A stretch of DNA of 64,000 bases, taken from Pedinophyceae sp. YPF-701 (lineage: Eukaryota; Chlorophyta; Pedinophyceae). The translations under genes and the position numbers were made by a program. Positions within the stretch are counted from its first letter, which is position 1. Each line of letters opens with the position of its first letter. The notes beneath the pieces are model-generated. The model made no database searches and was not told the origin of the DNA. It worked only from the letters and a program-made list of their open reading frames with translations. The DNA lies in the NCBI GenBank assembly GCA_916048055.1, contig CAJZHL010000004.1:1-64000 (forward strand). The letters are read 5' to 3'. Of the stretch, positions 1 through 64,000 are shown piece after piece.

Positions 1-963
1 TGGGGTCGCTGGAGGTGCTGAACGTGAGCGATTGCAAGCAGCTGGCGGCGGAGGGGTGGCTGCCGGCGTCGAGCTGCGGGAGCGTGAAGAAGCTGGATGC
101 TTCGTTCTCCTCGCTGGCGAGGGTGCCGGAGGGGATGGCGTCGCTGGAGGTGCTCGACGTGAGCAGGTGCAAGCAGCTGGCGGAGGGGTGGCTGCCGGCG
201 TCGAGCTGCGGGAGCGTGAAGAAGCTGTGTGCTGCGCGCTCGTCGCTGGCGAGGGTGCCGGAGGGGATGGGGTCGCTGAAGGTGCTGAACGTGAGCTGGT
301 GCTCGCGGCTGGCGGAGGAGGGTGGCTGCGGCGTCGAGGCTGTGGGAACGTGAAGAAGCTGGATGCTCGGGACTCGTCGCTGGCGAGGCTACCGGAGGAT
401 GGGGTCGCTGGAGGAGGTCGACGTTAGCTGGTGCTCGCGGCTGGCGGAGGGTGGCTGCGGCGTCGGCGGCGGGCGTGAAGAAGCTGGACGCTCGACACTC
501 TACGCTGGCGAGGGTGCCGGAGGGGATGGGGTCGCTGGAGGAGCTCGACGTGGTTGGCTGCGAGCAGCTGGCGGAGGAGGGGTGGCTGCCGGCGTCGAGC
601 TGCGGGAGCGTGAAGAAGCTGTATGCTGGGGAGTCCTCACTGAAGAGGCTGCCGGAGGGGATGGGGTCGCTGGAGGAGCTCGACGTGAGCGCATGCGAGC
701 GGCTGGCGGCGGAGGGGTGGCTGCCGGCGTCGAGCTGCGGGAGCGTGAAGAAGCTGGACGCCGGAAGCTCGTCGCTGGCGAGGGTGCCGGAGGGGATGGG
801 GTCGCTGAAGGAGCTGATCGTGGGTGGCTGCGAGCAGCTGGCGGAGGAGGGGTGGCTGCCGGCGTCGAGCTGCGGGAGGCTGCGGGAACTGCACGCCACG
901 GACTCGCAGCTGCAGAGGCTGCCGGAGGAGCAGATGCGGTCCCTGACATCTCTATCACGTTGA
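1..963 (+). pseudogene. LRR protein, unit 1 (5'-truncated by window, frameshifted)
   Basis: This is the 3' part of the first LRR unit. Each repeat reads roughly LARVPEGMGSLEELDV, then a Cys-containing segment, then GWLPASSCGSVKKLDA, about 26 residues in all, which is a plant-like or ribonuclease-inhibitor-like intracellular LRR. The frame starting at position 3 is open to about 325. The LRR register then jumps frame near 325, 396 and 455 before running in one frame to the stop at 961-963. The jumps coincide with shortened G-runs: CGGAGGATGG at about 391 instead of CGGAGGGGATGG, and GAGGGTGG instead of GAGGGGTGG. About eight repeats are present. It is either a decaying copy or a consensus with homopolymer errors. 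No signal peptide or membrane segment is visible in the part seen. Confidence 0.6.
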
Positions 964-1896
964 GCGATCAGTGTGAGCGCACGTACGAATGTGGACTCCC
1001 GGGAGGACGATGCGATGGGTCACTGCCGGCGCCCGCCTCGTACAGCCCTCAGCGGTAACGTCATGAGGCCACAACAGGCTGCAAGACAGTCGTCTTGAAC
1101 GTAGCTTGCACGCCGCCGACGGTGCGCGTTGACGCCGCGATGGCCCTGGAGTCGGCGTCGGCACGTCGCCCTGCTGGATGTCGCACTCATGGAGTCGCAC
1201 CTTGCAAACAGTGCAGCCGTGTCCGTGTAACTCTGCGAGCGTGTAGAAGTGCGACTCGTCACGCGCTGGATGACGGCCCTGGAGCTCGGGCCGGCGGGAA
1301 GCGCCTGCCATGTGCGTCGCGGTGCGTCTTCAATGGCCGTGGTCCGTCAGCGGCCGAGTTGTACCCTCATAGAGGAGGTGTTAGTGCGCACTCCCCCAAC
1401 CGTCCCGGGCGGTACCATGCGACCGCGCCCGCCTCGCACAAGCTCAGTGTGGCTGGCTCGCGATCGGCCGCACATCGGCATCGCGCCGGGACGACAGCAG
1501 GCCGTGCAACTGCTTGTAGCAGGTGAGACGCGGGGCGGTGCTCGCGGAACGCGCTGGCGGTGGCTGGTGCTGATCGCACGGGCGTGGCGGAGGTGTGCGC
1601 TGTCTCGCGGGCTGCCGTGCGAGTCGCATGGAGCGCCCAACGCGGTGCATGCGACGTGCGTGTCTGGCGCTGGAGGGAGCTCGGCCGTGAGGCTGCGTTG
1701 CGGGAGACCCTTGCTCGGCTGTCGCGATGTCACATGACAGGAGCTAGGCGTCATGCCGAGGTCGGCTGCATGCGCGCGCCGGGCGGCTCTCACAGCTCCC
1801 GCTACCTCACCTCCTGGAATCGCTCGTTGGCACCCGCAGGATCCATCTACGACCCCTGGCGGCGGCGAGGCATCACGGGCACGATCTCTGCAGTCG
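964..1896 (+). repeat. Conserved inter-unit spacer, copy 1
   Basis: This spacer follows the LRR stop and is nearly identical to 3101-4010 and 5179-6124; a truncated copy lies at 7557-7700. It includes a block ending GTAGCAG followed by GTGAGACG (near 1521), which looks like a splice donor, and a CTCTGCAG acceptor-like site just before the ATG at 1897. The same pair is kept in the other copies, although unit 4 has CTCAGCAG. I infer a 5'-UTR intron of roughly 370 nt. An ORF at 1416-1737 is kept in copy 2 but stopped early by TGA in copy 3, so I do not call it a gene. Confidence 0.6.
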
Positions 1897-3100
1897 ATGG
1901 AGCTGCGAAGCGGCCGCTGTGTGGTCGGGCCGCGGCCCTCGCAGCGCCCACGCGCCGGTGGCGAGGATGCGCCCACATTCGCCCTGATGGACCTGTCGTT
2001 CGGGCAGCACGGCGGCGCGCTGGCGGAGGTGATCCGCCTCCTGCCGAAGCGGGCGCGCATCAAGCTCGCGGCTGCGTCGTCGGGCGCGATGGCGAGCGTG
2101 CTGGAGAGCTGCGGGGGGGCTCGGTGGACCGCGCACACAAGGGAGGTGGGCAGGACGGTGGCGGGGAAGGTGGAGGGGCGCGTGTACGCGGGGGCGAGAT
2201 CGGTGGTGGGGCGGGCGAGCGACGACGGGCGGTGGCGGGTGTATCGGCGCGCGGGTGCGGACCCCGACAGTGTGGCGGCGATCGTGGAGATTAAGCCTAT
2301 CAACTCGCATCAGGAAGAGGGGCGTGTGGCGAAGGCGCGTCGGCTGGTGATCACGGAGGAGATGACGGGGTTGGAGGGCGTCAGGGCGCCGAGGTGGTAC
2401 TTTGTCAGAGCGTCGTGGTATCTGTTTGACATCGGCGAGGAGTGGGGGGGGGACTGGCTGCCTGCAAGCGTCGCGGTGCGGTTAAAGGAGCTGGACGTGG
2501 AGGGGCAAGGTCTGCGGAGGCTGCCGGGGGGGATGGGGTCGCTGGAGAAGCTGAACGTGAGACTCTGCAAGCAGCTGGAGGGGGAGGGGTGGCTGCCGGC
2601 GTCGAGCTGCGGGAGCGTGAAGAAGCTGGATGCTGCGTACTCGTCATTGGCGAGGCTGCCGGAGGGGATGGCGTCGCTGGAGGCGCTGGACGTGAATTGG
2701 TGCAAGCAGCTGGCGGGGGACAATTGGCTGCCGGTGTCGAGCTGCGGGAGCGTGAAGAAGCTGGTTGCTAGTGGCTCGTCGCTGGCGAGGGTGCCGGAGG
2801 GGATGGGGTCGCTGGAGGTGCTCGACGTGAGCGGGTGCTCGCAGCTGGCGGGGGAGGGGTGGCTGCGGCGTCGGCGGCGGGAGCGTGAAGAGGCTGTATG
2901 CGTGGGAGTCCCCACTGAAGAGGCTGCCGGAGGGGATGGGGTCGCTGGAGGAGCTGAGTGTACTTCGCTGCAGGCGGTTGGCTGCGGGCTGGCTACCGGC
3001 GTCGAGCTGCGGGAGGCTGCGTTATCTGTTGGGCACGGTCTCGCAGCTGAAGATGCTGCCGAAGCAGCAGATGCGGTCCCTGAGATCTCTGTTACGTTGA
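1897..3100 (+). CDS. F-box-like/LRR protein, unit 2 (one frameshift near 2,870)
   Basis: This is the best-preserved unit. The chosen ATG at 1897 begins the block MELRSGRC, which is conserved in units 2-4; an upstream in-frame ATG at 1753 is also kept, so the N-terminus is uncertain. Residues 30-75 contain a hydrophobic helical segment (ALMDL, then VIRLLP, then LAAASSGAMASVLESC) that looks like a degenerate F-box. About 110 residues of unit-specific sequence follow, then about six LRRs starting near 2,480. The frame holds to about 2,865, where GCTGCGGCG replaces GCTGCCGGCG. The last two repeats and the stop at 3098-3100 lie in another frame. The fold suggests an intracellular protein-protein interaction or substrate-receptor role. 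The family is not recognised by name. Confidence 0.55.
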
Positions 3101-4010
3101 GCGATCAGTGTGAGCGCACGTACGAACGTCGACTCTGAGGCCACAACAGGCTGCAAGACAGTCGTCGTTGCACCTAGCTCGCACGCCGCCGACGGTGCGT
3201 GTGTTGACGCCGCGGTGACCCTGGGGTCGGCGTCGGCACCTCGCCCTGCTGTCGCACTCATGGAGTCGCACCCTGCAAACAGTGCAGCCGTGTCCGTGTA
3301 ACACTGCGAGCGTGTGGCGCACATCTGCGCGTGTAGAAGTGCGACTCGTCACGCGTTGGATGATGATGACCCTGGAGCTCAGGCCGGCGGGAAGCGCCTG
3401 CCATGTGCGTCGCGGTGCGTCTTCGATGCCCGTGGTCCGTCCGCTTGGCCGGGTTGTACCCGTTGTCCCCTCGTGGAGGTGTGCAGCGCACACTGTGCGC
3501 ACCCCCCCAACCGTCCCGGGCGGCAGCATGCGACCGCGCCCGCCTCGCACAAGCTCAGTGTGGCTGGCTCGCGACCGGCCGCACATCGGCATCGCGCCGG
3601 GACGACAGCAGGCCGTGCAACTGCTCGTAGCAGGTGAGACGCTGGGCGGTGGTCGCGGGACGCGCTGGCGGTGGCTGGTGCTGATCGCACGGGCGTGGCG
3701 GAGGTGTGAGCTGTCTCGCGGGCTGCCGTGCGAGTCGCATGGAGCGCCCAACGCGGTGCGCACCGCGTGCGTGTCTGGCGCTGGAGGGAGCTCGGCCGTG
3801 AGGCTGCGTTGCGGGGGACCCTTGCTCGGCTGTCACGATGTCGTATGACAGGCACTAGGTGTCATGCGGAGCCCGGCTGCATGCGCGCGCCGGGCGGCTC
3901 TCACAGCTCCCGCTACCTCACCTCCTGGAATCTCTCTCGTTGGCACCCGCAGAATCCATATACGGCGTCCTGGCGACGGCGAGGCATCACGGGCACGATC
4001 TCTGCAGTCG

Positions 4011-5178
4011 ATGGAGCTGCGGAGCGGCCGCTGCGTGGGCGGGCCGCGGCCCTCGCAGCGCCCACGCGCCGGTGACGATGACGCACCCACATTCGCCCTG
4101 ATGGACCTGTCGTTCGGGCCGGGCGGCGGTCCGCTGGGAGACATCATCCGCCTGCTGCCCGAGAAGTCGCGCATCAAGCTCGCGGCTGCGTCGTCGGGCG
4201 CGATGGCGAGCGTGCTGGAGAGCTGCGGGGGGGCTCGATGGATTGCACACAAAAGGGGGGTGGGCAGGGCGGTGGCGGGGAAGGTGGAGGGGCGCGTGTA
4301 CGCGGGTGCGGGATCGCTGGTGGGGCGGGCGAGCGACGACGCGCGGTGGTGGGTGTACCGGCGCGCGGGTGCGGACCCCGACAGTGTGGCGGCGATCGTG
4401 CGGCTGGAGGCCAGGGAGGCGGACCAGGGAGAGGGGCCTGTGGCGGACGCGGGTCGGCTGGTGATCACGGAGGAGATGACGGGGCTGGAGGTCGTCAGGG
4501 CTGAGAGGTGGGACTTTGACATTGGTCGGGAGTGGGGGGGGGACTGGCTGCCTGCAGGCGTCGCGGCGCGGTTGAAGAAGCTGGAGGTGTGGGGGCAAGG
4601 TCTGCGGAGGCTGCCGGAGGGGATGGGGTCGGTGGAGGTGCTCGACGTGGGTGGCTGCGAGCAGCTGGAGGAGGGTGGCTGCCGGCGTCGGCGGCGGAGC
4701 GTGAAAGCTGAACGCTATGTTCTCATCGCTGGCGAGGCTGCCGGAGGATGGGGTCGCTGGAGGAGCTGATCGTGAGCGATTGCAAGCAGCTGGCGGAGGG
4801 TGGCTGCCGGCGTCGAGCTGCGGGAGCGTGAAGAAGCTGTATGCTGCGCGCTCGTCGCTGGCGAGGGTGCCGGAGGGGATGGGGTCGCTGGAGGAGCTTG
4901 TCGTGCGCGGCTGCGAGCAGCTGGCGACGGAGGGCTGGCTGCCGGCGTCGAGCGGCGGGAGCGTGAAGAAGCTGGTTGCTGCGGAGTCGTCGCTGGCGAG
5001 GGTGCCGGAGGGGATGGGGTCGCTCGAGGAGCTCGACGTGCGTTGCTGCGCGCGATTGGCTGCGGGCTGGCTGCCGGCGTCGAGCTGCGGGACACTGCAG
5101 AAGCTGCACGCCACGGTCTCGCAGCTGCAGAGGCTGCCGGAGGAGCAGATGCGGTCCCTGACATCTCTGTTACGTTGA
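4011..5178 (+). pseudogene. F-box-like/LRR protein, unit 3 (frameshifted)
   Basis: Same architecture as unit 2: ATG at 4011 (alternative upstream ATG 3864), F-box-like helix block with VLESC, a linker with the VITEEMTGLE motif, and LRRs from about 4,560. The LRR register changes frame near 4,712 (a two-base loss in the GTGAAGAAG segment), near 4,741 (CGGAGGATGG, G-run shortened) and near 4,798 (GAGGGTGG), then stays open to the stop at 5176-5178. Without correction the protein would end at 4769, after about 253 residues and only two or three repeats. Its spacer and 5' region closely match units 2 and 4. Confidence 0.55.
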
Positions 5179-6124
5179 GCAATCAATGTGAGCGCACGTA
5201 CGAATGTGGACTCCCGGGAGGACGATGCGATGGATCACTGCCGGCGCCCGCCTCGCTCAGCCCTCTGAGACTCAGCAGTGACATCGTCAGGCCACAACAG
5301 GCTGCAAGACAGTCGTCTTGAACGTAGCTTGCACGCCGCCGACGGTGCGCGTTGACGCCGCGATGGCCCCGGAGTCGGCGGTGTCACCGTGCCCTGCTGG
5401 ATGTCGCACTCATGGAGTCGCACCCTGCAAACAGTGCAGCCGTGTCAGGGTAACACTCTACGTGTAGAAGTGCGACTCGTCACGCGTTGGATGATGACGG
5501 CCCTGGAGCTCAGGCCGGCGGGAAGCGCCTGCCATGTGCGTCGCGGTGCGTCTTCGACGCCGTGGTCTGTCAGCGGTCGAGTTGTACCCGTTGTCCCCTC
5601 ATAGAGGTGTGCGCACTCCCCCACCCGTCCCGGGCGGCAGCATGCGACCGCGCCCGCCTCGCACAAGCTCAGTGTGACTGGCTCGCGACCGGCCGCACAT
5701 CGGCATCGCGCCGGGACGACAGCGGGCCGTGCAACTGCTTGTAGCAGGTGAGACGCGGGGCGGTGGTCTCGGAACGCGCTGGCGGTGGCTGGTGCTGATC
5801 GCACGGGCGTGGCGGAGGTGTGCGCTGTCTCGCGGGCTGCCGTGCGAGTCGCATGGAGCGCCCAACGCGGTGCGCACCGCGTGCGTCTCTGGCGCTGGAG
5901 GGAGCTCGGCCGTGAGGCTGCGTTGCGGGAGACCCTTGCTCGGCTGTCACGATGTCACATGACAGGCACTGGGCGTCATGCCGAGCCCGGCTGCATGCGC
6001 GCGCCGGGCGGCTCTCACAGCTCCCGCTACCTCACCTCCTGGAATCTCTCTCGTTGGCACCCGCAGGACCCATATACGGCGTCCTGGCGACGGCGAGGCA
6101 TCACGGGCACGATCTCAGCAGTCG

Positions 6125-7556
6125 ATGGAGCTGCGAAGCGGCCGCTGCGCGGGCGGGCCGCGGCCCTCGCAGCGCCCACGCGCCGGTGGCGAGGATGCGC
6201 CCACATTCGCTCTGATGGACCTGTCGTTCGGGCAGCACGGCGGCGCGCTGGCGGAGGTCATTCGCCTGCTACCCAGGGGGTCGCGCATCAGGCTCGCGGC
6301 TGCGTCGTCGGGCGCGATGGCGAGCGTGCTGGAGAGCTGCGGGGGGGCTCGATGGACGGCACGTGCACGCACAAGGGAGGTGGGCAGGGCGGTGGCGGGG
6401 AAGGTGGAGGGGCGCGTGTACGCGGGGGCGAGATCGGTGGTGGGGCGGACGAGCGACGACGGGCGGTGGTGGGTGTACCGGCGCGCGGGTGCGGACCCTG
6501 ACAGTGTGGCGGCGATTGTCGGGCTGGAGGCCAGGGGGTCGGACCAGGGAGAGGGGCCTGTGGCGAACGCGGGTCGGCTGGTGATCACGGAGGAGATGAC
6601 GGGGCTGGAGGTCGTCCGGGCGTCGCGGCATCATTTTGACATCGCTGAGGAGTGGGGGGGGGACTGGCTGCCTGCAGGCGTCGCGGCGCGGTTGAAGGAG
6701 CTAGTGGTGTGGGGGCAAGGTCTGCGGAGGCTGCCGGAGGGGATGGGGTCGCTGGAGATGCTCGACGTGAGCAAATGCAAGCAGCTGGCGGAGGACGGGT
6801 GGCTGCCGGCGTCGAGCGGCGGGAGCGTGAAGAAGCTGGATGCTTATGACTCGTCGCTGGCGAGGGTGCCGGAGGGATGGGGTCGCTGGAGGAGCTCGAC
6901 GTGGTGGTGCGAAGCTGGCGGCGGAGGGTGGCTGCCGGCGTCGAGCGGCGAAGGCGCTGTGCACTCGTCGCTGGCGAGGGTGCCGGAGGGATGGGGTCGC
7001 TGGAGGAGCTGAGCGTGAGCTGGTGCAAGCAGCTGGCGGAGGGGTGGCTGCGGCGTCGGCGGCGGGGCGTGAAAAGCTGGACGCTGCGCGCTCGTCGCTG
7101 GCGAGGGTGCCGGAGGGGATGGGGTCGCTGGAGGAGCTGAACGTGAGCGCATGCAAGCGGCTGGCGGCGGAGGGGTGGCTGCCGGCGTCGAGCGGCGGGA
7201 GCGTGAGGAAGCTGGTTGTTGTGTTCTCATCGCTGGCGAGGGTGCCGGAGGGGATGGGGTCGCTGGAGGTGCTCGACGTGAGCGCATGCGAGCGGCTGGC
7301 GGCGGAGGGGTGGCTGCCGGCGTCGAGCTGCGGCAGCGTGAAGAAGCTGGTTGCCGGAAGCTCATCGCTGGCGAGGGTGCCGGAGGGGATGGGGTCGCTG
7401 GAGGTGCTCGACGTGGGTGGCTGCGAGCAGCTGACGGAGGAGGGTTGGCTGCCGGCGTCGAGCTGCGGGAGACTGCAGAAGCTGCACGCCACGGTCTCGC
7501 AGCTGCAGATGCTGCCGGAGGAGCAGATGCGGTCCCTGACATCTCTATTACGTTGA
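6125..7556 (+). pseudogene. F-box-like/LRR protein, unit 4 (multiple frameshifts)
   Basis: ATG at 6125 (alternative 5978) opens the conserved MELRSGRC block, followed by the F-box-like segment and linker as in units 2 and 3. LRRs begin near 6,680. At about 6,870 and 6,985 the standard CGGAGGGGATGG is CGGAGGGATGG, one G shorter. Another shift lies near 7,045 at the GCTGCGGCGTCGGCGG variant. From there six repeats run in one frame to the stop at 7554-7556. It is the longest unit, with about ten repeats. The mutation pattern matches units 1 and 3, so either shared conversion tracts or systematic homopolymer errors explain it. Confidence 0.55.
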
Positions 7557-7700
7557 GCAATCAGTGTGAGCGCACGTACGAATGTGGACTCCCGGGAGGA
7601 CGATGCGATGGGTCACTGCCGGCAGCAGCCTTGCATGACCTTCAGCGGTGCCGACGTGAGGCCACAATCGTCTTGAACGTAGCTTGCACACCGCCGACAG

Positions 7701-8142
7701 GTGAACCCGATGTTGACGCGATCCTCCGGGCCGCCGGAAACGTCGCGCCATCTCCGGCGACCGGTCAGGAAGGCCTCGTGACACACCTCCGGGGCCAAAA
7801 AGCAGCCCGACTGAGCCGCGGCGCACCCGACCAGTCCTCAATCGCCCCCGCGCGCGCGTGGCTGTGTCAAGTATGCCCTCGTTGCCAGGGGTCCGGTGTT
7901 CAGACGGTCCAGAGCGCCTTGCGCCCTCTTCGCACAGCTCTCTCCCTTGCTGTGATCGCTCTCAGCGAACAGCCCTGACGCGTCGGCGGCCCGACAAGAG
8001 CCGTGACGGGGCCCGCTCACGCGCTTCGGAATCATCGGAGCCGTACGCACCGTGCATTTAGCGGGTCACTCGCGCGCGCGGGCGAGCACGCGGCAAGCGC
8101 GCTGCGCAGCACATGTCCGCGTGACCGGGCGGTCGTGGCGCC
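7701..8142. other. Intergenic, no gene seen
   Basis: This stretch separates the LRR array from the coiled-coil gene. The array spacer fades out by about 7,700. Open frames here lack codon bias or recognisable domains. It presumably holds the promoter of the gene starting at 8143. Confidence 0.5.
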
Positions 8143-11100
8143 ATGAGTGCGCAGAGTGGCGACGATGAGCCGGACGTCATCGCTGTCGCGGATCCAGAGG
8201 AAGGTGCGTGCTCGAATCTGCGGCCTTTCGGGAGCGCTGAGCCGCGTGCAAAGGGCATGAAGTGCCTTGGGCTCTTTCCCGCGTCACCACGGGACGGGAC
8301 GTGGTCCACGAGCGACACTCACAGCATGAGGCGTTTATACCACACGATGACTCGCAACAGCGCTGGTAGGAAGGGTGGAGCGGTGCTCGAGGTGGCCACG
8401 AGACGGGCCGAGAGTCGCAGCTGCCTTGACTGCCGCGCATTCAACGCCTGGGCGCCCTGGGTCGCGTTGCGCAGAGGAGGTCGAAGTGGGAGCGGACTAC
8501 TTCGATCCGGTGGAGCGGGCGAAGGCTCTGGCGATGCAGCCGCGTCCCGTGGAGTCGGTAGAGGTACAGCGCAACACAGCATCCGTCGACAACGCCCGCG
8601 CGCCTGCGACGCTCGCAAGCCGCAGTCCACGTGGCGCCTGTCCTGCGCATGCACAGTCTCGGGCTGCGCCGCCGGGTGGCAGCGTCCGACAGGTTCGCTC
8701 TCCATCAGCGCCCACAATCCATCTGCGCCCCGTCTTTGCGCTTTCACGCCACCGCAGGTCACGCCTTCGTTCAAACGCCCGCCGGTAGACGCCGACGACG
8801 ATCCGGACGGTGAGGCTAGCCCGCGGGCCACGTTCCTCGAGGGCGGCGCCGACGCCCCAGGCGACGGTGCTGTCATTCCAGAACCTGACCCAGACTTCAC
8901 GCCCGGCGCCCCGAGCCCGCGGCGGTTGAGCCGCCGTGCCTCGGCGCAGTCGGCGCAGCTTCCCAAGGTCGACGAGGGCGTCCGGGAGGGGGAGTCAGCC
9001 GCGGAGCCCCCCGGGGGGGAGTCCCCAAAAGTAGAACACGATGGAGGCCAGGAGGCGCCTGACGCCGCTCGCGGCCGGGCCGACGACGCCGCCACCGCCG
9101 TGACTGACGACGAGGCGCAGCGTCTGGCGACTCTCGCTCTCGATGACAGGCCGCAGAGCGCGGCGGCTGCGCCCCTCCAGGCCGCGACGTCTGCGCCGCC
9201 GTCAGAGGGCGGGCGCTCGCTCGCCCGCCCGGGGTCGGCCTCGCGGAGGAAGTGGGACCTGCCGGCCGAGAGCGAGGTCGCGTCCGTGCGGGGCAGCGTC
9301 GAGCGGGGGCTCACGGGGAGCGGGGGGGGTGTCCGCCCGCTGTCAGCGGCGCAGGCCGAGTCCGTCGGGCGGCCGCCGTCGCACCCGCAGAGCACGGGAC
9401 CGAGCCGGCAGTCTTCGCGGCACCGCGTCGCCGCCAGCGAGGGCGAGTGGGCACCGTACAGCGGCGTCGCGCCGCGCCGCATGATGTGGCAGCGCCCTGA
9501 CGTGGCAAGCCCTGCCGCCGCGCCCTCACTCGACGGAGCATCGCCGCGGTGGCCGAGCCTGGCCCCCGGGGAGGCGATGCCGGCGCCGGACTCGCGCCCG
9601 CGGACCCCCGGCACGCCTGCGTCAGGGCAGGGACACCCCCCCCAGGCAGCACTTCTCGTGCCGATGCCGCAGAACGCGGCCGAGCGCCGGCCGCACACCG
9701 CGAACAAGGTCCGGGAGCGCATCTTGCTCGCGTCGCAGCGCGAGGCGAACCTCAGGATGGAGTCGGAGCTTGCTGCGTTTGACTTGGAGGTGGCGCGGCA
9801 CGAGAGGCAGGAGGCACTGGCGAAGGTGCGGCCGCCCGGACGCCGCGCACGTGCTTGCGGAGCGGCGACGCCCCTGCGCAGCAGCACCGCGCCGTTCCGT
9901 CGAGGCCCTCAACAACACCTCCTCACCGTTTGTTTTGTCCGTCCCGCGACGTTGTGCAGCTCGAGAGGACGCGCGAGCGGCTGCGCAAGGTCGAGGCCGA
10001 CGCGGCGGCGCTCCGCACGGAGGTGGAGAGGGAGCGCGCGAACCCGCTGAACGCGCGGCTGAACGAGGTGGAGTCGGCGCTGCACGCGGAGCGCGAAAGA
10101 AACGCGGACCTGTCGCTGCGCGTGGAGGACCTCGAGGCCCGCCTGCGCGACAGCGAGGAGCGGCGCGTCGCGGCGGAGGCGCAGCTGCGCGAGGACCGCG
10201 CGGCCGCCGCGGGCGAGGCGCGGGCGCGTGCGGCGGCCGGGGGGGGTCAGGGCGGTGCGGGGGGGGCGTCGCAGCAGGCGAGCGTGCCGACGGAGGCCCT
10301 GCGGCACTTGCAGCAGCAGGTTGCGGAGCTGCGGGGGGCGCTGGGCCAGGCCGAGGCGGCCGGGAGGTTGCTTGCGCGGGAGGGCGTGCAGCCGGGGGGG
10401 GCCGAGGAGGTGCGCGCGAAGGAGGCGGATCGCCGTGCGGCGGTCGTGGACAGACGGATGCGCGCGATCGAGGCGGCGGTGCGGAGCATGGGGCTGCTCG
10501 CGGGGGGGCTCGGGGGCGGGGGCTCCAAGGGGCGCCGCAGCCCGCACGTGGCGTGGGACGGTCGCGGGCGGCTAGGGCTGACGCAGAGCGCGGTCGGCGA
10601 CGGGGACGACGAGGGCGACGGCTGGGCGGAAGGGCCGGAGGACGTCGACGACGCGCCGCCTCGTGGCTGGGGGGGGAGTATTGGACAACATCCCGGGGGA
10701 CTCAATGCGTCCTACGGGGCTGCGTCAGGCAGCCGTCCGCGGTCGCAGCGGCACAGCAGGTCGCCCGGCGGACGGCACAATCGCAGTCAGGCCGCGCCGA
10801 GCGCGGCGCGCGCGACGCCCGGCGAGTTCATCGACACGGGGTCTCGCGGGGCCTCCCTCAACGCGTCGCTGCGGCAGGGCCGCGGCGCGGCGCCGGCGCG
10901 CACCGTGGAGGACGCCGGTATTCCGGGCTACCTGTTCCACCCGGAGCTCGGCCTGATTCCGGAATCCTCGCTCGAGGCACAGCAGATGGCGCAACAGCAG
11001 TTTGCAGCGGCGCACACTCAGGCGCCGCGGCGTACCTCGCGGCGAGAACACGAGCAGCCCAGCGCGAGCGGGTTCCACAATGAGCCGCAGCACCGCCCGC

Positions 11101-11444
11101 TGCGCAGCTCCCAGGCCAGCCTGCGCCCGCGGACGGCCAGCGCGTACGGCAGCCGACCGGCGTCGCCGCCCGCCTCGCCCCCTCAGCCGCCGCCCGCCCC
11201 GCCCGCGCCCGCCGCGATCCCCGCGCCCGCGCCAAACCCGCCGCTCGCGGCGTACGCCCCGCCGGCGCAGCAGTGGGCGCCGCCGCCGCCCCGCGCCAAG
11301 CGCCGCAAGGGGGAGTTGGCAACGCCCCCCAACCGCATGAGAGAAGAGGACCTGCAGCAGGCGCGCGTGGAGTACTTCGCGGAGCGGCAGCGCATCATGC
11401 AGCGCGTGGAGGCCGAGGCGAGGCAGCAGGCCGGCCAAGTGTGA
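8143..11444 (+). CDS. Large coiled-coil, low-complexity protein of unknown function
   Basis: Proposed exons are 8143-8203, 8475-8557 (or 8563), 8758-9825 and 9960-11444, with phases closing to about 898 residues. Exon 2 supplies a clean acidic stretch (EEVEVGADYFDPVERAKAL). Exon 3 is rich in Pro, Ala, Ser and Arg and probably disordered. Its end and the start of exon 4 form a charged coiled coil of about 110 residues with Leu/Ala heptads (ERTRERLRKVEADAAALR). Exon 4 then has Gly-rich and Ser/Arg-rich linkers, a short conserved-looking patch (IPGYLFHPELGLIPE), a proline/alanine tract and a final helix with RVEYFAERQRIMQRVEAEA character. There is no signal peptide or membrane span. It could be a cytoskeletal, centrosomal or ciliary scaffold, but that rests on composition alone. 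Confidence 0.7.
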
Positions 11445-11629
11445 CGCCCTGCGATCGATGGGAGCCCTCGCACGCGTCACCGCAGCCGTCGCCGTCCAGG
11501 TCCGCCTTGTCAGCGTCCGCCGTCAGCGGCTACTTTTGTCCACGGCCCTATTGCAGATCCATCTTCTTTGTGTGCTTGTTACAAGTTGACAAGTTTCGTC
11601 AAACAATGGTTCATTTCAAGGTGGGCGTG

Positions 11630-12322
11630 TCAGCTGCCAACGGACTGCTTGCCGGCGGCCTTGGCTGCCTCGAGCTTCCGCTCGGCTTCTTCGACCGCGT
11701 TGGTCATCCACGTCCGGAACCCGCCCTCGAATTTGTCCCCCCCTTTGTACCCCGGGGGAATCTCTGGCATGTGCTCCTGGAGCTCGGGGGGGGGCTTGAA
11801 CACCACCTGGAACTTCTTCCAGTCCGGCTCCCGGTAGTAGCGGTTCTGCGCGCCAGTTGCGGGCTCGCGGCGGGCGCGTCAAGCTGTGCGTCATGAGAAA
11901 AAACAAAGACACACCTTGAGCGATGGGCAGGCAGACCGGGGGTGCCGCACCGTGGCCGCTGGCTGCCAGGCCATCTTCCCCTTGTCCGGCCCCGAGAACA
12001 TCAGCTTCCGTCGCAGCTGGACGCGCTTTTTCCGTCCCTCGTACACGGCGCTGTGCACCTCCAGCACCTCAGCGCCGTACAGGCGCTCCAGGTACTGCCG
12101 AACTTCGACCTGCGAGCGGGGCAATGAGTGTGATGATTCGGCGTGCGGTCAGCGACGAGCCGCGGGGCGGTGGCGCTGCGGGAGGCCGTGGCTCACCTTG
12201 CTGTAGTGCGGTGGGGTGCGGAATTGGAGCCAAGGAACGTACTTCCCCGCGCGCAGGCGCTCCTCCTGGTCCGCTGTCAAGTTGTGGACTTGCAACGGGA
12301 TGTTCGCGAACACGCTGGGCAT
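11630..12322 (-). CDS. MRPL23: Mitochondrial large-subunit ribosomal protein uL23m
   Basis: Exons run from 12322 to 12197, 12109 to 11915 and 11845 to 11630, encoding 178 residues. The first exon starts MPSVFANIPLQVHN. The second carries the uL23 signature around VRQYLERLYGAEVLEVHS, followed by a basic segment (EGRKKRVQLRRK). The third gives a REPDWKKFQVVFK strand and a family-atypical tail ending in a charged helix. uL23m sits near the polypeptide exit tunnel of the mitoribosome. An ITGEWHR segment precedes the ATG in frame and follows a CTGCAG acceptor-like site, so a further upstream exon carrying the targeting peptide is possible. The gene is convergent with the coiled-coil gene (stops 185 bp apart). 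Confidence 0.8.
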
Positions 12323-13197
12323 TCGGTGCCACTCCCCCGTGATCTGCAGGGCGGGACGAAAAGGGGGGGCGATGGTCGTGTTGGTGGACGCAGCAGTCGG
12401 AGTGTGTCCACCACGCAGATGGGTTCACCGCGGCTACTTGACACCGCCGCGCACGACGTCAGCAGACGCGCTGAACCGTCAGGGCGCGGGGGCGGACACC
12501 GCGAGCTCTCTCAGCTCCGTGCCGCTCGTGGCAGCAGGAATGTTGCCGGAAGAACGCATGGAAAGGAAGAAGAATCATTGACGCCATTCGACGTGCGACG
12601 ACGCTCCCGCGTGATCGCAGCGTTCGCGCGCTGGGCAGGGCTTCCTGTGTTGATCAGGGCTGCGCTCGTACCCTCGTGTACGCTTGCAAGAGCTTCTTCT
12701 TCCCCCCCATCGTGACTATCCCTGATCTAAATGTCCCTCTCAGCTATTCTCCTCGCTCCCCTATGCCGTGCTATGGCTTCCACGGGCTCTCTATGTCACG
12801 CAAGACTCATCTTGCGGTCTCTGCTCGTCGCACGCGCGCTCCACAGGCCTATTCTGTGCTGTCACGAAGTGTCAGTGCCACGCCCTCGGACGCGGAGATG
12901 TAGGACCGCTCCCCAGTCCCCGTGTGCGACGTGCCGGCCCCGCTGTGAGTGTCCTCCGGGGCCGCAGCACGGGCGGGGCGCGAAACAGTGCCGTCAGGAC
13001 CCGCCCACCGCTGTCAGTTCCGTGACAGCTGCGTCCTGCTGCGCGCATTGCAGTGCTGCTCGCCCGCACCCATCGTCGTGGGCACATCGGCGTGCGGAGC
13101 TTGCTGCAGCTGGTCGAGTGGTTCTTCGCGTGGCCGCAGCGGTCGGCGGCGACATTGCCGCGCTGGAGCAGCGGGTCGCGTGTGAGTAGTTCTAGGG
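12323..13197. other. Intergenic between divergent uL23m and PheRS alpha
   Basis: About 875 bp lie between the two start codons. I see no convincing coding signal. It may hold an upstream exon of uL23m and the promoters of both genes. Confidence 0.45.
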
Positions 13198-15722
13198 ATG
13201 TCGGCCGCGGAGATCGAGCCGCGGCTTCTGCAGGCCATCAATGCGGATCAATCCATCGCCGACACCGGTCCCTGGGCCGAGCAGAATGGATTCGATCACC
13301 TGGCGGTGGTCGGCGTGATGAAGTCTTTGATAGCTGCCGAATTTATCGAGTCTGAGGTGCGCATCTCCCCGCCGTGTGCATGAATCCCGCATCAAGGGGG
13401 TCCCACGTCCTTCCGAGCGTCGCCGCGTCCATTCCCAGCACGCACGTTGGCGACATTTCGTCCTACTTCGCCTCGACAGTCGCTCTGCGGCGCGAGAACG
13501 CCATGGGCGAGATGCATCTCCTGCGGAGGAGCGCTTTACACTCTCATGCTCTAGCGCGCCCTACAGAACATCGAGAACAAGCGGTACAAGCTTACGGAGG
13601 ACTCGGAGAAGTGCATCGGCAAGGGCTCCCCGGAGGCCCAGGTACGACCACACCGCAGTCCGCTATCGACCTCAAACGCGGTCGACAAGACATCATCCCT
13701 CTTGCCCCGTCGTCCCGGGTCACGGCGTCACGCGCCCCGCCGGCGACCTCCTCGACCGCGCAGGTCTTCCATGCGGTGCCTGCCGACGGCGGGCTGCCAG
13801 TCGCGGACCTCAAGCAGACGCTCGGCGCGCTGGGCGACGTCGGGATGCGCACAGCGATGCAGAACCGGTGGCTCGGGGTAGACAAGAGCTCAGGGCAGCC
13901 GGTGCTGGTCCGGAAGGTCGAGACCATCGAGGACACGGTGCTGGGGCAGCTCGAGGCCGTGGCGGCGGGGCAGGAGCTGCCCGAGGACGTGGCACAGCAC
14001 CTCTTGAAGAAACGCAAACTGCTGCAGCTGGAGAAGTGGCTGACGTACAAGTGAGACCCCGCGCGCCGCGACGTGGACGGCCGGGCCGGTGACGGGCTTC
14101 GGGAGAGCTGCGCGGTGCCCCTCGGGGCAGCGGTGGCTGATGAGAGGGGGGCGTGTGCGGGGGCCGACGCCGACGGTGCCGTGCGCGCTGCGTGCAGGCT
14201 GACGAAGGGTCCGAAGTTCGCGGTGGTGCGGAAGAAGCAGGCGACGGAGCTCACGGTGGACATGCTGGCGTCGGGCGCGTGGAAGAGCGAGGACTTCAAG
14301 CCGTACAACTTTGCGGCCCTGGGCCTCCCGCCGGCGACGGGGCACCTGCACCCGCTGCTCAAGGTCCGCTCGCAGTTCCGCAAGATCTTCCTGCGGATGG
14401 GGTTCGAGGAGATGCCCACCAACAACTACGTCGAGTCGTCGTTCTGGAACTTCGACGCGCTGTTCCAGCCGCAGCAGGTGCGAGGACGACCCCGCCGCTG
14501 CGCCGCGCGGCGTGTGCGTGCGCGCGTGTGCCCGCCGTGCCGTGCCAGCACTACTCGCCCGCACGCGAGGACCCCAGTGCGCGTGTGGGCCTTTGCTGCT
14601 GGTAGATTGTCGTGGCGTTCAGAAGGCGGGCGCCGTCGCACCGTACGGCGTGCTCGCAAGCGATGACGCCTACACACCACGGGTTTCCTCCCACGACTGT
14701 TCGTGCGGAGCACAGACGTCCTTCCGCACTCGTTTCGCCATTCGTTTCGCTTGATATTTATATCCCTTGGTTTCGATGGAACGGCGTCGGCGTCAAGCCG
14801 GTGGTGGGCTGCACGAGTCGTGAAAGGCAACTGGACTGGCTCTGGCCATGCCAGCAAACCTGGCGGCCGCCCAGTTGGCCTTTGACAACTCGTGCACCCA
14901 ACGCGGTGTTTCATCTCCACGCCCTTTCATCTCCACGCGTACACCTGCCACGTACGTCCCCACGCGAACCTTCCCGCCCGCGCTCTGCTCGCGCAGCACC
15001 CCGCGCGCGACGCGCACGACACGTTCTTCCTGACGAAGCCCGCGACGTCCGCGGAGGGCGAGGTGGCCTACCTGGAGCGCGTCAAGGCGACGCACGAGTC
15101 GGGCGGGTTCGGGTCGCGCGGCTACAACTACTCCTGGAAGATCTCTGAGTCGCAGAAGAACCTCCTGCGCACGCACACCACCGCGGTCTCGTCGCGCATG
15201 CTCTACGCGCTGGCGCAGGAGTGGGCCGCGCAGCAGCGCACCGCCGGCAAGGGCGCCCCGCTCAAGCCCGTGCGCTACTTCTCCATCGACCGCGTCTTCC
15301 GCAACGAGGCCATCGACCGCACGCACCTCGCGGAGTTCCACCAGGTCGAGGGCCTGGTCTGTGCGCGCGGGCTCACGCTCGGCGACCTCATCGGGACGCT
15401 CAAGGAGTTCTTCGAGCGGCTCGGGATGAAGAAGATCAAGTTCAAGCCCGCGTACAACCCGTACACGGAGCCCTCGATGGAGATCTTCTCCTACTCGGAG
15501 GAGCTCGACAAATGGATGGAGGTGGGCAACTCGGGGATGTTCCGGCCAGAGATGCTGCGGCCGATGGGGCTGCCGGAGGACGCGCGGTGCATCGCGTGGG
15601 GGCTCAGCCTGGAGCGGCCCACGATGATCATGTACGGCATCGACAACATCCGGGATCTGTTTGGTCACAAGGTGTCTCTGAATCTGATTCGGAACAACCC
15701 CATCTGCCGACTCGGGTTCTGA
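13198..15722 (+). CDS. FARSA: Phenylalanyl-tRNA synthetase alpha subunit, cytosolic type
   Basis: Exons 13198-13356, 13567-13641, 13764-14050, 14198-14477 and 14997-15722 join in phase to give 508 residues, the usual length of the eukaryotic cytosolic subunit. The N-terminal winged-helix DNA-binding-like modules span about residues 1-110. The class II aminoacyl-tRNA synthetase core follows, with motif 1 around [13 protein letters not shown], the [19 protein letters not shown] segment, motif 2 around [12 protein letters not shown] and motif 3 around [27 protein letters not shown] contributes to phenylalanine binding. It works with a beta subunit (not in this window) as an alpha2-beta2 enzyme charging tRNA-Phe in the cytosol. 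The gene is intact. Confidence 0.95.
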
Positions 15723-16024
15723 CGCGGGGCGCGGACCGGCCGTGTGACGACGCAGCTAGCGGACGTGACCTGTGTCTGCGAACGTGCGGCATCAGGGCAG
15801 GCTCCGCAGTAGCAGGTGTGCGCGATGCTGCGGTGGACCGACGTGGGTCACCGCACGACGCGCCGCCGCGCATGGGCTCCTTAGACACGCGCCGCTGCCC
15901 CACTCCCCGCACGAGAAGCCGCCCCGCGCCCCGCATCTCCGTCGAACCACGTCCCAGTGCGGCCGGGTGGCACCAGGCTGGTCATCTCATCTCACCCTCC
16001 GTACGCACGTTCTCTGCCGAGCGC
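15723..16024. other. Intergenic between convergent stops
   Basis: About 300 bp separate the PheRS alpha stop from the stop of the acidic membrane protein on the other strand. No gene or clear terminator motif is visible. Confidence 0.5.
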
Positions 16025-17882
16025 TCACGCCCCAGTGAGCCTCGCAGACCGCACCAACCCGTCCGCCCGCCCGTGTGCGCCCTCCTCGTCACCCTCCTCC
16101 TCCTCGTCCTCGTCAAACTCATCGCCCTCCTGCTCCTCGTCCTCCTCGTCCTCCTCCGCCTCCGCCTCCTCGTCGTACTCCGCGTCGCCCTCCTCGTCGG
16201 CCCCCTCCTCCTCATCGTACTCCGCGTCGCCCCCCTCCTCCCCGGCACCGACCGACCCCGCCGACACATGCCCCCCCGCACTAGCGCCCTTGTGCGCCCG
16301 CTCCGCCGCGTCGGCGCCCGCCAGCCCGACGCCGTCCGCACTGACGCCGTGGGTGTCCGCGTGGTGCGCGCGCGCCACCACGTGGTCCATCTCCTCGTCG
16401 TCGTCCTTCTCTCCGAGCCGCCCCACCACCGCCTGCCCCATCCCGCCCACCGACCCCCCGCGGCCGTCCGCCAGCCGCGGCGGCGGGGCCCGCGTGAACG
16501 AGTCCGCGTCCTCGGGCGCGCCGCCGCCGCCGTGGCCCTCGTCGATGTCGCCGGCGTGCGCAATGTGGTGCGTGGGGTGGTGGTCGGCGTCCGACGCCAT
16601 GCCCGCGTCGCCGTCCCCGCCGATCCGCGCCTGCGCCGTGAGATCGGCCCCGCCGGCAGGCACGCCGGCCGCGCCGTGGTCGAACGCGCCGGCGTGCTCC
16701 GCATCGGGCTCGTGAGTGGCACTGCCTTTTGCCCCGCCCGCGACCTGCATGCCGCCCGCTGCCTGCTTGGAGGCGGCGGTCGCGCGGGACTCGCCGAACC
16801 CGCGCAAGTCTGCAAGCCCGTCCTCCTTCTCCTCGTCGCTGGTCGTGCCACCCGCTGCGCGGAGACTTCCGTCAATGGCGCGCGAAGCAGCCCCGTGCGC
16901 GTGGCCCGCGCCGGCCGCATCGCCTGCGCCGACGCCCTTCGCAGCACCCCGCGAAGCTGCCGCCGTCCGCTGCCCCGCCGACCCGCTGGTGTGCGCACTG
17001 GCGGCGTCGTTCCCCGCACCACCTCCGGCCGCCATGCCCCCGAGCGCAGCGTCCGCTTGGCTCCGGTCGCTCTGCCGCGTCGCAGCGCCCACCGTGGGCC
17101 TGCTCGCGCCCCGCGTGCGAGCGCCCTGCATCGACACCTGCGCTGCCGCCGCTGCCGCCTTTGCTGCGGATGCTGCAGGGGTGGCGCTCTGCGTCCGCGC
17201 CGCGCCGCCGGCCGCGACCCCGCCGATTGCCGCCGTCGCGGCGCTGCGCGCCTGCGCTTCGTCGACGCGCTTCTTCGGGGTCGGCGTCGGGCGCGCAGCC
17301 GCTTTCCCGCCCTCGTGGTTGTTGCCCGGCTTCGGGGCGTCGTGGCCCACGTCGGGGTCCTCGTGGTGGTCCACGAAGCCCACCATGCCGTCTCCAGCAG
17401 CCGGCACCGCCGCGCCGTGCCGCGTGGCCTTCTCGGGCCCGTGCGCCCCGCCAGCGTCCACCGCGTCGCCGTGCCACCGCTGCGCGACCTGGTGCAGGTG
17501 GTACCGCAGCTCCTCCTCGGTCGTCTTCTCCCACGCCTCCAAGCCCTGCGAGGTCGCGAGGGTGCATCCGAGGTGACGCGAGGCCGCCACCGCAGCGTGC
17601 GCATACACTGCCACGGAGCAGCAGGGCGTGCGATGCAACCGTGGGGCGTCGCACCTCGATGAAGTGGCCGACGGTCGTGTTCTGGTTGATGTCTGGCCGG
17701 TGCGCGGCGACCCAGCCCTGAACCTCCTTGTTGGACCCAAACACATACGTCGAGATCAGACACAACACGATGACTGCGCGACGACGGGAGCGGGGCCGGG
17801 CGTGTGCGCGGGCGGCGGCGTACCGCAGCCGGGTGCTCGGAGCCAACTCGGCAGCGGACATGTCGGCGGCAGCGGAAGCCAT
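16025..17882 (-). CDS. Membrane-anchored acidic low-complexity protein, unknown
   Basis: Two exons, 17882-17655 and 17545-16025, join in phase 0 for 582 residues. Residues 1-35 are basic and are followed by one hydrophobic span (AVIVLCLISTYVF, about 36-48), so the protein probably has an N-terminal signal anchor. Residues 49-76 (KEVQGWVAAHRPDINQN, then HFIE) and the start of exon 2 (WEKTTEEELRYHLHQVAQRWHGD) look folded. The rest is Ala/Gly-rich with His/Asp patches. The final about 80 residues are mostly Asp/Glu in runs of DEEEEGDEE type. A lumenal calcium-binding or structural role is possible from the acidity but not shown. The exon 2 length is supported by codon bias. Family not recognised. 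Confidence 0.65.
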
Positions 17883-19166
17883 GAGTGTCGAGGTTGAGAG
17901 ACAACATGCACACCAGTCTGGGATCTCTGGCTGTTGGTAGGGGGGCCGCCGTGCGGGGCCCATGGTCGGGACGCGACGCAGGGAATGATTGGATCGAGCT
18001 GCGCGTGGTACCGGGGCGGGAGGGTCGGCGGGCGCGGCGGGGCAGCGGGGGCGGGAGGGACGCACTGCAGAGGCTTCCGACGCATGTCATCTTGAGGCAC
18101 CGCCGACAGGCACCCTGGGCGGAGGGATGGCCATGCCTTCCGGCTTGCAGCGAGGCCCTGTGTCGAGCGTGTGCGGCGGTCGTGGGCGGAGACTGAGATC
18201 CGGACTCCTGCAGTTGAGGGTGGGCCCGAGTGTGGGTCGATCGCCGCACCGAATCGGGTTCTTGCGGCACCACAGCGTGCATGACATCTGTGAAAACCCC
18301 GTGCGCCGCCAAGGTGCAGAGATCGCGACGTGTGGGCGCTCGGGCGTGCAGCACAACGTGGGCAGTGGCAAGCAAGCACGGCGCCCGCGTCGCGACGGCA
18401 CGAAACCGCCTTCCCGCCCATATCGGGCCCAGGCAAGGGTTGTTTCTCGCCGCGTGGACCGATGTCCGCGCTGTCCACCGCCAAGGCGAGCTCAGGGCCC
18501 CGATCAAGTTAGGGCGAAGACCGACACCCGCGTTGTAGGGCGCACGAAAGGGCATGTCGATGCAGCACGCACCAGGTCATCATATAGCCGACCGCCGGCT
18601 TTGGCGTTCCCGCGCCGCATCGGCTCGGAGCCCCTGGGGCGAGACCCTCCCCTCGAACCTCGAGCCAAACGCTGCAGCTACGGGCCGGGATAGCTCGCCC
18701 GCGCTACGTAACCCGACTCACTACGTGGACGAGCGCAAGCTGGACGCTGTTGTCGCCGCAGGCGCCCCACCGGGCGTAGGGCGCGATATAAGACTCAGTA
18801 CCCCCGTTGCGAGTGCAACGACCCTGCAGCGACTCGTCAGGGCTGCAAGGGGCAAGCACGCCACCCCGCGAGGACCATTGTTCGCTAGACATGGTGCTGG
18901 CATGAAGGGACGCGATCTCAAACGACAAGGTTGACGTTGCGGCGACTGTAGTGCTGTTTTCATCCTGGCATCGGAGCGCGCGGGCAGGGGTCGCGACTTC
19001 TCCGGCCTGCCGCACCCGGGAAGCGTCTGGCTGACAAGGCATTCTGTTGCGGATACGTCGGTTGGCTGCGATAGCCTGGCGGCGCCGGTGGCGGGGAGGC
19101 TCTGCCGGTAGGCCCCTCGGTGGGGCGCTGCGCCGAGGGGGCGCGGTGGGTGTTTAGCGGGCCGCC
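17883..19166. other. 1.3-kb gene-free stretch
   Basis: This lies between two divergent start codons. The open frames are short, overlapping and lack the strong GC3 bias of neighbouring genes. A 126-codon ATG ORF at 18554-18934 has no recognisable domain and I do not support it. Promoters of both flanking genes are expected here. Confidence 0.45.
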
Positions 19167-21470
19167 ATGGACCCGCAGTTCGCGTCGATCCCCGTCTACA
19201 TCGGGCTTTTGGCGGCGTGGTTTTTCGTGTCCGAGCGGTACGTGCAGCTCCCGGTGCAGCTCCTGGTGGGCCTCACCACGTACCACGTCCCGGAGGAACA
19301 GCCGGGGTCCAGGGGCGCCGCGTCAGAGACCTTCGTCACGACGAAGAAGAAGCTGCACAAACCGCAGCCCGACAAGTACGCCCTCCCCAACGGATTCGCC
19401 CCCCCCGCCAACTTCCCACGCCTGCGCAGCCGTCCTGCTGCCCAACATGGCCCCTGGCGCGCGCCCGGCGTCTCCCGATGGCCAGGCCAGGCAGCGCCCG
19501 CCGCACGGACCCGCCGTCTGGCGTTGCGGGCGCTGTGTCAGACGGAGGATGACTTGTGCGCGGAGTGCCCTTTGCAGGCCGCAGGGCGAGCTGGTCGCCG
19601 CGAGCAAGAAGCGCAAGGCCGAGGAGCGCCGCGCGAAGGAGGAGCGCCCAGCGCTCGACCTCGGCGTCGCGGGCAACCTCGCGCACGTGCCCCTGCCGCT
19701 GTCGGCTGCTGTCGGGACCCCATTCTTCGCCGAACTCGACTCCCTCCTGTCCACCACGAGCATCTGCGCGACGCAGTACCTCGCCGGAGAGCTCCTCCAC
19801 CGCTTCACCGGCCTCCCGCGCTCCCCACTCGTCACGCTCTTCTGCCTCGTGGCGCTGTTCCAAGGTCTGTGCGGCCCCCGCCCCGCCCCGCGCGCGCCGC
19901 TCCGCTTCGCGGCTTGCTGTCCTCGCGGCGCCCGGTCCTAGCGCCGGGGCTGCGTGATTCGTCGCGCAGGGTTGCGAGCTCTGGTGCGGTGTGAGCTGCG
20001 GGCGCGACACGTGCGGCCCGACCACGGCGCGATTCTCGCGCTGTTCGGGGTGGGCGGGCTGGTGTTCGGCGGGCTGATCCTGCGGACGCCGCGGTGGCTG
20101 ATCAACTTCCGCGTCGTGGAGGCGGCGCGCGCGCTGCGGCCCAGCTTCATGCAGTGGCTGCGGGGGCTGCTGAAGCCCGCGATGGCAGCAGGCAAGGCGA
20201 CGCCGCGCACCTGCAGAAAGAGCGCCCTTTGCTATGCCTTTGAGTTCCTCGTTCACCGGCGCCCTCGGCTGCAGTTGTGTTTTCGTTGCATGTGTTTGGC
20301 CATTGCGTACTTGTGCGGCTGAGGTGACGCGGGTTTGTTGATGCAGGGGATCGCGGCGGGCCGGAGCCCGCGTTCGTATCCGCCGTTCGCGTGCTCATCG
20401 AGGAGCCCGAGGGCGGGTGGCCAGCGGTGAAGACGGTGCCGCTCCTGCTGCTGCTGCCGTTCGCGTGCCTCGCGGGCGCGGCGTCAGCGCTCCTCACGAC
20501 GCCCGCGCTGCGGGCCGCGCGGAGCTACTGGCTGTGCATGTCGCCGCCGGAGTGGGGGGACGATTACTTCAGACCCCCCCTGTTTGTGCGCACCGTGCTG
20601 CACGCCGCGGTGGTCCTGCCGATGCTCTCGTTCCTGGCGTGGATCGGACCGGCAGGCCTGCCGCTGCTCGCCCCCAGGGCGCTGCAAATCTACGTCAAAC
20701 CAGGTGCGACCTCCCTTCCTGCTGTTGGTGTCTTCTACGGTTTGCCCTGCTCTGAAGTTGAGCCGAAGCTCACCCACCTCGCACGCGTGCGCTGCGAGCG
20801 CTCCATTGTTCCTGCTTCCTCGGCGAGGCGTTCGCCGACGGTCGGCGCCGCCCCGCGCGTGCAGGTCTGGTTGCCCTCTGGGCGCTTACGCAACTTCTGG
20901 CGGCGCGGCCGCTCCTCCAGAGCTACCTCAACGGCGCGCTGGTGGCGTGGCACGACCTCAAGGTGGACGCCGAGCGCGCGAAGGACGCTCCGACGTCGCG
21001 GAAGATCGTCAAGCGCATGCGCGCCACCAACGACCTCATCTTCAGCTACCTCGGACGCGTGGCGACGATGATGGTGGCGCCGGCCTGCCTCCTGCTCGCG
21101 GGCGCGATCCTCTACGTGTCGCGGGGCACGCCCGGCATGGGCACCACCGCGGCACCCATCTCCGCAGTCGGACTGAAAGGATTCAAGTGCGCAACACGGC
21201 CCCCTCCCACGGCGTGCTGTCCGCAGCGCTGCGCCGCGCAGCTCCGCTGCCTGCTCAGCGCTCGCACCGACCGCACTGATTCGCTGTTGTCGCGCGCCGC
21301 GCAGGGACCCGGTGCTGCACTTCCTCCCAATGTCGCCGGAGCTCGTGGACGCGTCGTTCCACTACCTGTCCTTCACGTCCGCGACCGTGTGGCTCGTGTG
21401 GGTGACGGCGAGCCTGTGGATGTTCCGCACGGGCATCATGGGGCACAACTCGTTCCAGCTCGCCGTGTAA
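19167..21470 (+). CDS. TMEM161: TMEM161-family multi-pass membrane protein
   Basis: Six exons, 19167-19375, 19578-19864, 19970-20191, 20347-20703, 20865-21186 and 21305-21470, close in phase for 520 residues. Intron 3 uses a GC donor. The protein starts with a hydrophobic span (VYIGLLAAWFFV), then has a basic KKKLHKPQPDK linker and a Lys/Arg/Glu-rich helix. At least six further spans follow. The order and spacing match the animal TMEM161 family: a span ending in ALLTTPALRAARSYWL, a pre-membrane loop with RPPLFVRTVLH, a span into MLSFLAWIGP, then RPLLQSYLNGAL with a charged helix and VAPACLLLAG. The C-terminus ends in a last span and GHNSFQLAV. Cellular role is poorly defined in any lineage. 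I am fairly sure of the family from this segment-by-segment match. Confidence 0.75.
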
Positions 21471-21782
21471 TAACGAGCTTCTCTGTCTGTGTTCCGATCT
21501 CGCTTGCCGCGGCCCTGACCGAGTGCGTGGCACGGACAGCCGCCTCGCGACCGCGCGGTGCGGAGCGCTTGGGTTCTCCAGCGCTGGCGGCCAGGCGGTG
21601 TGCGACATGAGTGAGGAGGGGTCTCTCTGGAGCCCGCCCCCGCTGAGAACGGCCGGGGTCTTTGGCCGAGCACCGCCTGCGTTTCTCGCATCTCCTGCAC
21701 AAGCGATTCGCAGTGGTGCATCGAACGCGGGGACGACGGTCTGTGCTCTGTCGCGATCGGGGCTGTTGCCTGCAGGCGAAGC
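21471..21782. other. Intergenic, no gene seen
   Basis: Short gap between the TMEM161-like and ferredoxin-like genes. A TGTAA pentamer, the usual green-algal poly(A) signal, overlaps the TMEM161 stop codon itself, too early to be its signal. Nothing else is visible. Confidence 0.4.
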
Positions 21783-22567
21783 ATGATGCGGCCTGCTTGT
21801 AGGTCGGTCGCCGCTGTCGTTGGCAGAAAATCAGTTGCACACACACGGACATCCCCGCCAGCGGATCGTCTGGGGCAGCTGCGTCCCAACACGCAGCAGC
21901 GGAGGCCACTTGCAGCAGAGGCAGGGGAGACCGAGAGCCCCGCTGCGGCGCCCGAAGACGACATGGTCTCCGTGACGTACCGGGGCAACACCTTTCGGGT
22001 CCCCAAGGGCACGAAGCTGCGCACGGCTTTGCTCAAGAACCAGCTGTCGCCGCACAACGGCAGGGCCACCCTCATCAATTGCCGCGGCCTCGGCACCTGC
22101 GGCACCTGCGCGGTCGAGATCAAAGCAGCGGCGCAGACCGGCGCGCTGCCCGTGGCGCCGGCTGCCTGGACCGCCCAGGAGCGGCTGAGGCTGAACTTCC
22201 CGCCTCACAAGCCCCCTGGCAACCAGAGGCTGAGGCTGGCGTGCCAGGTCAGCTGCCAAGGCGACCTGGAGGTGCTCAAGCGAGACCAGTTCTGGGGACA
22301 GGGCGAGGACGTCCTCGGCGAGGTGCGCCCACCCCTTGCGAAACACGAGCCTTCCATTATGTTTTTCCAACTCCCGCGGCATCCGTAGCACTCCTGATGT
22401 TTTGTCTGGGTGCACGTGCATCGTCGACGACGGTGGCCGGCACTCGTCCGCCGCTGCAGGTTGCCCCGAGTGACGACCTGACGTGGTTCGGGCCGCTTGA
22501 GTTCGTCCTGGATCCAAACGCGGGCGCTCTGCCCGACAAGAAAAGCAACGGCCAGGACGGGAAGTAG
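21783..22567 (+). CDS. 2Fe-2S ferredoxin-like protein with organelle-type N-terminus
   Basis: Two exons, 21783-22322 and 22460-22567, give 215 residues; an adjacent ATG at 21786 is equally possible. Residues 1-60 are rich in Arg, Ser and Ala with few acids until about 50, like a mitochondrial or plastid targeting peptide. The beta-grasp ferredoxin domain starts at about 61 (VSVTYRGNTFRVPKG). Cluster ligands are probably C100, C106, C109 (motif CRGLGTCGTC, x5/x2 spacing as in adrenodoxin rather than x4/x2 of photosynthetic ferredoxins), and C154 or C158 in ACQVSC. The C-terminal exon has DLTWFGPLEFVLD. Plant NDH-associated ferredoxin-like subunits have a similar overall plan, but I cannot assign that role. 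It probably serves in electron transfer or as a structural cluster protein in an organelle. Confidence 0.8.
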
Positions 22568-22660
22568 GCGGACCGGGAGCACGCAGACGCATCGATCGCC
22601 GAGCTCTCCTGCCTCAGACCGGCTGCGTCTGCGGCCTGTGCGTCTGACACAGCCGCTGGG

Positions 22661-22666
22661 AATAAA
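22661..22666 (+). terminator. Possible poly(A) signal AATAAA
   Basis: AATAAA lies 93 bp after the stop of the ferredoxin-like gene, in very GC-rich DNA where it is unlikely by chance. It could set the transcript end. Confidence 0.3.
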
Positions 22667-22781
22667 AACAATCACAGCTGTCAGGTCCGTGACGACTGGC
22701 ATCGCGGGCGAGAGAGATGTGGACGCTGCGTGCGGAGCTTCCCGTACTCGTCTCGCAGCTGCGCGGCGGCCAGGAAGCGAC

Positions 22782-23996
22782 ATGCAGTGCGCACTGTGCG
22801 CGAAGCTGGGAGGATTGGTGCGGGCGGTGCCGCTCGCCAACGAGGTGCGGCTGTTGCTGCTGCCAGCGCTCCTCGGCAGCGCCCTCGGTTTCCTGCGGCG
22901 ATTGTGGTTCATCTCGGTCGGCTATGGCGCGGCGGTGAGCCTGGTGTCGGCCGCGATCGCCACAGAGGTACGCAATCTCATGGTGACCGAACGCGCCCCG
23001 TGGCGCACGTGCGGATCCCCCGAGGGTCCGAGCCTGATCGCACGAGGCTGTGCCGTCCGAAGCGAGTGGCGCGACTGACAGTCGGCGCGTCCCTTTACCC
23101 GTGGACTGCAGGCACTGAGCACCTTCGGAACCCTCGATGTCTTCCAGCTGCTGTACGTCACCACGTATGTCAAGTACGGGATCCGCCTGTCGTGCTTCCA
23201 ACTGTGGAGGTGAGCCCCCCGCGCTTGCGGCCATGCACCCAATCCGCGCCCCGTCGCCTGCAACAACCAGCTCCATTGTTCGACGCCGTTCGCGACCATG
23301 CGAGCATCTTCCGACCGCAGGGAGCTGTCGAGCGACGGATACATCAACCATCTGCGCGAGACCACGTCGTGGGGCCGAAGCGAGCGCTCGTCCTGGAGCG
23401 ACGTCCTCTTGTGGTTCTCCATTGCGCCACTCTACGCCTTCCTGTGCCTTCCGCTGCGGTTCGCGCTACGCGACCGGGTCCTGTTTGCGCACTCGAGCCT
23501 AGCCTGGGCCGGGCTGGCCGTCATGTGGCTCGGTCTGCTACTCGAGAGCCTCGCGGACGTCCAGAAACAGATTTTCAAGTCTTCCGGTCCTTCCACTGCA
23601 CGGCACTTCTGCTCCACGGGGACTTTCCGGCTGTGCCGACACCCGAACTACTTGGGCGAGTGTCTCACGTGGGTCGGCGCGTGGCTCGCGGCCTCTGACG
23701 CGTACCCATCGTGCCTTGCTGCCGTTGGTGCTGCGGCCGCGCCCCTGGGGTTCATGGTGCCACTCATGGCCTCGCAAGCGTCTTCCATGGACCGCAAGGC
23801 CGCTCGGCGGTACATGCGGTTCTCGGACGCCGGCCAGACCCTTGCCAGCTGGGACTTGTACTGCGAGCAAGTGCCCTCGCTGCTCCCCTTCCTGGGCGCG
23901 CGCGGGCCGGTGCTTCCGCTTGACCGCGGCCGCGAGCTCGGCGCCTCGCCGCGGCCGGGCGGGTCCGACGCCCCTGAGCGCGGCAAGGACGAATGA
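22782..23996 (+). CDS. DUF1295 / steroid 5-alpha-reductase-like membrane enzyme
   Basis: Exons 22782-22967, 23112-23209 and 23321-23996 join in phase for 319 residues. Several hydrophobic spans are visible: LLLLPALLGSALGF in exon 1, LLWFSIAPLYAFLCLPL, WAGLAVMWLGLLLESLADVQK and a C-terminal AAVGAAAAPLGFMVPL. The motif RLCRHPNYLGE near residue 200 is the hallmark of the DUF1295 family, related to 3-oxo-5-alpha-steroid dehydrogenases and isoprenylcysteine methyltransferases, and binds the NADPH or SAM cofactor side. The SMDRKAARRY motif after the last span fits the family. The likely reaction is reduction of a steroid-like or other lipid double bond at the ER or another membrane; the substrate is unknown. 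The short N-terminus fits a complete gene. The start is the first ATG of an exon with clear coding bias. Confidence 0.8.
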
Positions 23997-24236
23997 GGGG
24001 TCCTGTTGCACACCAGTCGGACTGAGGTGGTTTCTCTCGGGTGGACGTGAGCGCATCTGCAGGGCGTGTGAGCCACCCGCGGCGCTGACCTGGCGTTGAT
24101 ATCACACGGGGGAGGGACGGCATGTGGACCGCGCGGTCGGGCCGGGCAGGCACGCGCCGCAGCGGATCGTAGAAGCGTCACGCGAGCGTCGTCGCTGGCG
24201 CGAGGTTGCAGGGACGCTTCCTACGTGCGCATGGAT

Positions 24237-25984
24237 CTAGTTCCATATCATGGCCGCGCGCTCCTGCCAGTACGCCTCTGGGTGCTGCTTCGCGCGCATG
24301 GCCAACCTGTTCGCGTCGTCGACGTCTAGGTTCTCCGCGACCGACAGCGCGTTGGCGTTGGACTGCAGCTGATAGACTGTGGCGGCGCCGGACAGGACCA
24401 TCGGCCGGAAGGGCTGCGCGTCACGGAGTTGTGCGCGCCACCAGGTCAGCCACCACGCGCCCACTGCAATTTGATGCATGCGGGTCGGACACGCGAACGT
24501 GCATGCGAGTTGCTTACCTGGACGATCGCGCACGCGATGGCGAGCGCGTCCGGGTCGCAGCCGCGCTCAACCGCCTCGCGCTGCAGCACCGACGCTCCGC
24601 CGCTCCACGAGCAGCAGTTGTCGTCGCCGGTGAGGAGCCGCCCGTTGCCAACAGCCTCCTTGACGATCACGTCCATGCCTGCCTCCCGCGCCTCCTGCGG
24701 AAAGCATCCACAGCGCGGGCCCGCGCCCGTCAGCGTGATGTGCTTGCGACGTGCGAGAGGGGCAATATTACTATTTATTTTATTATTTATTATTAATATT
24801 GCCAGGGCGTCCGCGGTACTGCGACGGGCACGGCGCACCAGCAGGGCCGGGCCGACGCTCGGCTCGAGGAGGTTCCACGTGGCCTGCACGGCGTCGAAGA
24901 GCGGCCGTCCGCCGACCTTGATCTTCATGGCTGCGCGCAACGTCTCTGCCTGCTCAGCGCCGGAGAGCGACAGGCCGAGGCGCCAGCCGCGGTCGTCGCG
25001 CAGCTTGATGAGTCCGCTGACGACGTCGTGGCTGCACCGGACACACGAGCCCGGTCAGAGGCACGGTCAATGAACAGCGTTGCAACGCGCGCAACAAACG
25101 TTGGCTTGGACGGAGATGCCGGCGTCGCTCGCATGCAGCGGCTGACCTCGCTACGCGCAATGACACGCGCAGCCTGGAGCCGGGGCAGACACGGCTTGCA
25201 TGCCTGATTGCGGCACCTTGGTCGGGGGTGTTGCGCCTCACCTCAGGGCTCCCGACTCGAGCGTGGCGGAGTGGATCTGGTACAGATCGACATCTCCGAG
25301 AAGGTGCGCGGTCTCCGCCTGCTGCGTCGCGAGGTTCGCGGCCGTGTGCTGCTTCACCTCGTGGGGACCTCCTTGGGTGTCCACCTGCCAGTCGGCCGTG
25401 TAGGTGTACCCCCACTTCGACCCCACGAGAAGGCCGGAACGACGAGCGCTGAGGATTCGCGTCTGGAGATAGTGGGCAAGGAACTCCTCCGACTTGCCGT
25501 AGCTGCAGCAAAAAGATACCAACAGGAAGCTGGGTGAGATTCTAGATTTCGGTTTGCAAGGGAGCGCATCGTTGTTGACAAGATTGATTGAGACATTCTT
25601 CCCACACCTCCGCGCGACGTCGATGTACTGCAGATTGAGCTCCAGGGCCGCGTCCAAGACCTTGCAGCAATGGTCGCGCAGAGCCTCGACGCTGTGGTTC
25701 GGGCCGAGGTCGGACCCGTGGCCGAGATTGATGTATCCAGGGCGACCCAGCGCCGCGAGTCCGAGGCCCAAAAGAGGCACCTCGTCCTTGCCCATGAAGG
25801 AGCCAGTAGCGCGGCTTCCCACCGTGCTCGCTGCGCCGCACGCGACGCCGCGCTGCCCCTCGCGGGGGGGTCGCGATGGGCAGGGCAGGGCGCTCAGGGG
25901 CAGGCGCGGGCCAGCAGGGCGCTCGCGCGCGGGCGCAGGGCAGCAGCGAGCCGCGCCCTTCGGGGCCAACTGAATAGGAGTCAT
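24237..25984 (-). CDS. Aldo/keto reductase, possibly organelle-targeted
   Basis: Five exons run from 25984 to 25608, 25502 to 25242, 25031 to 24839, 24694 to 24518 and 24413 to 24237, for 394 residues. The catalytic tetrad is visible: Asp and Tyr in YIDVARSYGKSEE (formed across the first splice), Lys in VGSKWGYTY and His in DLYQIHS. The fold ends with a WNLLEPS strand, a VIVKEAV segment and the NADPH-side FRPMVLSGAAT. A second ATG at 25795 (MGKDEVPLLGLG) would give a 331-residue core enzyme. The extra 63 residues are rich in Pro, Arg and Ala and could be a transit peptide. It would reduce carbonyl substrates with NAD(P)H. Intron 3 carries an AT-rich patch. The neighbouring gene upstream is on the same strand. 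Confidence 0.85.
24764..24800. repeat. AT-rich patch in an intron
   Basis: A 37-bp block of only A, T and a single C, built on TTATT/TATTA repeats and flanked by AATATT at both ends, lies inside intron 3 of the aldo/keto reductase gene. It stands out sharply from the GC-rich surroundings. It may be a microsatellite or a small insertion footprint. Confidence 0.7.
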
Positions 25985-26319
25985 CGAGGTGTGGATAGCG
26001 TTCCTGGGAATAATGGCGCTCAACTTAGCACCGAATCGCGAACATCCGCGATAAAGCGGGGCGTCGGGCGCAACGGTGGCGCCGAAATCACACGAGAGGC
26101 TCGCTGCAAGGCTCCTTAGACAGACACAGGGCGCACAACTGCCTGCGACCGCACCGCCACGTTGGCCATATTCCTGCCCGTTTGTCTATTCGACGCGCAT
26201 CTTTCATGCAATATACTGCTTCAAGTGGGGTCGATGCGTGCGGCCACTTCACAGCCAGCGCCGTACATGCCACGGTGTGGCCACCTCAGCGCACGGCCTC
26301 GGTGTCCGGCGGGGGACCC
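25985..26319. other. Intergenic, no gene seen
   Basis: This lies between the aldo/keto reductase start and the stop of the upstream same-strand membrane protein. It is less GC-rich than its neighbours. It probably contains the reductase promoter and the other gene's 3' UTR. Confidence 0.45.
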
Positions 26320-27667
26320 TCAACGACACACCGCCGCGGCCACACCTCCCCCCTCGTCGCCAGCATCCTCGCCGCGGTCCTCCGGCTGGTCCCGGAAGCA
26401 CAGCGTCGTTGCAGCGATCAACGAGACTTGCGACACTGTGCGGGCCAGAGCGTCGTAGCAGACGGGCCACATCCGCCACGGCGTGGCCTGCAGCACGAAC
26501 GCCGGCCCGCACACGGCGATCCAGCACTGGATGCACATGAAGTAGCGGTTGTGGGCCTTTGAGCACCAGTCCAGGTACGCGCAGCGTCGCGGGCTGGGAC
26601 GGCCCTCGCCGTGCGCCAGAAGCGGTGCTTCGAGGCTGTCGTCCTCGCTCGCAAGGCTGCGGGACACATGGGACAGCGTCGCCGATGTCGGGCCGTACGA
26701 CCGTGCGTGTCTGAAAAGGGAGACGAACGATCGCAATCGCAAACAAATTACGATCATTTCCTGGCACTTCGACGGGTGTCATGCGAGATGTGACGCCCCG
26801 CACCTTGCGTCCTCGACCAGATCGAGCTCGTTCATGTCCTGGAGGTAGTGGTGGCAGGCAGCGACGAACAGAGACAACATCAACACAGCGCAGACCAGCA
26901 GAGCGGCCCGAGCCGCCGTGGTGCCGTTCAGGAGCACGGCCAGCGCGGGCGCCGTGACCGAGGAGGACCGCAGCGCGTCCGGGTCCATCAGCGGGATCGT
27001 GTCGACCGCGAGTCCCAGCGCGAGGAGCGCACAGATGATTCCAGCTGCGGGCCACGACTGAGACTGAGACCTGAACGTGCCCACGCCACCTGCGCGACGG
27101 CACAAAGGCGAACCTCATATTCGTTCGACACATTCCTGGCGCGGAGGGCGTGCGTCCGCGCCCTACGAGCGCGCCTCGTGGCGTCGAAACCAGCCTGTCG
27201 TGGCTCCGCTCCGCTCGCGCCAGGCGCGTTCGTCGCGCAGAAGCGCGCCTCGCCGCGCCGCTCGCACCTGCTGCGGTCACGACCATCAGCGTCAGGCACC
27301 CGGCCGCCAGGGCGCTGAGGACAGAGTTTGCGATGAAAAACAAGAAAGCCTGGTTGTATGTCCACGCCGCAGACGCGTCGTCGCCCAGCCCGACGCCCGG
27401 CGCCGCCCTCAGGACCTGGAACGACGCGAGCTCGCTGAGCTCGGCAACGAGGCCCGTCGCGGCCGCCGCGGCCGCTATGCGCCCGATGGTTCTTCCGCTG
27501 GCGCACCACAGGCACCACATCGCGCACACCCACCAGAGACAGAGCGCAGTGGTGTCCGCGTAGGGCAGGTGCTCCATGTGATGCGCCGCGTGCTCGCTCC
27601 CCTGCGCCTGAGGCGCCCTCACGCCGCCCCAGACCTCGAGGTAGGTGGTCAAGAAAGTGTCGTCCAT
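26320..27667 (-). CDS. Polytopic membrane protein of unknown family (6-7 spans)
   Basis: Three exons, 27667-27268, 27044-26804 and 26710-26320, join in phases 1 and 2 for 343 residues. Spans are visible around LCLWWVCAMWCLW (about 42-55), a segment rich in Ala with GLVAELSELASF (about 62-86), AFLFFIANSVLSALAAGC (about 108-126), the exon-junction span GIICALLALGLAV, a span around AALLVCAVLMLSLFVAACHHY, and two near the C-terminus around FMCIQCWIAVCGPAF and TVSQVSLIAATTLC. A cytosolic loop of about 60 residues contains EAPLL, like an acidic dileucine sorting signal. The tail is Glu/Asp/Gly-rich. No family motif is recognised; seven-span plant or algal proteins of the TOM1 type have a similar layout but not clear similarity. 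Confidence 0.7.
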
Positions 27668-28719
27668 GGCTGCGAACCGCGCCAACCGGGCAACTTTCAA
27701 CTGAAAATGAGTGGCTCGGACGGAAACGCGAGCCTCCGAAGCGTGCCTTGCCTCCTGCGCGGTCAGGCGAGCGCCAAGTCACCAGTGATGTGGTGCAAAA
27801 CCCCCCCCCGGCTGTGATTCGTGAGTGAAAACGACCGCGCGCCCAGATCGCACTGCTCCGAGACTCGTGCGCCCTTGCCGCCTCTTTCGTCCCGACCCAC
27901 CCGCGGTGACGACCCCGTCTGCGGGCGACATTTGAAACAGCAGCAGCGGGCCGCAAGGCCGGCACGCCTCGCCGCGCACCGCAACGTGCTCAGTCGCACG
28001 CGCTGAATCCGGCCGCGGCCGGGACGCGCCTACGCGGAACTCCAGCGCTGCTCCGGGACCGGAACAGCGGCATCAAGTGCAAGCAGTTAGGTGTTGTGTA
28101 TTTGGGCGGAAGACCGGCACAGGGCCGCATCGCCCGCCACTCCGGACCGCCGTCGCACTGGGCGGCTGCGCCACCAGGCGACGATGCGTTGCAAGCCGCG
28201 CGGCTCGCGCGGGCGCCCATGGTGAGTTTGTACGCGCCGCTGCTGAGCCCTCAAGTGCCGCTGCCCGGCGACATGGAGCGTGCGGACGGACGCGGGCGGG
28301 ACAGGTTGCGCGCGACGACCCCGTGCGGAACCACGTCCGTGGCAGCGGCGCCGTGGGCATTGCAATCGACGCGCCAGGGCGGCTGGCGGCCGCGCGGCGC
28401 ACAGGCCCAGATGGCCGACGACGACGTCCGCGAGGACGACCGTGTGGCATGAGGTCGGCCTGAGCGGGCGTGCCGCCGCGACGGCCCCGTCGAGGCGCAC
28501 GCGCGTGCGTTACCTAGCCGATGCAGAGGATCGGAAGCACCGCGGTGCCTGGGGCAGACCATCCGCTCGTGATGGTCGGAAACGCTTCCTCACTCACATG
28601 CCTCTCTGTGCAGGGAGGGATGGTCGGACGGGAAGCCCTGTCGGCGCGGAGGACGGGCGGAGCTATCTTCAAGGCGTGCTCATGGCCCGCGTGCGGCGTC
28701 AGCGAGCTGGCCGCTACGT
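27668..28719. other. 1.05-kb stretch without a supported gene
   Basis: Overlapping frames on both strands are open at 28,070-28,500 but none shows a domain. The plus strand has an exon-like piece at about 28,122-28,221 ending in CCATG followed by a strong donor-like GTGAGT, so an unrecognised small spliced gene cannot be excluded. Confidence 0.4.
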
Positions 28720-29049
28720 TCAGGGGGTGCCGGTACCCATGATCTTGTTGGTCTGCGGGAACAGCGAGGGCGAGTACGAGCGTGCCCAGCGGCGGAAGGG
28801 CGACTCGAAGTATGTCCGGCCCTCCTGCACGTCCGCGGGCTCCGTCTTGAGGCCGCGCCTCATCCTCTCGTTCTTCCACGACAGGTCCGGGTCCTGGATG
28901 GCCTTGCGCGTGAGGTGGAACGTCGTGAGCCCGACCGCGACCGCCACGGAGAAGGCCACGGGCCACACCTGCGTGGGGCGTGGAGCAGCGGCGCCTGCGT
29001 CGGCACCGGCCGCCCGCGCGAGCGTGCGCGCGGGCGCGCGGAGCAGCAT
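28720..29049 (-). CDS. B12D / complex I MLRQ-like small membrane protein
   Basis: A single-exon gene of 109 residues starting at ATG 29049. Residues 1-27 are Ala/Arg-rich like a mitochondrial presequence. One hydrophobic span follows (VWPVAFSVAVAVGLTTF, about 28-44). The sequence after it, LTRKAIQDPDLSWKNERMRRG and then an acidic-Glu-Gly segment and a short Arg/Phe-rich tail ending at a Leu-Phe-Pro, matches the layout of plant B12D proteins and the MLRQ/NDUFA4 family. These are small proteins of the mitochondrial inner membrane linked to complex I or IV and, in plants, to hypoxic germination. I am confident of the superfamily, less of the specific complex. It is divergent from the Ca2+-ATPase gene. 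Confidence 0.7.
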   Translation of the reverse strand: MLLRAPARTLARAAGADAGAAAPRPTQVWPVAFSVAVAVGLTTFHLTRKAIQDPDLSWKNERMRRGLKTEPADVQEGRTYFESPFRRWARSYSPSLFPQTNKIMGTGTP

Positions 29050-29879
29050 GCCGACGCGACGGTGTGCGCGGCGACAAGGTTGTGCGGGGGGTCAGAGGCG
29101 CGTGGTCTCCTCTAGGGAGGCACTGCCGCGTGAGGGGCGAAATCTGGACGTCACGGCCTCGGCCCGCGGGCCGCCCGTCTGAACATAAGGTAACGACGCC
29201 TTCGCGCTGAAGAGGAAGCGCAGGCGGAGGGCACCGCGCCCGCGCCGCCCACAAGTCGCCCGAGCAGCGAACCCGCCACGAGCGCCCGCGGCGCGCCTCG
29301 GCACGCGGCGCGCGACGCCCGCGGCCTCGACAGCGGCATGCACATGCCTGCGCGCAGGCCGGGCGCGTCTTTCCCCCCCCAGGACGCACCTCGTAGGGGA
29401 AGAACCACCGCGGGCTGCCAGCCTTGCGTAGCGGGATCATCCTGAGGTCCGAAAGTCGCGCGGGGGACGTGGGCGGCAGAGGAGGCCGGGGTGCGCCCGC
29501 GGGGCGCCCGCCGCGCGCAATGTGCGCGGCGGCCGCGCGGGGTCGCCGCTGGAGGGGGGCCTGAGCGTCGGAGGCCACCTGCCCGCGCGGGGGCCGGGGC
29601 GCTCGTTGGGCGGCGCGGCGCGGCGGGGGGCGTCATTGGCGTGGACGTGACAGCGTCCAGCGGTGAGTCATTGGGCGGTTCGGTCCCCCGACAGGCCGCT
29701 GACAGCCGCGGCCAGCGTGCCTCTCTTCCAGGGCCAGCTCTGGGACGCCCCTCGGGCAGCCTCCGGGCGCCCTGTTGCGTTTGCCGGCTCCTGAGGGCGT
29801 GGAGGCTTCGCGGGGGCAGTAACCAGGAAGGCCTCAGCGGCGAATTGCGTCCCGCGGCGGCGCGGAGAGGACTGAGATA
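29050..29879. other. Divergent promoter region, B12D-like / Ca2+-ATPase
   Basis: 830 bp of extremely GC-rich DNA between two start codons on opposite strands. Long frames on both strands are open only because stops are rare at this composition. No domain is seen. Promoters and 5' UTRs of both neighbours are expected. Confidence 0.5.
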
Positions 29880-32800
29880 ATGGCTGCGAAAGGCGACGTC
29901 GAGGAGGGCTACAGGGTGAACCATTCGTTCGGTATCACCCTCGAAACCCTCGACAAAATCCAGAGCGTGAGTCCCCCCGCCGGACGCCCGCGCAGCGACG
30001 CCGAGCGGGCCTCCTCGCGACGTCCTTGACTGCATGGCCGTGCCGGCCCCTGGCCGTGACGTCGCGGTTTCGATCCCGCACCGGCCGAAATTTTCCAGAC
30101 TCCGCGCCCGAGTGAGGCACGGGCCGCGCGGGAGCACTCTCCGCGGCGCCGCGCCAGACCTGGCATGCTCGCCTCGCAACGCCGGCAGCACGCGTCGCAC
30201 CCTGTCGATCTCCCCCCCTAACACGGCTCGTTCGTCTCTCTTCGTCCCATCTATTCGCCACGGCCGCGAAACTCCCCGCGGGGTCGCCCGAAACGGCGCG
30301 CCAGCATCCCCCTCACCTGGGCACCCTTTCCCCGCTCGGCTCCCCGCCTCACGCCCGCCCGCCGCGACCCCGCCCTCGCAGACACGCGACGAGGACCCGG
30401 ACGCCTGGGACCGAGAGGGCGGCCTCGAGAAGGTCGCGGCCAAGCTGCAAACCTCGCTCGACGATGGTAGGGCCCTCCCTTGCATCCTGCCCCCGCTGCG
30501 CGCCGGCAGCCACGACACGCGCCCCCCGCGCGGCCCCAGAGGCCGCACAGCCTCCGAGGGACGCGCGCATGCTGTGGGCGCGGCCCCAGGTGCCCGCGTC
30601 GATGAAGATTCGCCGCTTTAGCCGCCAGACCTCACGCCGGTGCTCCTCGCGGCGGTCCCGCCCGCAGGCATCTCCCCGGACTCCGAGCAGGACCGCCAGG
30701 CGGCCTTCGGGGCCAACAAGTTCAAGGAGGTGCCCCCGAAGGCCTTCTTCACGCTCCTGTACGAGCAGCTCAAGGACCCCACTCTGATGCTCCTGATGGC
30801 GGCCGCGCTCTTCCAGGCACGCGCCCCTCGTGCACCCGCGCGCCCCCCTCCCCCGCTCTCCGCGCCCCCGGCAAGCGCCCGGGCTGCCTGCGCCGCGCCG
30901 GCGCGGCGCGCCCTGGGAGGCTGGGCGGGTGCCGCGTAGCGCAGCCGCACATGGCCCGCGGAAATCCCCCCCGCCGCGCCGCACGCGGTTGCTCCGCCGC
31001 AGCCAACGCGCTTCGCGCGCCTCGATCTTCCCCGCAGACCGTCCTCGGCGCGTCCCTGCCCGAGGAGCGCGAAAAGAACGCGTACGTGGAGGGCGTGGCT
31101 ATCTGGGTGGCCGTCATCGTCGTGTCGATGGTCGGCGCCGTGAACGACTGGAAGAAGGACCAGCAGTTCCGCAAGATCAACGCCGAGCGCGACACCTTCG
31201 AGGTCAAGGTCATCCGCGGCGGCCACGAGACGCTGGTGACCAACGTGGACGTGTGCGTGGGCGACCTCCTCGTCCTCGACACGGGCGACAAGGTCGTCGC
31301 GGACGGCTACTTCGTGCGCGGCTTCGACCTCGTCATCGACGAGTCCTCCCTCACCGGCGAGTCGGACCCCATCAAGAAGTCGGACAAGAGGCCCTGGTGC
31401 CTCTCGGGGACGCAGGCAAGCGCCCGCGCGGCCCGTTCCGAGCCCCCGCGCCCCGCGGCAGCACGCAAGCGGTGCTAACGGGGCGGCGCGCCGACGTCCG
31501 TGGCCGCAGTCCTTCTTTTGCTTGCAACAACAGCGCTCGGTGCCGTGCCAAGAGGGCCCCGCGCGCATCGCCCCGCGCCCGGCCCTCCAAACGCGGCGCA
31601 CACCCGCGGTACGCCGTGCGCCGCCTCGGCGCCGACCGCCCCCGCGCGCCGCGCCCCCCGCAGGTGACGGAGGGGTCGGGCACGATTTTGGTGACGGCGG
31701 TGGGCGAGAAGTCGCAGTGGGGCAAGACGATGGCGCTCGTGGTGGGCGAGGCCGAGGACACCCCGCTGCAGGAGAAGCTGGCCGTGCTCGCGAGCGCCAT
31801 CGGCAAGGTCGGCATGGCGGTCGGCGTGCTGTGCTTTTTGGTGCTCATCATCTCGTGGATGGTGGAGTTCAACGGCGGCAGCGCGGAGCACGCGACGGAC
31901 ATCCTGGACTTCTTCATCTTCGGCGTCACCATCGTCGTCGTGGCGGTGCCCGAGGGCCTCCCGCTCGCCGTGACCATCTCGCTGGCCTACTCGATGCGCA
32001 AGATGATGAAGGACAACAACTTCGTGCGCGTGCTCGCGGCGTGCGAGACGATGGGCGGCGCGACCGCCATCTGCTCGGACAAGACCGGCACGCTCACGGA
32101 GAACCGCATGACGGTCGTCGAGGGGCTGTTTTACGGCAAGAAGTTCGGCGAGGTGCCCAAGCCCGAGGACTTCACCCCCGAGCTGCTCGACCACCTCGCG
32201 AAGAACTGCGGGCTGAACGGGAAGGCCTTCCTGCAGGTCCGCGACGACGGCATCATCGACTTCGTCGGCAACCGCACCGAGTGCGCGCTGCTGGTGCTGC
32301 TGCGCAAGCTGGGCTTCGACTACGAGAAGATGCGCAAGGACTTCCCGCTCGAGCGGCTGTACGGGTTCTCCTCCGCGAAGAAGATGGCCGCGTGCCTGCT
32401 GAAGACGGACGCGTCGCTGCGGCTGTACAACAAGGGCGCCTCGGAGTGGGTGCTGGAGAAGTGCACCGACATGCTCATGATGGACGGGTCGAAGGTGCCG
32501 CTCGACGCGGCGAAGAAGGCCGAGCTGACGCAGCAGATCACGGACATGGCCTCGCGCGGCCTGCGCACGCTGAGCCTGACCATCAAGGACCTCCCGCTGG
32601 ACACGAGCCCGGAGTCGTACGAGCACGAGGCGCCCGACGACGGCCTGACGCTGTGCTGCGTGGTGGGCATCAAGGACCCCGTGCGCCAGGAGGTGCCGGA
32701 CGCCGTCGCGACGTGCAAGCGCGCAGGCATCACGGTGCGGATGGTGACGGGCGACAACATCAACACAGCGCGGCACATCGCGCGCGAGTGCGGCATCCTG

Positions 32801-34159
32801 TACGGCGACGGCATCGCGATGGAGGGCCCGAAGTTCCGCCAGATGAACTACGAGGAGATCGTGGCCATGGTGGACCGCCTGCAGGTCCTGGCGCGCTCCA
32901 GCCCCGAGGACAAGTACACGCTCGTGTCGGCGCTCAAGGAGCGCGGCGACGTCGTGGCGGTGACCGGCGACGGCACGAACGACGCGCCCGCGCTCAAGGA
33001 GTCGGACGTCGGGCTCGCGATGGGCAAGACGGGCACGGAGGTGGCCAAGGAGGCCTCGGACATCGTGATCCTGGACGACAACTTCACCTCGATCGTCAAG
33101 GCGGTGCTGTGGGGGCGGAACGTGTTCAACTCGATCCGGAAGTTCCTGCAGTTCCAGCTCACGATCAACTTCGTCGCGCTGACGCTCGCGTTCATCTCGG
33201 CCGTCGCGCAGAAGGGCACGCCGCTCAACGTCATGCAGCTGCTCTGGGTGAACCTCGTCATGGACTCCCTCGCCGCGCTCGCGCTCGCCACGGAGCTCCC
33301 GAACCCCAAGCTGCTCAAGAACAAGCCGTACGGGCGCTCGGAGCCCCTCATCAGCAAGAAGATGTGGAAGCACATTGTCGGCGTCGGCTTTTACCAGCTC
33401 CTCATCATGCTCCTGATCATCTTCATCACGCCCGAGGTCGGCGGCGACTACTACACCATCCCCTCGGAGTGCTCCCTCAGCAACGCGGACGCCCTCGGCC
33501 TCCTCACGGCCCAGGGCGTCTCCCTGGAGGCCGCCGCCGTCATCTCGGAGGGCGACCTGGAGAACGTGCTGACCGTGTCGCTCGAGGACGGCGGCCGCAG
33601 CTACCAGGTCGCGCGCCACGCGTCGGGCTGCATCCAGGTCGGCGGCCCCGACACCGCGGTCTACGCGTCGGGCACGCCCGAGCACGCCGCGCTGTCGCGC
33701 ATGGAGGGCGAGAGCGAGGACGTGTACGAGACGGTGCTGGAGGAGCAGGAGCAGCACACGAACTCGATCGTGTTCAACGCGTTCATCTGGATGCAGCTGG
33801 TGAACGAGCTCAACTCGCGGAAGATCCAGGACGAGCTCAACGTGCTGCAGGGCATCACGCACTCGCCCATCTTCTTCTTCGTGCTCGTCTTCTCCGCGGC
33901 GATGCAGGTGCTCTTCATCATGACGCCGATCAACCAGTTCTTCAAGGTCGTCGAGCAGGACGGCATCGAGTGGATGATCGCCATCCTGTGCGGCCTGGGC
34001 TGCTTCCCGGTGTCCTTCATCCTGCGCCTCTTCGGCAAGTTCGGCAAGGACCCCTCGGAGCTCGAGAGCGGCGAGAGCCGCAAGCACCTCGGACGGGTAA
34101 GCCCTTCGCCGGAGAAGGAGGGCGTCGAGAACGGAAACGGCGTCGCCAACGGCCACTGA
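29880..34159 (+). CDS. P-type Ca2+-ATPase, plasma-membrane (IIB) type
   Basis: Exons 29880-29966, 30382-30466, 30668-30816, 31038-31415 and 31664-34159 give 1,064 residues. Introns 3 and 4 use GC donors. The pump pulls Ca2+ out of the cytosol using ATP. Visible parts are the N-terminal GGLEKVAAKLQTSLDDG, the A domain with SLTGESDPI, the M4 motif PEGLPLA (about residue 329), the phosphorylated Asp in CSDKTGTLT (about 372), the nucleotide domain with NKGASEWVL, and the hinge VTGDGTNDAPALK (about 660). A C-terminal group of spans contains QLLWVNLVMDSLAALALATE. An insertion of about 100 residues rich in Glu and Ser sits in a lumenal or extracytosolic loop near 33,440-33,760, longer than I expect for the family. 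The tail is short, without an obvious calmodulin-binding helix. Confidence 0.93.
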
Positions 34160-35270
34160 CGCGGCCCTCTGCATGCACGCCGCCGCGGCGCGCCGCGCCC
34201 GCCCTGCCTCGCCTTGCCTTCCCGCCCTACTCTACGAAGAACTCTCTACCACACCCTGCTGTGTTGGACGGTGACCCGCACTGCTCCGGTCTGTGCCCCC
34301 GGCGCCCTTGGCCAAAGGTGAGCGGTCGCACCCACCCTCTTGCCTGCGGCGCAAGGGCGCCGCGGCACCGGTAGCTCACGCCTCGCTCGCGGCTCCACAA
34401 CGCCACCGGTAGCTCACGCCTCGCTCGCGGTTCCGCAACGCCGCCGCACGCGGGCACCGACCCTCGCCCAGCTGTGTGTCGACACGCACGCAGGGCGAAT
34501 AGCGGTGCGCGACCTCTGCGAGATGGTTCATGCACAGACTGGCTCTGCTGCTGCCGTGGACGCGAGGCGGCAAGCCGTTCACGCACGCCGCCGGTGGGCC
34601 CGATGACGGGCGCGCCGGCGTGGTGGTGACGCCATCGGCATGGGGCGCCGCGGCTGTGCGGTCGGCGCTGCGGCCGGGGGCCGACTCGCGTGACGGCGCG
34701 CCGCTGATCGGTGATGGCTTGCGGGACGGCGCGAAGCTCGAGTAGCTGCGCGTGTGCGGCGGTGGGCTGCTCGCGCGCTCGTGCTTGTGCTGTCTTACTC
34801 GCAGCGCCTCGCTGGCGGACCGCTCGCAAGAGGTCGACTAGAGGAGTGACGGACGGACTAGGTCCGCATCGTCTTGAACAGCTCCCCCCCCCTACAGTTT
34901 TTCTCCCCCCAATGCCCTCTTCAATCCTAGGCTCGCACACGAAGACAAACCGGTCCCGTTCTACTGGACCGCGCTGCGCTGCCGACCGTGTGCTGTAAGA
35001 GACCGTTCTAAGCCCACTTGACTCCGGCTCAGCAGACTGCGTCCAACCCTCGGTGCTGGCGCCGCAGCCCACCTGGGGTAGTCGCCCGCCCGCACCCCTC
35101 GAGCAGTGCACGCGCCTGGCGACACACGGAGCGCTCGGAACGCCACAAGCACAGTCGAATCGAACGAGGGCGTGCACTTGCGGCCCACTGCGCGTCGACG
35201 GGGAACAAGGTGTTTCTAGCCACGGAGACAAAGACGCGCTTTCGACGCCGCTCTCGCATCGCCTCAAGCC
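34160..35270. other. 1.1-kb intergenic region before the kinase gene
   Basis: No coding signal is convincing. It contains the two-copy 38-bp repeat listed separately and a pyrimidine-rich block near 34,885-34,910. It presumably holds the Ca2+-ATPase 3' UTR and the kinase promoter. Confidence 0.5.
34366..34441. repeat. Tandem repeat, 2 x 38 bp
   Basis: Two adjacent copies starting CACCGGTAGCTCACGCCTCG differ at only two positions (C/T and A/G near the end of each copy). No longer array follows. Confidence 0.85.
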
Positions 35271-36781
35271 ATGAACTCAACCGCGGACTCGAACTCTCAG
35301 GATCCTGCTCGGACGCACCAGAACGGGAGCGGCGACCGCGAGCGAGGGGGCCCCGCCCAGGCCCAGGCCGCCCTCCCAGCAGGCTCGCGCGTTGGTCCCG
35401 ACCGGGGGCGCTACCTCATCGTCCGGAAGATCGGCTCGGGGTCCAGCGCGACGGTGTATCGCGCGTTCGACACTCGGGACCAGCGCACCGTGGCGATCAA
35501 GCTGGTGCGCTCCCCATGGGTTCGGAAATTTTTAGAGAAGGGATTCCGGCTCTGCGAGTGATGTTGCGGCCCTCGTTGTTGCAGTTCGACATTCGGGAGG
35601 CGAGTCAAGGGACGGAGAAAGGGCTGACGCTGCGATCGAAGCTCGCGCGCGAGATCGCTATCGGCCGCGAGTGCGGCACCATGGACTGCGTTGTGAGGCT
35701 CGAGGAGTGCTTCGTCCAGGGCGACCTGCTCGCCCTCGTCATGGGTAAGATCGACGGAGAAACGTTTTCCGTGCGAGTCGACAGGAACGCTGGCCTGTCT
35801 TCCTGCACCCTTCCTTGCGTACGTGGCAAAAACACAGTGTTGTTTGTTTGTGGCCGATCAGAGTTCGTCGACGGCGAGGACCTGCTCGCATGCATCAACA
35901 GACACGACCGGCGGCTCGGCGAGAGCCTTGCTCGCCACTTGTTCCGGCAGCTCTGTGGCGCGGTCGAGAGCCTCCACGCCTCACAACTGTGCCACCGCGA
36001 CATCAAGCCGGAGAACGTGAGACTCCCCCCACGACTCCCTGACACACACGCACCGTTGTGCCCCTACCGCTTCGCACCAACGCCGAAGAACTTTGCCACT
36101 CCCCCCCTTCCCCACGCGGAGACTCCACTAACGCCAACGGCGTGCAGATCCTGATCGAATACGGGACGTATCGACTCAAGATCTGCGACCTCGGACTCTC
36201 CAAGCACATCCAGGTGCGAGCGCGGCGCCCGCGCGACCGAGTGCAGGCGGGTGAAGCTCGCCCTCGCTGAACCGCGTATAAATAAATAAAACCACGGCGC
36301 TGCATGCAGTCGGCGGTGACTCTCGGCATCGGCACGCCCGGGTACCTGGCCCCGGAGCTGATCATCGCCACCGAGGACGCACCGCGTCAGGGCCAGTACG
36401 ACGCGATGAAGGCCGACGCGTGGGGCGTCGGCGCGAGCCTGTACCTGATGGTGGCGGGCTGGTATCCGTTCTCCTCCCCAACCGAGGGGGCGCACAACTC
36501 ATCCCGCGCCATCGCCAGCACCCTGCGCAACCAGGTGCGCCGCGCGTCCGACACCGACTCGAACACCGAATATCAGCCCGCCAACACCGACCACTGGGGG
36601 ACCCTGTGTGCGTGGGTGGCTGCAGGTGGCGGGCAGGATGCGGCCGCTGCCGGAGCCTCTGCGCGGGTCCCCCGTGGAGGACCTCATCAAGCGGCTGCTC
36701 GAGCCCGACCCGCGGAAGCGAGCGAGCATCGCCGAGGCCATCGCACACCCGTGGACGCAGAGCGCGACGGAGCAGGGGTAG
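35271..36781 (+). CDS. Serine/threonine protein kinase (CAMK/SnRK-like) with DLG motif
   Basis: Six exons, 35271-35504, 35585-35744, 35862-36016, 36148-36213, 36310-36534 and 36626-36781, all close in phase for 331 residues. After a 45-residue Gln/Gly/Ala-rich leader comes a minimal kinase domain: glycine loop IGSGSSATVY (54-63), ATP-binding Lys77 in VAIK, the alpha-C Glu in LAREIAIGRE, catalytic HRDIKPEN (176-183), DLG in place of DFG (197-199), and activation segment TLGIGTPGYLAPE (209-221). The C-lobe follows with DAWGVGASLYLMVAGWYPF and a final HPW. All catalytic residues are present. The overall pattern resembles CAMK and plant SnRK2/3 kinases. There is no regulatory tail. Its 3' end faces the PP2C gene 221 bp away. 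Confidence 0.88.
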
Positions 36782-37002
36782 GGAGCTGGGCGCGCGAGAG
36801 CGCTCACATTCGGCGGCACTCGCCGCCATCGAGCGCGCGCGGACGACCCTGCGGTCGCGGCGCGCAGCATCTTGCAGGAGAGGGGGGGGTTGAGGCCCGG
36901 GCGCGCGCAGGACGCCCGGTGCCAGCGCCACCCGGCGGAAAAACGCGCTTCATGAAATATAGCAGGACGCGCGGTGTCGCGGTCGCGGTCGCGGTCGCGG
37001 GC

Positions 37003-38656
37003 TCACTCGAACTTGAACACCACGGCGATCGCGGAGATGTTGTCGCCGCTCCCGCGCTTGTACGCCTCATCCACCAGCGTCTTCGCCGCCTCCTTCGCGT
37101 CCCCGACCTTCCGCACCGTCTCCACCGCCTCCTCGTTCGTCATGACGTCCCACAGCCCGTCCGACGCCAGCACCAGGCACTCGTCCTTCTTGCTCAGCTC
37201 CTCCGTCGCCACCTCCGGCTCCGCCACGACGAACTTCTTCAGCATCTTGTCGCCGAACGCCCGCGACACCGCGAGCACGCCGCCCACGCGCCACGTCCCC
37301 GCCCACACCACCACCCCGCCGAGCCCCTCGATGCGCGACCGCTCGTCGCTCCGGTTCGGCTTGTGGTCGTCACTCAGCGCCACCGCCTCGCCCTCCCGCG
37401 ACAACACCGCGCGCGAGTCGCCCACGTGCGCCACGTACAGCGTGGACCCCTGCGCGGAGCGCAGCACACGCGCGGCGTCGGCACCCGGCAGACCGCGAGG
37501 ATTGCACACGCAACAACAAACATGTTTTGAAGAACCTTTGTCCAACCGAACGATAGGGCGAGCAGCGTCCCGCGCAGGCCGGCGCGCTGCGGTGGCGTGG
37601 GCGCGGTGCGGCGCGCACCTTGACGACGGCGATGACGGCGGTGCACCCGTCGTCGCGCTCCTCCCCGTTCTGTTCGAGATACTCCTTGTCCGTCTTGAGG
37701 AACGAGTCGACGATCGCGCCGGGGACGTCCGTCTGGAACTTTGGACTCTTGAGCAGGTTGCGGAAGAGGTGCTCCTTGACGAACTCCGCCGCGGCGCTGC
37801 CTCCGTGCCCTGCAGGTGCGGGGGCGCGCGTGCAGGGGCGTGAGGGGAGGGGCGCGATCGAAGTTGCGCTCCGGCGGTCTGGTATGGAGCGGGGAAGGGG
37901 CTGAGAGGGTACGGGAGGTCGCGGGCGCGACGAGGGGGCGTGGAGTGGCATCGGGCAAACACAACGTTGCGGACTCTGCGAGCGTGCGGGCGAGCGAGGG
38001 CCCGCACCGTCGTACACGCCGAAGCATCCGACCTGCTCCCCGGAGTGCGCCTCCCGCACGAACCCCGCGTAGTGAAAGTCCTCCATCGTGGTCCGTTTTC
38101 CCCGCATCAAACCCCACCCAAAGGAAACCTTGCCGTCGTCTCTGCACGCCCCACGACGTGCGCGAAGGTCTCGTGTGCTCTTCCGCAGATACGCGAACTA
38201 AGCGGGGGGATCGCTGCGGATCCCTCGGCCCGCACGCACATTCAACGGGCGCCGGCAGAGTGGTTCGCCCCTGGGCAGGGCCGCGCGCGCACGCGTGTCG
38301 CGGGCAGGGCGCGGGCGCGTGCGCGACGGGCGACATGGGACCGCTGAGGAGGACGTCATGCGGGGCCGAAAAAGAAGCGAGGGCAGTGCCCCTGGCACGG
38401 CGCAGGAGGCAGGAGAGAGCAAACGAGCAGCCCAGCGCGCCGGCGCAGGCGTCCGTTGGAATAAGCGAGCGGCCGGTGCAGAAAACGGAACTTCCTAGAA
38501 AGTCCAGCCGAAACCCGGCGCGGTCGCCCTCCGAGAAGGACACACCCGCGCGACACAGCCACGGACCGCTCCCTGCTCGCACCTACTGTTTCCGCCCGCC
38601 TGCACCGCGTCGCCGCTCCCGTCCCGCGAGCCCATGAGCCCGCTGAGGAAGCTCAT
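37003..38656 (-). CDS. PP2C-type protein phosphatase
   Basis: Exons run from 38656 to 38583, 38141 to 38008, 37809 to 37619 and 37449 to 37003, for 281 residues. The domain starts about residue 30 ([16 protein letters not shown]). The Mg/Mn-binding residues are all there: YDGHGG (formed across a splice), SDGLWDV and SGDNIS. Other PPM motifs are [14 protein letters not shown] and VSRAFGD. It removes phosphate from Ser/Thr in cytosol or nucleus. It is a compact single-domain enzyme close in size to plant PP2Cs lacking regulatory extensions. The short first exon encodes [13 protein letters not shown]; a Gly at position 2 for myristoylation is absent. Convergent with the kinase gene, so overlapping 3' transcripts are possible. 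Confidence 0.92.
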
Positions 38657-39257
38657 GCCCACAACGCTCCGCCCCGCAGCTCCTCTCAAGCAGTATCGGG
38701 ACGGCAACTCCGCAGACCTCCTAGTGCTGCGCTGCCTGTGGCCCGCGCGTCCAATTCCAGCGCCACAAGGGACCTCCTTCCGCTATCGGTACACCTTCCA
38801 CGCGCGCCTCGACGATACCAGTCAAGTTTGCCCTCGCATGGCCACCCAGCACGCCCGTGACCCGGACTCGGCCCGCACCTCTCCAGCCCCTACATACGCG
38901 TCATACGCGGCCAAACACCCCCCCCTTCGGCAGCCCCGCACCCCACGTCGCGCCCGGCGCGCGCTCTAGCGCCCGGCAGCTTCCCCCCGCGCGTTCGCGA
39001 CGGCCCGGCCGCGCACGCGATCCATGACACCAGCCCGCTGCGCACGCACGTAGCAAGCGCGCCGCTGCCCGCCGCGGCATCCAGTTCGGCGCCGAGGCCG
39101 CGCGCCCCGCCACGGCCGTTCGCGCCCTGCGTGCGAGGCCGGCGGCCTCGCCGACTGGGCTGCCGGCTCCCGCTGAGACGAGCGCACGGCATCCGGCCGG
39201 CGCTCGCGCGCGTGGATGTGCGTTCCGCTTCCGTGCGTCACATGCTCGGCGCGCGGG
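38657..39257. other. Intergenic, no gene seen
   Basis: 600 bp between the PP2C start and the V-ATPase stop, both on the minus strand. No domain-bearing frame. The PP2C promoter is expected here. Confidence 0.5.
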
Positions 39258-40212
39258 CTACGTCGCGGGCTTGAAGTCCGCGCTCCCGGCGATGATGATC
39301 CCCACGATCACCCCGAAGAGGCCCAGCGCGGACCCGAAGATCTCAACCACCAGGATCTTGATGAACAGCGTGGCGTTCTGCGCGTCGGACAGCGCCGTGC
39401 TGCTGCCCACGACCCCCACGCAGATCCTGCACGCAGCGCCCCGACCGCGACAGCGGTCAACGTCTCAGCACAGAGCCACGCGCATGCAAACAAGAGGCTG
39501 ACAGGTGCTGGCGTGGGTGCGTGCGGCGGGCGCCCCGCTCGCGCGGTGCGGCGTGCGAGGCGCTCGCGCGCCGTGCGTGCGCCCCGCTGGCGCGTGCCGT
39601 GCGCGTCGCGTGGGGCACGCACCCACAGAAGAGGTTGGAGAGCCCCGCGGTGAGGCCGGCGCCGAAGATCGCGTAGCCCGCGGCGTACTGCTGGGCGTCG
39701 TAGGGCGGCGGCGCGTAGTCGACCTTGGTCTGCAGGATGATGCCGACGATGACGCCGTAGATGGCCACGGCCTCGCAGAAGATGATGGAGATGAGGTTCT
39801 TGCTGGTGATGCGCGGCGCCTTCATCGCGGCGCCGATCAGCGACGAGCCCGTGATGAAGATGCCCCTGCGGCCGCGGCGCGGGGGCGGCGCTGGTGGGCG
39901 CGCGCCGGCGTGGCGGGGAAGGGGCCTGAGGCGCCCTGCGGCGTCTGTGGGCGGCCGTTGGAGCTGAGCGCCGGCGACTGTGCAGTGAGCTGTACGGGTG
40001 GTGCGCAGCGGGGCGGGAAGGCGCTGGAGCGCGCGGGTCTGTGTGGAGCGCGCGGGAAGGAGAGCTGGGGGAGGCGGGGCGTACCAGGCCGCGCCGAGGA
40101 TGGACGCGCCGACGCAGACGGCGATGCCGACGTACGCCCAGAAGTACGGCGACACATTCCCGAACACCAACCGATAATGCGCCCAGTCGATCACGGGCTG
40201 CTCTGTTGCCAT
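39258..40212 (-). CDS. VMA16: V-type H+-ATPase proteolipid subunit c''
   Basis: Three exons, 40212-40085, 39865-39623 and 39426-39258, close in phase 2 at both introns for 179 residues, the plant/algal length. Hydrophobic spans cover almost the whole chain: [31 protein letters not shown], the span with the proton-carrying Glu in [37 protein letters not shown], and the C-terminal pair with [28 protein letters not shown] between spans 2 and 3 is characteristic of c''. It is part of the rotating membrane ring of the vacuolar proton pump (human ATP6V0B). Divergent from the gene at 40666. Confidence 0.95.
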
Positions 40213-40665
40213 CGCACCCACTCCCGCCGGTCAGCTGCCGCCCGCGGGTCCTTGCGGGGCGCGCGGACAAGTCGAGAAGCGCGAGATCTAGGTCGTCGTC
40301 CGCGCGTGCCGGCGCTCGCGTTGAAACTCTGCCTCGGCGACCCGCACGCCAGCACACTCACAGCACCCACGGACAACCTTCTCGTTGCTCGAACGTGGTC
40401 GCACGGCGCGAACGCAGCTTCCCTGGCTTCCTAACTGGCTCAGCTCTGCCCCTGGAGCTCGCCCGCGCGCGCCCTCATCGCGCCGGGCCGCCACGCCAGC
40501 CCAGGCCCCCGGTCTCTCAGGGAGGTCCCGGGAACGCCCCGGCTTCGTTCCGCTCCGCTACTGCGGCAGCGTGGCAGTATGTCCTGGGCACGGACGGCTC
40601 GTGGGACGCGAGAAGTGACGGCCTGAGGCCCGCATCGGCACGGAACCGCGAAGAGCTGGGTGGCG
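40213..40665. other. Divergent promoter region, V-ATPase c'' / 40666 gene
   Basis: 453 bp between two opposite start codons. No coding signal. It probably acts as a shared two-way promoter. Confidence 0.5.
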
Positions 40666-41332
40666 ATGCGCAGCCATCTTTTGCGAGGCCTCCGTGGCGC
40701 CGCAACTTCGATTGGCTGCGCCCGCGCGCTTGCGAGCGACGTGGGAGCCGCTGCGCAGAGCAAGCGAGGTGACGCCGTCCCCCAGGCCGTGCCGGCTGCG
40801 GCGCGCTTTGCTAGTGGAGGGGCGAGCCCTAGCGAGCAGGCTGCCGGTGGCTCCGGGCACGCCGCGCGAGACCGGCCGACGGACGCGCAGCCTCTGTCAC
40901 CGGAGCGCGTCAGCGTGGACTGGGATGCGGTGATGGAGGACCGCAAGTGGGTGTTCGAGCACTACGAGTGGCCAGAGGGTGGGCCTCCGACCGGGCGATC
41001 GCCGCGGAAGTACCTGCAGCGCAAGCAGCGCGCCCCCGAGATCCTCGCGTGGACACAGAAGAAGCTCATGTACAAGCAGGTGCGCAACCCCCACTGCTCT
41101 TCGCGCTACCCCACCCGCAATGCACACATACGCTCTCGCGAGGTTCCACGCGCGCTCACTGCCGTCTCGTTCGCTTTGTCGCCCGCAGCTCTTCGAGGCG
41201 AACCCGATGATGCCTCGGACGGCGGGCAAGATCATTTGGGAAAAGAGGTTGCTGGAGCTCCACGAGAAGAAGGGCAAGTTCGCGCCGAAGAAGGGCGAGG
41301 GCAGCTCGGGCAAGAAGGGCAAGAAACGGTAG
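40666..41332 (+). CDS. Probable mitochondrial protein, unknown family
   Basis: Two exons, 40666-41079 and 41189-41332, give 185 residues in phase 0. The first 25 residues (MRSHLLRGLRGAATSIG and onward) form a basic, Ser/Ala-rich amphipathic presequence typical of mitochondria. Residues 35-75 are probably disordered. The conserved-looking part is WDAVMEDRKWVFEHYEWPEGG, a KYLQRKQRAPEIL helix, KKLMYKQLFEANPMMP and KIIWEKRLLELHEKKGKFA, ending in a Lys/Gly-rich tail. The basic helical composition would suit a mitoribosomal or RNA-binding protein, but no known family is recognised. It is convergent with the next gene (149 bp between stops). Confidence 0.65.
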
Positions 41333-41481
41333 ACGACCGCGCTCACACGGCCGCCGCGCCCCCGCGATCTCGAACGCGCGGCCTCTGCTGCGCTGCGTGT
41401 GACACGGCACCGCGTCCACGCGCCTGTGCCGGCGACCCCCGCTCGCGGCGGCGGGCTGCTGCCACGTAGGGATAGATAGAG

Positions 41482-42113
41482 CTAGAAGGGGATGGGGTGG
41501 AAGACCGGGTCGACGCCCCAGAGCGTGCCGTATGTGTTGATGGCAAGCATGACGCCAAGGACGGCGGGGAGCACCACCGTGGCGCCGAGGATGACCGGGA
41601 GGGACCCCCACACCGAGCCGATGTACCTGTCGCCCTGCGCACGGTCTCGGCGGCGCGGGTTGTGGAAGTTGGAAGATGCGCAGCGCTACAGCAGTCGCGG
41701 GCGGCGGGGCGCGTCGGCGGGGCTGAACGAACGGCCGGACCTGCCAGTTGTCAGAGTAGAGCTCGGCGAGATACTGCTCGCGGATCGTCCTGTCGCGCCG
41801 GTGGTACTGCAGGGCGCTCGGACACGAAAAACGAGGGGGGGGGTTCGGGTCTCGAGCACATCGCCGGTGCTCGAACCGGCGTCGAACTGCCGCCGCGCGG
41901 TGAGGCGACCGAGCGTCTAGGCTGCTGCGAGGGCGATCAGGGATCCCGGGCGCGGCGGTGGCGGCCCACGCGGGCAACCACCTCGGCGTGCAGTGCCTCC
42001 AGCTCGTCCCCGAATGTGGACTCCGTCAGGCGCTGACTCTCCGGTACCTCGAGCCGCTCCGGCATAGTCTGCAGGGCGGGCGTCCGTACGCGGTCGTAGG
42101 TGGACGGTACCAT
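41482..42113 (-). CDS. Small single-span membrane protein, unknown
   Basis: Three exons, 42113-41982, 41806-41741 and 41634-41482, join in phase 0 for 116 residues. An in-frame ATG at 42065 would give 100 residues, and an additional upstream exon is possible because CCTGCAG precedes 42068. The N-terminal half is charged and helical (LEVPESQRLTESTFGDELEALH and REQYLAELYSDNW). One strongly hydrophobic span follows (LPVILGATVVLPAVLGVMLAI), then a short aromatic tail ending DPVFHPIPF. The layout is like accessory subunits of respiratory or photosynthetic complexes. No family is recognised. Divergent from ATM across about 700 bp. Confidence 0.55.
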
Positions 42114-42811
42114 GTCGCAGCACGCAACAACTCGCAACGGCGCAAGTGCGGCCCTCGACGCGCAGGCGTCGCGTCATGGACGCCGACACGCGCGTCACCG
42201 GCCACATATGGCTTCGAATCGCAGTGGGCCGCCGTGGAATCGCGGAACACGTCGCGGCGGCGCGTCGCGCTGCCAGAGGTGGTCGGGCAAGTAACCTTCC
42301 GGAACGTTCCGCGGATGATTGGTATTTCATCGTGCGCCTGGACGCGAACGGTCAGACGGCGGCCAGTCCGCTTGGTCGCCGGCCGAACACGTGTGGCGAG
42401 CCTCGTAGTGCAAGTCATGTGTGAATCAGAGTAGTGCATAAAGAAAGGGTGTGGCAATGCAGCGGGGCGGAGTGAACCGCGGTGTTCGAGATACAGGGGC
42501 GGAGACTGAGTCGTGGGGCTTGGAATGCGCCGCGATGTACCACCGCAGGGCGGTCGACTGCGACGTGCCGACGTCAGACCTGACTCATGCAAGGATTTGG
42601 AACTGACAGGTACCACGTCGTCGTCAGGGCGCACGAGGCCTCGGCGGCCCGCGTGCCGGCGCCACAGATCGTGGGGATCGCGCAGCGAGAGTCCACGCGC
42701 TGGACTCGGGCGCGGCACACCACGGGCGCGGTTCCCACACAGAAGCAGAGGAGGGGCTGACGGGACGATGGGCCCGGTCTGGAAGGGACTGCGACAGCCA
42801 CGGGTGAAGCC
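42114..42811. other. Intergenic upstream of ATM
   Basis: About 700 bp between divergent starts. Frames here lack coding bias. It likely contains the ATM promoter and possibly a 5' exon of the small membrane protein. Confidence 0.45.
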
Positions 42812-45800
42812 ATGAATCTGAACCTTCGCGACGTCTACGTGGACCTGTCGAGCGGGCGGGCCAAGGAGCGGAAAGAGGGTCTGAAGTCCCTTCAAGCAGT
42901 GCTGGGGAGCCCGCCCTGCCTCGCGTCGCTCGACCACAAGACAATCAGCCACGCGCAGGACAAAGATGTGCGAGGCGATACCTGGCCCGGGCTCCTCCGG
43001 GCGCTCTGCCGGAGCATCGACCAGGTGCGCAGCGCCTCGAGCGTCTTCTGTGCTCGGCGCGCCAATCCGACGTCGCCTGCGGCGAGCACGACGAACAACG
43101 AGCACTGCCGCGGGGAAGCGACAACACTGCATCTCCAAACTTTCTCATCCGATGGAGCATGGATTGTATAGCGCCTGCGCCGCTCCGTCGCGGTGTCTTG
43201 TGTTCGCGCGCTGCCTTCGCGGGATTCCAATGCCCGCGCGCTCGGCACACGAGATGCAGGAACTCGGCAACACGGGCGGCAGGAAGACAGGTCCCGACGC
43301 CGCGTGGGCGCGCGTCCTGAAAGAGTTCTTCGACACCGCAGAATCAGGTGTGGGGCCCAAGGCAGCAGTGAAATGCGTCCCAACGACGGCCTGGGACGCC
43401 ACTCGCCGACATATTCACACACACTCGACATGACTTGTCTCAGGTCACAATACGCAACAGAGACAGCGCGTATCGAGTCGCTGCCGAACGTGCGCTCCAT
43501 CAACCTCCTCAACACAAGCCCAGTCGCCCCGCCGCGCCGCAGGTCGCCGCGGGTCCCGCCTCTTGCTGCTGCGCAGCGCCCGGGAGCTGATGCGGACCTG
43601 CTGCGCGTACCTCGCTCACCAGGACTGGGGCATCGGCGACCCGGTCAGCACCGCCAACATGAACACGCAGCCCGTCCGCGACATCATGCACACCCTCCGG
43701 AACGCCGTCCAGGTCGAGGAGTACGCAGAGCAGTGCCCGCTCGAGTGCATGGAGGACATGGTCAGCGTGACCCTCAACCAGCTCCACGCCGCCCGGTGCG
43801 TCGCACATCCCTGTGCCATCCCTCGCCACCGCGTGGCCGCAATGCCGCCGCGCGACGCCCCGCGAGGCGCCGTCTGGTTGAGGAATCGTGCGGGCGCGGC
43901 CTGGGGCGAGTTTCGAGTCTCGTGTCCTCCGCGGATTTCTGAATCGAGGTTTTGTATTTGTGCAGGAACCTGAGCGACTCGAACGCGACGCAGCTGCTCA
44001 CGCTGTTGTCGTGCCTCCTGCGCGCGCTCCCGATCGACTGCTTCGAGGAGGTCAGCGTGACGGAGTGCGACTCGTGCCACGGCTGGGGCCTCCTGCCCGG
44101 CCGCTGCACGCTGCGGCTGCACCTCGTGACCACGCTCACGGAGCTCCTGAAACGGTGCCGCGACAACGTCCTGCGGACGAAGACCACGGTGCTCGCGTGC
44201 ACCAACTCCTTTCTCGCCACCGCCGCCGCGGACCTGACACCCTTCCTCCCAGGTGCAACAAGTTGTTACTACAGCACTCCCCCTCAGGTGCAACAAAAGC
44301 AAGTCGCGACGCCCCGGGTCGCCACGCCCCACCGCTTCCCGCACCCCCGTGTCCGGCGCAGAGATGTCGAAGTACGTTCTGAAGTCTGTCTGCCGCGAGG
44401 CGTGGTACAAGTCGGAGGCCACCGTTGACGCAGTGGTGGTGTTCGGGGAGATCCTCCTGCGCTCCGGCGCGACGGACGGGCGCGCGGGTCCGACCATGCT
44501 CAAGCAGTGGCAGCAGGTCACGTTCGGCGAGCTCTTCAAGGCTGCGTCGGAGACCTGGTGGTTTGTGCGCAGTGCGCCGTGGTGCCTGTCGCACCGCGCG
44601 CGGGAGGCGGCGCGGTTCGCCGCGGCGCTCGCGGATGCGGTCGCGGTCGAGGAGCAGCGCTGCACGGACGACGCGCCCGACGAGGACGTGCCGGTGTCCA
44701 CGCAGGGGCCCCGCGCAGCGAACGGCGTGTCCGGTGTGCGGCGGACGTTCCTGGAAGGCTGGCTGCGCAATCCGCGGGTGTGGGGGCCCGTGCTGGTGGA
44801 GTGGCTCGGGATGGTGCGCAGCGGCGACGCGAGGGCCGGCCTGGACGCCGCGCACGTGTGCCTGGTCGTGGCGCGTGCCAACGGCGCCAGCGCTCTCGAC
44901 GGCGAAGACGCCTTCTGGCGCATGAAGTGCCTCGCTGACTGCGTTCTCAGCCTCACCGGCGGTCCGCACGAGGCAACGAGCACGCTCGCGGACGGCTCCC
45001 CGGCACACCAGGCCGTGCGGGAGGCGACGGAAGTTGCGCAGGTGTCACTGCATCGCCTGCCGGGGGGGCGTCCGGTCGCGGCAGCGGTGCACGGCGAGTG
45101 TCTGCGGACGATCGCGACAGCGGGCGTCGTTCTCGGCGAGGACGGCCGCGCCGCGATCGTCTCCGCGCTGCAGGCGCGCATCAAGGACAACGTGACGCTC
45201 CCAGAACCTCTCGGGGACGGTGCGGTGTCGTTCGCGGTGAACAGGTCGCGGGCGTGCCTCGCGGATGGCGGTGCGGGGTCGCTGCCGGGCACGCTCGCGC
45301 TGATGATCGCGGCGGGGAACGTCCTGGGGTCGTCCGGGGACGGCGAAGAGCTGCGCATGCAGGCGCTCAAGTGGCTGGTGCGGAACGCCGCGAAGACGCT
45401 CCCGGGCAACTTCTCGGCGCTCTTCGCCGACGCTCTGTCGGCGCTTATGGGTTCTGCCGATGTTCGGTGCAGCCACGGCGGCTCCGGGGGGGACCTCGCG
45501 TGCGCCATCGCCACTCAGGCGCTGGAGCCGCAGGAGGACCCGCGGTCGCAGCTCGCGGGGATCCACAGCGCAGGGTGGTTCGCGCGGCACTGGGCGAGCG
45601 AGGCGCACGGCGCTGAGCGGCCCGTTTCGGACTCCCCTGGGGGTGTGTTGCACCGCGTCAACGTCGGGAAGATCGCGGACGACCTCGCGGGCCCCGGGAG
45701 CGTGTGGTTCGCCATCGGCGTCGTCGAGCAGGGCGAGTGGCACGACGGAGGGCCGTCCACGCCGGCGCTGCTGGCCATGGCGGCGGCGATGGTCGACCAC

Positions 45801-48800
45801 GTGACCTGCTGCCACAACGCGCGCCAGTACGCCGACGTGAAGCTCATGCCGATGGTGGGGCGCATGCTGTCTGAGCTGCGGCAGAAGGAGCGCAGGGGGC
45901 AGCTGATCGGCGGCGTCATCACGTGCGGGGCGGAAATGCTGAGCGCGCTGGCCCGCCTTGCCGAGGCCGTGCAGCGCGCGGCCGAGGCGCTCGGCGCGGA
46001 CGTCGGCGGCGCCGCGGGCTCGGCGGGGATCTTGCAGCAATTCTCGAAATCGTTTGCGGCGGACATCGTCGATGCAACGACTCCGATGCTCGATCGTATC
46101 AAAGCACACATCTCCACAACGGTCCACTCCGCGGCACGCGCCGCCAACGGCAGCTCGGGGGGCTTCGACCTCATGGACGACGGCTTCGGGTCGCCCGTGC
46201 GCCTCCTCGCCGAGCGGCAGCCCGGCGGGAGCTCAGGCGCGACAGGAACCACAGCTGCCGACGTGCAGGCAGCGGCGCAGAACGCCGACGCGGCGCTGCT
46301 GAGCCCGGTCGAGCAGGCGCTCTCAACGGACGCGCGGCTGTCCGAGAACTGCCTGCGCGAGACAGTCGCGGCGCTTTCGGCCGCGTGCGCGTGCGCGGTG
46401 GCCGCGGGACACGTGGAGGGGGGTGTGGGGTTGTCTGCGCTGACTCAGGCCGCGGAACGGCTCGATGCGGACCACGCAGGGCTGCCGCCGTGCGTGGGCG
46501 ACGTGCTGCAGCGCGCAGTCGCGGCCCTGGCGTCGCGTCTCGTGTCGCTGCCCGAGAGCGGAGCCGCGCAGGCTGCAGGTGTTGCGGGGACGCGCACAGC
46601 GCTCCAGGCGACGCTCGCGGTGCTGGAGTCGAAGCCGCGCATCGCGCCTCCGTCGCGGTGCGAGCGTGCGATCGTTCCGTGCTCCGAGCTGCTGCGCAGC
46701 GCCGGGCTCGAGGACTGGGCGTCCTCCTCGGGCAGTGCACCAACTGCCGAAGACAAACAGACGTTCGAGAGCGTTCTGGACGCCCTGGACGACGTGATCG
46801 ACAGCGCCGACGCAGCACTGCGCCAGACGGGCACCAGCAAGCTCGCCCGCCCGCGCGCACGCGAGGCGCTCGCCGGCCTGCACGCCGCGGCAGCGGTGTT
46901 GTGCAAGGACCGCTTCGCGAAACGTTGCGGGGGCGCGCTGATCGAGCTGTGCTCGGACGGGTCCTTCACAGTGCGCGTCGCGGCCGCACGCGGGCTCGCA
47001 CGCGTCACCGCGCTCTTCAACGACCCGCGAAGGGTCTTGAACGCGCTGTGCATGGAGTTCCGGCACGTGCCGGTGTTGGACGGGGACGGACAGAGCAGCG
47101 ACATCTCGCTCAAGGACGGCAAGATCACGATGGCTATTGCGGACGCTGGCCGGGCGGCGCAGCGGGCGAAGGCGCCGCTGTCGCCCCCGCGCACGCAGAC
47201 GGAGCTGCTGAGCCTGGCCGGGGTCGCGCAGGGTGGCGGGGCGAGCGGGGTGCTGATCGAGACCGCCGCGGCGACGCTGCTGATGATGCACGCGCTCACG
47301 GTGCCCACGGACACCGCGTTCGCGCACGACCTGCTCACCGCGACGGCCAGAAAGGTCGGGTATTCCTCGGCAGTCGAGCATCTCCAATTCCTGATGCCTC
47401 TGCTCGTCGAGACGTGGGTGCAGCACGACCTGGGCTTCGAGCAGCTGCTGGACGCCAGGACCGTCATCTGGGGGTGTCCCGCGGCCCTGCCGGAGCTGGA
47501 AAGCGACCCTGTGGTCCTGTGTGCGAGCACACACTTCGCGGCGTCGTTGCTGGAACGGGGCGACGCCGCTGCGGTCGACCATTTGGCGGAGTGCGTGGGC
47601 CGCAGCGCCCTCGACTTCCTGCGCGAGCGCGCGTGGGGCGGCGTGAGCCCCCTCGCGGCCGCACAAGCGCGGTACTGGATCGCGAAAGCCGCTGGGGACG
47701 CTGCAAGGGTCAAGCACCTGGCGTCGGGACTGCGAGAGCTCACCGGCGCGGACCTCGACCGCTGCTGCAACGAGTGCACGCTCGACACAGTCGCTTGCGC
47801 GCTCGCGCTCTCGCGCGGCGGGTCGGGCCAGGACGCGCAGGCTGCCTATCCCTTTGTGTCGTCGAAAGTCGTCGAAAAGGCTCTCCACGAGCAGATGGGC
47901 CGCTCGATCGGGGCCTCCGCGCCGCCGTTCGACGGCGGAGCGAGACCGAAGGGCGCCTTGCGGCGTTTCGTGTTCGGCCCGAGTCAATCGCTCCGCTTGC
48001 TCAGCCTGGTGCAGCGACAAGTCGTGCTCGCGCGCGGCGCGTCGCACGCGGGGCAGGCCGTCCAGGCGGTGCAGAGCATGATCGTGGCCGGGGGGACGTG
48101 CTGGTCGAGCCCGCTGGCGTTCATCGCAGTCGTGAACTTCCTTCTCGGGAGGGTTGCGGCGGGGCTGGGGGTTGAGGAGTCCCTCGCGGTGCTGCTCACT
48201 GGTACGCACGTGTTTGACTTGATGCGTCCCACGCACGCTCTTGCATCGTGACAGGGAGCTCATGGCTTGACAGGTGCCGTGGCAACCTATGTTTTCCGTC
48301 TTCTGTGGTGCGCAGTCGTCCAGTCGTTTTTCGAGGCTCCGTGCGGCGACGCGGATCAGCGGCGAGGCGTCATCGCCAGCATCCTGCCCAGGGCGGCGCG
48401 AGTGCTCTTTCGGCAGCCCCTGCGCGCGCCGCAGTCGGCCGGCGCGCCCATGGTGGGCGTGTTTGTGGGTGCAGAGATCCTGCGCACGCTTGCGCGCGCC
48501 GAACCGAGCCTGCTGCGCACCTGCGCCCCGTTTCCGCCCGCCGTCCACCTGCTGGCAAAGGATGTCCAGGAAGCGCGGCAGACGGCGCTGGAGGAGGCCC
48601 CGCTATCGCTGCTGGAGCTGCTGACCGTCGTCACGGAGCAGGCCGGGGACGTGGACGGTGACGCCCGCGACCAGGTGAGTGCGCACCGTGCGGCTCACGA
48701 CCAGCTGGACGGTGTTGCGGGCTCCGGGCGCTCGAGGTCGCTTTCGGGGACGTCTGAATGGAGATGCGTCTGCATATATGTCTGACTGACTCATCACACC

Positions 48801-51800
48801 ATTGTGTTTGCGCGTGCAGCTCATTCGCGAGGTCGAGGCGGCACTCGGCGGGCTCTCGGAGGACGAGGGCCACGAGAGCGAGCTCGCTCGCGCGGTGTGG
48901 CGCTTCGTGCGCGCAGCAGCGGACGTCGGCGACAGCAAGCTGCAAGCGATCGCTGCGCGCGCGCTCGCACGCCTGGGCCCGCTCCCGCCGGGGACGCTCA
49001 CCACGCCCTTCCACGGCTCCGACCTCGAGCGCCTGTGCTGGGGCTCCGGCCTCGCGCCCACAGAGTCAGGCCTTCGACGGCCGCTGCCACTCAGCGACAG
49101 GTGCGCCCGCTGCGTCATTATACAAATACGTGTCGCGCCTAGCCTTGATCCCAATAGGTTGGGCCGACCTCTCGACCTGCCCTCGCTGGACGTCGGCGCT
49201 GTGCAGGTGGTGGCCGCTGGCGCTTGAGCATTTGCTCGCGAGCGCAACGGACGGCGACAACGTCACGCTGGCAGCGGCGGCGCGCGACTCGCTCCTGGCG
49301 TTGCTCACGTGCGCGCCGGACGCGACGGAGAGGGCTCTGCCGTTCCTGAAGGACGGCGGCGCTCATCTGGCGGACATGCGGGCCGACCTCGCGGCTTTGT
49401 TCGCGCGCAGGCCCGTCGCATTTGACAGCGAGGACCCCCCCCTGCGGTCCCGGCCCGCGGACGACGAGCTCGCGAAGCTCGCGCGGAAGGACCTGTGGGA
49501 TCTATCGCCCGAGGACAGCTACGAGGACTGGGCCCAGCGCGTGGCCGCGGCGCTCCTGCAGGCGTCCAAGGTGGTGTGCGACGACACGGGGGTGGCGGGC
49601 GCGATGGTCGCGCTGAGCCGCACGGCCGCCGTGCACGCGCGCCTCGCGGAGGTGATGCTGTTCGCGGGGATGATCACGATCTCGCGGTTCGACGGCGAAC
49701 GACGGGTTTGCAGCGCGATCACTCCGCACGCGGCGCGGGTGCTGAAGGCGTCCTTGGAGCGGCCTGCGGGCCACCCAGGGCACAAACCTGGCTCCCGCGC
49801 AGCGTGGGCGATCATCTCGACGCTCGGTCTGCTACGTCTGTGCCGTCAGGAGAACCTGCAAGCGCCGAACGTCGTTGCTGCGGGTCTGTCATGTGGCAGG
49901 TGGTGCCACGCGCACCTCAGCCGCGAGCAGCACGACTCCGACGGCTCCGACAGCGACGACGTGCAGCTCGTGTCCTCCGCGTCTCGCAAGCGGCGCGCAC
50001 AGCCCCAGCAACGCCAGGCCGTGAAGGCGAAAAAGCAGCGCACACCCGCTGCGAGCTCGGCGGCCAAGTCCGCCGCAGCGGCCGGACGCGCGAACGGAGC
50101 GCCGAGCGCCGCGGCGGCGGATCCGCTGTCGCGGGTGGATGCGACGGAGCCGGTGCTGTGGCGCAAGGTGTACTGGCTCGACATTGACTACCAGGATGCT
50201 GCGCGGGCGGCGCTGCACACGTGCGGGGCGCCGTTCACGGCCTGGCTGTACTGGGAGCAGAGCGTCGAGGAGGACCCGGGCCGGAGAGAAGCCGTCGAGC
50301 GCGAGCTGATCCAGGCAGCCATGATGACGGGCGACCAGGACCTGTGGCAAAACCCTTTTCCAACAGTCCGGCTCTCCGACACGGACGCGCGCAACCTGGA
50401 GCGCCTGGCGCGCGAGCTCAACTGGCCCCTGCACCTCTCGCACCTCGAGGGCTACGAGCCCGCCCAGAAGGACCCGTCCATTCGCGCGCAAGACCTTCTC
50501 AAGATGGGCTGTCCCGAGGCCGCACGGAGCATGCTGCGGCACGCCGACGACTCGCGCTCGGCCGCGGCCCGCGAGGTCGAGCACGAGGCGGCGTGGCGCA
50601 TGATGTTCTGGGAGGAGTGCGACGCGCCTGACGTCAGCTCTCTGTCAGACGCGCTGTGTCGGGGGGACCCCGTGGACGCGCGAGCGACGGAGACGGCGGG
50701 CTCGGGGTTCCACGAGTCCTTCGCGGCTGCGCTGGCCGCGGTGCGCACCTGCGGGCCCCCGCGGAAGATCAGGGGCCTCGACGGCTGCGTCGAGGAGGCG
50801 CGCCGCATCGTAGACGCAGCACGCGCCGCGACGTGCCGGCTGGTCGGCGCGTCCACGGAGGAGATCAGCCGCGGCACGAACGACAGCATCGTCCGCCTCG
50901 TCGCCCTCGATCTCGTGCCGGGCCGGCTCAGCCCCGACCGCAGCGATGTGGACACAACCCTCGCGGCGACGCTCACGCCCGGCCGCGCGTTCGCGGGGCG
51001 CTTCGAGCTGCTCGAGCCGCTCTTCGCGGCACAGAGCGCCGTGCTCCGCGCAACGGGCGCGTGGGCCGCGCTCCCGTCCGTGCTCGAGCGGCTCGCAGAC
51101 GCCGCCATCGCAGAGCCATGTGGGGTGGCGGTGTCTCACGCCGCGTCGTGTCTCCGCGGGTTCGAGAAGATGCTCGGCGCGCGCTCCGCGACGGTCCGCG
51201 ACGCCGCGAAGCACCTCCGCGAGCCCTGGGCGATGTGGCGGATGCTGGGTCCGCGGATGCAGTGGGGCCTGGGGCGGCAGTGGGAGGCGGCGACGCAGGG
51301 GCTGTCGATGCTGCAGGGCTGGCAGGTGAGCGAGGAGGACGGCGAGGCGGCGATCAACTACGTGCGGATCTCGTGCACCGCGGCGCAGTGGGCGGCGGAG
51401 ACGCACAGCGTGTCGTCGCAGGCCATTCGCGACGTCCTCGAATCCGCCCGCGACCTCGCGAACGACTTCGACCTGGACAGCCCCGTCGCGGCGGCGGTGG
51501 CGTGCGACGCGAACTTCAAGCTGGCGTCGTACCTCGACCGGCTCCGCGGCGAGCTGGAGGATCAGATGCGCGGGGAGGAGTGGCGCGAGCACGGCAAGGC
51601 GCTGGAGAAGAAGGGCGTGGAGGTGGCGGCGATGCAGCAGCGGCTGGACGCGCGCGCGGCGCGCGGGGAGGTCCGGTGGGACAACGGGCAGATGGTGGAC
51701 CGGGAGTCGAAGTACATGCGGCACTACATGGCCAAGATGCAGGCAGTGATCAATGCGGACATGCAGGAGCGGCGGCGGGTGGAGCAGCGGGCGAAGAAGT

Positions 51801-54104
51801 TCACGGAGCACGCGATGCAGGCGTACAGCGACGCGCTGTTCGCGGGCTCCGCGCACGACCTCGCGGGAGCCTTCGGATGGTGCCGGCTGTGGCTGAGCCA
51901 CCCGCAGAGCGCCGAGGTGAACCGGCTGGCGCGGGACGCGTGCAGCCACACCCCCACGCACAAGCTCGTGCCGCTCGCGTACCAGGTGCGCCGCACGCCG
52001 TGCCACTGCCTGCGTGGCGACATCTCAATCGAGGCCGCATATCTGGCGGTGGTTTTTCTCACGTGTCTGAACGCAACCCCGGCGCCGACGCAGGTCGCAT
52101 CGCGCATATCGAACGTAGACAACGATAACTTCCCGGGCTTCCAGGACGCGATCTCGCACATGATGCGCGGCATGCTCCTGGACCACCCCCACCACGTCGC
52201 GTACCACCTCCTGTCGTTGGCCAACGGACTGCGCGACCACGGCGGACGGGAGGGCTCGCCGTCCGGGACGCAGCTGGTCGGCGGGATGCAGCGCGTCGTC
52301 GACGAAAGCAAGGTCGCGGGCGCGAAGCGGATCCTTGCCGCGTATTGCAACCCAGCGCAGGCGAGCTCTCCCGCCGCGGTAGCGTGTCTCCGTTCGTCGG
52401 CGCCGACGCAGGGATCGCGACGAGGGCTTTGTTCTCGCCGTCGTTGCAGGTGTCGCCGGATGCGGAGCGAAGGGCGAAGACGGCGTATCTGCAAGAGGTG
52501 CTTGGGCAAACCAAGAGGCTGGTGGACGCGTACATTCGCCTGGCGGCGGCGGACCCAGAGAAGACCTCGGTCGTTCCCTCGGCGATATGCCGGGACGTCC
52601 GCGACCTCGACAAGGTGCCCGTCGTGTCGATGAACCTCCCGCTCGACCCGCTGTGCCGCTACCTGCGCGCCGACGGGCCGAGCGGGGCGCCCAGCGAGGC
52701 GGTCACCTTCGAGCGGTTCGAGAGCAAGGTGTCGCTCGTGGGCGGCATCAACAAGCCCAAGCTGATCGCCGTGCGGGGCTCGGACGGGCGCCTGCACAAG
52801 GAGTTGATCAAGTCGGGCAACGACGACCTGCGTCAGGACGCCGTCATGACGCAGATCTTCCGGCTCGTCACGGAGCTGCTCGCTCAGGACAAGCACAGCG
52901 CCTCCACGGGGCTGCGCATGCAGGCACGCCCACACACACGCGCCAATGCTGCGTACGTTGCACTGTTTGTTTCTCCTGTTCCTCGCTGCAACTCCCGAGC
53001 CTGCGCGGCGCCCGCTGCAGACGTACAAGGTCGTGCCCTTCACGCCGCACGCGGGCCTCGTGGAGTGGATCAACCAGTCGACGCCGCTGAGCGAGTGGCT
53101 CCTGGGGCCCGACCGGCGCCACGGCGCGCACCTGCGGTACAAGAAGCCCGGGCAGTGGTCGTTCGGGCAGTGCCTCAAGGTCATGCAGGACGCCCTCGGG
53201 AACCCGGACACGCAGCTGGCCAGCTTCGCGCGCTGCTGCAGAAACTTCCCGCCGGTTCTGCGGTACTACTTCCTGGAGACGTTCCGGGGGCCGACGGAGT
53301 GGTTCACGCGCCGCCAGGCCTTCGTGCGGTCCGTCGCCGTCGCGTCCATGGTCGGCCACGTCGTCGGGCTCGGCGACCGGCACTCGGCCAACATCCTGCT
53401 CCTCGACAACTCCGCAGAGGTGCGCTGCCCGCCGCCCCGCGGCACCGACGCGCTGAACGCGCTCCGCAGCACCGCGTGGCATCGGCCGCCTCCGACGCAG
53501 CGTCCACGCCCCCGCCCCCGCGGCCATATATCAATTTCATACCTTTGTGTGTGGCAAAACTATCCAGGTGGTGCACATCGACCTCGGGATCGCGTTCGAG
53601 CAGGGCAAGTTCCTCAACACGCCGGAGCAGGTTCCGTTCCGCCTCACGCGGGACATCGTCGACGGCATGGGCGTCCAGGGCGTGGAGGGGTCGATGCGGC
53701 GTTCCAGCGAGAAGGTGATGTCGGTCCTGCGGGCCTCGCGCAGCCTGCTGTCGACCATCCTCGACGTGTTCCTGCACGACCCGCTGTACAACTGGACGCT
53801 GACGCCGGTCGACGTGGCGCGGCGGCAGCACGACGAGGGCAGCGACGACGAGGCGGAGGAGGCGCGGTGGGCGAGCAGGGAGGTGGGGGGCGGGGCGTTC
53901 GCGGGGGCGGAGGGGAACAAGAGCGGGGGCAGCGCGGACGCGGCGCGGGCGGTGCTGCGCGTGCGGGCGAAGCTGGAGGGGCGGGAGTTTGGGGAGGGGG
54001 TCGAGGGGCGCAGCGTGGAGGGGCAGGTGCAGCAGCTGATGGCGGACGCGCAGGACCCGCAGAAGCTCGCGCGGATGTTCTTCGGGTGGGCGCCGTGGGC
54101 GTGA
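42812..54104 (+). CDS. ATM: ATM, DNA-damage checkpoint PIKK kinase
   Basis: Twelve exons: 42812-43024, 43260-43347, 43543-43795, 43966-44252, 44362-48201, 48316-48674, 48820-49100, 49207-51985, 52094-52360, 52450-52923, 53021-53419 and 53568-54104. All phases close, giving about 3,258 residues (human ATM is about 3,056). Residues 1-40 contain a TAN-like motif (LSSGRAKERKEGLKSL), the ATM/Tel1 N-terminal signature. A long alpha-helical HEAT and FAT solenoid follows. The kinase domain starts about 2,880 (GGINKPKLIAVRGSDG, DDLRQDAVM), with the catalytic loop GLGDRHSANILL and HIDLGIAFEQG. The activation region reads VPFRLTRDIVDGMG, and a FATC domain ends KLARMFFGWAPWA. It phosphorylates SQ/TQ sites after double-strand breaks in the nucleus. 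The DLG, LTRDIVDGMG and FATC choose ATM over ATR or DNA-PKcs. The intron after 52923 has a GC donor; the exon 9 donor may be GC at 52361 or GT at 52379. Confidence 0.93.
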
Positions 54105-55230
54105 GGCGGCGCGGGGGCGCTCTGGACGCATGCGCGGTGCGTGGCGGAACTGCAGGGGGGGACTGCGACAACAGGAGGGGGGACTGCGCGGTCGGATGTA
54201 CATATGGAGGCGGGATTCGGGAGAGAGAGGTGCATGAAGACGACGGCGCGCATGACGCGTTCTTGCATTTATTCCTACCACGCAGTCGTGCGTAGTGGCG
54301 CACAATCAAGTAGGCGAGAGGTGACGCAGCAGCGAGCTGTTACGCCGAGCAAGCCGCCCTCGCTCTGCTCTTGCTTGCTCCGCCCGCCCTGCCTCGCAGC
54401 ACACTGCGCCCCGCGCCTTCCATCGACGATGCTGTCAGCGATGGCGAACACACCACTGAGGTGCGTGGTTGCGTGTCGCTCCCGCCACGGCCCTCGCAGG
54501 ACCTGTGTCGCGAGAGACCGGCGGCAACGTCAGCGGTGAGGCGGCTGGCCGCATGTCTGTCGGGCCCGAGCCCTCTCCAAACTTGTTCGTCGCACCGCTG
54601 CTGGGTGCGCTCTTCTCGCGCCGCGGGGTCCGGGATGTCCCGCGCGCGCCACCGGGCTCGAAGCACGCGACTCTGCTGGCGTCCCTCGTGCCGCAGTTCC
54701 CCCGTGTACGAGACGCACGGGCTTGACGCTTGCCAGAGGCCCCCCAGGTACTTTGGGCGCGCTTGTCTGGCGTGATTGGGGCCCCGTGCCGCTGCGCGCG
54801 ACCATGCGTGGCGCGGATCTGACATCTACCAGCGCCGACACGACGCTCTGGTACCGTGCGACTTCAGGTGAGCGGTTCGCCGCCTCTGCCTCAATAGTGA
54901 GGCCGTGGTGTCGATTCTGTGCGTGATACGACGTCAACCGTCTTGCGCGAGCGAGAAACCTCCCAAAAATAATCGAGTGTGGATGCAGTGTTGTTCTCAG
55001 CGTTCGTTCACGCTCTCACGCGTGCCCACCCCGCGCTTTTTTTGTGCAGGTGGTTTCGTCGGCGTCGCGCGGCACCCACTTACTTTTCCAGCCACCACCG
55101 CTCACGGTAGCGGTTAATCTCGATCACTGAAGCGCGGAGAAGGCTGGATCGAGTCTTCGGCAGCGCCAGGACTCGCTGGTCTAGTAGGTGCACCAGCCGT
55201 TCGAGTGCGTCGCGGGCAAGAACAGGCGAC
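54105..55230. other. Intergenic, ATM to LRR pair
   Basis: 1.1 kb without a supported gene. The last 200 bp, with TCTCACGCGTGCCC and a GTGCAGG block before the ATG, resemble the region upstream of the second LRR gene near 58,100-58,200, so the tandem duplication included upstream DNA. Confidence 0.55.
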
Positions 55231-57421
55231 ATGAGCGGGCAAGAGGGCCACGACTTGCAGCAGGTGACAGACGCGCAGCCTGGACGCTCGCCGTCAACCG
55301 CAGTGATCAAAGGTTGCCCAAACCTCGCGCTCACAGACCTCCCGCCAGCACGCCCCGCCCGAGCTCGACGTGCATTCCTGCCGCACGACCGCCGCAGGGT
55401 GGTGAAGCGAGCGGCGCCGTGACGACCCTATTTGAGAGGGTGCTGTGGGAGGCGTCTGGCGTGGTTGAGAAGCTACCTGACCCCGACAAGAAGAGTCTGA
55501 TGGCGGCGAGCTGGAGCGCGCTCGAGGCGGTGGTGCGGAGCTGCGACGCGACGCTGGACCTGGACTGGGTCGACTTCGACGCGAGGCTGGAGATCGACAG
55601 GGTCTATCATCCGCGGCTCACTGCACTGCCATCAGCACTTGCTCGGCGGCTACGTGCTGGTCAGTGCAGAGGGCAGGTCCGCGCCGGGGGCGTCGGGGTG
55701 GCGATGACGGACGCGGAAGCGCTGGTGGAGGCGCTGCAGCGCGTGCCGCCGCCGCCGCACCGCGGCTCGTTTGGTCCAGACGCTTCGGGGATTTCCACCA
55801 ACTGGGTGTTGTTCGTGTGGCAGCTCATCGACGCGGCGCCGCAGACGGAGGCGGGTCCGATCAGCGTGACGGCACTAGTCATGCCCGGGTTCGGATGCGG
55901 ACCGGAGGGGCTGCGCGAGCTGCGGGCGGTGCTGGTGCGCCCTGCGGTGCGGGACAACCTGCGATCGTTGAGCATGAAGCTCGTAGGGGACACGGCCGCG
56001 GCCGCGGAGCTGCACGGGAGCCTGCGGGGAACGGGAAAGCTGCGGAGCCTCACGGTGTGCGGGATCGAAGAGTGGCTTTGGCAGGGTTACCTTTGGGCCC
56101 AGAACAATTCCACCGAGTGCCGCTGCAGTCGTGCGCTGGCCAAGCTGATGTGCGAGTGCGCGTTCGTGGAGCGGGTGGAGCTAGAGCATCTGAAACTCGG
56201 CGCATCGAAGGCTGCTACGTTCCAGATGACGCACGAGACATCCTTGATCGGCGGTTTGCATCGGGCAACCCGCTGCGGCACCTGAGGGTGCTTGACGCGA
56301 CTCCAGTCTACACCCCAGGAGGAAGCCACCCGTCTGCGCTCATGAACCGCGCATGGAAGGGGATTGCCAACTTGGAGCACTTGTCGCTGTGTTGGCACAC
56401 CATGGAATGGCAGGAAGAGAACGAGGCGCTCGCGCGGCTGCTGCTGACTACGACTACGCTGCAAAGGCTGGATGTGGCAGCGTGGCACTTATACGACTGG
56501 AACGGGCTGTCGACGATCCTCGCGGCACTGGGCAACAACAAGACGGTCGAGGTGGCGCACCTCCAGGTCGAGGCAGCGCGCGACCTGCTTTTCGACCCGG
56601 CCACCATCCGCGCGCTCGCGGCGGTGCTGCGCAGCAACAGCACCTTGAAGGAGCTGCGAGTCACGGGGGACGGATATTACAACGATTTTCAAGTTGATGA
56701 GGAGGCAATGGAGGGGATGATGGTCGACAAGGATGCCCGCGAGGCGGCCGTGCGCGAGTTCTCCCAGGCTCTGGGCGCCAACACAACACTCGAGACCCTC
56801 GCGCTCCCCAGCAACGGATTCGGCCACGACATAGGACTTCGTGTCGTCAACATTGCACGCAATCGCACGCTGCGACACGTGCACCTCACGGTCTCGAATG
56901 GGTCCCACGATGGCGTACGGAACATGACGCGGGCTTTCGCCCACGTGACGAGTCTCCGGTCGCTCGTCGCCCACGTTGTACAGGATGCGCAGGCCTCGGC
57001 CCTGATCAATGGGCTGTGGGGCAACAAGGCCTGCAAGAGCCAGGTCCAGCGTCTCAAACTACAGTCAAGCGGGCGTCTGTCGTGCGAGGTCGCGCAGAGG
57101 CTTGCAGACTTGCTAGCCATGGAGCAGTGCACACTCCAGGAGCTGGACCTCGAGCGGACCGACTTCGGAGCAGCAGGGACGCGGGCGCTGTTCGAAGCGC
57201 TGAGGGTCAACACGTCGCTGGTGGCGCTGACTGTCCGCTGGGCTGACATCACGGAGGAGGGCGTGATGGCGCTGCTCAGTGCGCTGCGAGTCAACACGAC
57301 GCTGCGCTGGATGAGGCTGCACGGCCCCCTCTATCGCGAGAATAAGCTGTCCGCGTCGGCGAGGGAGGCGCTGAGGCGGGTGCACGCGCACGTGGCACTC
57401 TTGGGCAAGTGGGGCTCGTGA
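55231..57421 (+). pseudogene. Ribonuclease-inhibitor-type LRR protein, copy 1 (frame broken)
   Basis: A short first exon (55231-55263, MSGQEGHDLQQ) is followed by an intron and a second exon from 55398. The frame is open to about 56,200. The N-terminal 60 residues contain an F-box-like helix block (VVEKLPDPDKKSLMAASWSAL), then LRRs with motifs such as ALRVNTSLVALTVRWADI. Compared with copy 2, about 61 bp are lost near 56,200 (between the LELGAD-type and DILDRRFESGNPL-type segments), shifting the frame; the rest of the protein continues in another frame to the stop at 57421. Read without correction it ends at 56285. Codon bias persists after the break, so the lesion is recent, or the region is misassembled. 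Role as in copy 2. Confidence 0.65.
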
Positions 57422-58330
57422 TGCGTACTCCGGGGGGAGGGGTTACGGGGCATGTCAGACGGATGCTCTCATCGTCAGCCGCGCGACGGCGCGACTGCAT
57501 GCGAGGACGCTTGGGAATCGAAGTAGGCAGCCGCGGGAAGCAAACAATCTGGAGGCAGCGGCGATGTAAACACAGCTCCTGCGTTGCACAGGACGGCGCC
57601 CTCTGGATCCCCGATCCACCGTCGCGCGCACCTGCTCCTGCGCTGCCGGGAGCCCAACGCCCGTGGGTGCTCAGCGCACATGTCGCATCGTCCTCCGCAT
57701 CTCACCGCGCCGTGCGGCACGCGACGTATCGCGCACGCCGCCATCCACGCACCACGCCGCCCTGCCAGTGCGCCTCCCTCGCGCTGCTCTCCCGTGCGAG
57801 TCGTACGGGCCCGACCGCACGCGTTCCAGTCTGACACCAAGTAAGTGGTGGGACGGCCACGCCGGCGTGGTTGCGGCTGCTTGGCGCTGCGCCTCGCCAT
57901 ATGCGGCGCGGGCGCGAGCCCTGCCAGCGCCAATAGAACCACCACGGCGGGCTCCCAAGCCAGGTACGCTGTTCCCGCTGCCGTGCATGATTACGGGGCG
58001 CTGGCGGCTGTTGTTGCGCGCATATCGATGGCGGCTGTCGTGCACGGGAACGCACAGTCGACGAGACTTTGAAACAAGGACGCGTTGTCATCTGGCAAGC
58101 TCTCACGCGTGCCCTGCCCGCCCTCGCGTTTGGTGCAGGCTTGGTTGCTCGGCGTCGCGCGGGGCCGACAGGCGCTTCGAGTGGTCGCGGGCGGGTGTCG
58201 GCGATCGACGAGGATCGCTGCCGGTCCGGAGGGCTTGTCGAGCCGGCCCCAGCAACAGCGGTGGGGCTTGCGGGCGTAGCAAGCAGCTCTCCATCAGCCT
58301 TCCCATCGCGCACGGGGCAGGAACGGCGAC
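57422..58330. other. Intergenic between the LRR pair
   Basis: About 0.9 kb. Its 3' part matches the region upstream of copy 1. No independent gene is supported. It carries the copy 2 promoter. Confidence 0.5.
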
Positions 58331-60616
58331 ATGAGCGGGCGACACGAGAGCCACAGGGTGCACAAGGTGAGAGGCGCACGCCAGGCCCCCGCGGACGCAC
58401 GCAGTCGCACGCAGTCAGAGAAGGTTGCCTCCCAACACAGACTCGCACAGCGCTGGACTCGCTCGCGCGAGAAAGCCCGCCTGCTGAGCTCTGGTCGCCT
58501 CCCTGCCCCACGGCTGTCGCAGGGCGGGGAAGCGGGCGGCACCACGGCGGCCGCGGCGCTGTTTGAGCGCGTGTTGTGGGAGGTGCCCGGCGTGGTGGAG
58601 CGGCTTCCCGACAGCGACAAGACGAGCCTGCTGGCGGCGAGCTGGGGCGCGCTCGAGGCGGTGGTGCGGAGCTGCGACGTGACGCTGGACCTGGACTGGG
58701 GCGACGCAGGCCACCGCCTCGAGAGGGCTCTCAGCGGCGACGTCGATCATCCTCGGCTCACTGCACTGCCATCAGCAATGGCGCGGAGGCTACGTGCTGG
58801 TCAGTGCAGAGGACAGGTCCGCGTTAGGGGCGTCGGGGTGGCGATGACGGACGCGGAAGCGCTGGTGGAGGCGCTGCCGCGCGCGTACCCGCCGCCCCCC
58901 CGAGTGTTGTCCGGGTACTGGGTGCAGTTCGTGTCGCGGCTCATTGACGTAGTGTCGGAGACGGCAGCGGGCCCGATGCGCGTGACGACGCTGGTCATGT
59001 CCGGGTCGGGGTGCAGGGCGGACGAGATGGGCGAGCTGCGGGCGGTGCTGGCGCGGCCTGCGGTGCGGGACAACCTGCGGTCGTTGAGCCTGGTGGTGTT
59101 CGACAACCTGGCCGCGGAGCTGCACGGGAGCCTGCGGGGGATGGAAACGCTGCGGAGGCTCACGGTGCACGGACGGGCAAGATCCGTGGGCGGCGTGGAT
59201 CGACATTACATGCGGTGCAGCCCTGCGCTGGCCACGTTGATGTGCGAGTGCGCGTTCGTGGAGCGGGTGGAGCTCCGGAACCTCGAGCTCGGCGCGGACA
59301 CTGTGGAGATGGTCCTGGACTGGCTGGCGGCACCTACGCCTCTGCGGCACCTACGCCTCGACGGCTGCGATGTCGGCGATGATGCACTTGACATCCTTGA
59401 TCGGCGGTTTGAATCGGGCAATCCGCTGCAGCACCTGAGGGTGCTCGACGCGAATGTTTATCAGGAATGGAACCGCGACTGCGGCCCGTCAACCCTGATG
59501 GACTGCGTGTGGAAGGACGTGCCGAACTTGGAGCGACTGTCGCTGTTGTACGACACTCTCAACTGGCAGGAAGAGAACGAGGCGATCGCGCAGATGCTAC
59601 GGACGACGACTGCGCTGCGGCGGCTGGATGTCGGAGCACATCACGTCGCTGGGCACGACTTTATTTCGGCCGAAGAAAGCGTGAAAGAGGTGGCGAGGAT
59701 CGTCGCCGCGCTGGGGGACAACAAGACGGTCGAGGTGGCGCGCTTCCGGATGGCAGACGACCTGCGCGCCTGTGCGGGCATCATCACGGCGTTCGCGGCG
59801 GCTCTGCGGAGCAACAGCACCTTGAAGGAGCTGTGGCTGGAGGAGGACTGGGAACAGTGCTCTGGTCGAAGGGTCGAGATCACGGCCGACGAGGACGCCT
59901 ACGCGGCGGCGGTGCAAGACCTCTTCGACGCTCTGGGCGTCAACACGTCGCTGGAGACCCTGGTACTCCCCCACAGTTGCGGCCGCGGGGTTGTCACCCT
60001 CGCCGGGACATTCGGCACCGGCATGGCGCGCAACCGCACGCTACGGCATCTGGAGCTCCCGGGGACGTGGAACTTGTCTTGCGACGGCGTGCTGCAGATG
60101 GCAAGGAGTATCGCTCACGTGGAAAGTCTTCGCTCGCTGTCAGTTGATCTGAGGGACGCCGCGCAGGTCTGCGCCTTGATTGATGGGCTGTGGGGCAACA
60201 AGGACTGCAGAAGCCAGCTCCAGCGCCTCCGGCAAGGTGGCGTAGGTCTAGAGGGCGGACTCGCACGGAAGTTGGCAGACGTGCTAGCCCATGAGCAGTG
60301 CACACTCCAGGAGCTGGACCTCGAATGGACCGACTTCGAAGCAGCAGGGACGCGGGTATTGTTCGAGGCGCTGGGGGTCAACACGTCGCTGGTGGCGCTG
60401 AACGTCTGCGTCAGGGGCAATGCAGGCAAATTCACGGAGGGCGGCATGATGCCGCTGGTCAGTGCGCTGCAAGTCAACACGACGCTGCGCTGGATGAACC
60501 TGACGTATTCTGACGGACGCAACATCCCCCCAGCGGTGACGGAGGCGCTGAAGCGTGTGCAGGCGCACGTGGTGCATTCGAGATATATCCCTGAACCTGA
60601 TGAAGATGAAGATTAG
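58331..60616 (+). CDS. Ribonuclease-inhibitor-type LRR protein with F-box-like N-terminus, copy 2
   Basis: Proposed exons 58331-58366 and 58523-60616 give 709 residues. The 156-nt intron contains no stop, so an unspliced 761-residue form could also be made. The N-terminus has FERVLWEVPGVVERLP followed by LLAASWGALEAVVRSCD, resembling a degenerate F-box. A run of LRRs of about 28 residues follows, of the NLR/RNI subfamily: LRHLRLDGCDVGDDAL, LERLSLLYDTLNW, NSTLKELWL, NTSLETLVLP, NRTLRHLELPG, CTLQELDLEWTDFEAAG and NTSLVALNV. The protein is intact, soluble and likely cytosolic or nuclear. An SCF substrate-receptor role is inferred only from layout. A TGTAA lies about 17 bp after the stop and may be a poly(A) signal. 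Confidence 0.8.
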   Translation: MSGRHESHRVHKVRGARQAPADARSRTQSEKVASQHRLAQRWTRSREKARLLSSGRLPAPRLSQGGEAGGTTAAAALFERVLWEVPGVVERLPDSDKTSLLAASWGALEAVVRSCDVTLDLDWGDAGHRLERALSGDVDHPRLTALPSAMARRLRAGQCRGQVRVRGVGVAMTDAEALVEALPRAYPPPPRVLSGYWVQFVSRLIDVVSETAAGPMRVTTLVMSGSGCRADEMGELRAVLARPAVRDNLRSLSLVVFDNLAAELHGSLRGMETLRRLTVHGRARSVGGVDRHYMRCSPALATLMCECAFVERVELRNLELGADTVEMVLDWLAAPTPLRHLRLDGCDVGDDALDILDRRFESGNPLQHLRVLDANVYQEWNRDCGPSTLMDCVWKDVPNLERLSLLYDTLNWQEENEAIAQMLRTTTALRRLDVGAHHVAGHDFISAEESVKEVARIVAALGDNKTVEVARFRMADDLRACAGIITAFAAALRSNSTLKELWLEEDWEQCSGRRVEITADEDAYAAAVQDLFDALGVNTSLETLVLPHSCGRGVVTLAGTFGTGMARNRTLRHLELPGTWNLSCDGVLQMARSIAHVESLRSLSVDLRDAAQVCALIDGLWGNKDCRSQLQRLRQGGVGLEGGLARKLADVLAHEQCTLQELDLEWTDFEAAGTRVLFEALGVNTSLVALNVCVRGNAGKFTEGGMMPLVSALQVNTTLRWMNLTYSDGRNIPPAVTEALKRVQAHVVHSRYIPEPDEDED

Positions 60617-60970
60617 CTGTGATGCGCACTGTTGTTGTAACATTTGTCTTTCTCGTTGTCCCTCCCCATTCGACTGACAATGCACATCCCCAAGCCGGCA
60701 AGCAAGCACCCGCTGCCGCCGCGAGTCCCGTCAGCACACATCCCGCAGGGTGTTGCTGCGCCTGCTCCCCGCGGAGCCGTGCTCCCCTACCACGGTGGTC
60801 ACACCGCGCAGCCGTGGTCACAGTGTGACCTCAGGTGTGGTACGTTTGTCTCTCCTGCATGTTCAATACACCGCGCGCTGGTGGATGCGTGCGTGACCGT
60901 CTTCCCGCGCGCCCCATCACGCCCGCGCGACGCTCTCCGCAAACCACGAGTCCACCGCTCACACGCCGGC
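60617..60970. other. Intergenic between convergent stops
   Basis: 354 bp between the LRR stop and the stop of the TPR protein on the other strand. No gene is visible. TGTAA near 60,634 may serve the LRR transcript. Confidence 0.45.
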
Positions 60971-62821
60971 CTACAGCTCCGAGTGCGGCCCCGGGCTCGT
61001 CGGTATTCGCCCCGCGGGCACCTTGAGCGGCGTCGACAGCAGCACGTACATCCGCCACCCGAAGTACATCGCGATGACCACGTACGCCGCCAACATCCAC
61101 CGCCGCACGGCCGGCGACATCAGCTCGCCGTCCGCCGCGCCCCCCGCCGCCCCGCGCGCCTCGTCGTCCACGCCGCTCGTCCGCACCGCCCTGTCGAGCC
61201 GCGCCACCTCCAACGGGTCGTTCAAATCGATCCCGGAGCGCTGCGCCATCTCCACCGCCTCCGGCGGCAGCCCGTCGAGGTCGAGCTTGCTCCGCGACGA
61301 CGCCTTCGACGCCACGGCCGAGCCCCTGCAACCAGCGCGCAACGACCCACATCTCATGCGGCCGCGGGTCTCCCGCCGCGGAACGTCGCGCCGGGCGCCC
61401 CCAATCAACACGACAACGCCCCGCCGAACGGATCAGCGCAGATCGGGCCATAGATCGGCTTCCCGCAGCAACAGACACCCGCGTCCATGCCTGCAATGCC
61501 GTACCTGGGCGAGGCGCCGCTCCGCGACTGCCGCGTCCCGCCCTTCGAGGACCGCCGCACCCGCGCCTCCTCCACCTCGCTCCCGCCCATCATCCTCCGC
61601 GCCAGCTGCGCGTCCTTGGCCTTGTGGCTCCGCGCCGCCGCCAACGCCTGCCGCATCGCCGCCGCCGCGTCCTTGTCGGCCGGGTCCTGCTTCGTCGCCA
61701 CCTTGAGCTCCGCGAGCGCCTCGGCGAGCGCCGCGCCGTCGTCCCCGCGCGCCATGAGCGTCCTAGCGCGCATCACGCGATACAGCACCTTGTCCGGACG
61801 CAGCGCCACGGCCCGCCCCGCGCAGTACTCGGCGCCGTCTGGGTCGCCGAGGTCGAGCAGGCATGCGGCCGCCGCGCACATGCTGCGCGCGAGCGCCCCC
61901 TTGGCGACCTGGCGGTCCTTCTCGGGCATGTCCTGCGCGTCAGGTGGGTGAGCAGGTGTGAGAGTCAACGTCGGGGGCTCGCGTTCCTCCGCGAACGTGG
62001 CTGCGGTGCGCCTTACGGCATGGAAGTTGGACAGTGGTGCCGCGGGGCGGTGAGACGCGGCAAGATACGTCGCGCAGATGCGCGGGAGGGGCGAGAGTGC
62101 GGGAAGGTGCTCACCGCGGTACCGTCGACGAGCTCCATCGCCTCGCTGTCTTGGTTCGGCGCGGGCCGCCGGAACCACATCAGGACACCGACGGCGAGCG
62201 TGAGCGTGTCCAGCGCCCCGGACGCGTCCCCTGACGCCATCTTTTCCTTGGCAGCGTCCGTGAGGTTCCGTGCCGTCTTGATACGCGCGCCCGGGTCCTT
62301 TCCCCGCGCCTGCGAGACGACGAGATGCGGAAGATGCGTGCGTGATGCCTCGCGTGCCGCGTCGACGCCCGAGTGCGATGCACGTGGCAGCGTTCCGTTG
62401 CGACAGAGGCGACGCGCTAGCGCCCCGCTCGCACCTCTACTATGTCCTTGCGGTCCACGACTGTGTTCTTCAGAAACTCAGGCGCGATGTTCCAGTCCCT
62501 GCGAGCGGCGGCGTCGCACGGGTCTTCGGCCGCGGCCTCGCAAACAGTGCGGCAACACCACACCGCATGCAAGGGCGCTCTGCTTCATCAAACACGGAAA
62601 CTCAGGCATGAGAATGACTTTGATACCGCTACCATCTGTCAGGCGTCCCGCCACCGCCTCGCATGCTGCGCGTCGGCGTCGCTCGTGCGCATTGGCAGGC
62701 ACACACACCTGCGTCCCGGGTGCTGCTTCAGCAGCTCGGTCTTCCGCCGCAGCGCCTCCGCCATCATGCGCTCGAGCGGACCGTCGGCCTGCGCCCCGTT
62801 CTGGCCCGCGGACGCCGGCAT
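60971..62821 (-). CDS. Tail-anchored TPR protein
   Basis: Five exons run from 62821 to 62709, 62498 to 62435, 62309 to 62115, 61932 to 61505 and 61325 to 60971, closing in phase for 384 residues. The N-terminus is helical and charged (LERMMAEALRRKTELLKQ), then DWNIAPEFLKNTVVDRKDIVE. The central part, about 60-210, shows TPR-like helix pairs: ARNLTDAAKEKMASGDASGA, AKGALARSMCAAAACLLDLG and AEYCAGRAVALRPDKVLYRV. A basic linker precedes a conserved-looking LDGLPPEAVEMAQRSGIDL. One hydrophobic span (WMLAAYVVIAMYFGWRMYVLL) lies about 25 residues from the C-terminus. It resembles a co-chaperone docking protein on an organelle membrane (for example OEP61 or FKBP-like without the PPIase), but the family is not certain. 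Confidence 0.75.
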
Positions 62822-63110
62822 CGCGCCTCCTGCTCACGGAATTCCCCTCAATGTCCAGCCCCCCTTGACAGACGAAATACGAGATCTCTCCGTACGGTGA
62901 ACGGCACGTGATCGACGCTGGCGGTCGGAACTGCGGGCGGGTGCGTGTTTCGTCGCAATTCAGACCCGGAGTTCGGACAGCGGGGCCTGTGACCTCTCAT
63001 GGGGGTCTCCTGGCGCGCCCGACGGATGCGACGTCAGGGGCGGGGAGGGCCGCGGCGCGCGAGATGGCTCAGGAGGAGAGCGGGCCGCGAACGGCGTCCA
63101 GTGAAAAACC

Positions 63111-64000
63111 ATGGCCCCCCGCAGGAAAGCGCGGGGCAGGTCGCTGCAGCTGGGGACCATGGGAGGCGCCCACTCGAAGAGCCGCCGCACCTCGTCGGCC
63201 TCGGGCGTCGAGACGATAGAGGCGAGGCTGGAGAAGAGGAAATACGCGCTGATGGACCTACCGGTGGACCTCATCATGCAGGTGACGGCACCAATCACTG
63301 TCGGACTCAACAGCCGCGCCCGCGGTCGACCGAGACCGAGCGATGCTAGGGTTTGCGCATTCTGTGCTCTGTGTATCCATCAAACACATCCTATCGTTTC
63401 GGCACCTCGAAAGTGCCTTGTATGCTGAGCACCGGCGCTGGTGGTTGAGGACACTCGATCCGTGATTCCAAGGCTCTTCCGTCCTCCGACTGCAGCACAT
63501 ACTCCCGCACCTGACTCTCGAGGACCTCGGACACGTCGTGCTGGCCTCGCGGCGCCTCAGGGAGATCGCGGAGCAGGTGGGAGGCCGTCCAACTGTGTAC
63601 ACTCGCAGCAGGATCTCCCGCGATTTCCTCGCAGCCCGTCCAACGACTCCGCGAACTGCACCGTGATTCCGCGTTGAATCAGTCGTCGCCATCGAACCCT
63701 GCTCGATGTGCTCGTACGTCGGTCGCGGCATTCGCCGCCTCGGGTGGCATCATCATCTGCGTGTGTGTGCTTGTCGACTTCATCGCAGGCGGACGCGGCG
63801 TGGGCCGGAGCGTTCGCGAAGAAGTTCGGCGGCAACGTCAACTCCGACGTCGTGCTCAAGCGCGCCGCCGAACTCGCCGGCGGTACGCACCCAGCATCAC
63901 CGCCGCATGCAACATGGAATCTCAACTCAAATTGCATCCAACAAACACACCGGATTGCCGGCTCACCCCGGCTCCGCGCGACGGCACAAGCGCCCCCGTC
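63111..64000 (+). CDS. F-box protein, 5' part (runs off window)
   Basis: Exons 63111-63281, 63496-63576 and 63789-63882 join in phase, and the intron after the third continues past or near the window end. The first 45 residues are basic and Ser-rich. Residues 47-84 form a canonical F-box: KYALMDLPVDLIMQHILPH, then LTLEDLGHVVLASRRLREIAEQ, created precisely by joining exons 1 and 2. Exon 3 (ADAAWAGAFAKKFGG, then a VLKRAAELAG helix) follows the box like the first segment of many F-box proteins. An alternative ATG is 63159. F-box proteins bind SKP1 and recruit substrates to SCF ubiquitin ligases. The substrate-binding domain lies outside the window. Confidence 0.75.

Follow-up and report, generated by a model that had tools for sequence, protein, structure and literature searches.

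The F-box carries the motif LxxLP, its hallmark, at the start of the first helix. In SCF substrate receptors of the FBXL type, such as FBXL2 with SKP1 (PDB 6o60), an N-terminal three-helix domain is followed by an LRR solenoid. Among the 18 plant genomes for which counts are given in PMC3030570, Arabidopsis thaliana is listed with 897 F-box loci and Chlamydomonas reinhardtii with 88, the lowest of the set, and the low algal number was taken there to tie F-box expansion partly to multicellular or land life.

Akinorimonas japonica (Pedinophyceae sp. YPF-701) is a unicellular green alga with a genome of 27.9 Mb in 32 contigs, and this study focused on the start of its contig C4. The window, meaning the whole stretch of 64,000 nucleotides that was analysed, carries LRR genes in a left and a right arm and an F-box gene at its right end. 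From sequence comparison and structure prediction, we conclude that the LRR genes encode F-box-derived LRR proteins, which probably are, or formerly were, SCF receptors.

Genes of the Window

All genes described here lie on the forward strand. The first left LRR gene (1753..3138) is an open frame whose LRR part shifts frame near 2865, while the second (3864..5178) and third (5978..7556) have N-terminal open frames reaching to 4769 and 7012, followed by frame-disrupted LRR parts; a change of reading frame in the LRR part is common to all three. Their candidate F-box-derived domains occupy 1981..2112 (assigned by motif, profile comparison and AlphaFold2 (AF2) helices), 4095..4226 and 6209..6340 (both by motif and family match). 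ALMDL, at 1981, 4095 and 6209, and LAAASSGAMASVLESC were found in all three genes, and VIRLLP in two, the second gene having IIRLLP instead. Ahead of them, positions 1..963 hold the C-terminal LRR part of an additional left-type gene, truncated by the contig start and with an interrupted frame. A 135-base tandem repeat spans 1-878 of this fragment, and its repeat unit and C-terminal end are, by eye, those of the next left genes.

The first right LRR gene (55231..57421, ATG at 55231) is made up of frames 55188-56285 and 55664-57421, with an intron placed by eye ahead of the F-box-like exon; the domain (55416..55557) was assigned by family match and alignment, and the stretch near 55.4-55.6 kb reads VVEKLP...LMAASWSALEAVVRSC. 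The second (58331..60616) is a single open frame of 761 aa with LRRs of the RI/NLRP type, has VVERLP...LLAASWGALEAVVRSC at 58592-58675, and carries a domain at 58541..58675, assigned by profile comparison, in which the first helix is remodelled.

Exon 1 of the F-box gene (63159..63281) ends in ...ALMDLPVDLIMQ, exon 2 (63496..63576) reads HILPHLTLEDLGHVVLASRRLREIAEQ, and a probable third exon lies at 63789..63882, all borders being set by eye, those of the first two from GT/AG; the gene probably extends past the window end. Its motif, ALMDLPVDLIMQ joined to HILPH...VVLASRRL (63246-63558), is formed only once the GT-AG intron 63282-63495 is spliced out, after which the gene matches the Pfam F-box-like model with E 6.8e-5 and 23.0 bits, just missing the cut-off of 24.3. 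The motifs quoted for the three kinds of gene in an earlier, sequence-only reading were therefore all recovered, that of the F-box gene after splicing.

Family Size and Distribution

Both LRR families were tandem-expanded, with 141 left-type and 78 right-type places genome-wide when exon-level matches less than 600 bases apart were merged, or 219 in total, so that the large family postulated from the window alone was borne out. The F-box-like part was matched in 138 of the 141 left and 74 of the 78 right places (query ranges, counted by hand), and three of the remaining four right places showed it in a separate search, giving 215 of 219. The LRR places are about 11 times as many as the 19 matches of a genome search for F-boxes, a count that rests on the two Pfam models PF00646 and PF12937. 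SKP1 matches were found at three places in the genome and long cullin matches at three loci. The two arms had been described as flanking a conserved gene core, a position that turned out to be nothing special because family members occur on 27 of the 32 contigs.

Relationship of the N-Termini to F-Boxes

Direct searches with F-box models found little. No Pfam F-box model matched the three left frames of the window or right gene 2 up to E 10, a null result limited by the HMMER filters, which discard most weak matches; right gene 1 lacked its F-box-like exon in this first scan, and the exon was scanned afterwards. Among 47 left family N-termini, PF00646 matched four (best E 0.0091) and PF12937 three (best E 0.0077, a match that scores under the curated cut-offs judging from the bit scores of similar matches), while neither model matched any of 30 right N-termini, both window genes included. 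No left or right window gene reached the curated cut-off. The single Pfam scan was not taken as final, because the per-member scans and profile-profile comparison showed more. Run against PDB sequences, neither the left nor the right profile retrieved an F-box chain. A bridge-gene profile collected mostly LRR proteins from the PDB through many weak LxxLP repeats, likewise without an F-box chain, and its result was discarded; these false matches show that LxxLP is also part of the LRR consensus.

Profile comparison gave a clearer picture. The three N-terminal patterns fit one alignment register, with short gaps only near the start of helix 1, which confirms the earlier proposal that the three kinds of gene share an N-terminal pattern. 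In hhalign, left and right N-termini matched each other with a probability of 95.8 (E 6.6e-9), and the 20 F-boxes of this genome with 68% (left) and 47% (right); in each case none of 200 column shuffles scored as high, the shuffle control covering the full F-box set with L091 and L093 included. Scores against the F-boxes were 25.8 for left and 22.8 for right, and all of 92 LRR-region slices from the same proteins stayed at or below 12.1. One comparison used half-sets of the F-boxes that were both cut from one alignment, which is a favourable bias.

The link runs largely through a few bridge genes, in which an F-box is joined to the LRR unit of the left genes. Stepwise, recognised F-boxes matched the bridge genes with 94% and the bridge genes the left N-termini with 98%, values never reached by shuffles, and right N-termini matched the bridge genes with 85%. 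The Pfam F-box is just above the cut-off in L109, just below it in L105, and lower still in the others. L105-L108 were chosen through their match to L074 and L109-L112 through their match to L093, so that selection contributes to the scores of L105-L112 with the left profile; for L085-L103, a Pfam F-box match was the sole ground of choice. Leaving L091 and L093, of the bridge family, out of the F-box set lowered the left value to 29% (68% with them) and the right value to 36% (47% with them). The near left clade, which holds the window left genes, reached 8% against the F-boxes alone and 1.6% without these two. The left window genes are thus connected to recognised F-boxes by way of the bridge genes, the direct comparison being weaker, and the right genes by way of the left N-termini, the bridge genes and the Pfam F-box gene L093 (E 0.001 with the right profile, over the F-box and next strand), less strongly than the left. 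Members with as little as about 25% identity (A3) still show helices 2-3 and the A/S/L core in recognisable form. As judged by these comparisons and the structure models, the N-terminal 40-45 residues of the proteins in both arms share ancestry with F-boxes, the connection being made by F-box/LRR genes that the genome still contains. An F-box-derived N-terminus is supported for all three kinds of gene, with a weaker case for the right. A single F-box/LRR superfamily, as first proposed, therefore holds for the N-terminus common to both arms but not for the LRR class, which differs: a left LRR profile gave at most 5.2 bits on the five right proteins tried.

Motif Erosion and Predicted Structure

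The canonical F-box had been read as eroded in the LRR arms, and the LP motif is indeed absent from most left copies: LxDLP is kept in five of 47 left N-termini, and the window left genes have LMDLSFG at this position. Right N-termini, aligned gap-free, have RV where LP is expected, and an L-x-D/E-L/I/V-P string (e.g., LREVP) occurs about five residues later in 19 of 30, which could be the LP itself, the helix being shortened. In a simple NG86 count on GC-biased codons, dN/dS in the near left clade was 1.00 for the F-box-like part and 0.97 and 0.69 downstream, so not lower in the F-box-like part, and in the right family the F-box-like part was more constrained than the following sequence; given that method, a value near 1 is no proof of neutrality.

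The AF2 model of left gene 1 has predicted helices at residues 17-25, 28-37 and 39-48. Residues 21-50 have a pLDDT of about 93, and the first 20, which include the start of helix 1, one of 65-70. For right gene 2, helices were predicted at 2-14, 17-20, 24-33 and 35-44 with lower confidence (pLDDT 63-80); helices 2-3 are kept and the first is split at a proline. A three-helix fold was thus predicted for the left N-terminus, and for the right only in part. An LRR solenoid follows the F-box-like domain. Foldseek with the left model listed no F-box protein among 50 of 419 matches, because the LRR solenoid takes up the matches listed. In the VIA list for this model, FBXL2 (6o60_C) has one row, aligned from first to last residue and equal in Z to unrelated LRR rows; FBXL17 has two, beginning at model residues 52 and 94, while two rows of LGR4 likewise extend into the helices, one from residue 33 and one from residue 37. 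The right N-terminus was hardly probed by the fold search.

Discussion

On balance, sequence and models favour the view that both arms encode lineage-specific F-box/LRR (FBXL-like) proteins, multiplied in tandem, that would act as putative SKP1-docking receptors. The expansion of the family is clear; the ubiquitin role is one that we infer. The F-box-like N-terminus leads into the LRR solenoid, whose surface would bind varied client proteins, the degenerate F-box would dock on one of the SKP1 copies of the genome, and a cullin ligase would then ubiquitinate the client. The most derived members, namely the window left genes without LP and the right genes with the remodelled first helix, may dock weakly or have become specialised for a divergent SKP1.

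In a different reading, the N-terminus descends from an F-box and SKP1 binding was lost, the proteins being free LRR binders or scaffolds with the helices as a solenoid cap. The rarity of LxDLP on the left, the split first helix of the right model, the few and weak Pfam matches, and a dN/dS in the near left clade that is close to 1 and does not drop below the downstream values all fit such a loss, but we consider it somewhat unlikely, given the persistence of helices 2-3 and the A/S/L core to about 25% identity, the stronger constraint on the right F-box-like part, and the SKP1 matches at three genome places.

It is improbable that much of the left arm is a pseudogene or relic array making no working proteins. 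Besides the dN/dS near 1 and the frame changes in all three window genes, 20 of the left-type places, out of the closest 28, have open frames no longer than 416 aa; however, the frame changes resemble, by eye, shortened runs of G or of C in near-identical repeats, a pattern of long-read consensus errors, the other eight places have frames of 466-872 aa, the rows of clusters C10, C20 and C31 mostly have frames of about 420-770 aa, and right gene 2 has its one intact frame of 761 aa. It is highly improbable that alanine-rich, GC-rich proteins arrived by convergence at an amphipathic three-helix LRR cap unrelated to the F-box, for although the window left and right proteins have no direct F-box model match and LxxLP occurs in LRRs too, genes combining a Pfam-scored F-box with left-type LRRs exist, and the observed scores are attained neither by composition-preserving shuffles nor by slices of LRR regions.

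If the proteins are SCF receptors, a bolder and, in our view, unlikely extension is that they form an innate-immunity-like or self-recognition repertoire: around two hundred genes, most of them in tandem and those of the right type crowded at contig ends, pairing a fast-changing LRR surface (NLR-type or of repeat units) with a streamlined, LP-less F-box for one of several SKP1 paralogs.

Like FBXL2, the left LRR proteins of the window have a predicted three-helix domain ahead of an LRR solenoid. Unlike it, the window LRR genes of both arms have no Pfam F-box match and no clear LP, their LRR class differs between the two arms, and their link to SKP1 is putative. Within this one genome the domain grades from a canonical F-box to an eroded form, which suits study of the minimum needed for SKP1 docking. 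Compared with LRR proteins of the NLRP/ribonuclease-inhibitor type, the two right frames scanned with Pfam had no NACHT/ATPase domain, and an F-box-like N-terminus stands in its place. The large family and its tandem duplication recall the lineage-specific F-box expansions of plants, from which it differs in belonging to a single-celled alga whose genome spans 27.9 Mb, in F-boxes too diverged for Pfam, and in its relatives: with about 8,000 candidates sharing words scored per query, a protein database gave 2, 4 and 4 matches per query, or eight distinct proteins, of which six are labelled as this alga and two, P0002 (E 3.6e-4) and P0008 (E 4.9e-10), are unnamed proteins on short contigs. An F-box-derived LRR family of this size in such an alga would oppose the link of F-box expansion to multicellularity or land life and, if so, F-box counts based on profiles can overlook entire receptor repertoires.

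Results

The sequence-only reading had proposed that the LRR genes of the two arms of the window share an F-box-like N-terminal pattern with a recognisable F-box gene, and the motifs it quoted are present in the window sequence. The F-box-like domains of the three left LRR genes start at 1981, 4095 and 6209, those of the two right LRR genes lie at ~55.4 kb and ~58.5 kb, and the F-box gene begins at 63.16 kb, its motif carried across two exons (intron 63282-63495). An additional left-type gene (1-963) is incomplete, truncated at the contig start. The region between the arms encodes a P-type cation ATPase (30830-34159), a protein kinase fragment (36304-37530, below cut-off) and a PI3/PI4-kinase domain (52946-54295). 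Each of the three left genes shows frame changes in its LRR part (2860-3100, 4680-5180 and 6880-7100), at sites which by eye resemble shortened G or C runs within near-identical repeat units; they reflect either pseudogenes or long-read consensus errors. Open frames are at most 416 aa in 20 of the 28 closest genome copies of these genes.

Pfam scans of the window LRR frames, with right gene 1 entered without its F-box-like exon, returned weak LRR and unrelated matches only, an F-box being absent even at E 10. Nor was an F-box model listed for any of 30 right N-termini, both window genes included, while among 47 left N-termini PF00646 matched four (best E 0.0091) and PF12937 three (best E 0.0077). 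The spliced window F-box gene itself scored 23.0 bits with F-box-like, narrowly below the cut-off of 24.3. A further entry, PF27087.1, is precomputed by the database on two relatives of the right genes (P0001 and P0002), and was not listed for them by the Pfam version used here. Since the window LRR genes of both arms lie below the curated F-box score, and the left ones do not conform to the LP motif of helix 1, they are not classed as canonical F-box proteins.

The aligned N-termini (47 left, 30 right) were also compared by hhalign with 20 aligned F-boxes from the same assembly, of which 19 are Pfam-hit loci and one is the window F-box gene. Left and right N-termini matched each other at 95.8% probability (E 6.6e-9), and the F-boxes were matched by the left N-termini at 68% (E 4.7e-5), the right at 47% (E 2e-4), and 18 more distant left members at 81%; in these four comparisons none of 200 column shuffles equalled the real score. 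The left subgroup containing the window genes (near left clade) reached only 8% when taken alone, yet scored higher than its 200 shuffles. A further control used 56-column slices cut from these proteins' LRR regions: none of the 92 exceeded 12.1 against the F-boxes, compared with 17-28 for the real N-termini. Two halves of the F-box set, both taken from one alignment, scored ~79 against each other, which by this measure places the LRR families far from canonical F-boxes.

A few bridge genes carry an F-box N-terminus together with the left-type LRR unit. Searching with a single sequence, the N-terminus of the left-type gene L074, matched 126 places at E ≤1. Among these were all three left genes of the window and a right-family gene (E 0.057); on contig C1 they also included the Pfam F-box gene L091 (E 0.075) and the adjoining bridge gene L105 (E 0.035). 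L093, the sister of L091, matched its close relatives L105, L110, L111 and L112 at E values between 1.8e-5 and 1.9e-4, and left-family genes at E 0.04-0.09. These four relatives and L109, a longer stretch of L093, have LLDLP-type or LLP F-boxes; L109 passes PF00646 (20.7, cut-off 20.5), L105 lies 0.3 bits under that threshold, and scores of 13-14 were obtained for L110 and L111. Downstream, the bridge genes share the repeating unit of the left genes (WLPxSS...LP.gm..L..L.v..C), and the left LRR profile scores 94-324 bits on L105 and L109-L112, as against ≤5.2 on five right-family proteins. The shared N-terminus and LRR unit thus indicate that the left family is related to F-box/LRR genes in both parts.

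With L091 and L093 taken out of the F-box set, the F-boxes matched an alignment of seven bridge N-termini at 94%, and the latter matched the left N-termini at 98% and the right at 85%, scores that none of 100 shuffles reached. Direct F-box scores were then lower, 29% for the left N-termini as a whole and 36% for the right; within the left family, the distant members gave 59% and the near clade 1.6%. The argument for F-box ancestry therefore depends on the bridge genes. The right family is joined to the F-boxes by two links, the left N-terminus and L093. The latter ranked among the best matches of the right profile outside the right family, over the F-box plus the next strand (E 0.001; 4,735 ORFs searched). 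Two more F-box-like genes, L106 (C13:702496) and L107 (C13:536029), combine LPD with the left-type LAAT/MATS signature; their Pfam F-box matches are below cut-off, and their domains look intermediate between canonical and left-type.

The expanded family proposed in the earlier reading was borne out by a genome-wide count, with 219 LRR places (141 left-type, 78 right-type) on 27 of 32 contigs, compared with 19 matches to PF00646 or PF12937, none of them overlapping. The places are merged exon-level matches and the counts are lower bounds; by a hand count of query ranges, 215 include the F-box-like part. Same-type neighbours in clusters share orientation (80/80 left and 34/34 right pairs), and the biggest arrays hold 22 places (C20) and 21 (C10). 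Right-type places lie within 50 kb of a contig end in 35 of 77 cases, against ~10% expected, an enrichment as for a subtelomeric family; the corresponding figures are 13/141 for left-type places and 10/29 for the nearest left-type copies.

Discussion

The main result is an N-terminus that, from the profile steps via bridge genes, appears to be F-box-derived in three gene kinds, as the sequence-only reading inferred, and this is well supported for the left family and reasonably for the right; the window LRR genes are accordingly read as F-box-derived. In the likely mode of action, the F-box-like helices would dock on SKP1 and the LRR surface would likely bind client proteins. Partners for an F-box are present, as SKP1 matches occur at three places (C7:180031, C5:760852 and C15:68335) and long cullin matches at three loci. 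By eye, one SKP1 copy is canonical and two are divergent, possibly a diversification of partners alongside receptor expansion. Client binding is supported by the architecture and, for the right family, by faster change behind the F-box-like part, where median dN/dS is 1.00 and 1.17 as opposed to 0.70 over that part itself. Counting against SKP1 docking are the loss of LP from most left genes (LxDLP is retained in 5 of 47 left N-termini), a remodelled helix 1 in the right family, and a near left clade dN/dS of 1.00 over the F-box-like part, with downstream parts no faster (0.97, 0.69).

Strain YPF-701, a small flagellate unicellular green alga, is now named Akinorimonas japonica (PMC12574857), and its assembly comprises 27.9 Mb in 32 contigs; the window covers the first 64,000 bases of contig C4. 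In the paper collection searched, none dealt with both pedinophytes and F-boxes. Chlamydomonas (112 Mb) is credited with 88 F-box loci (PMC3030570). The window LRR genes may work like FBXL receptors.
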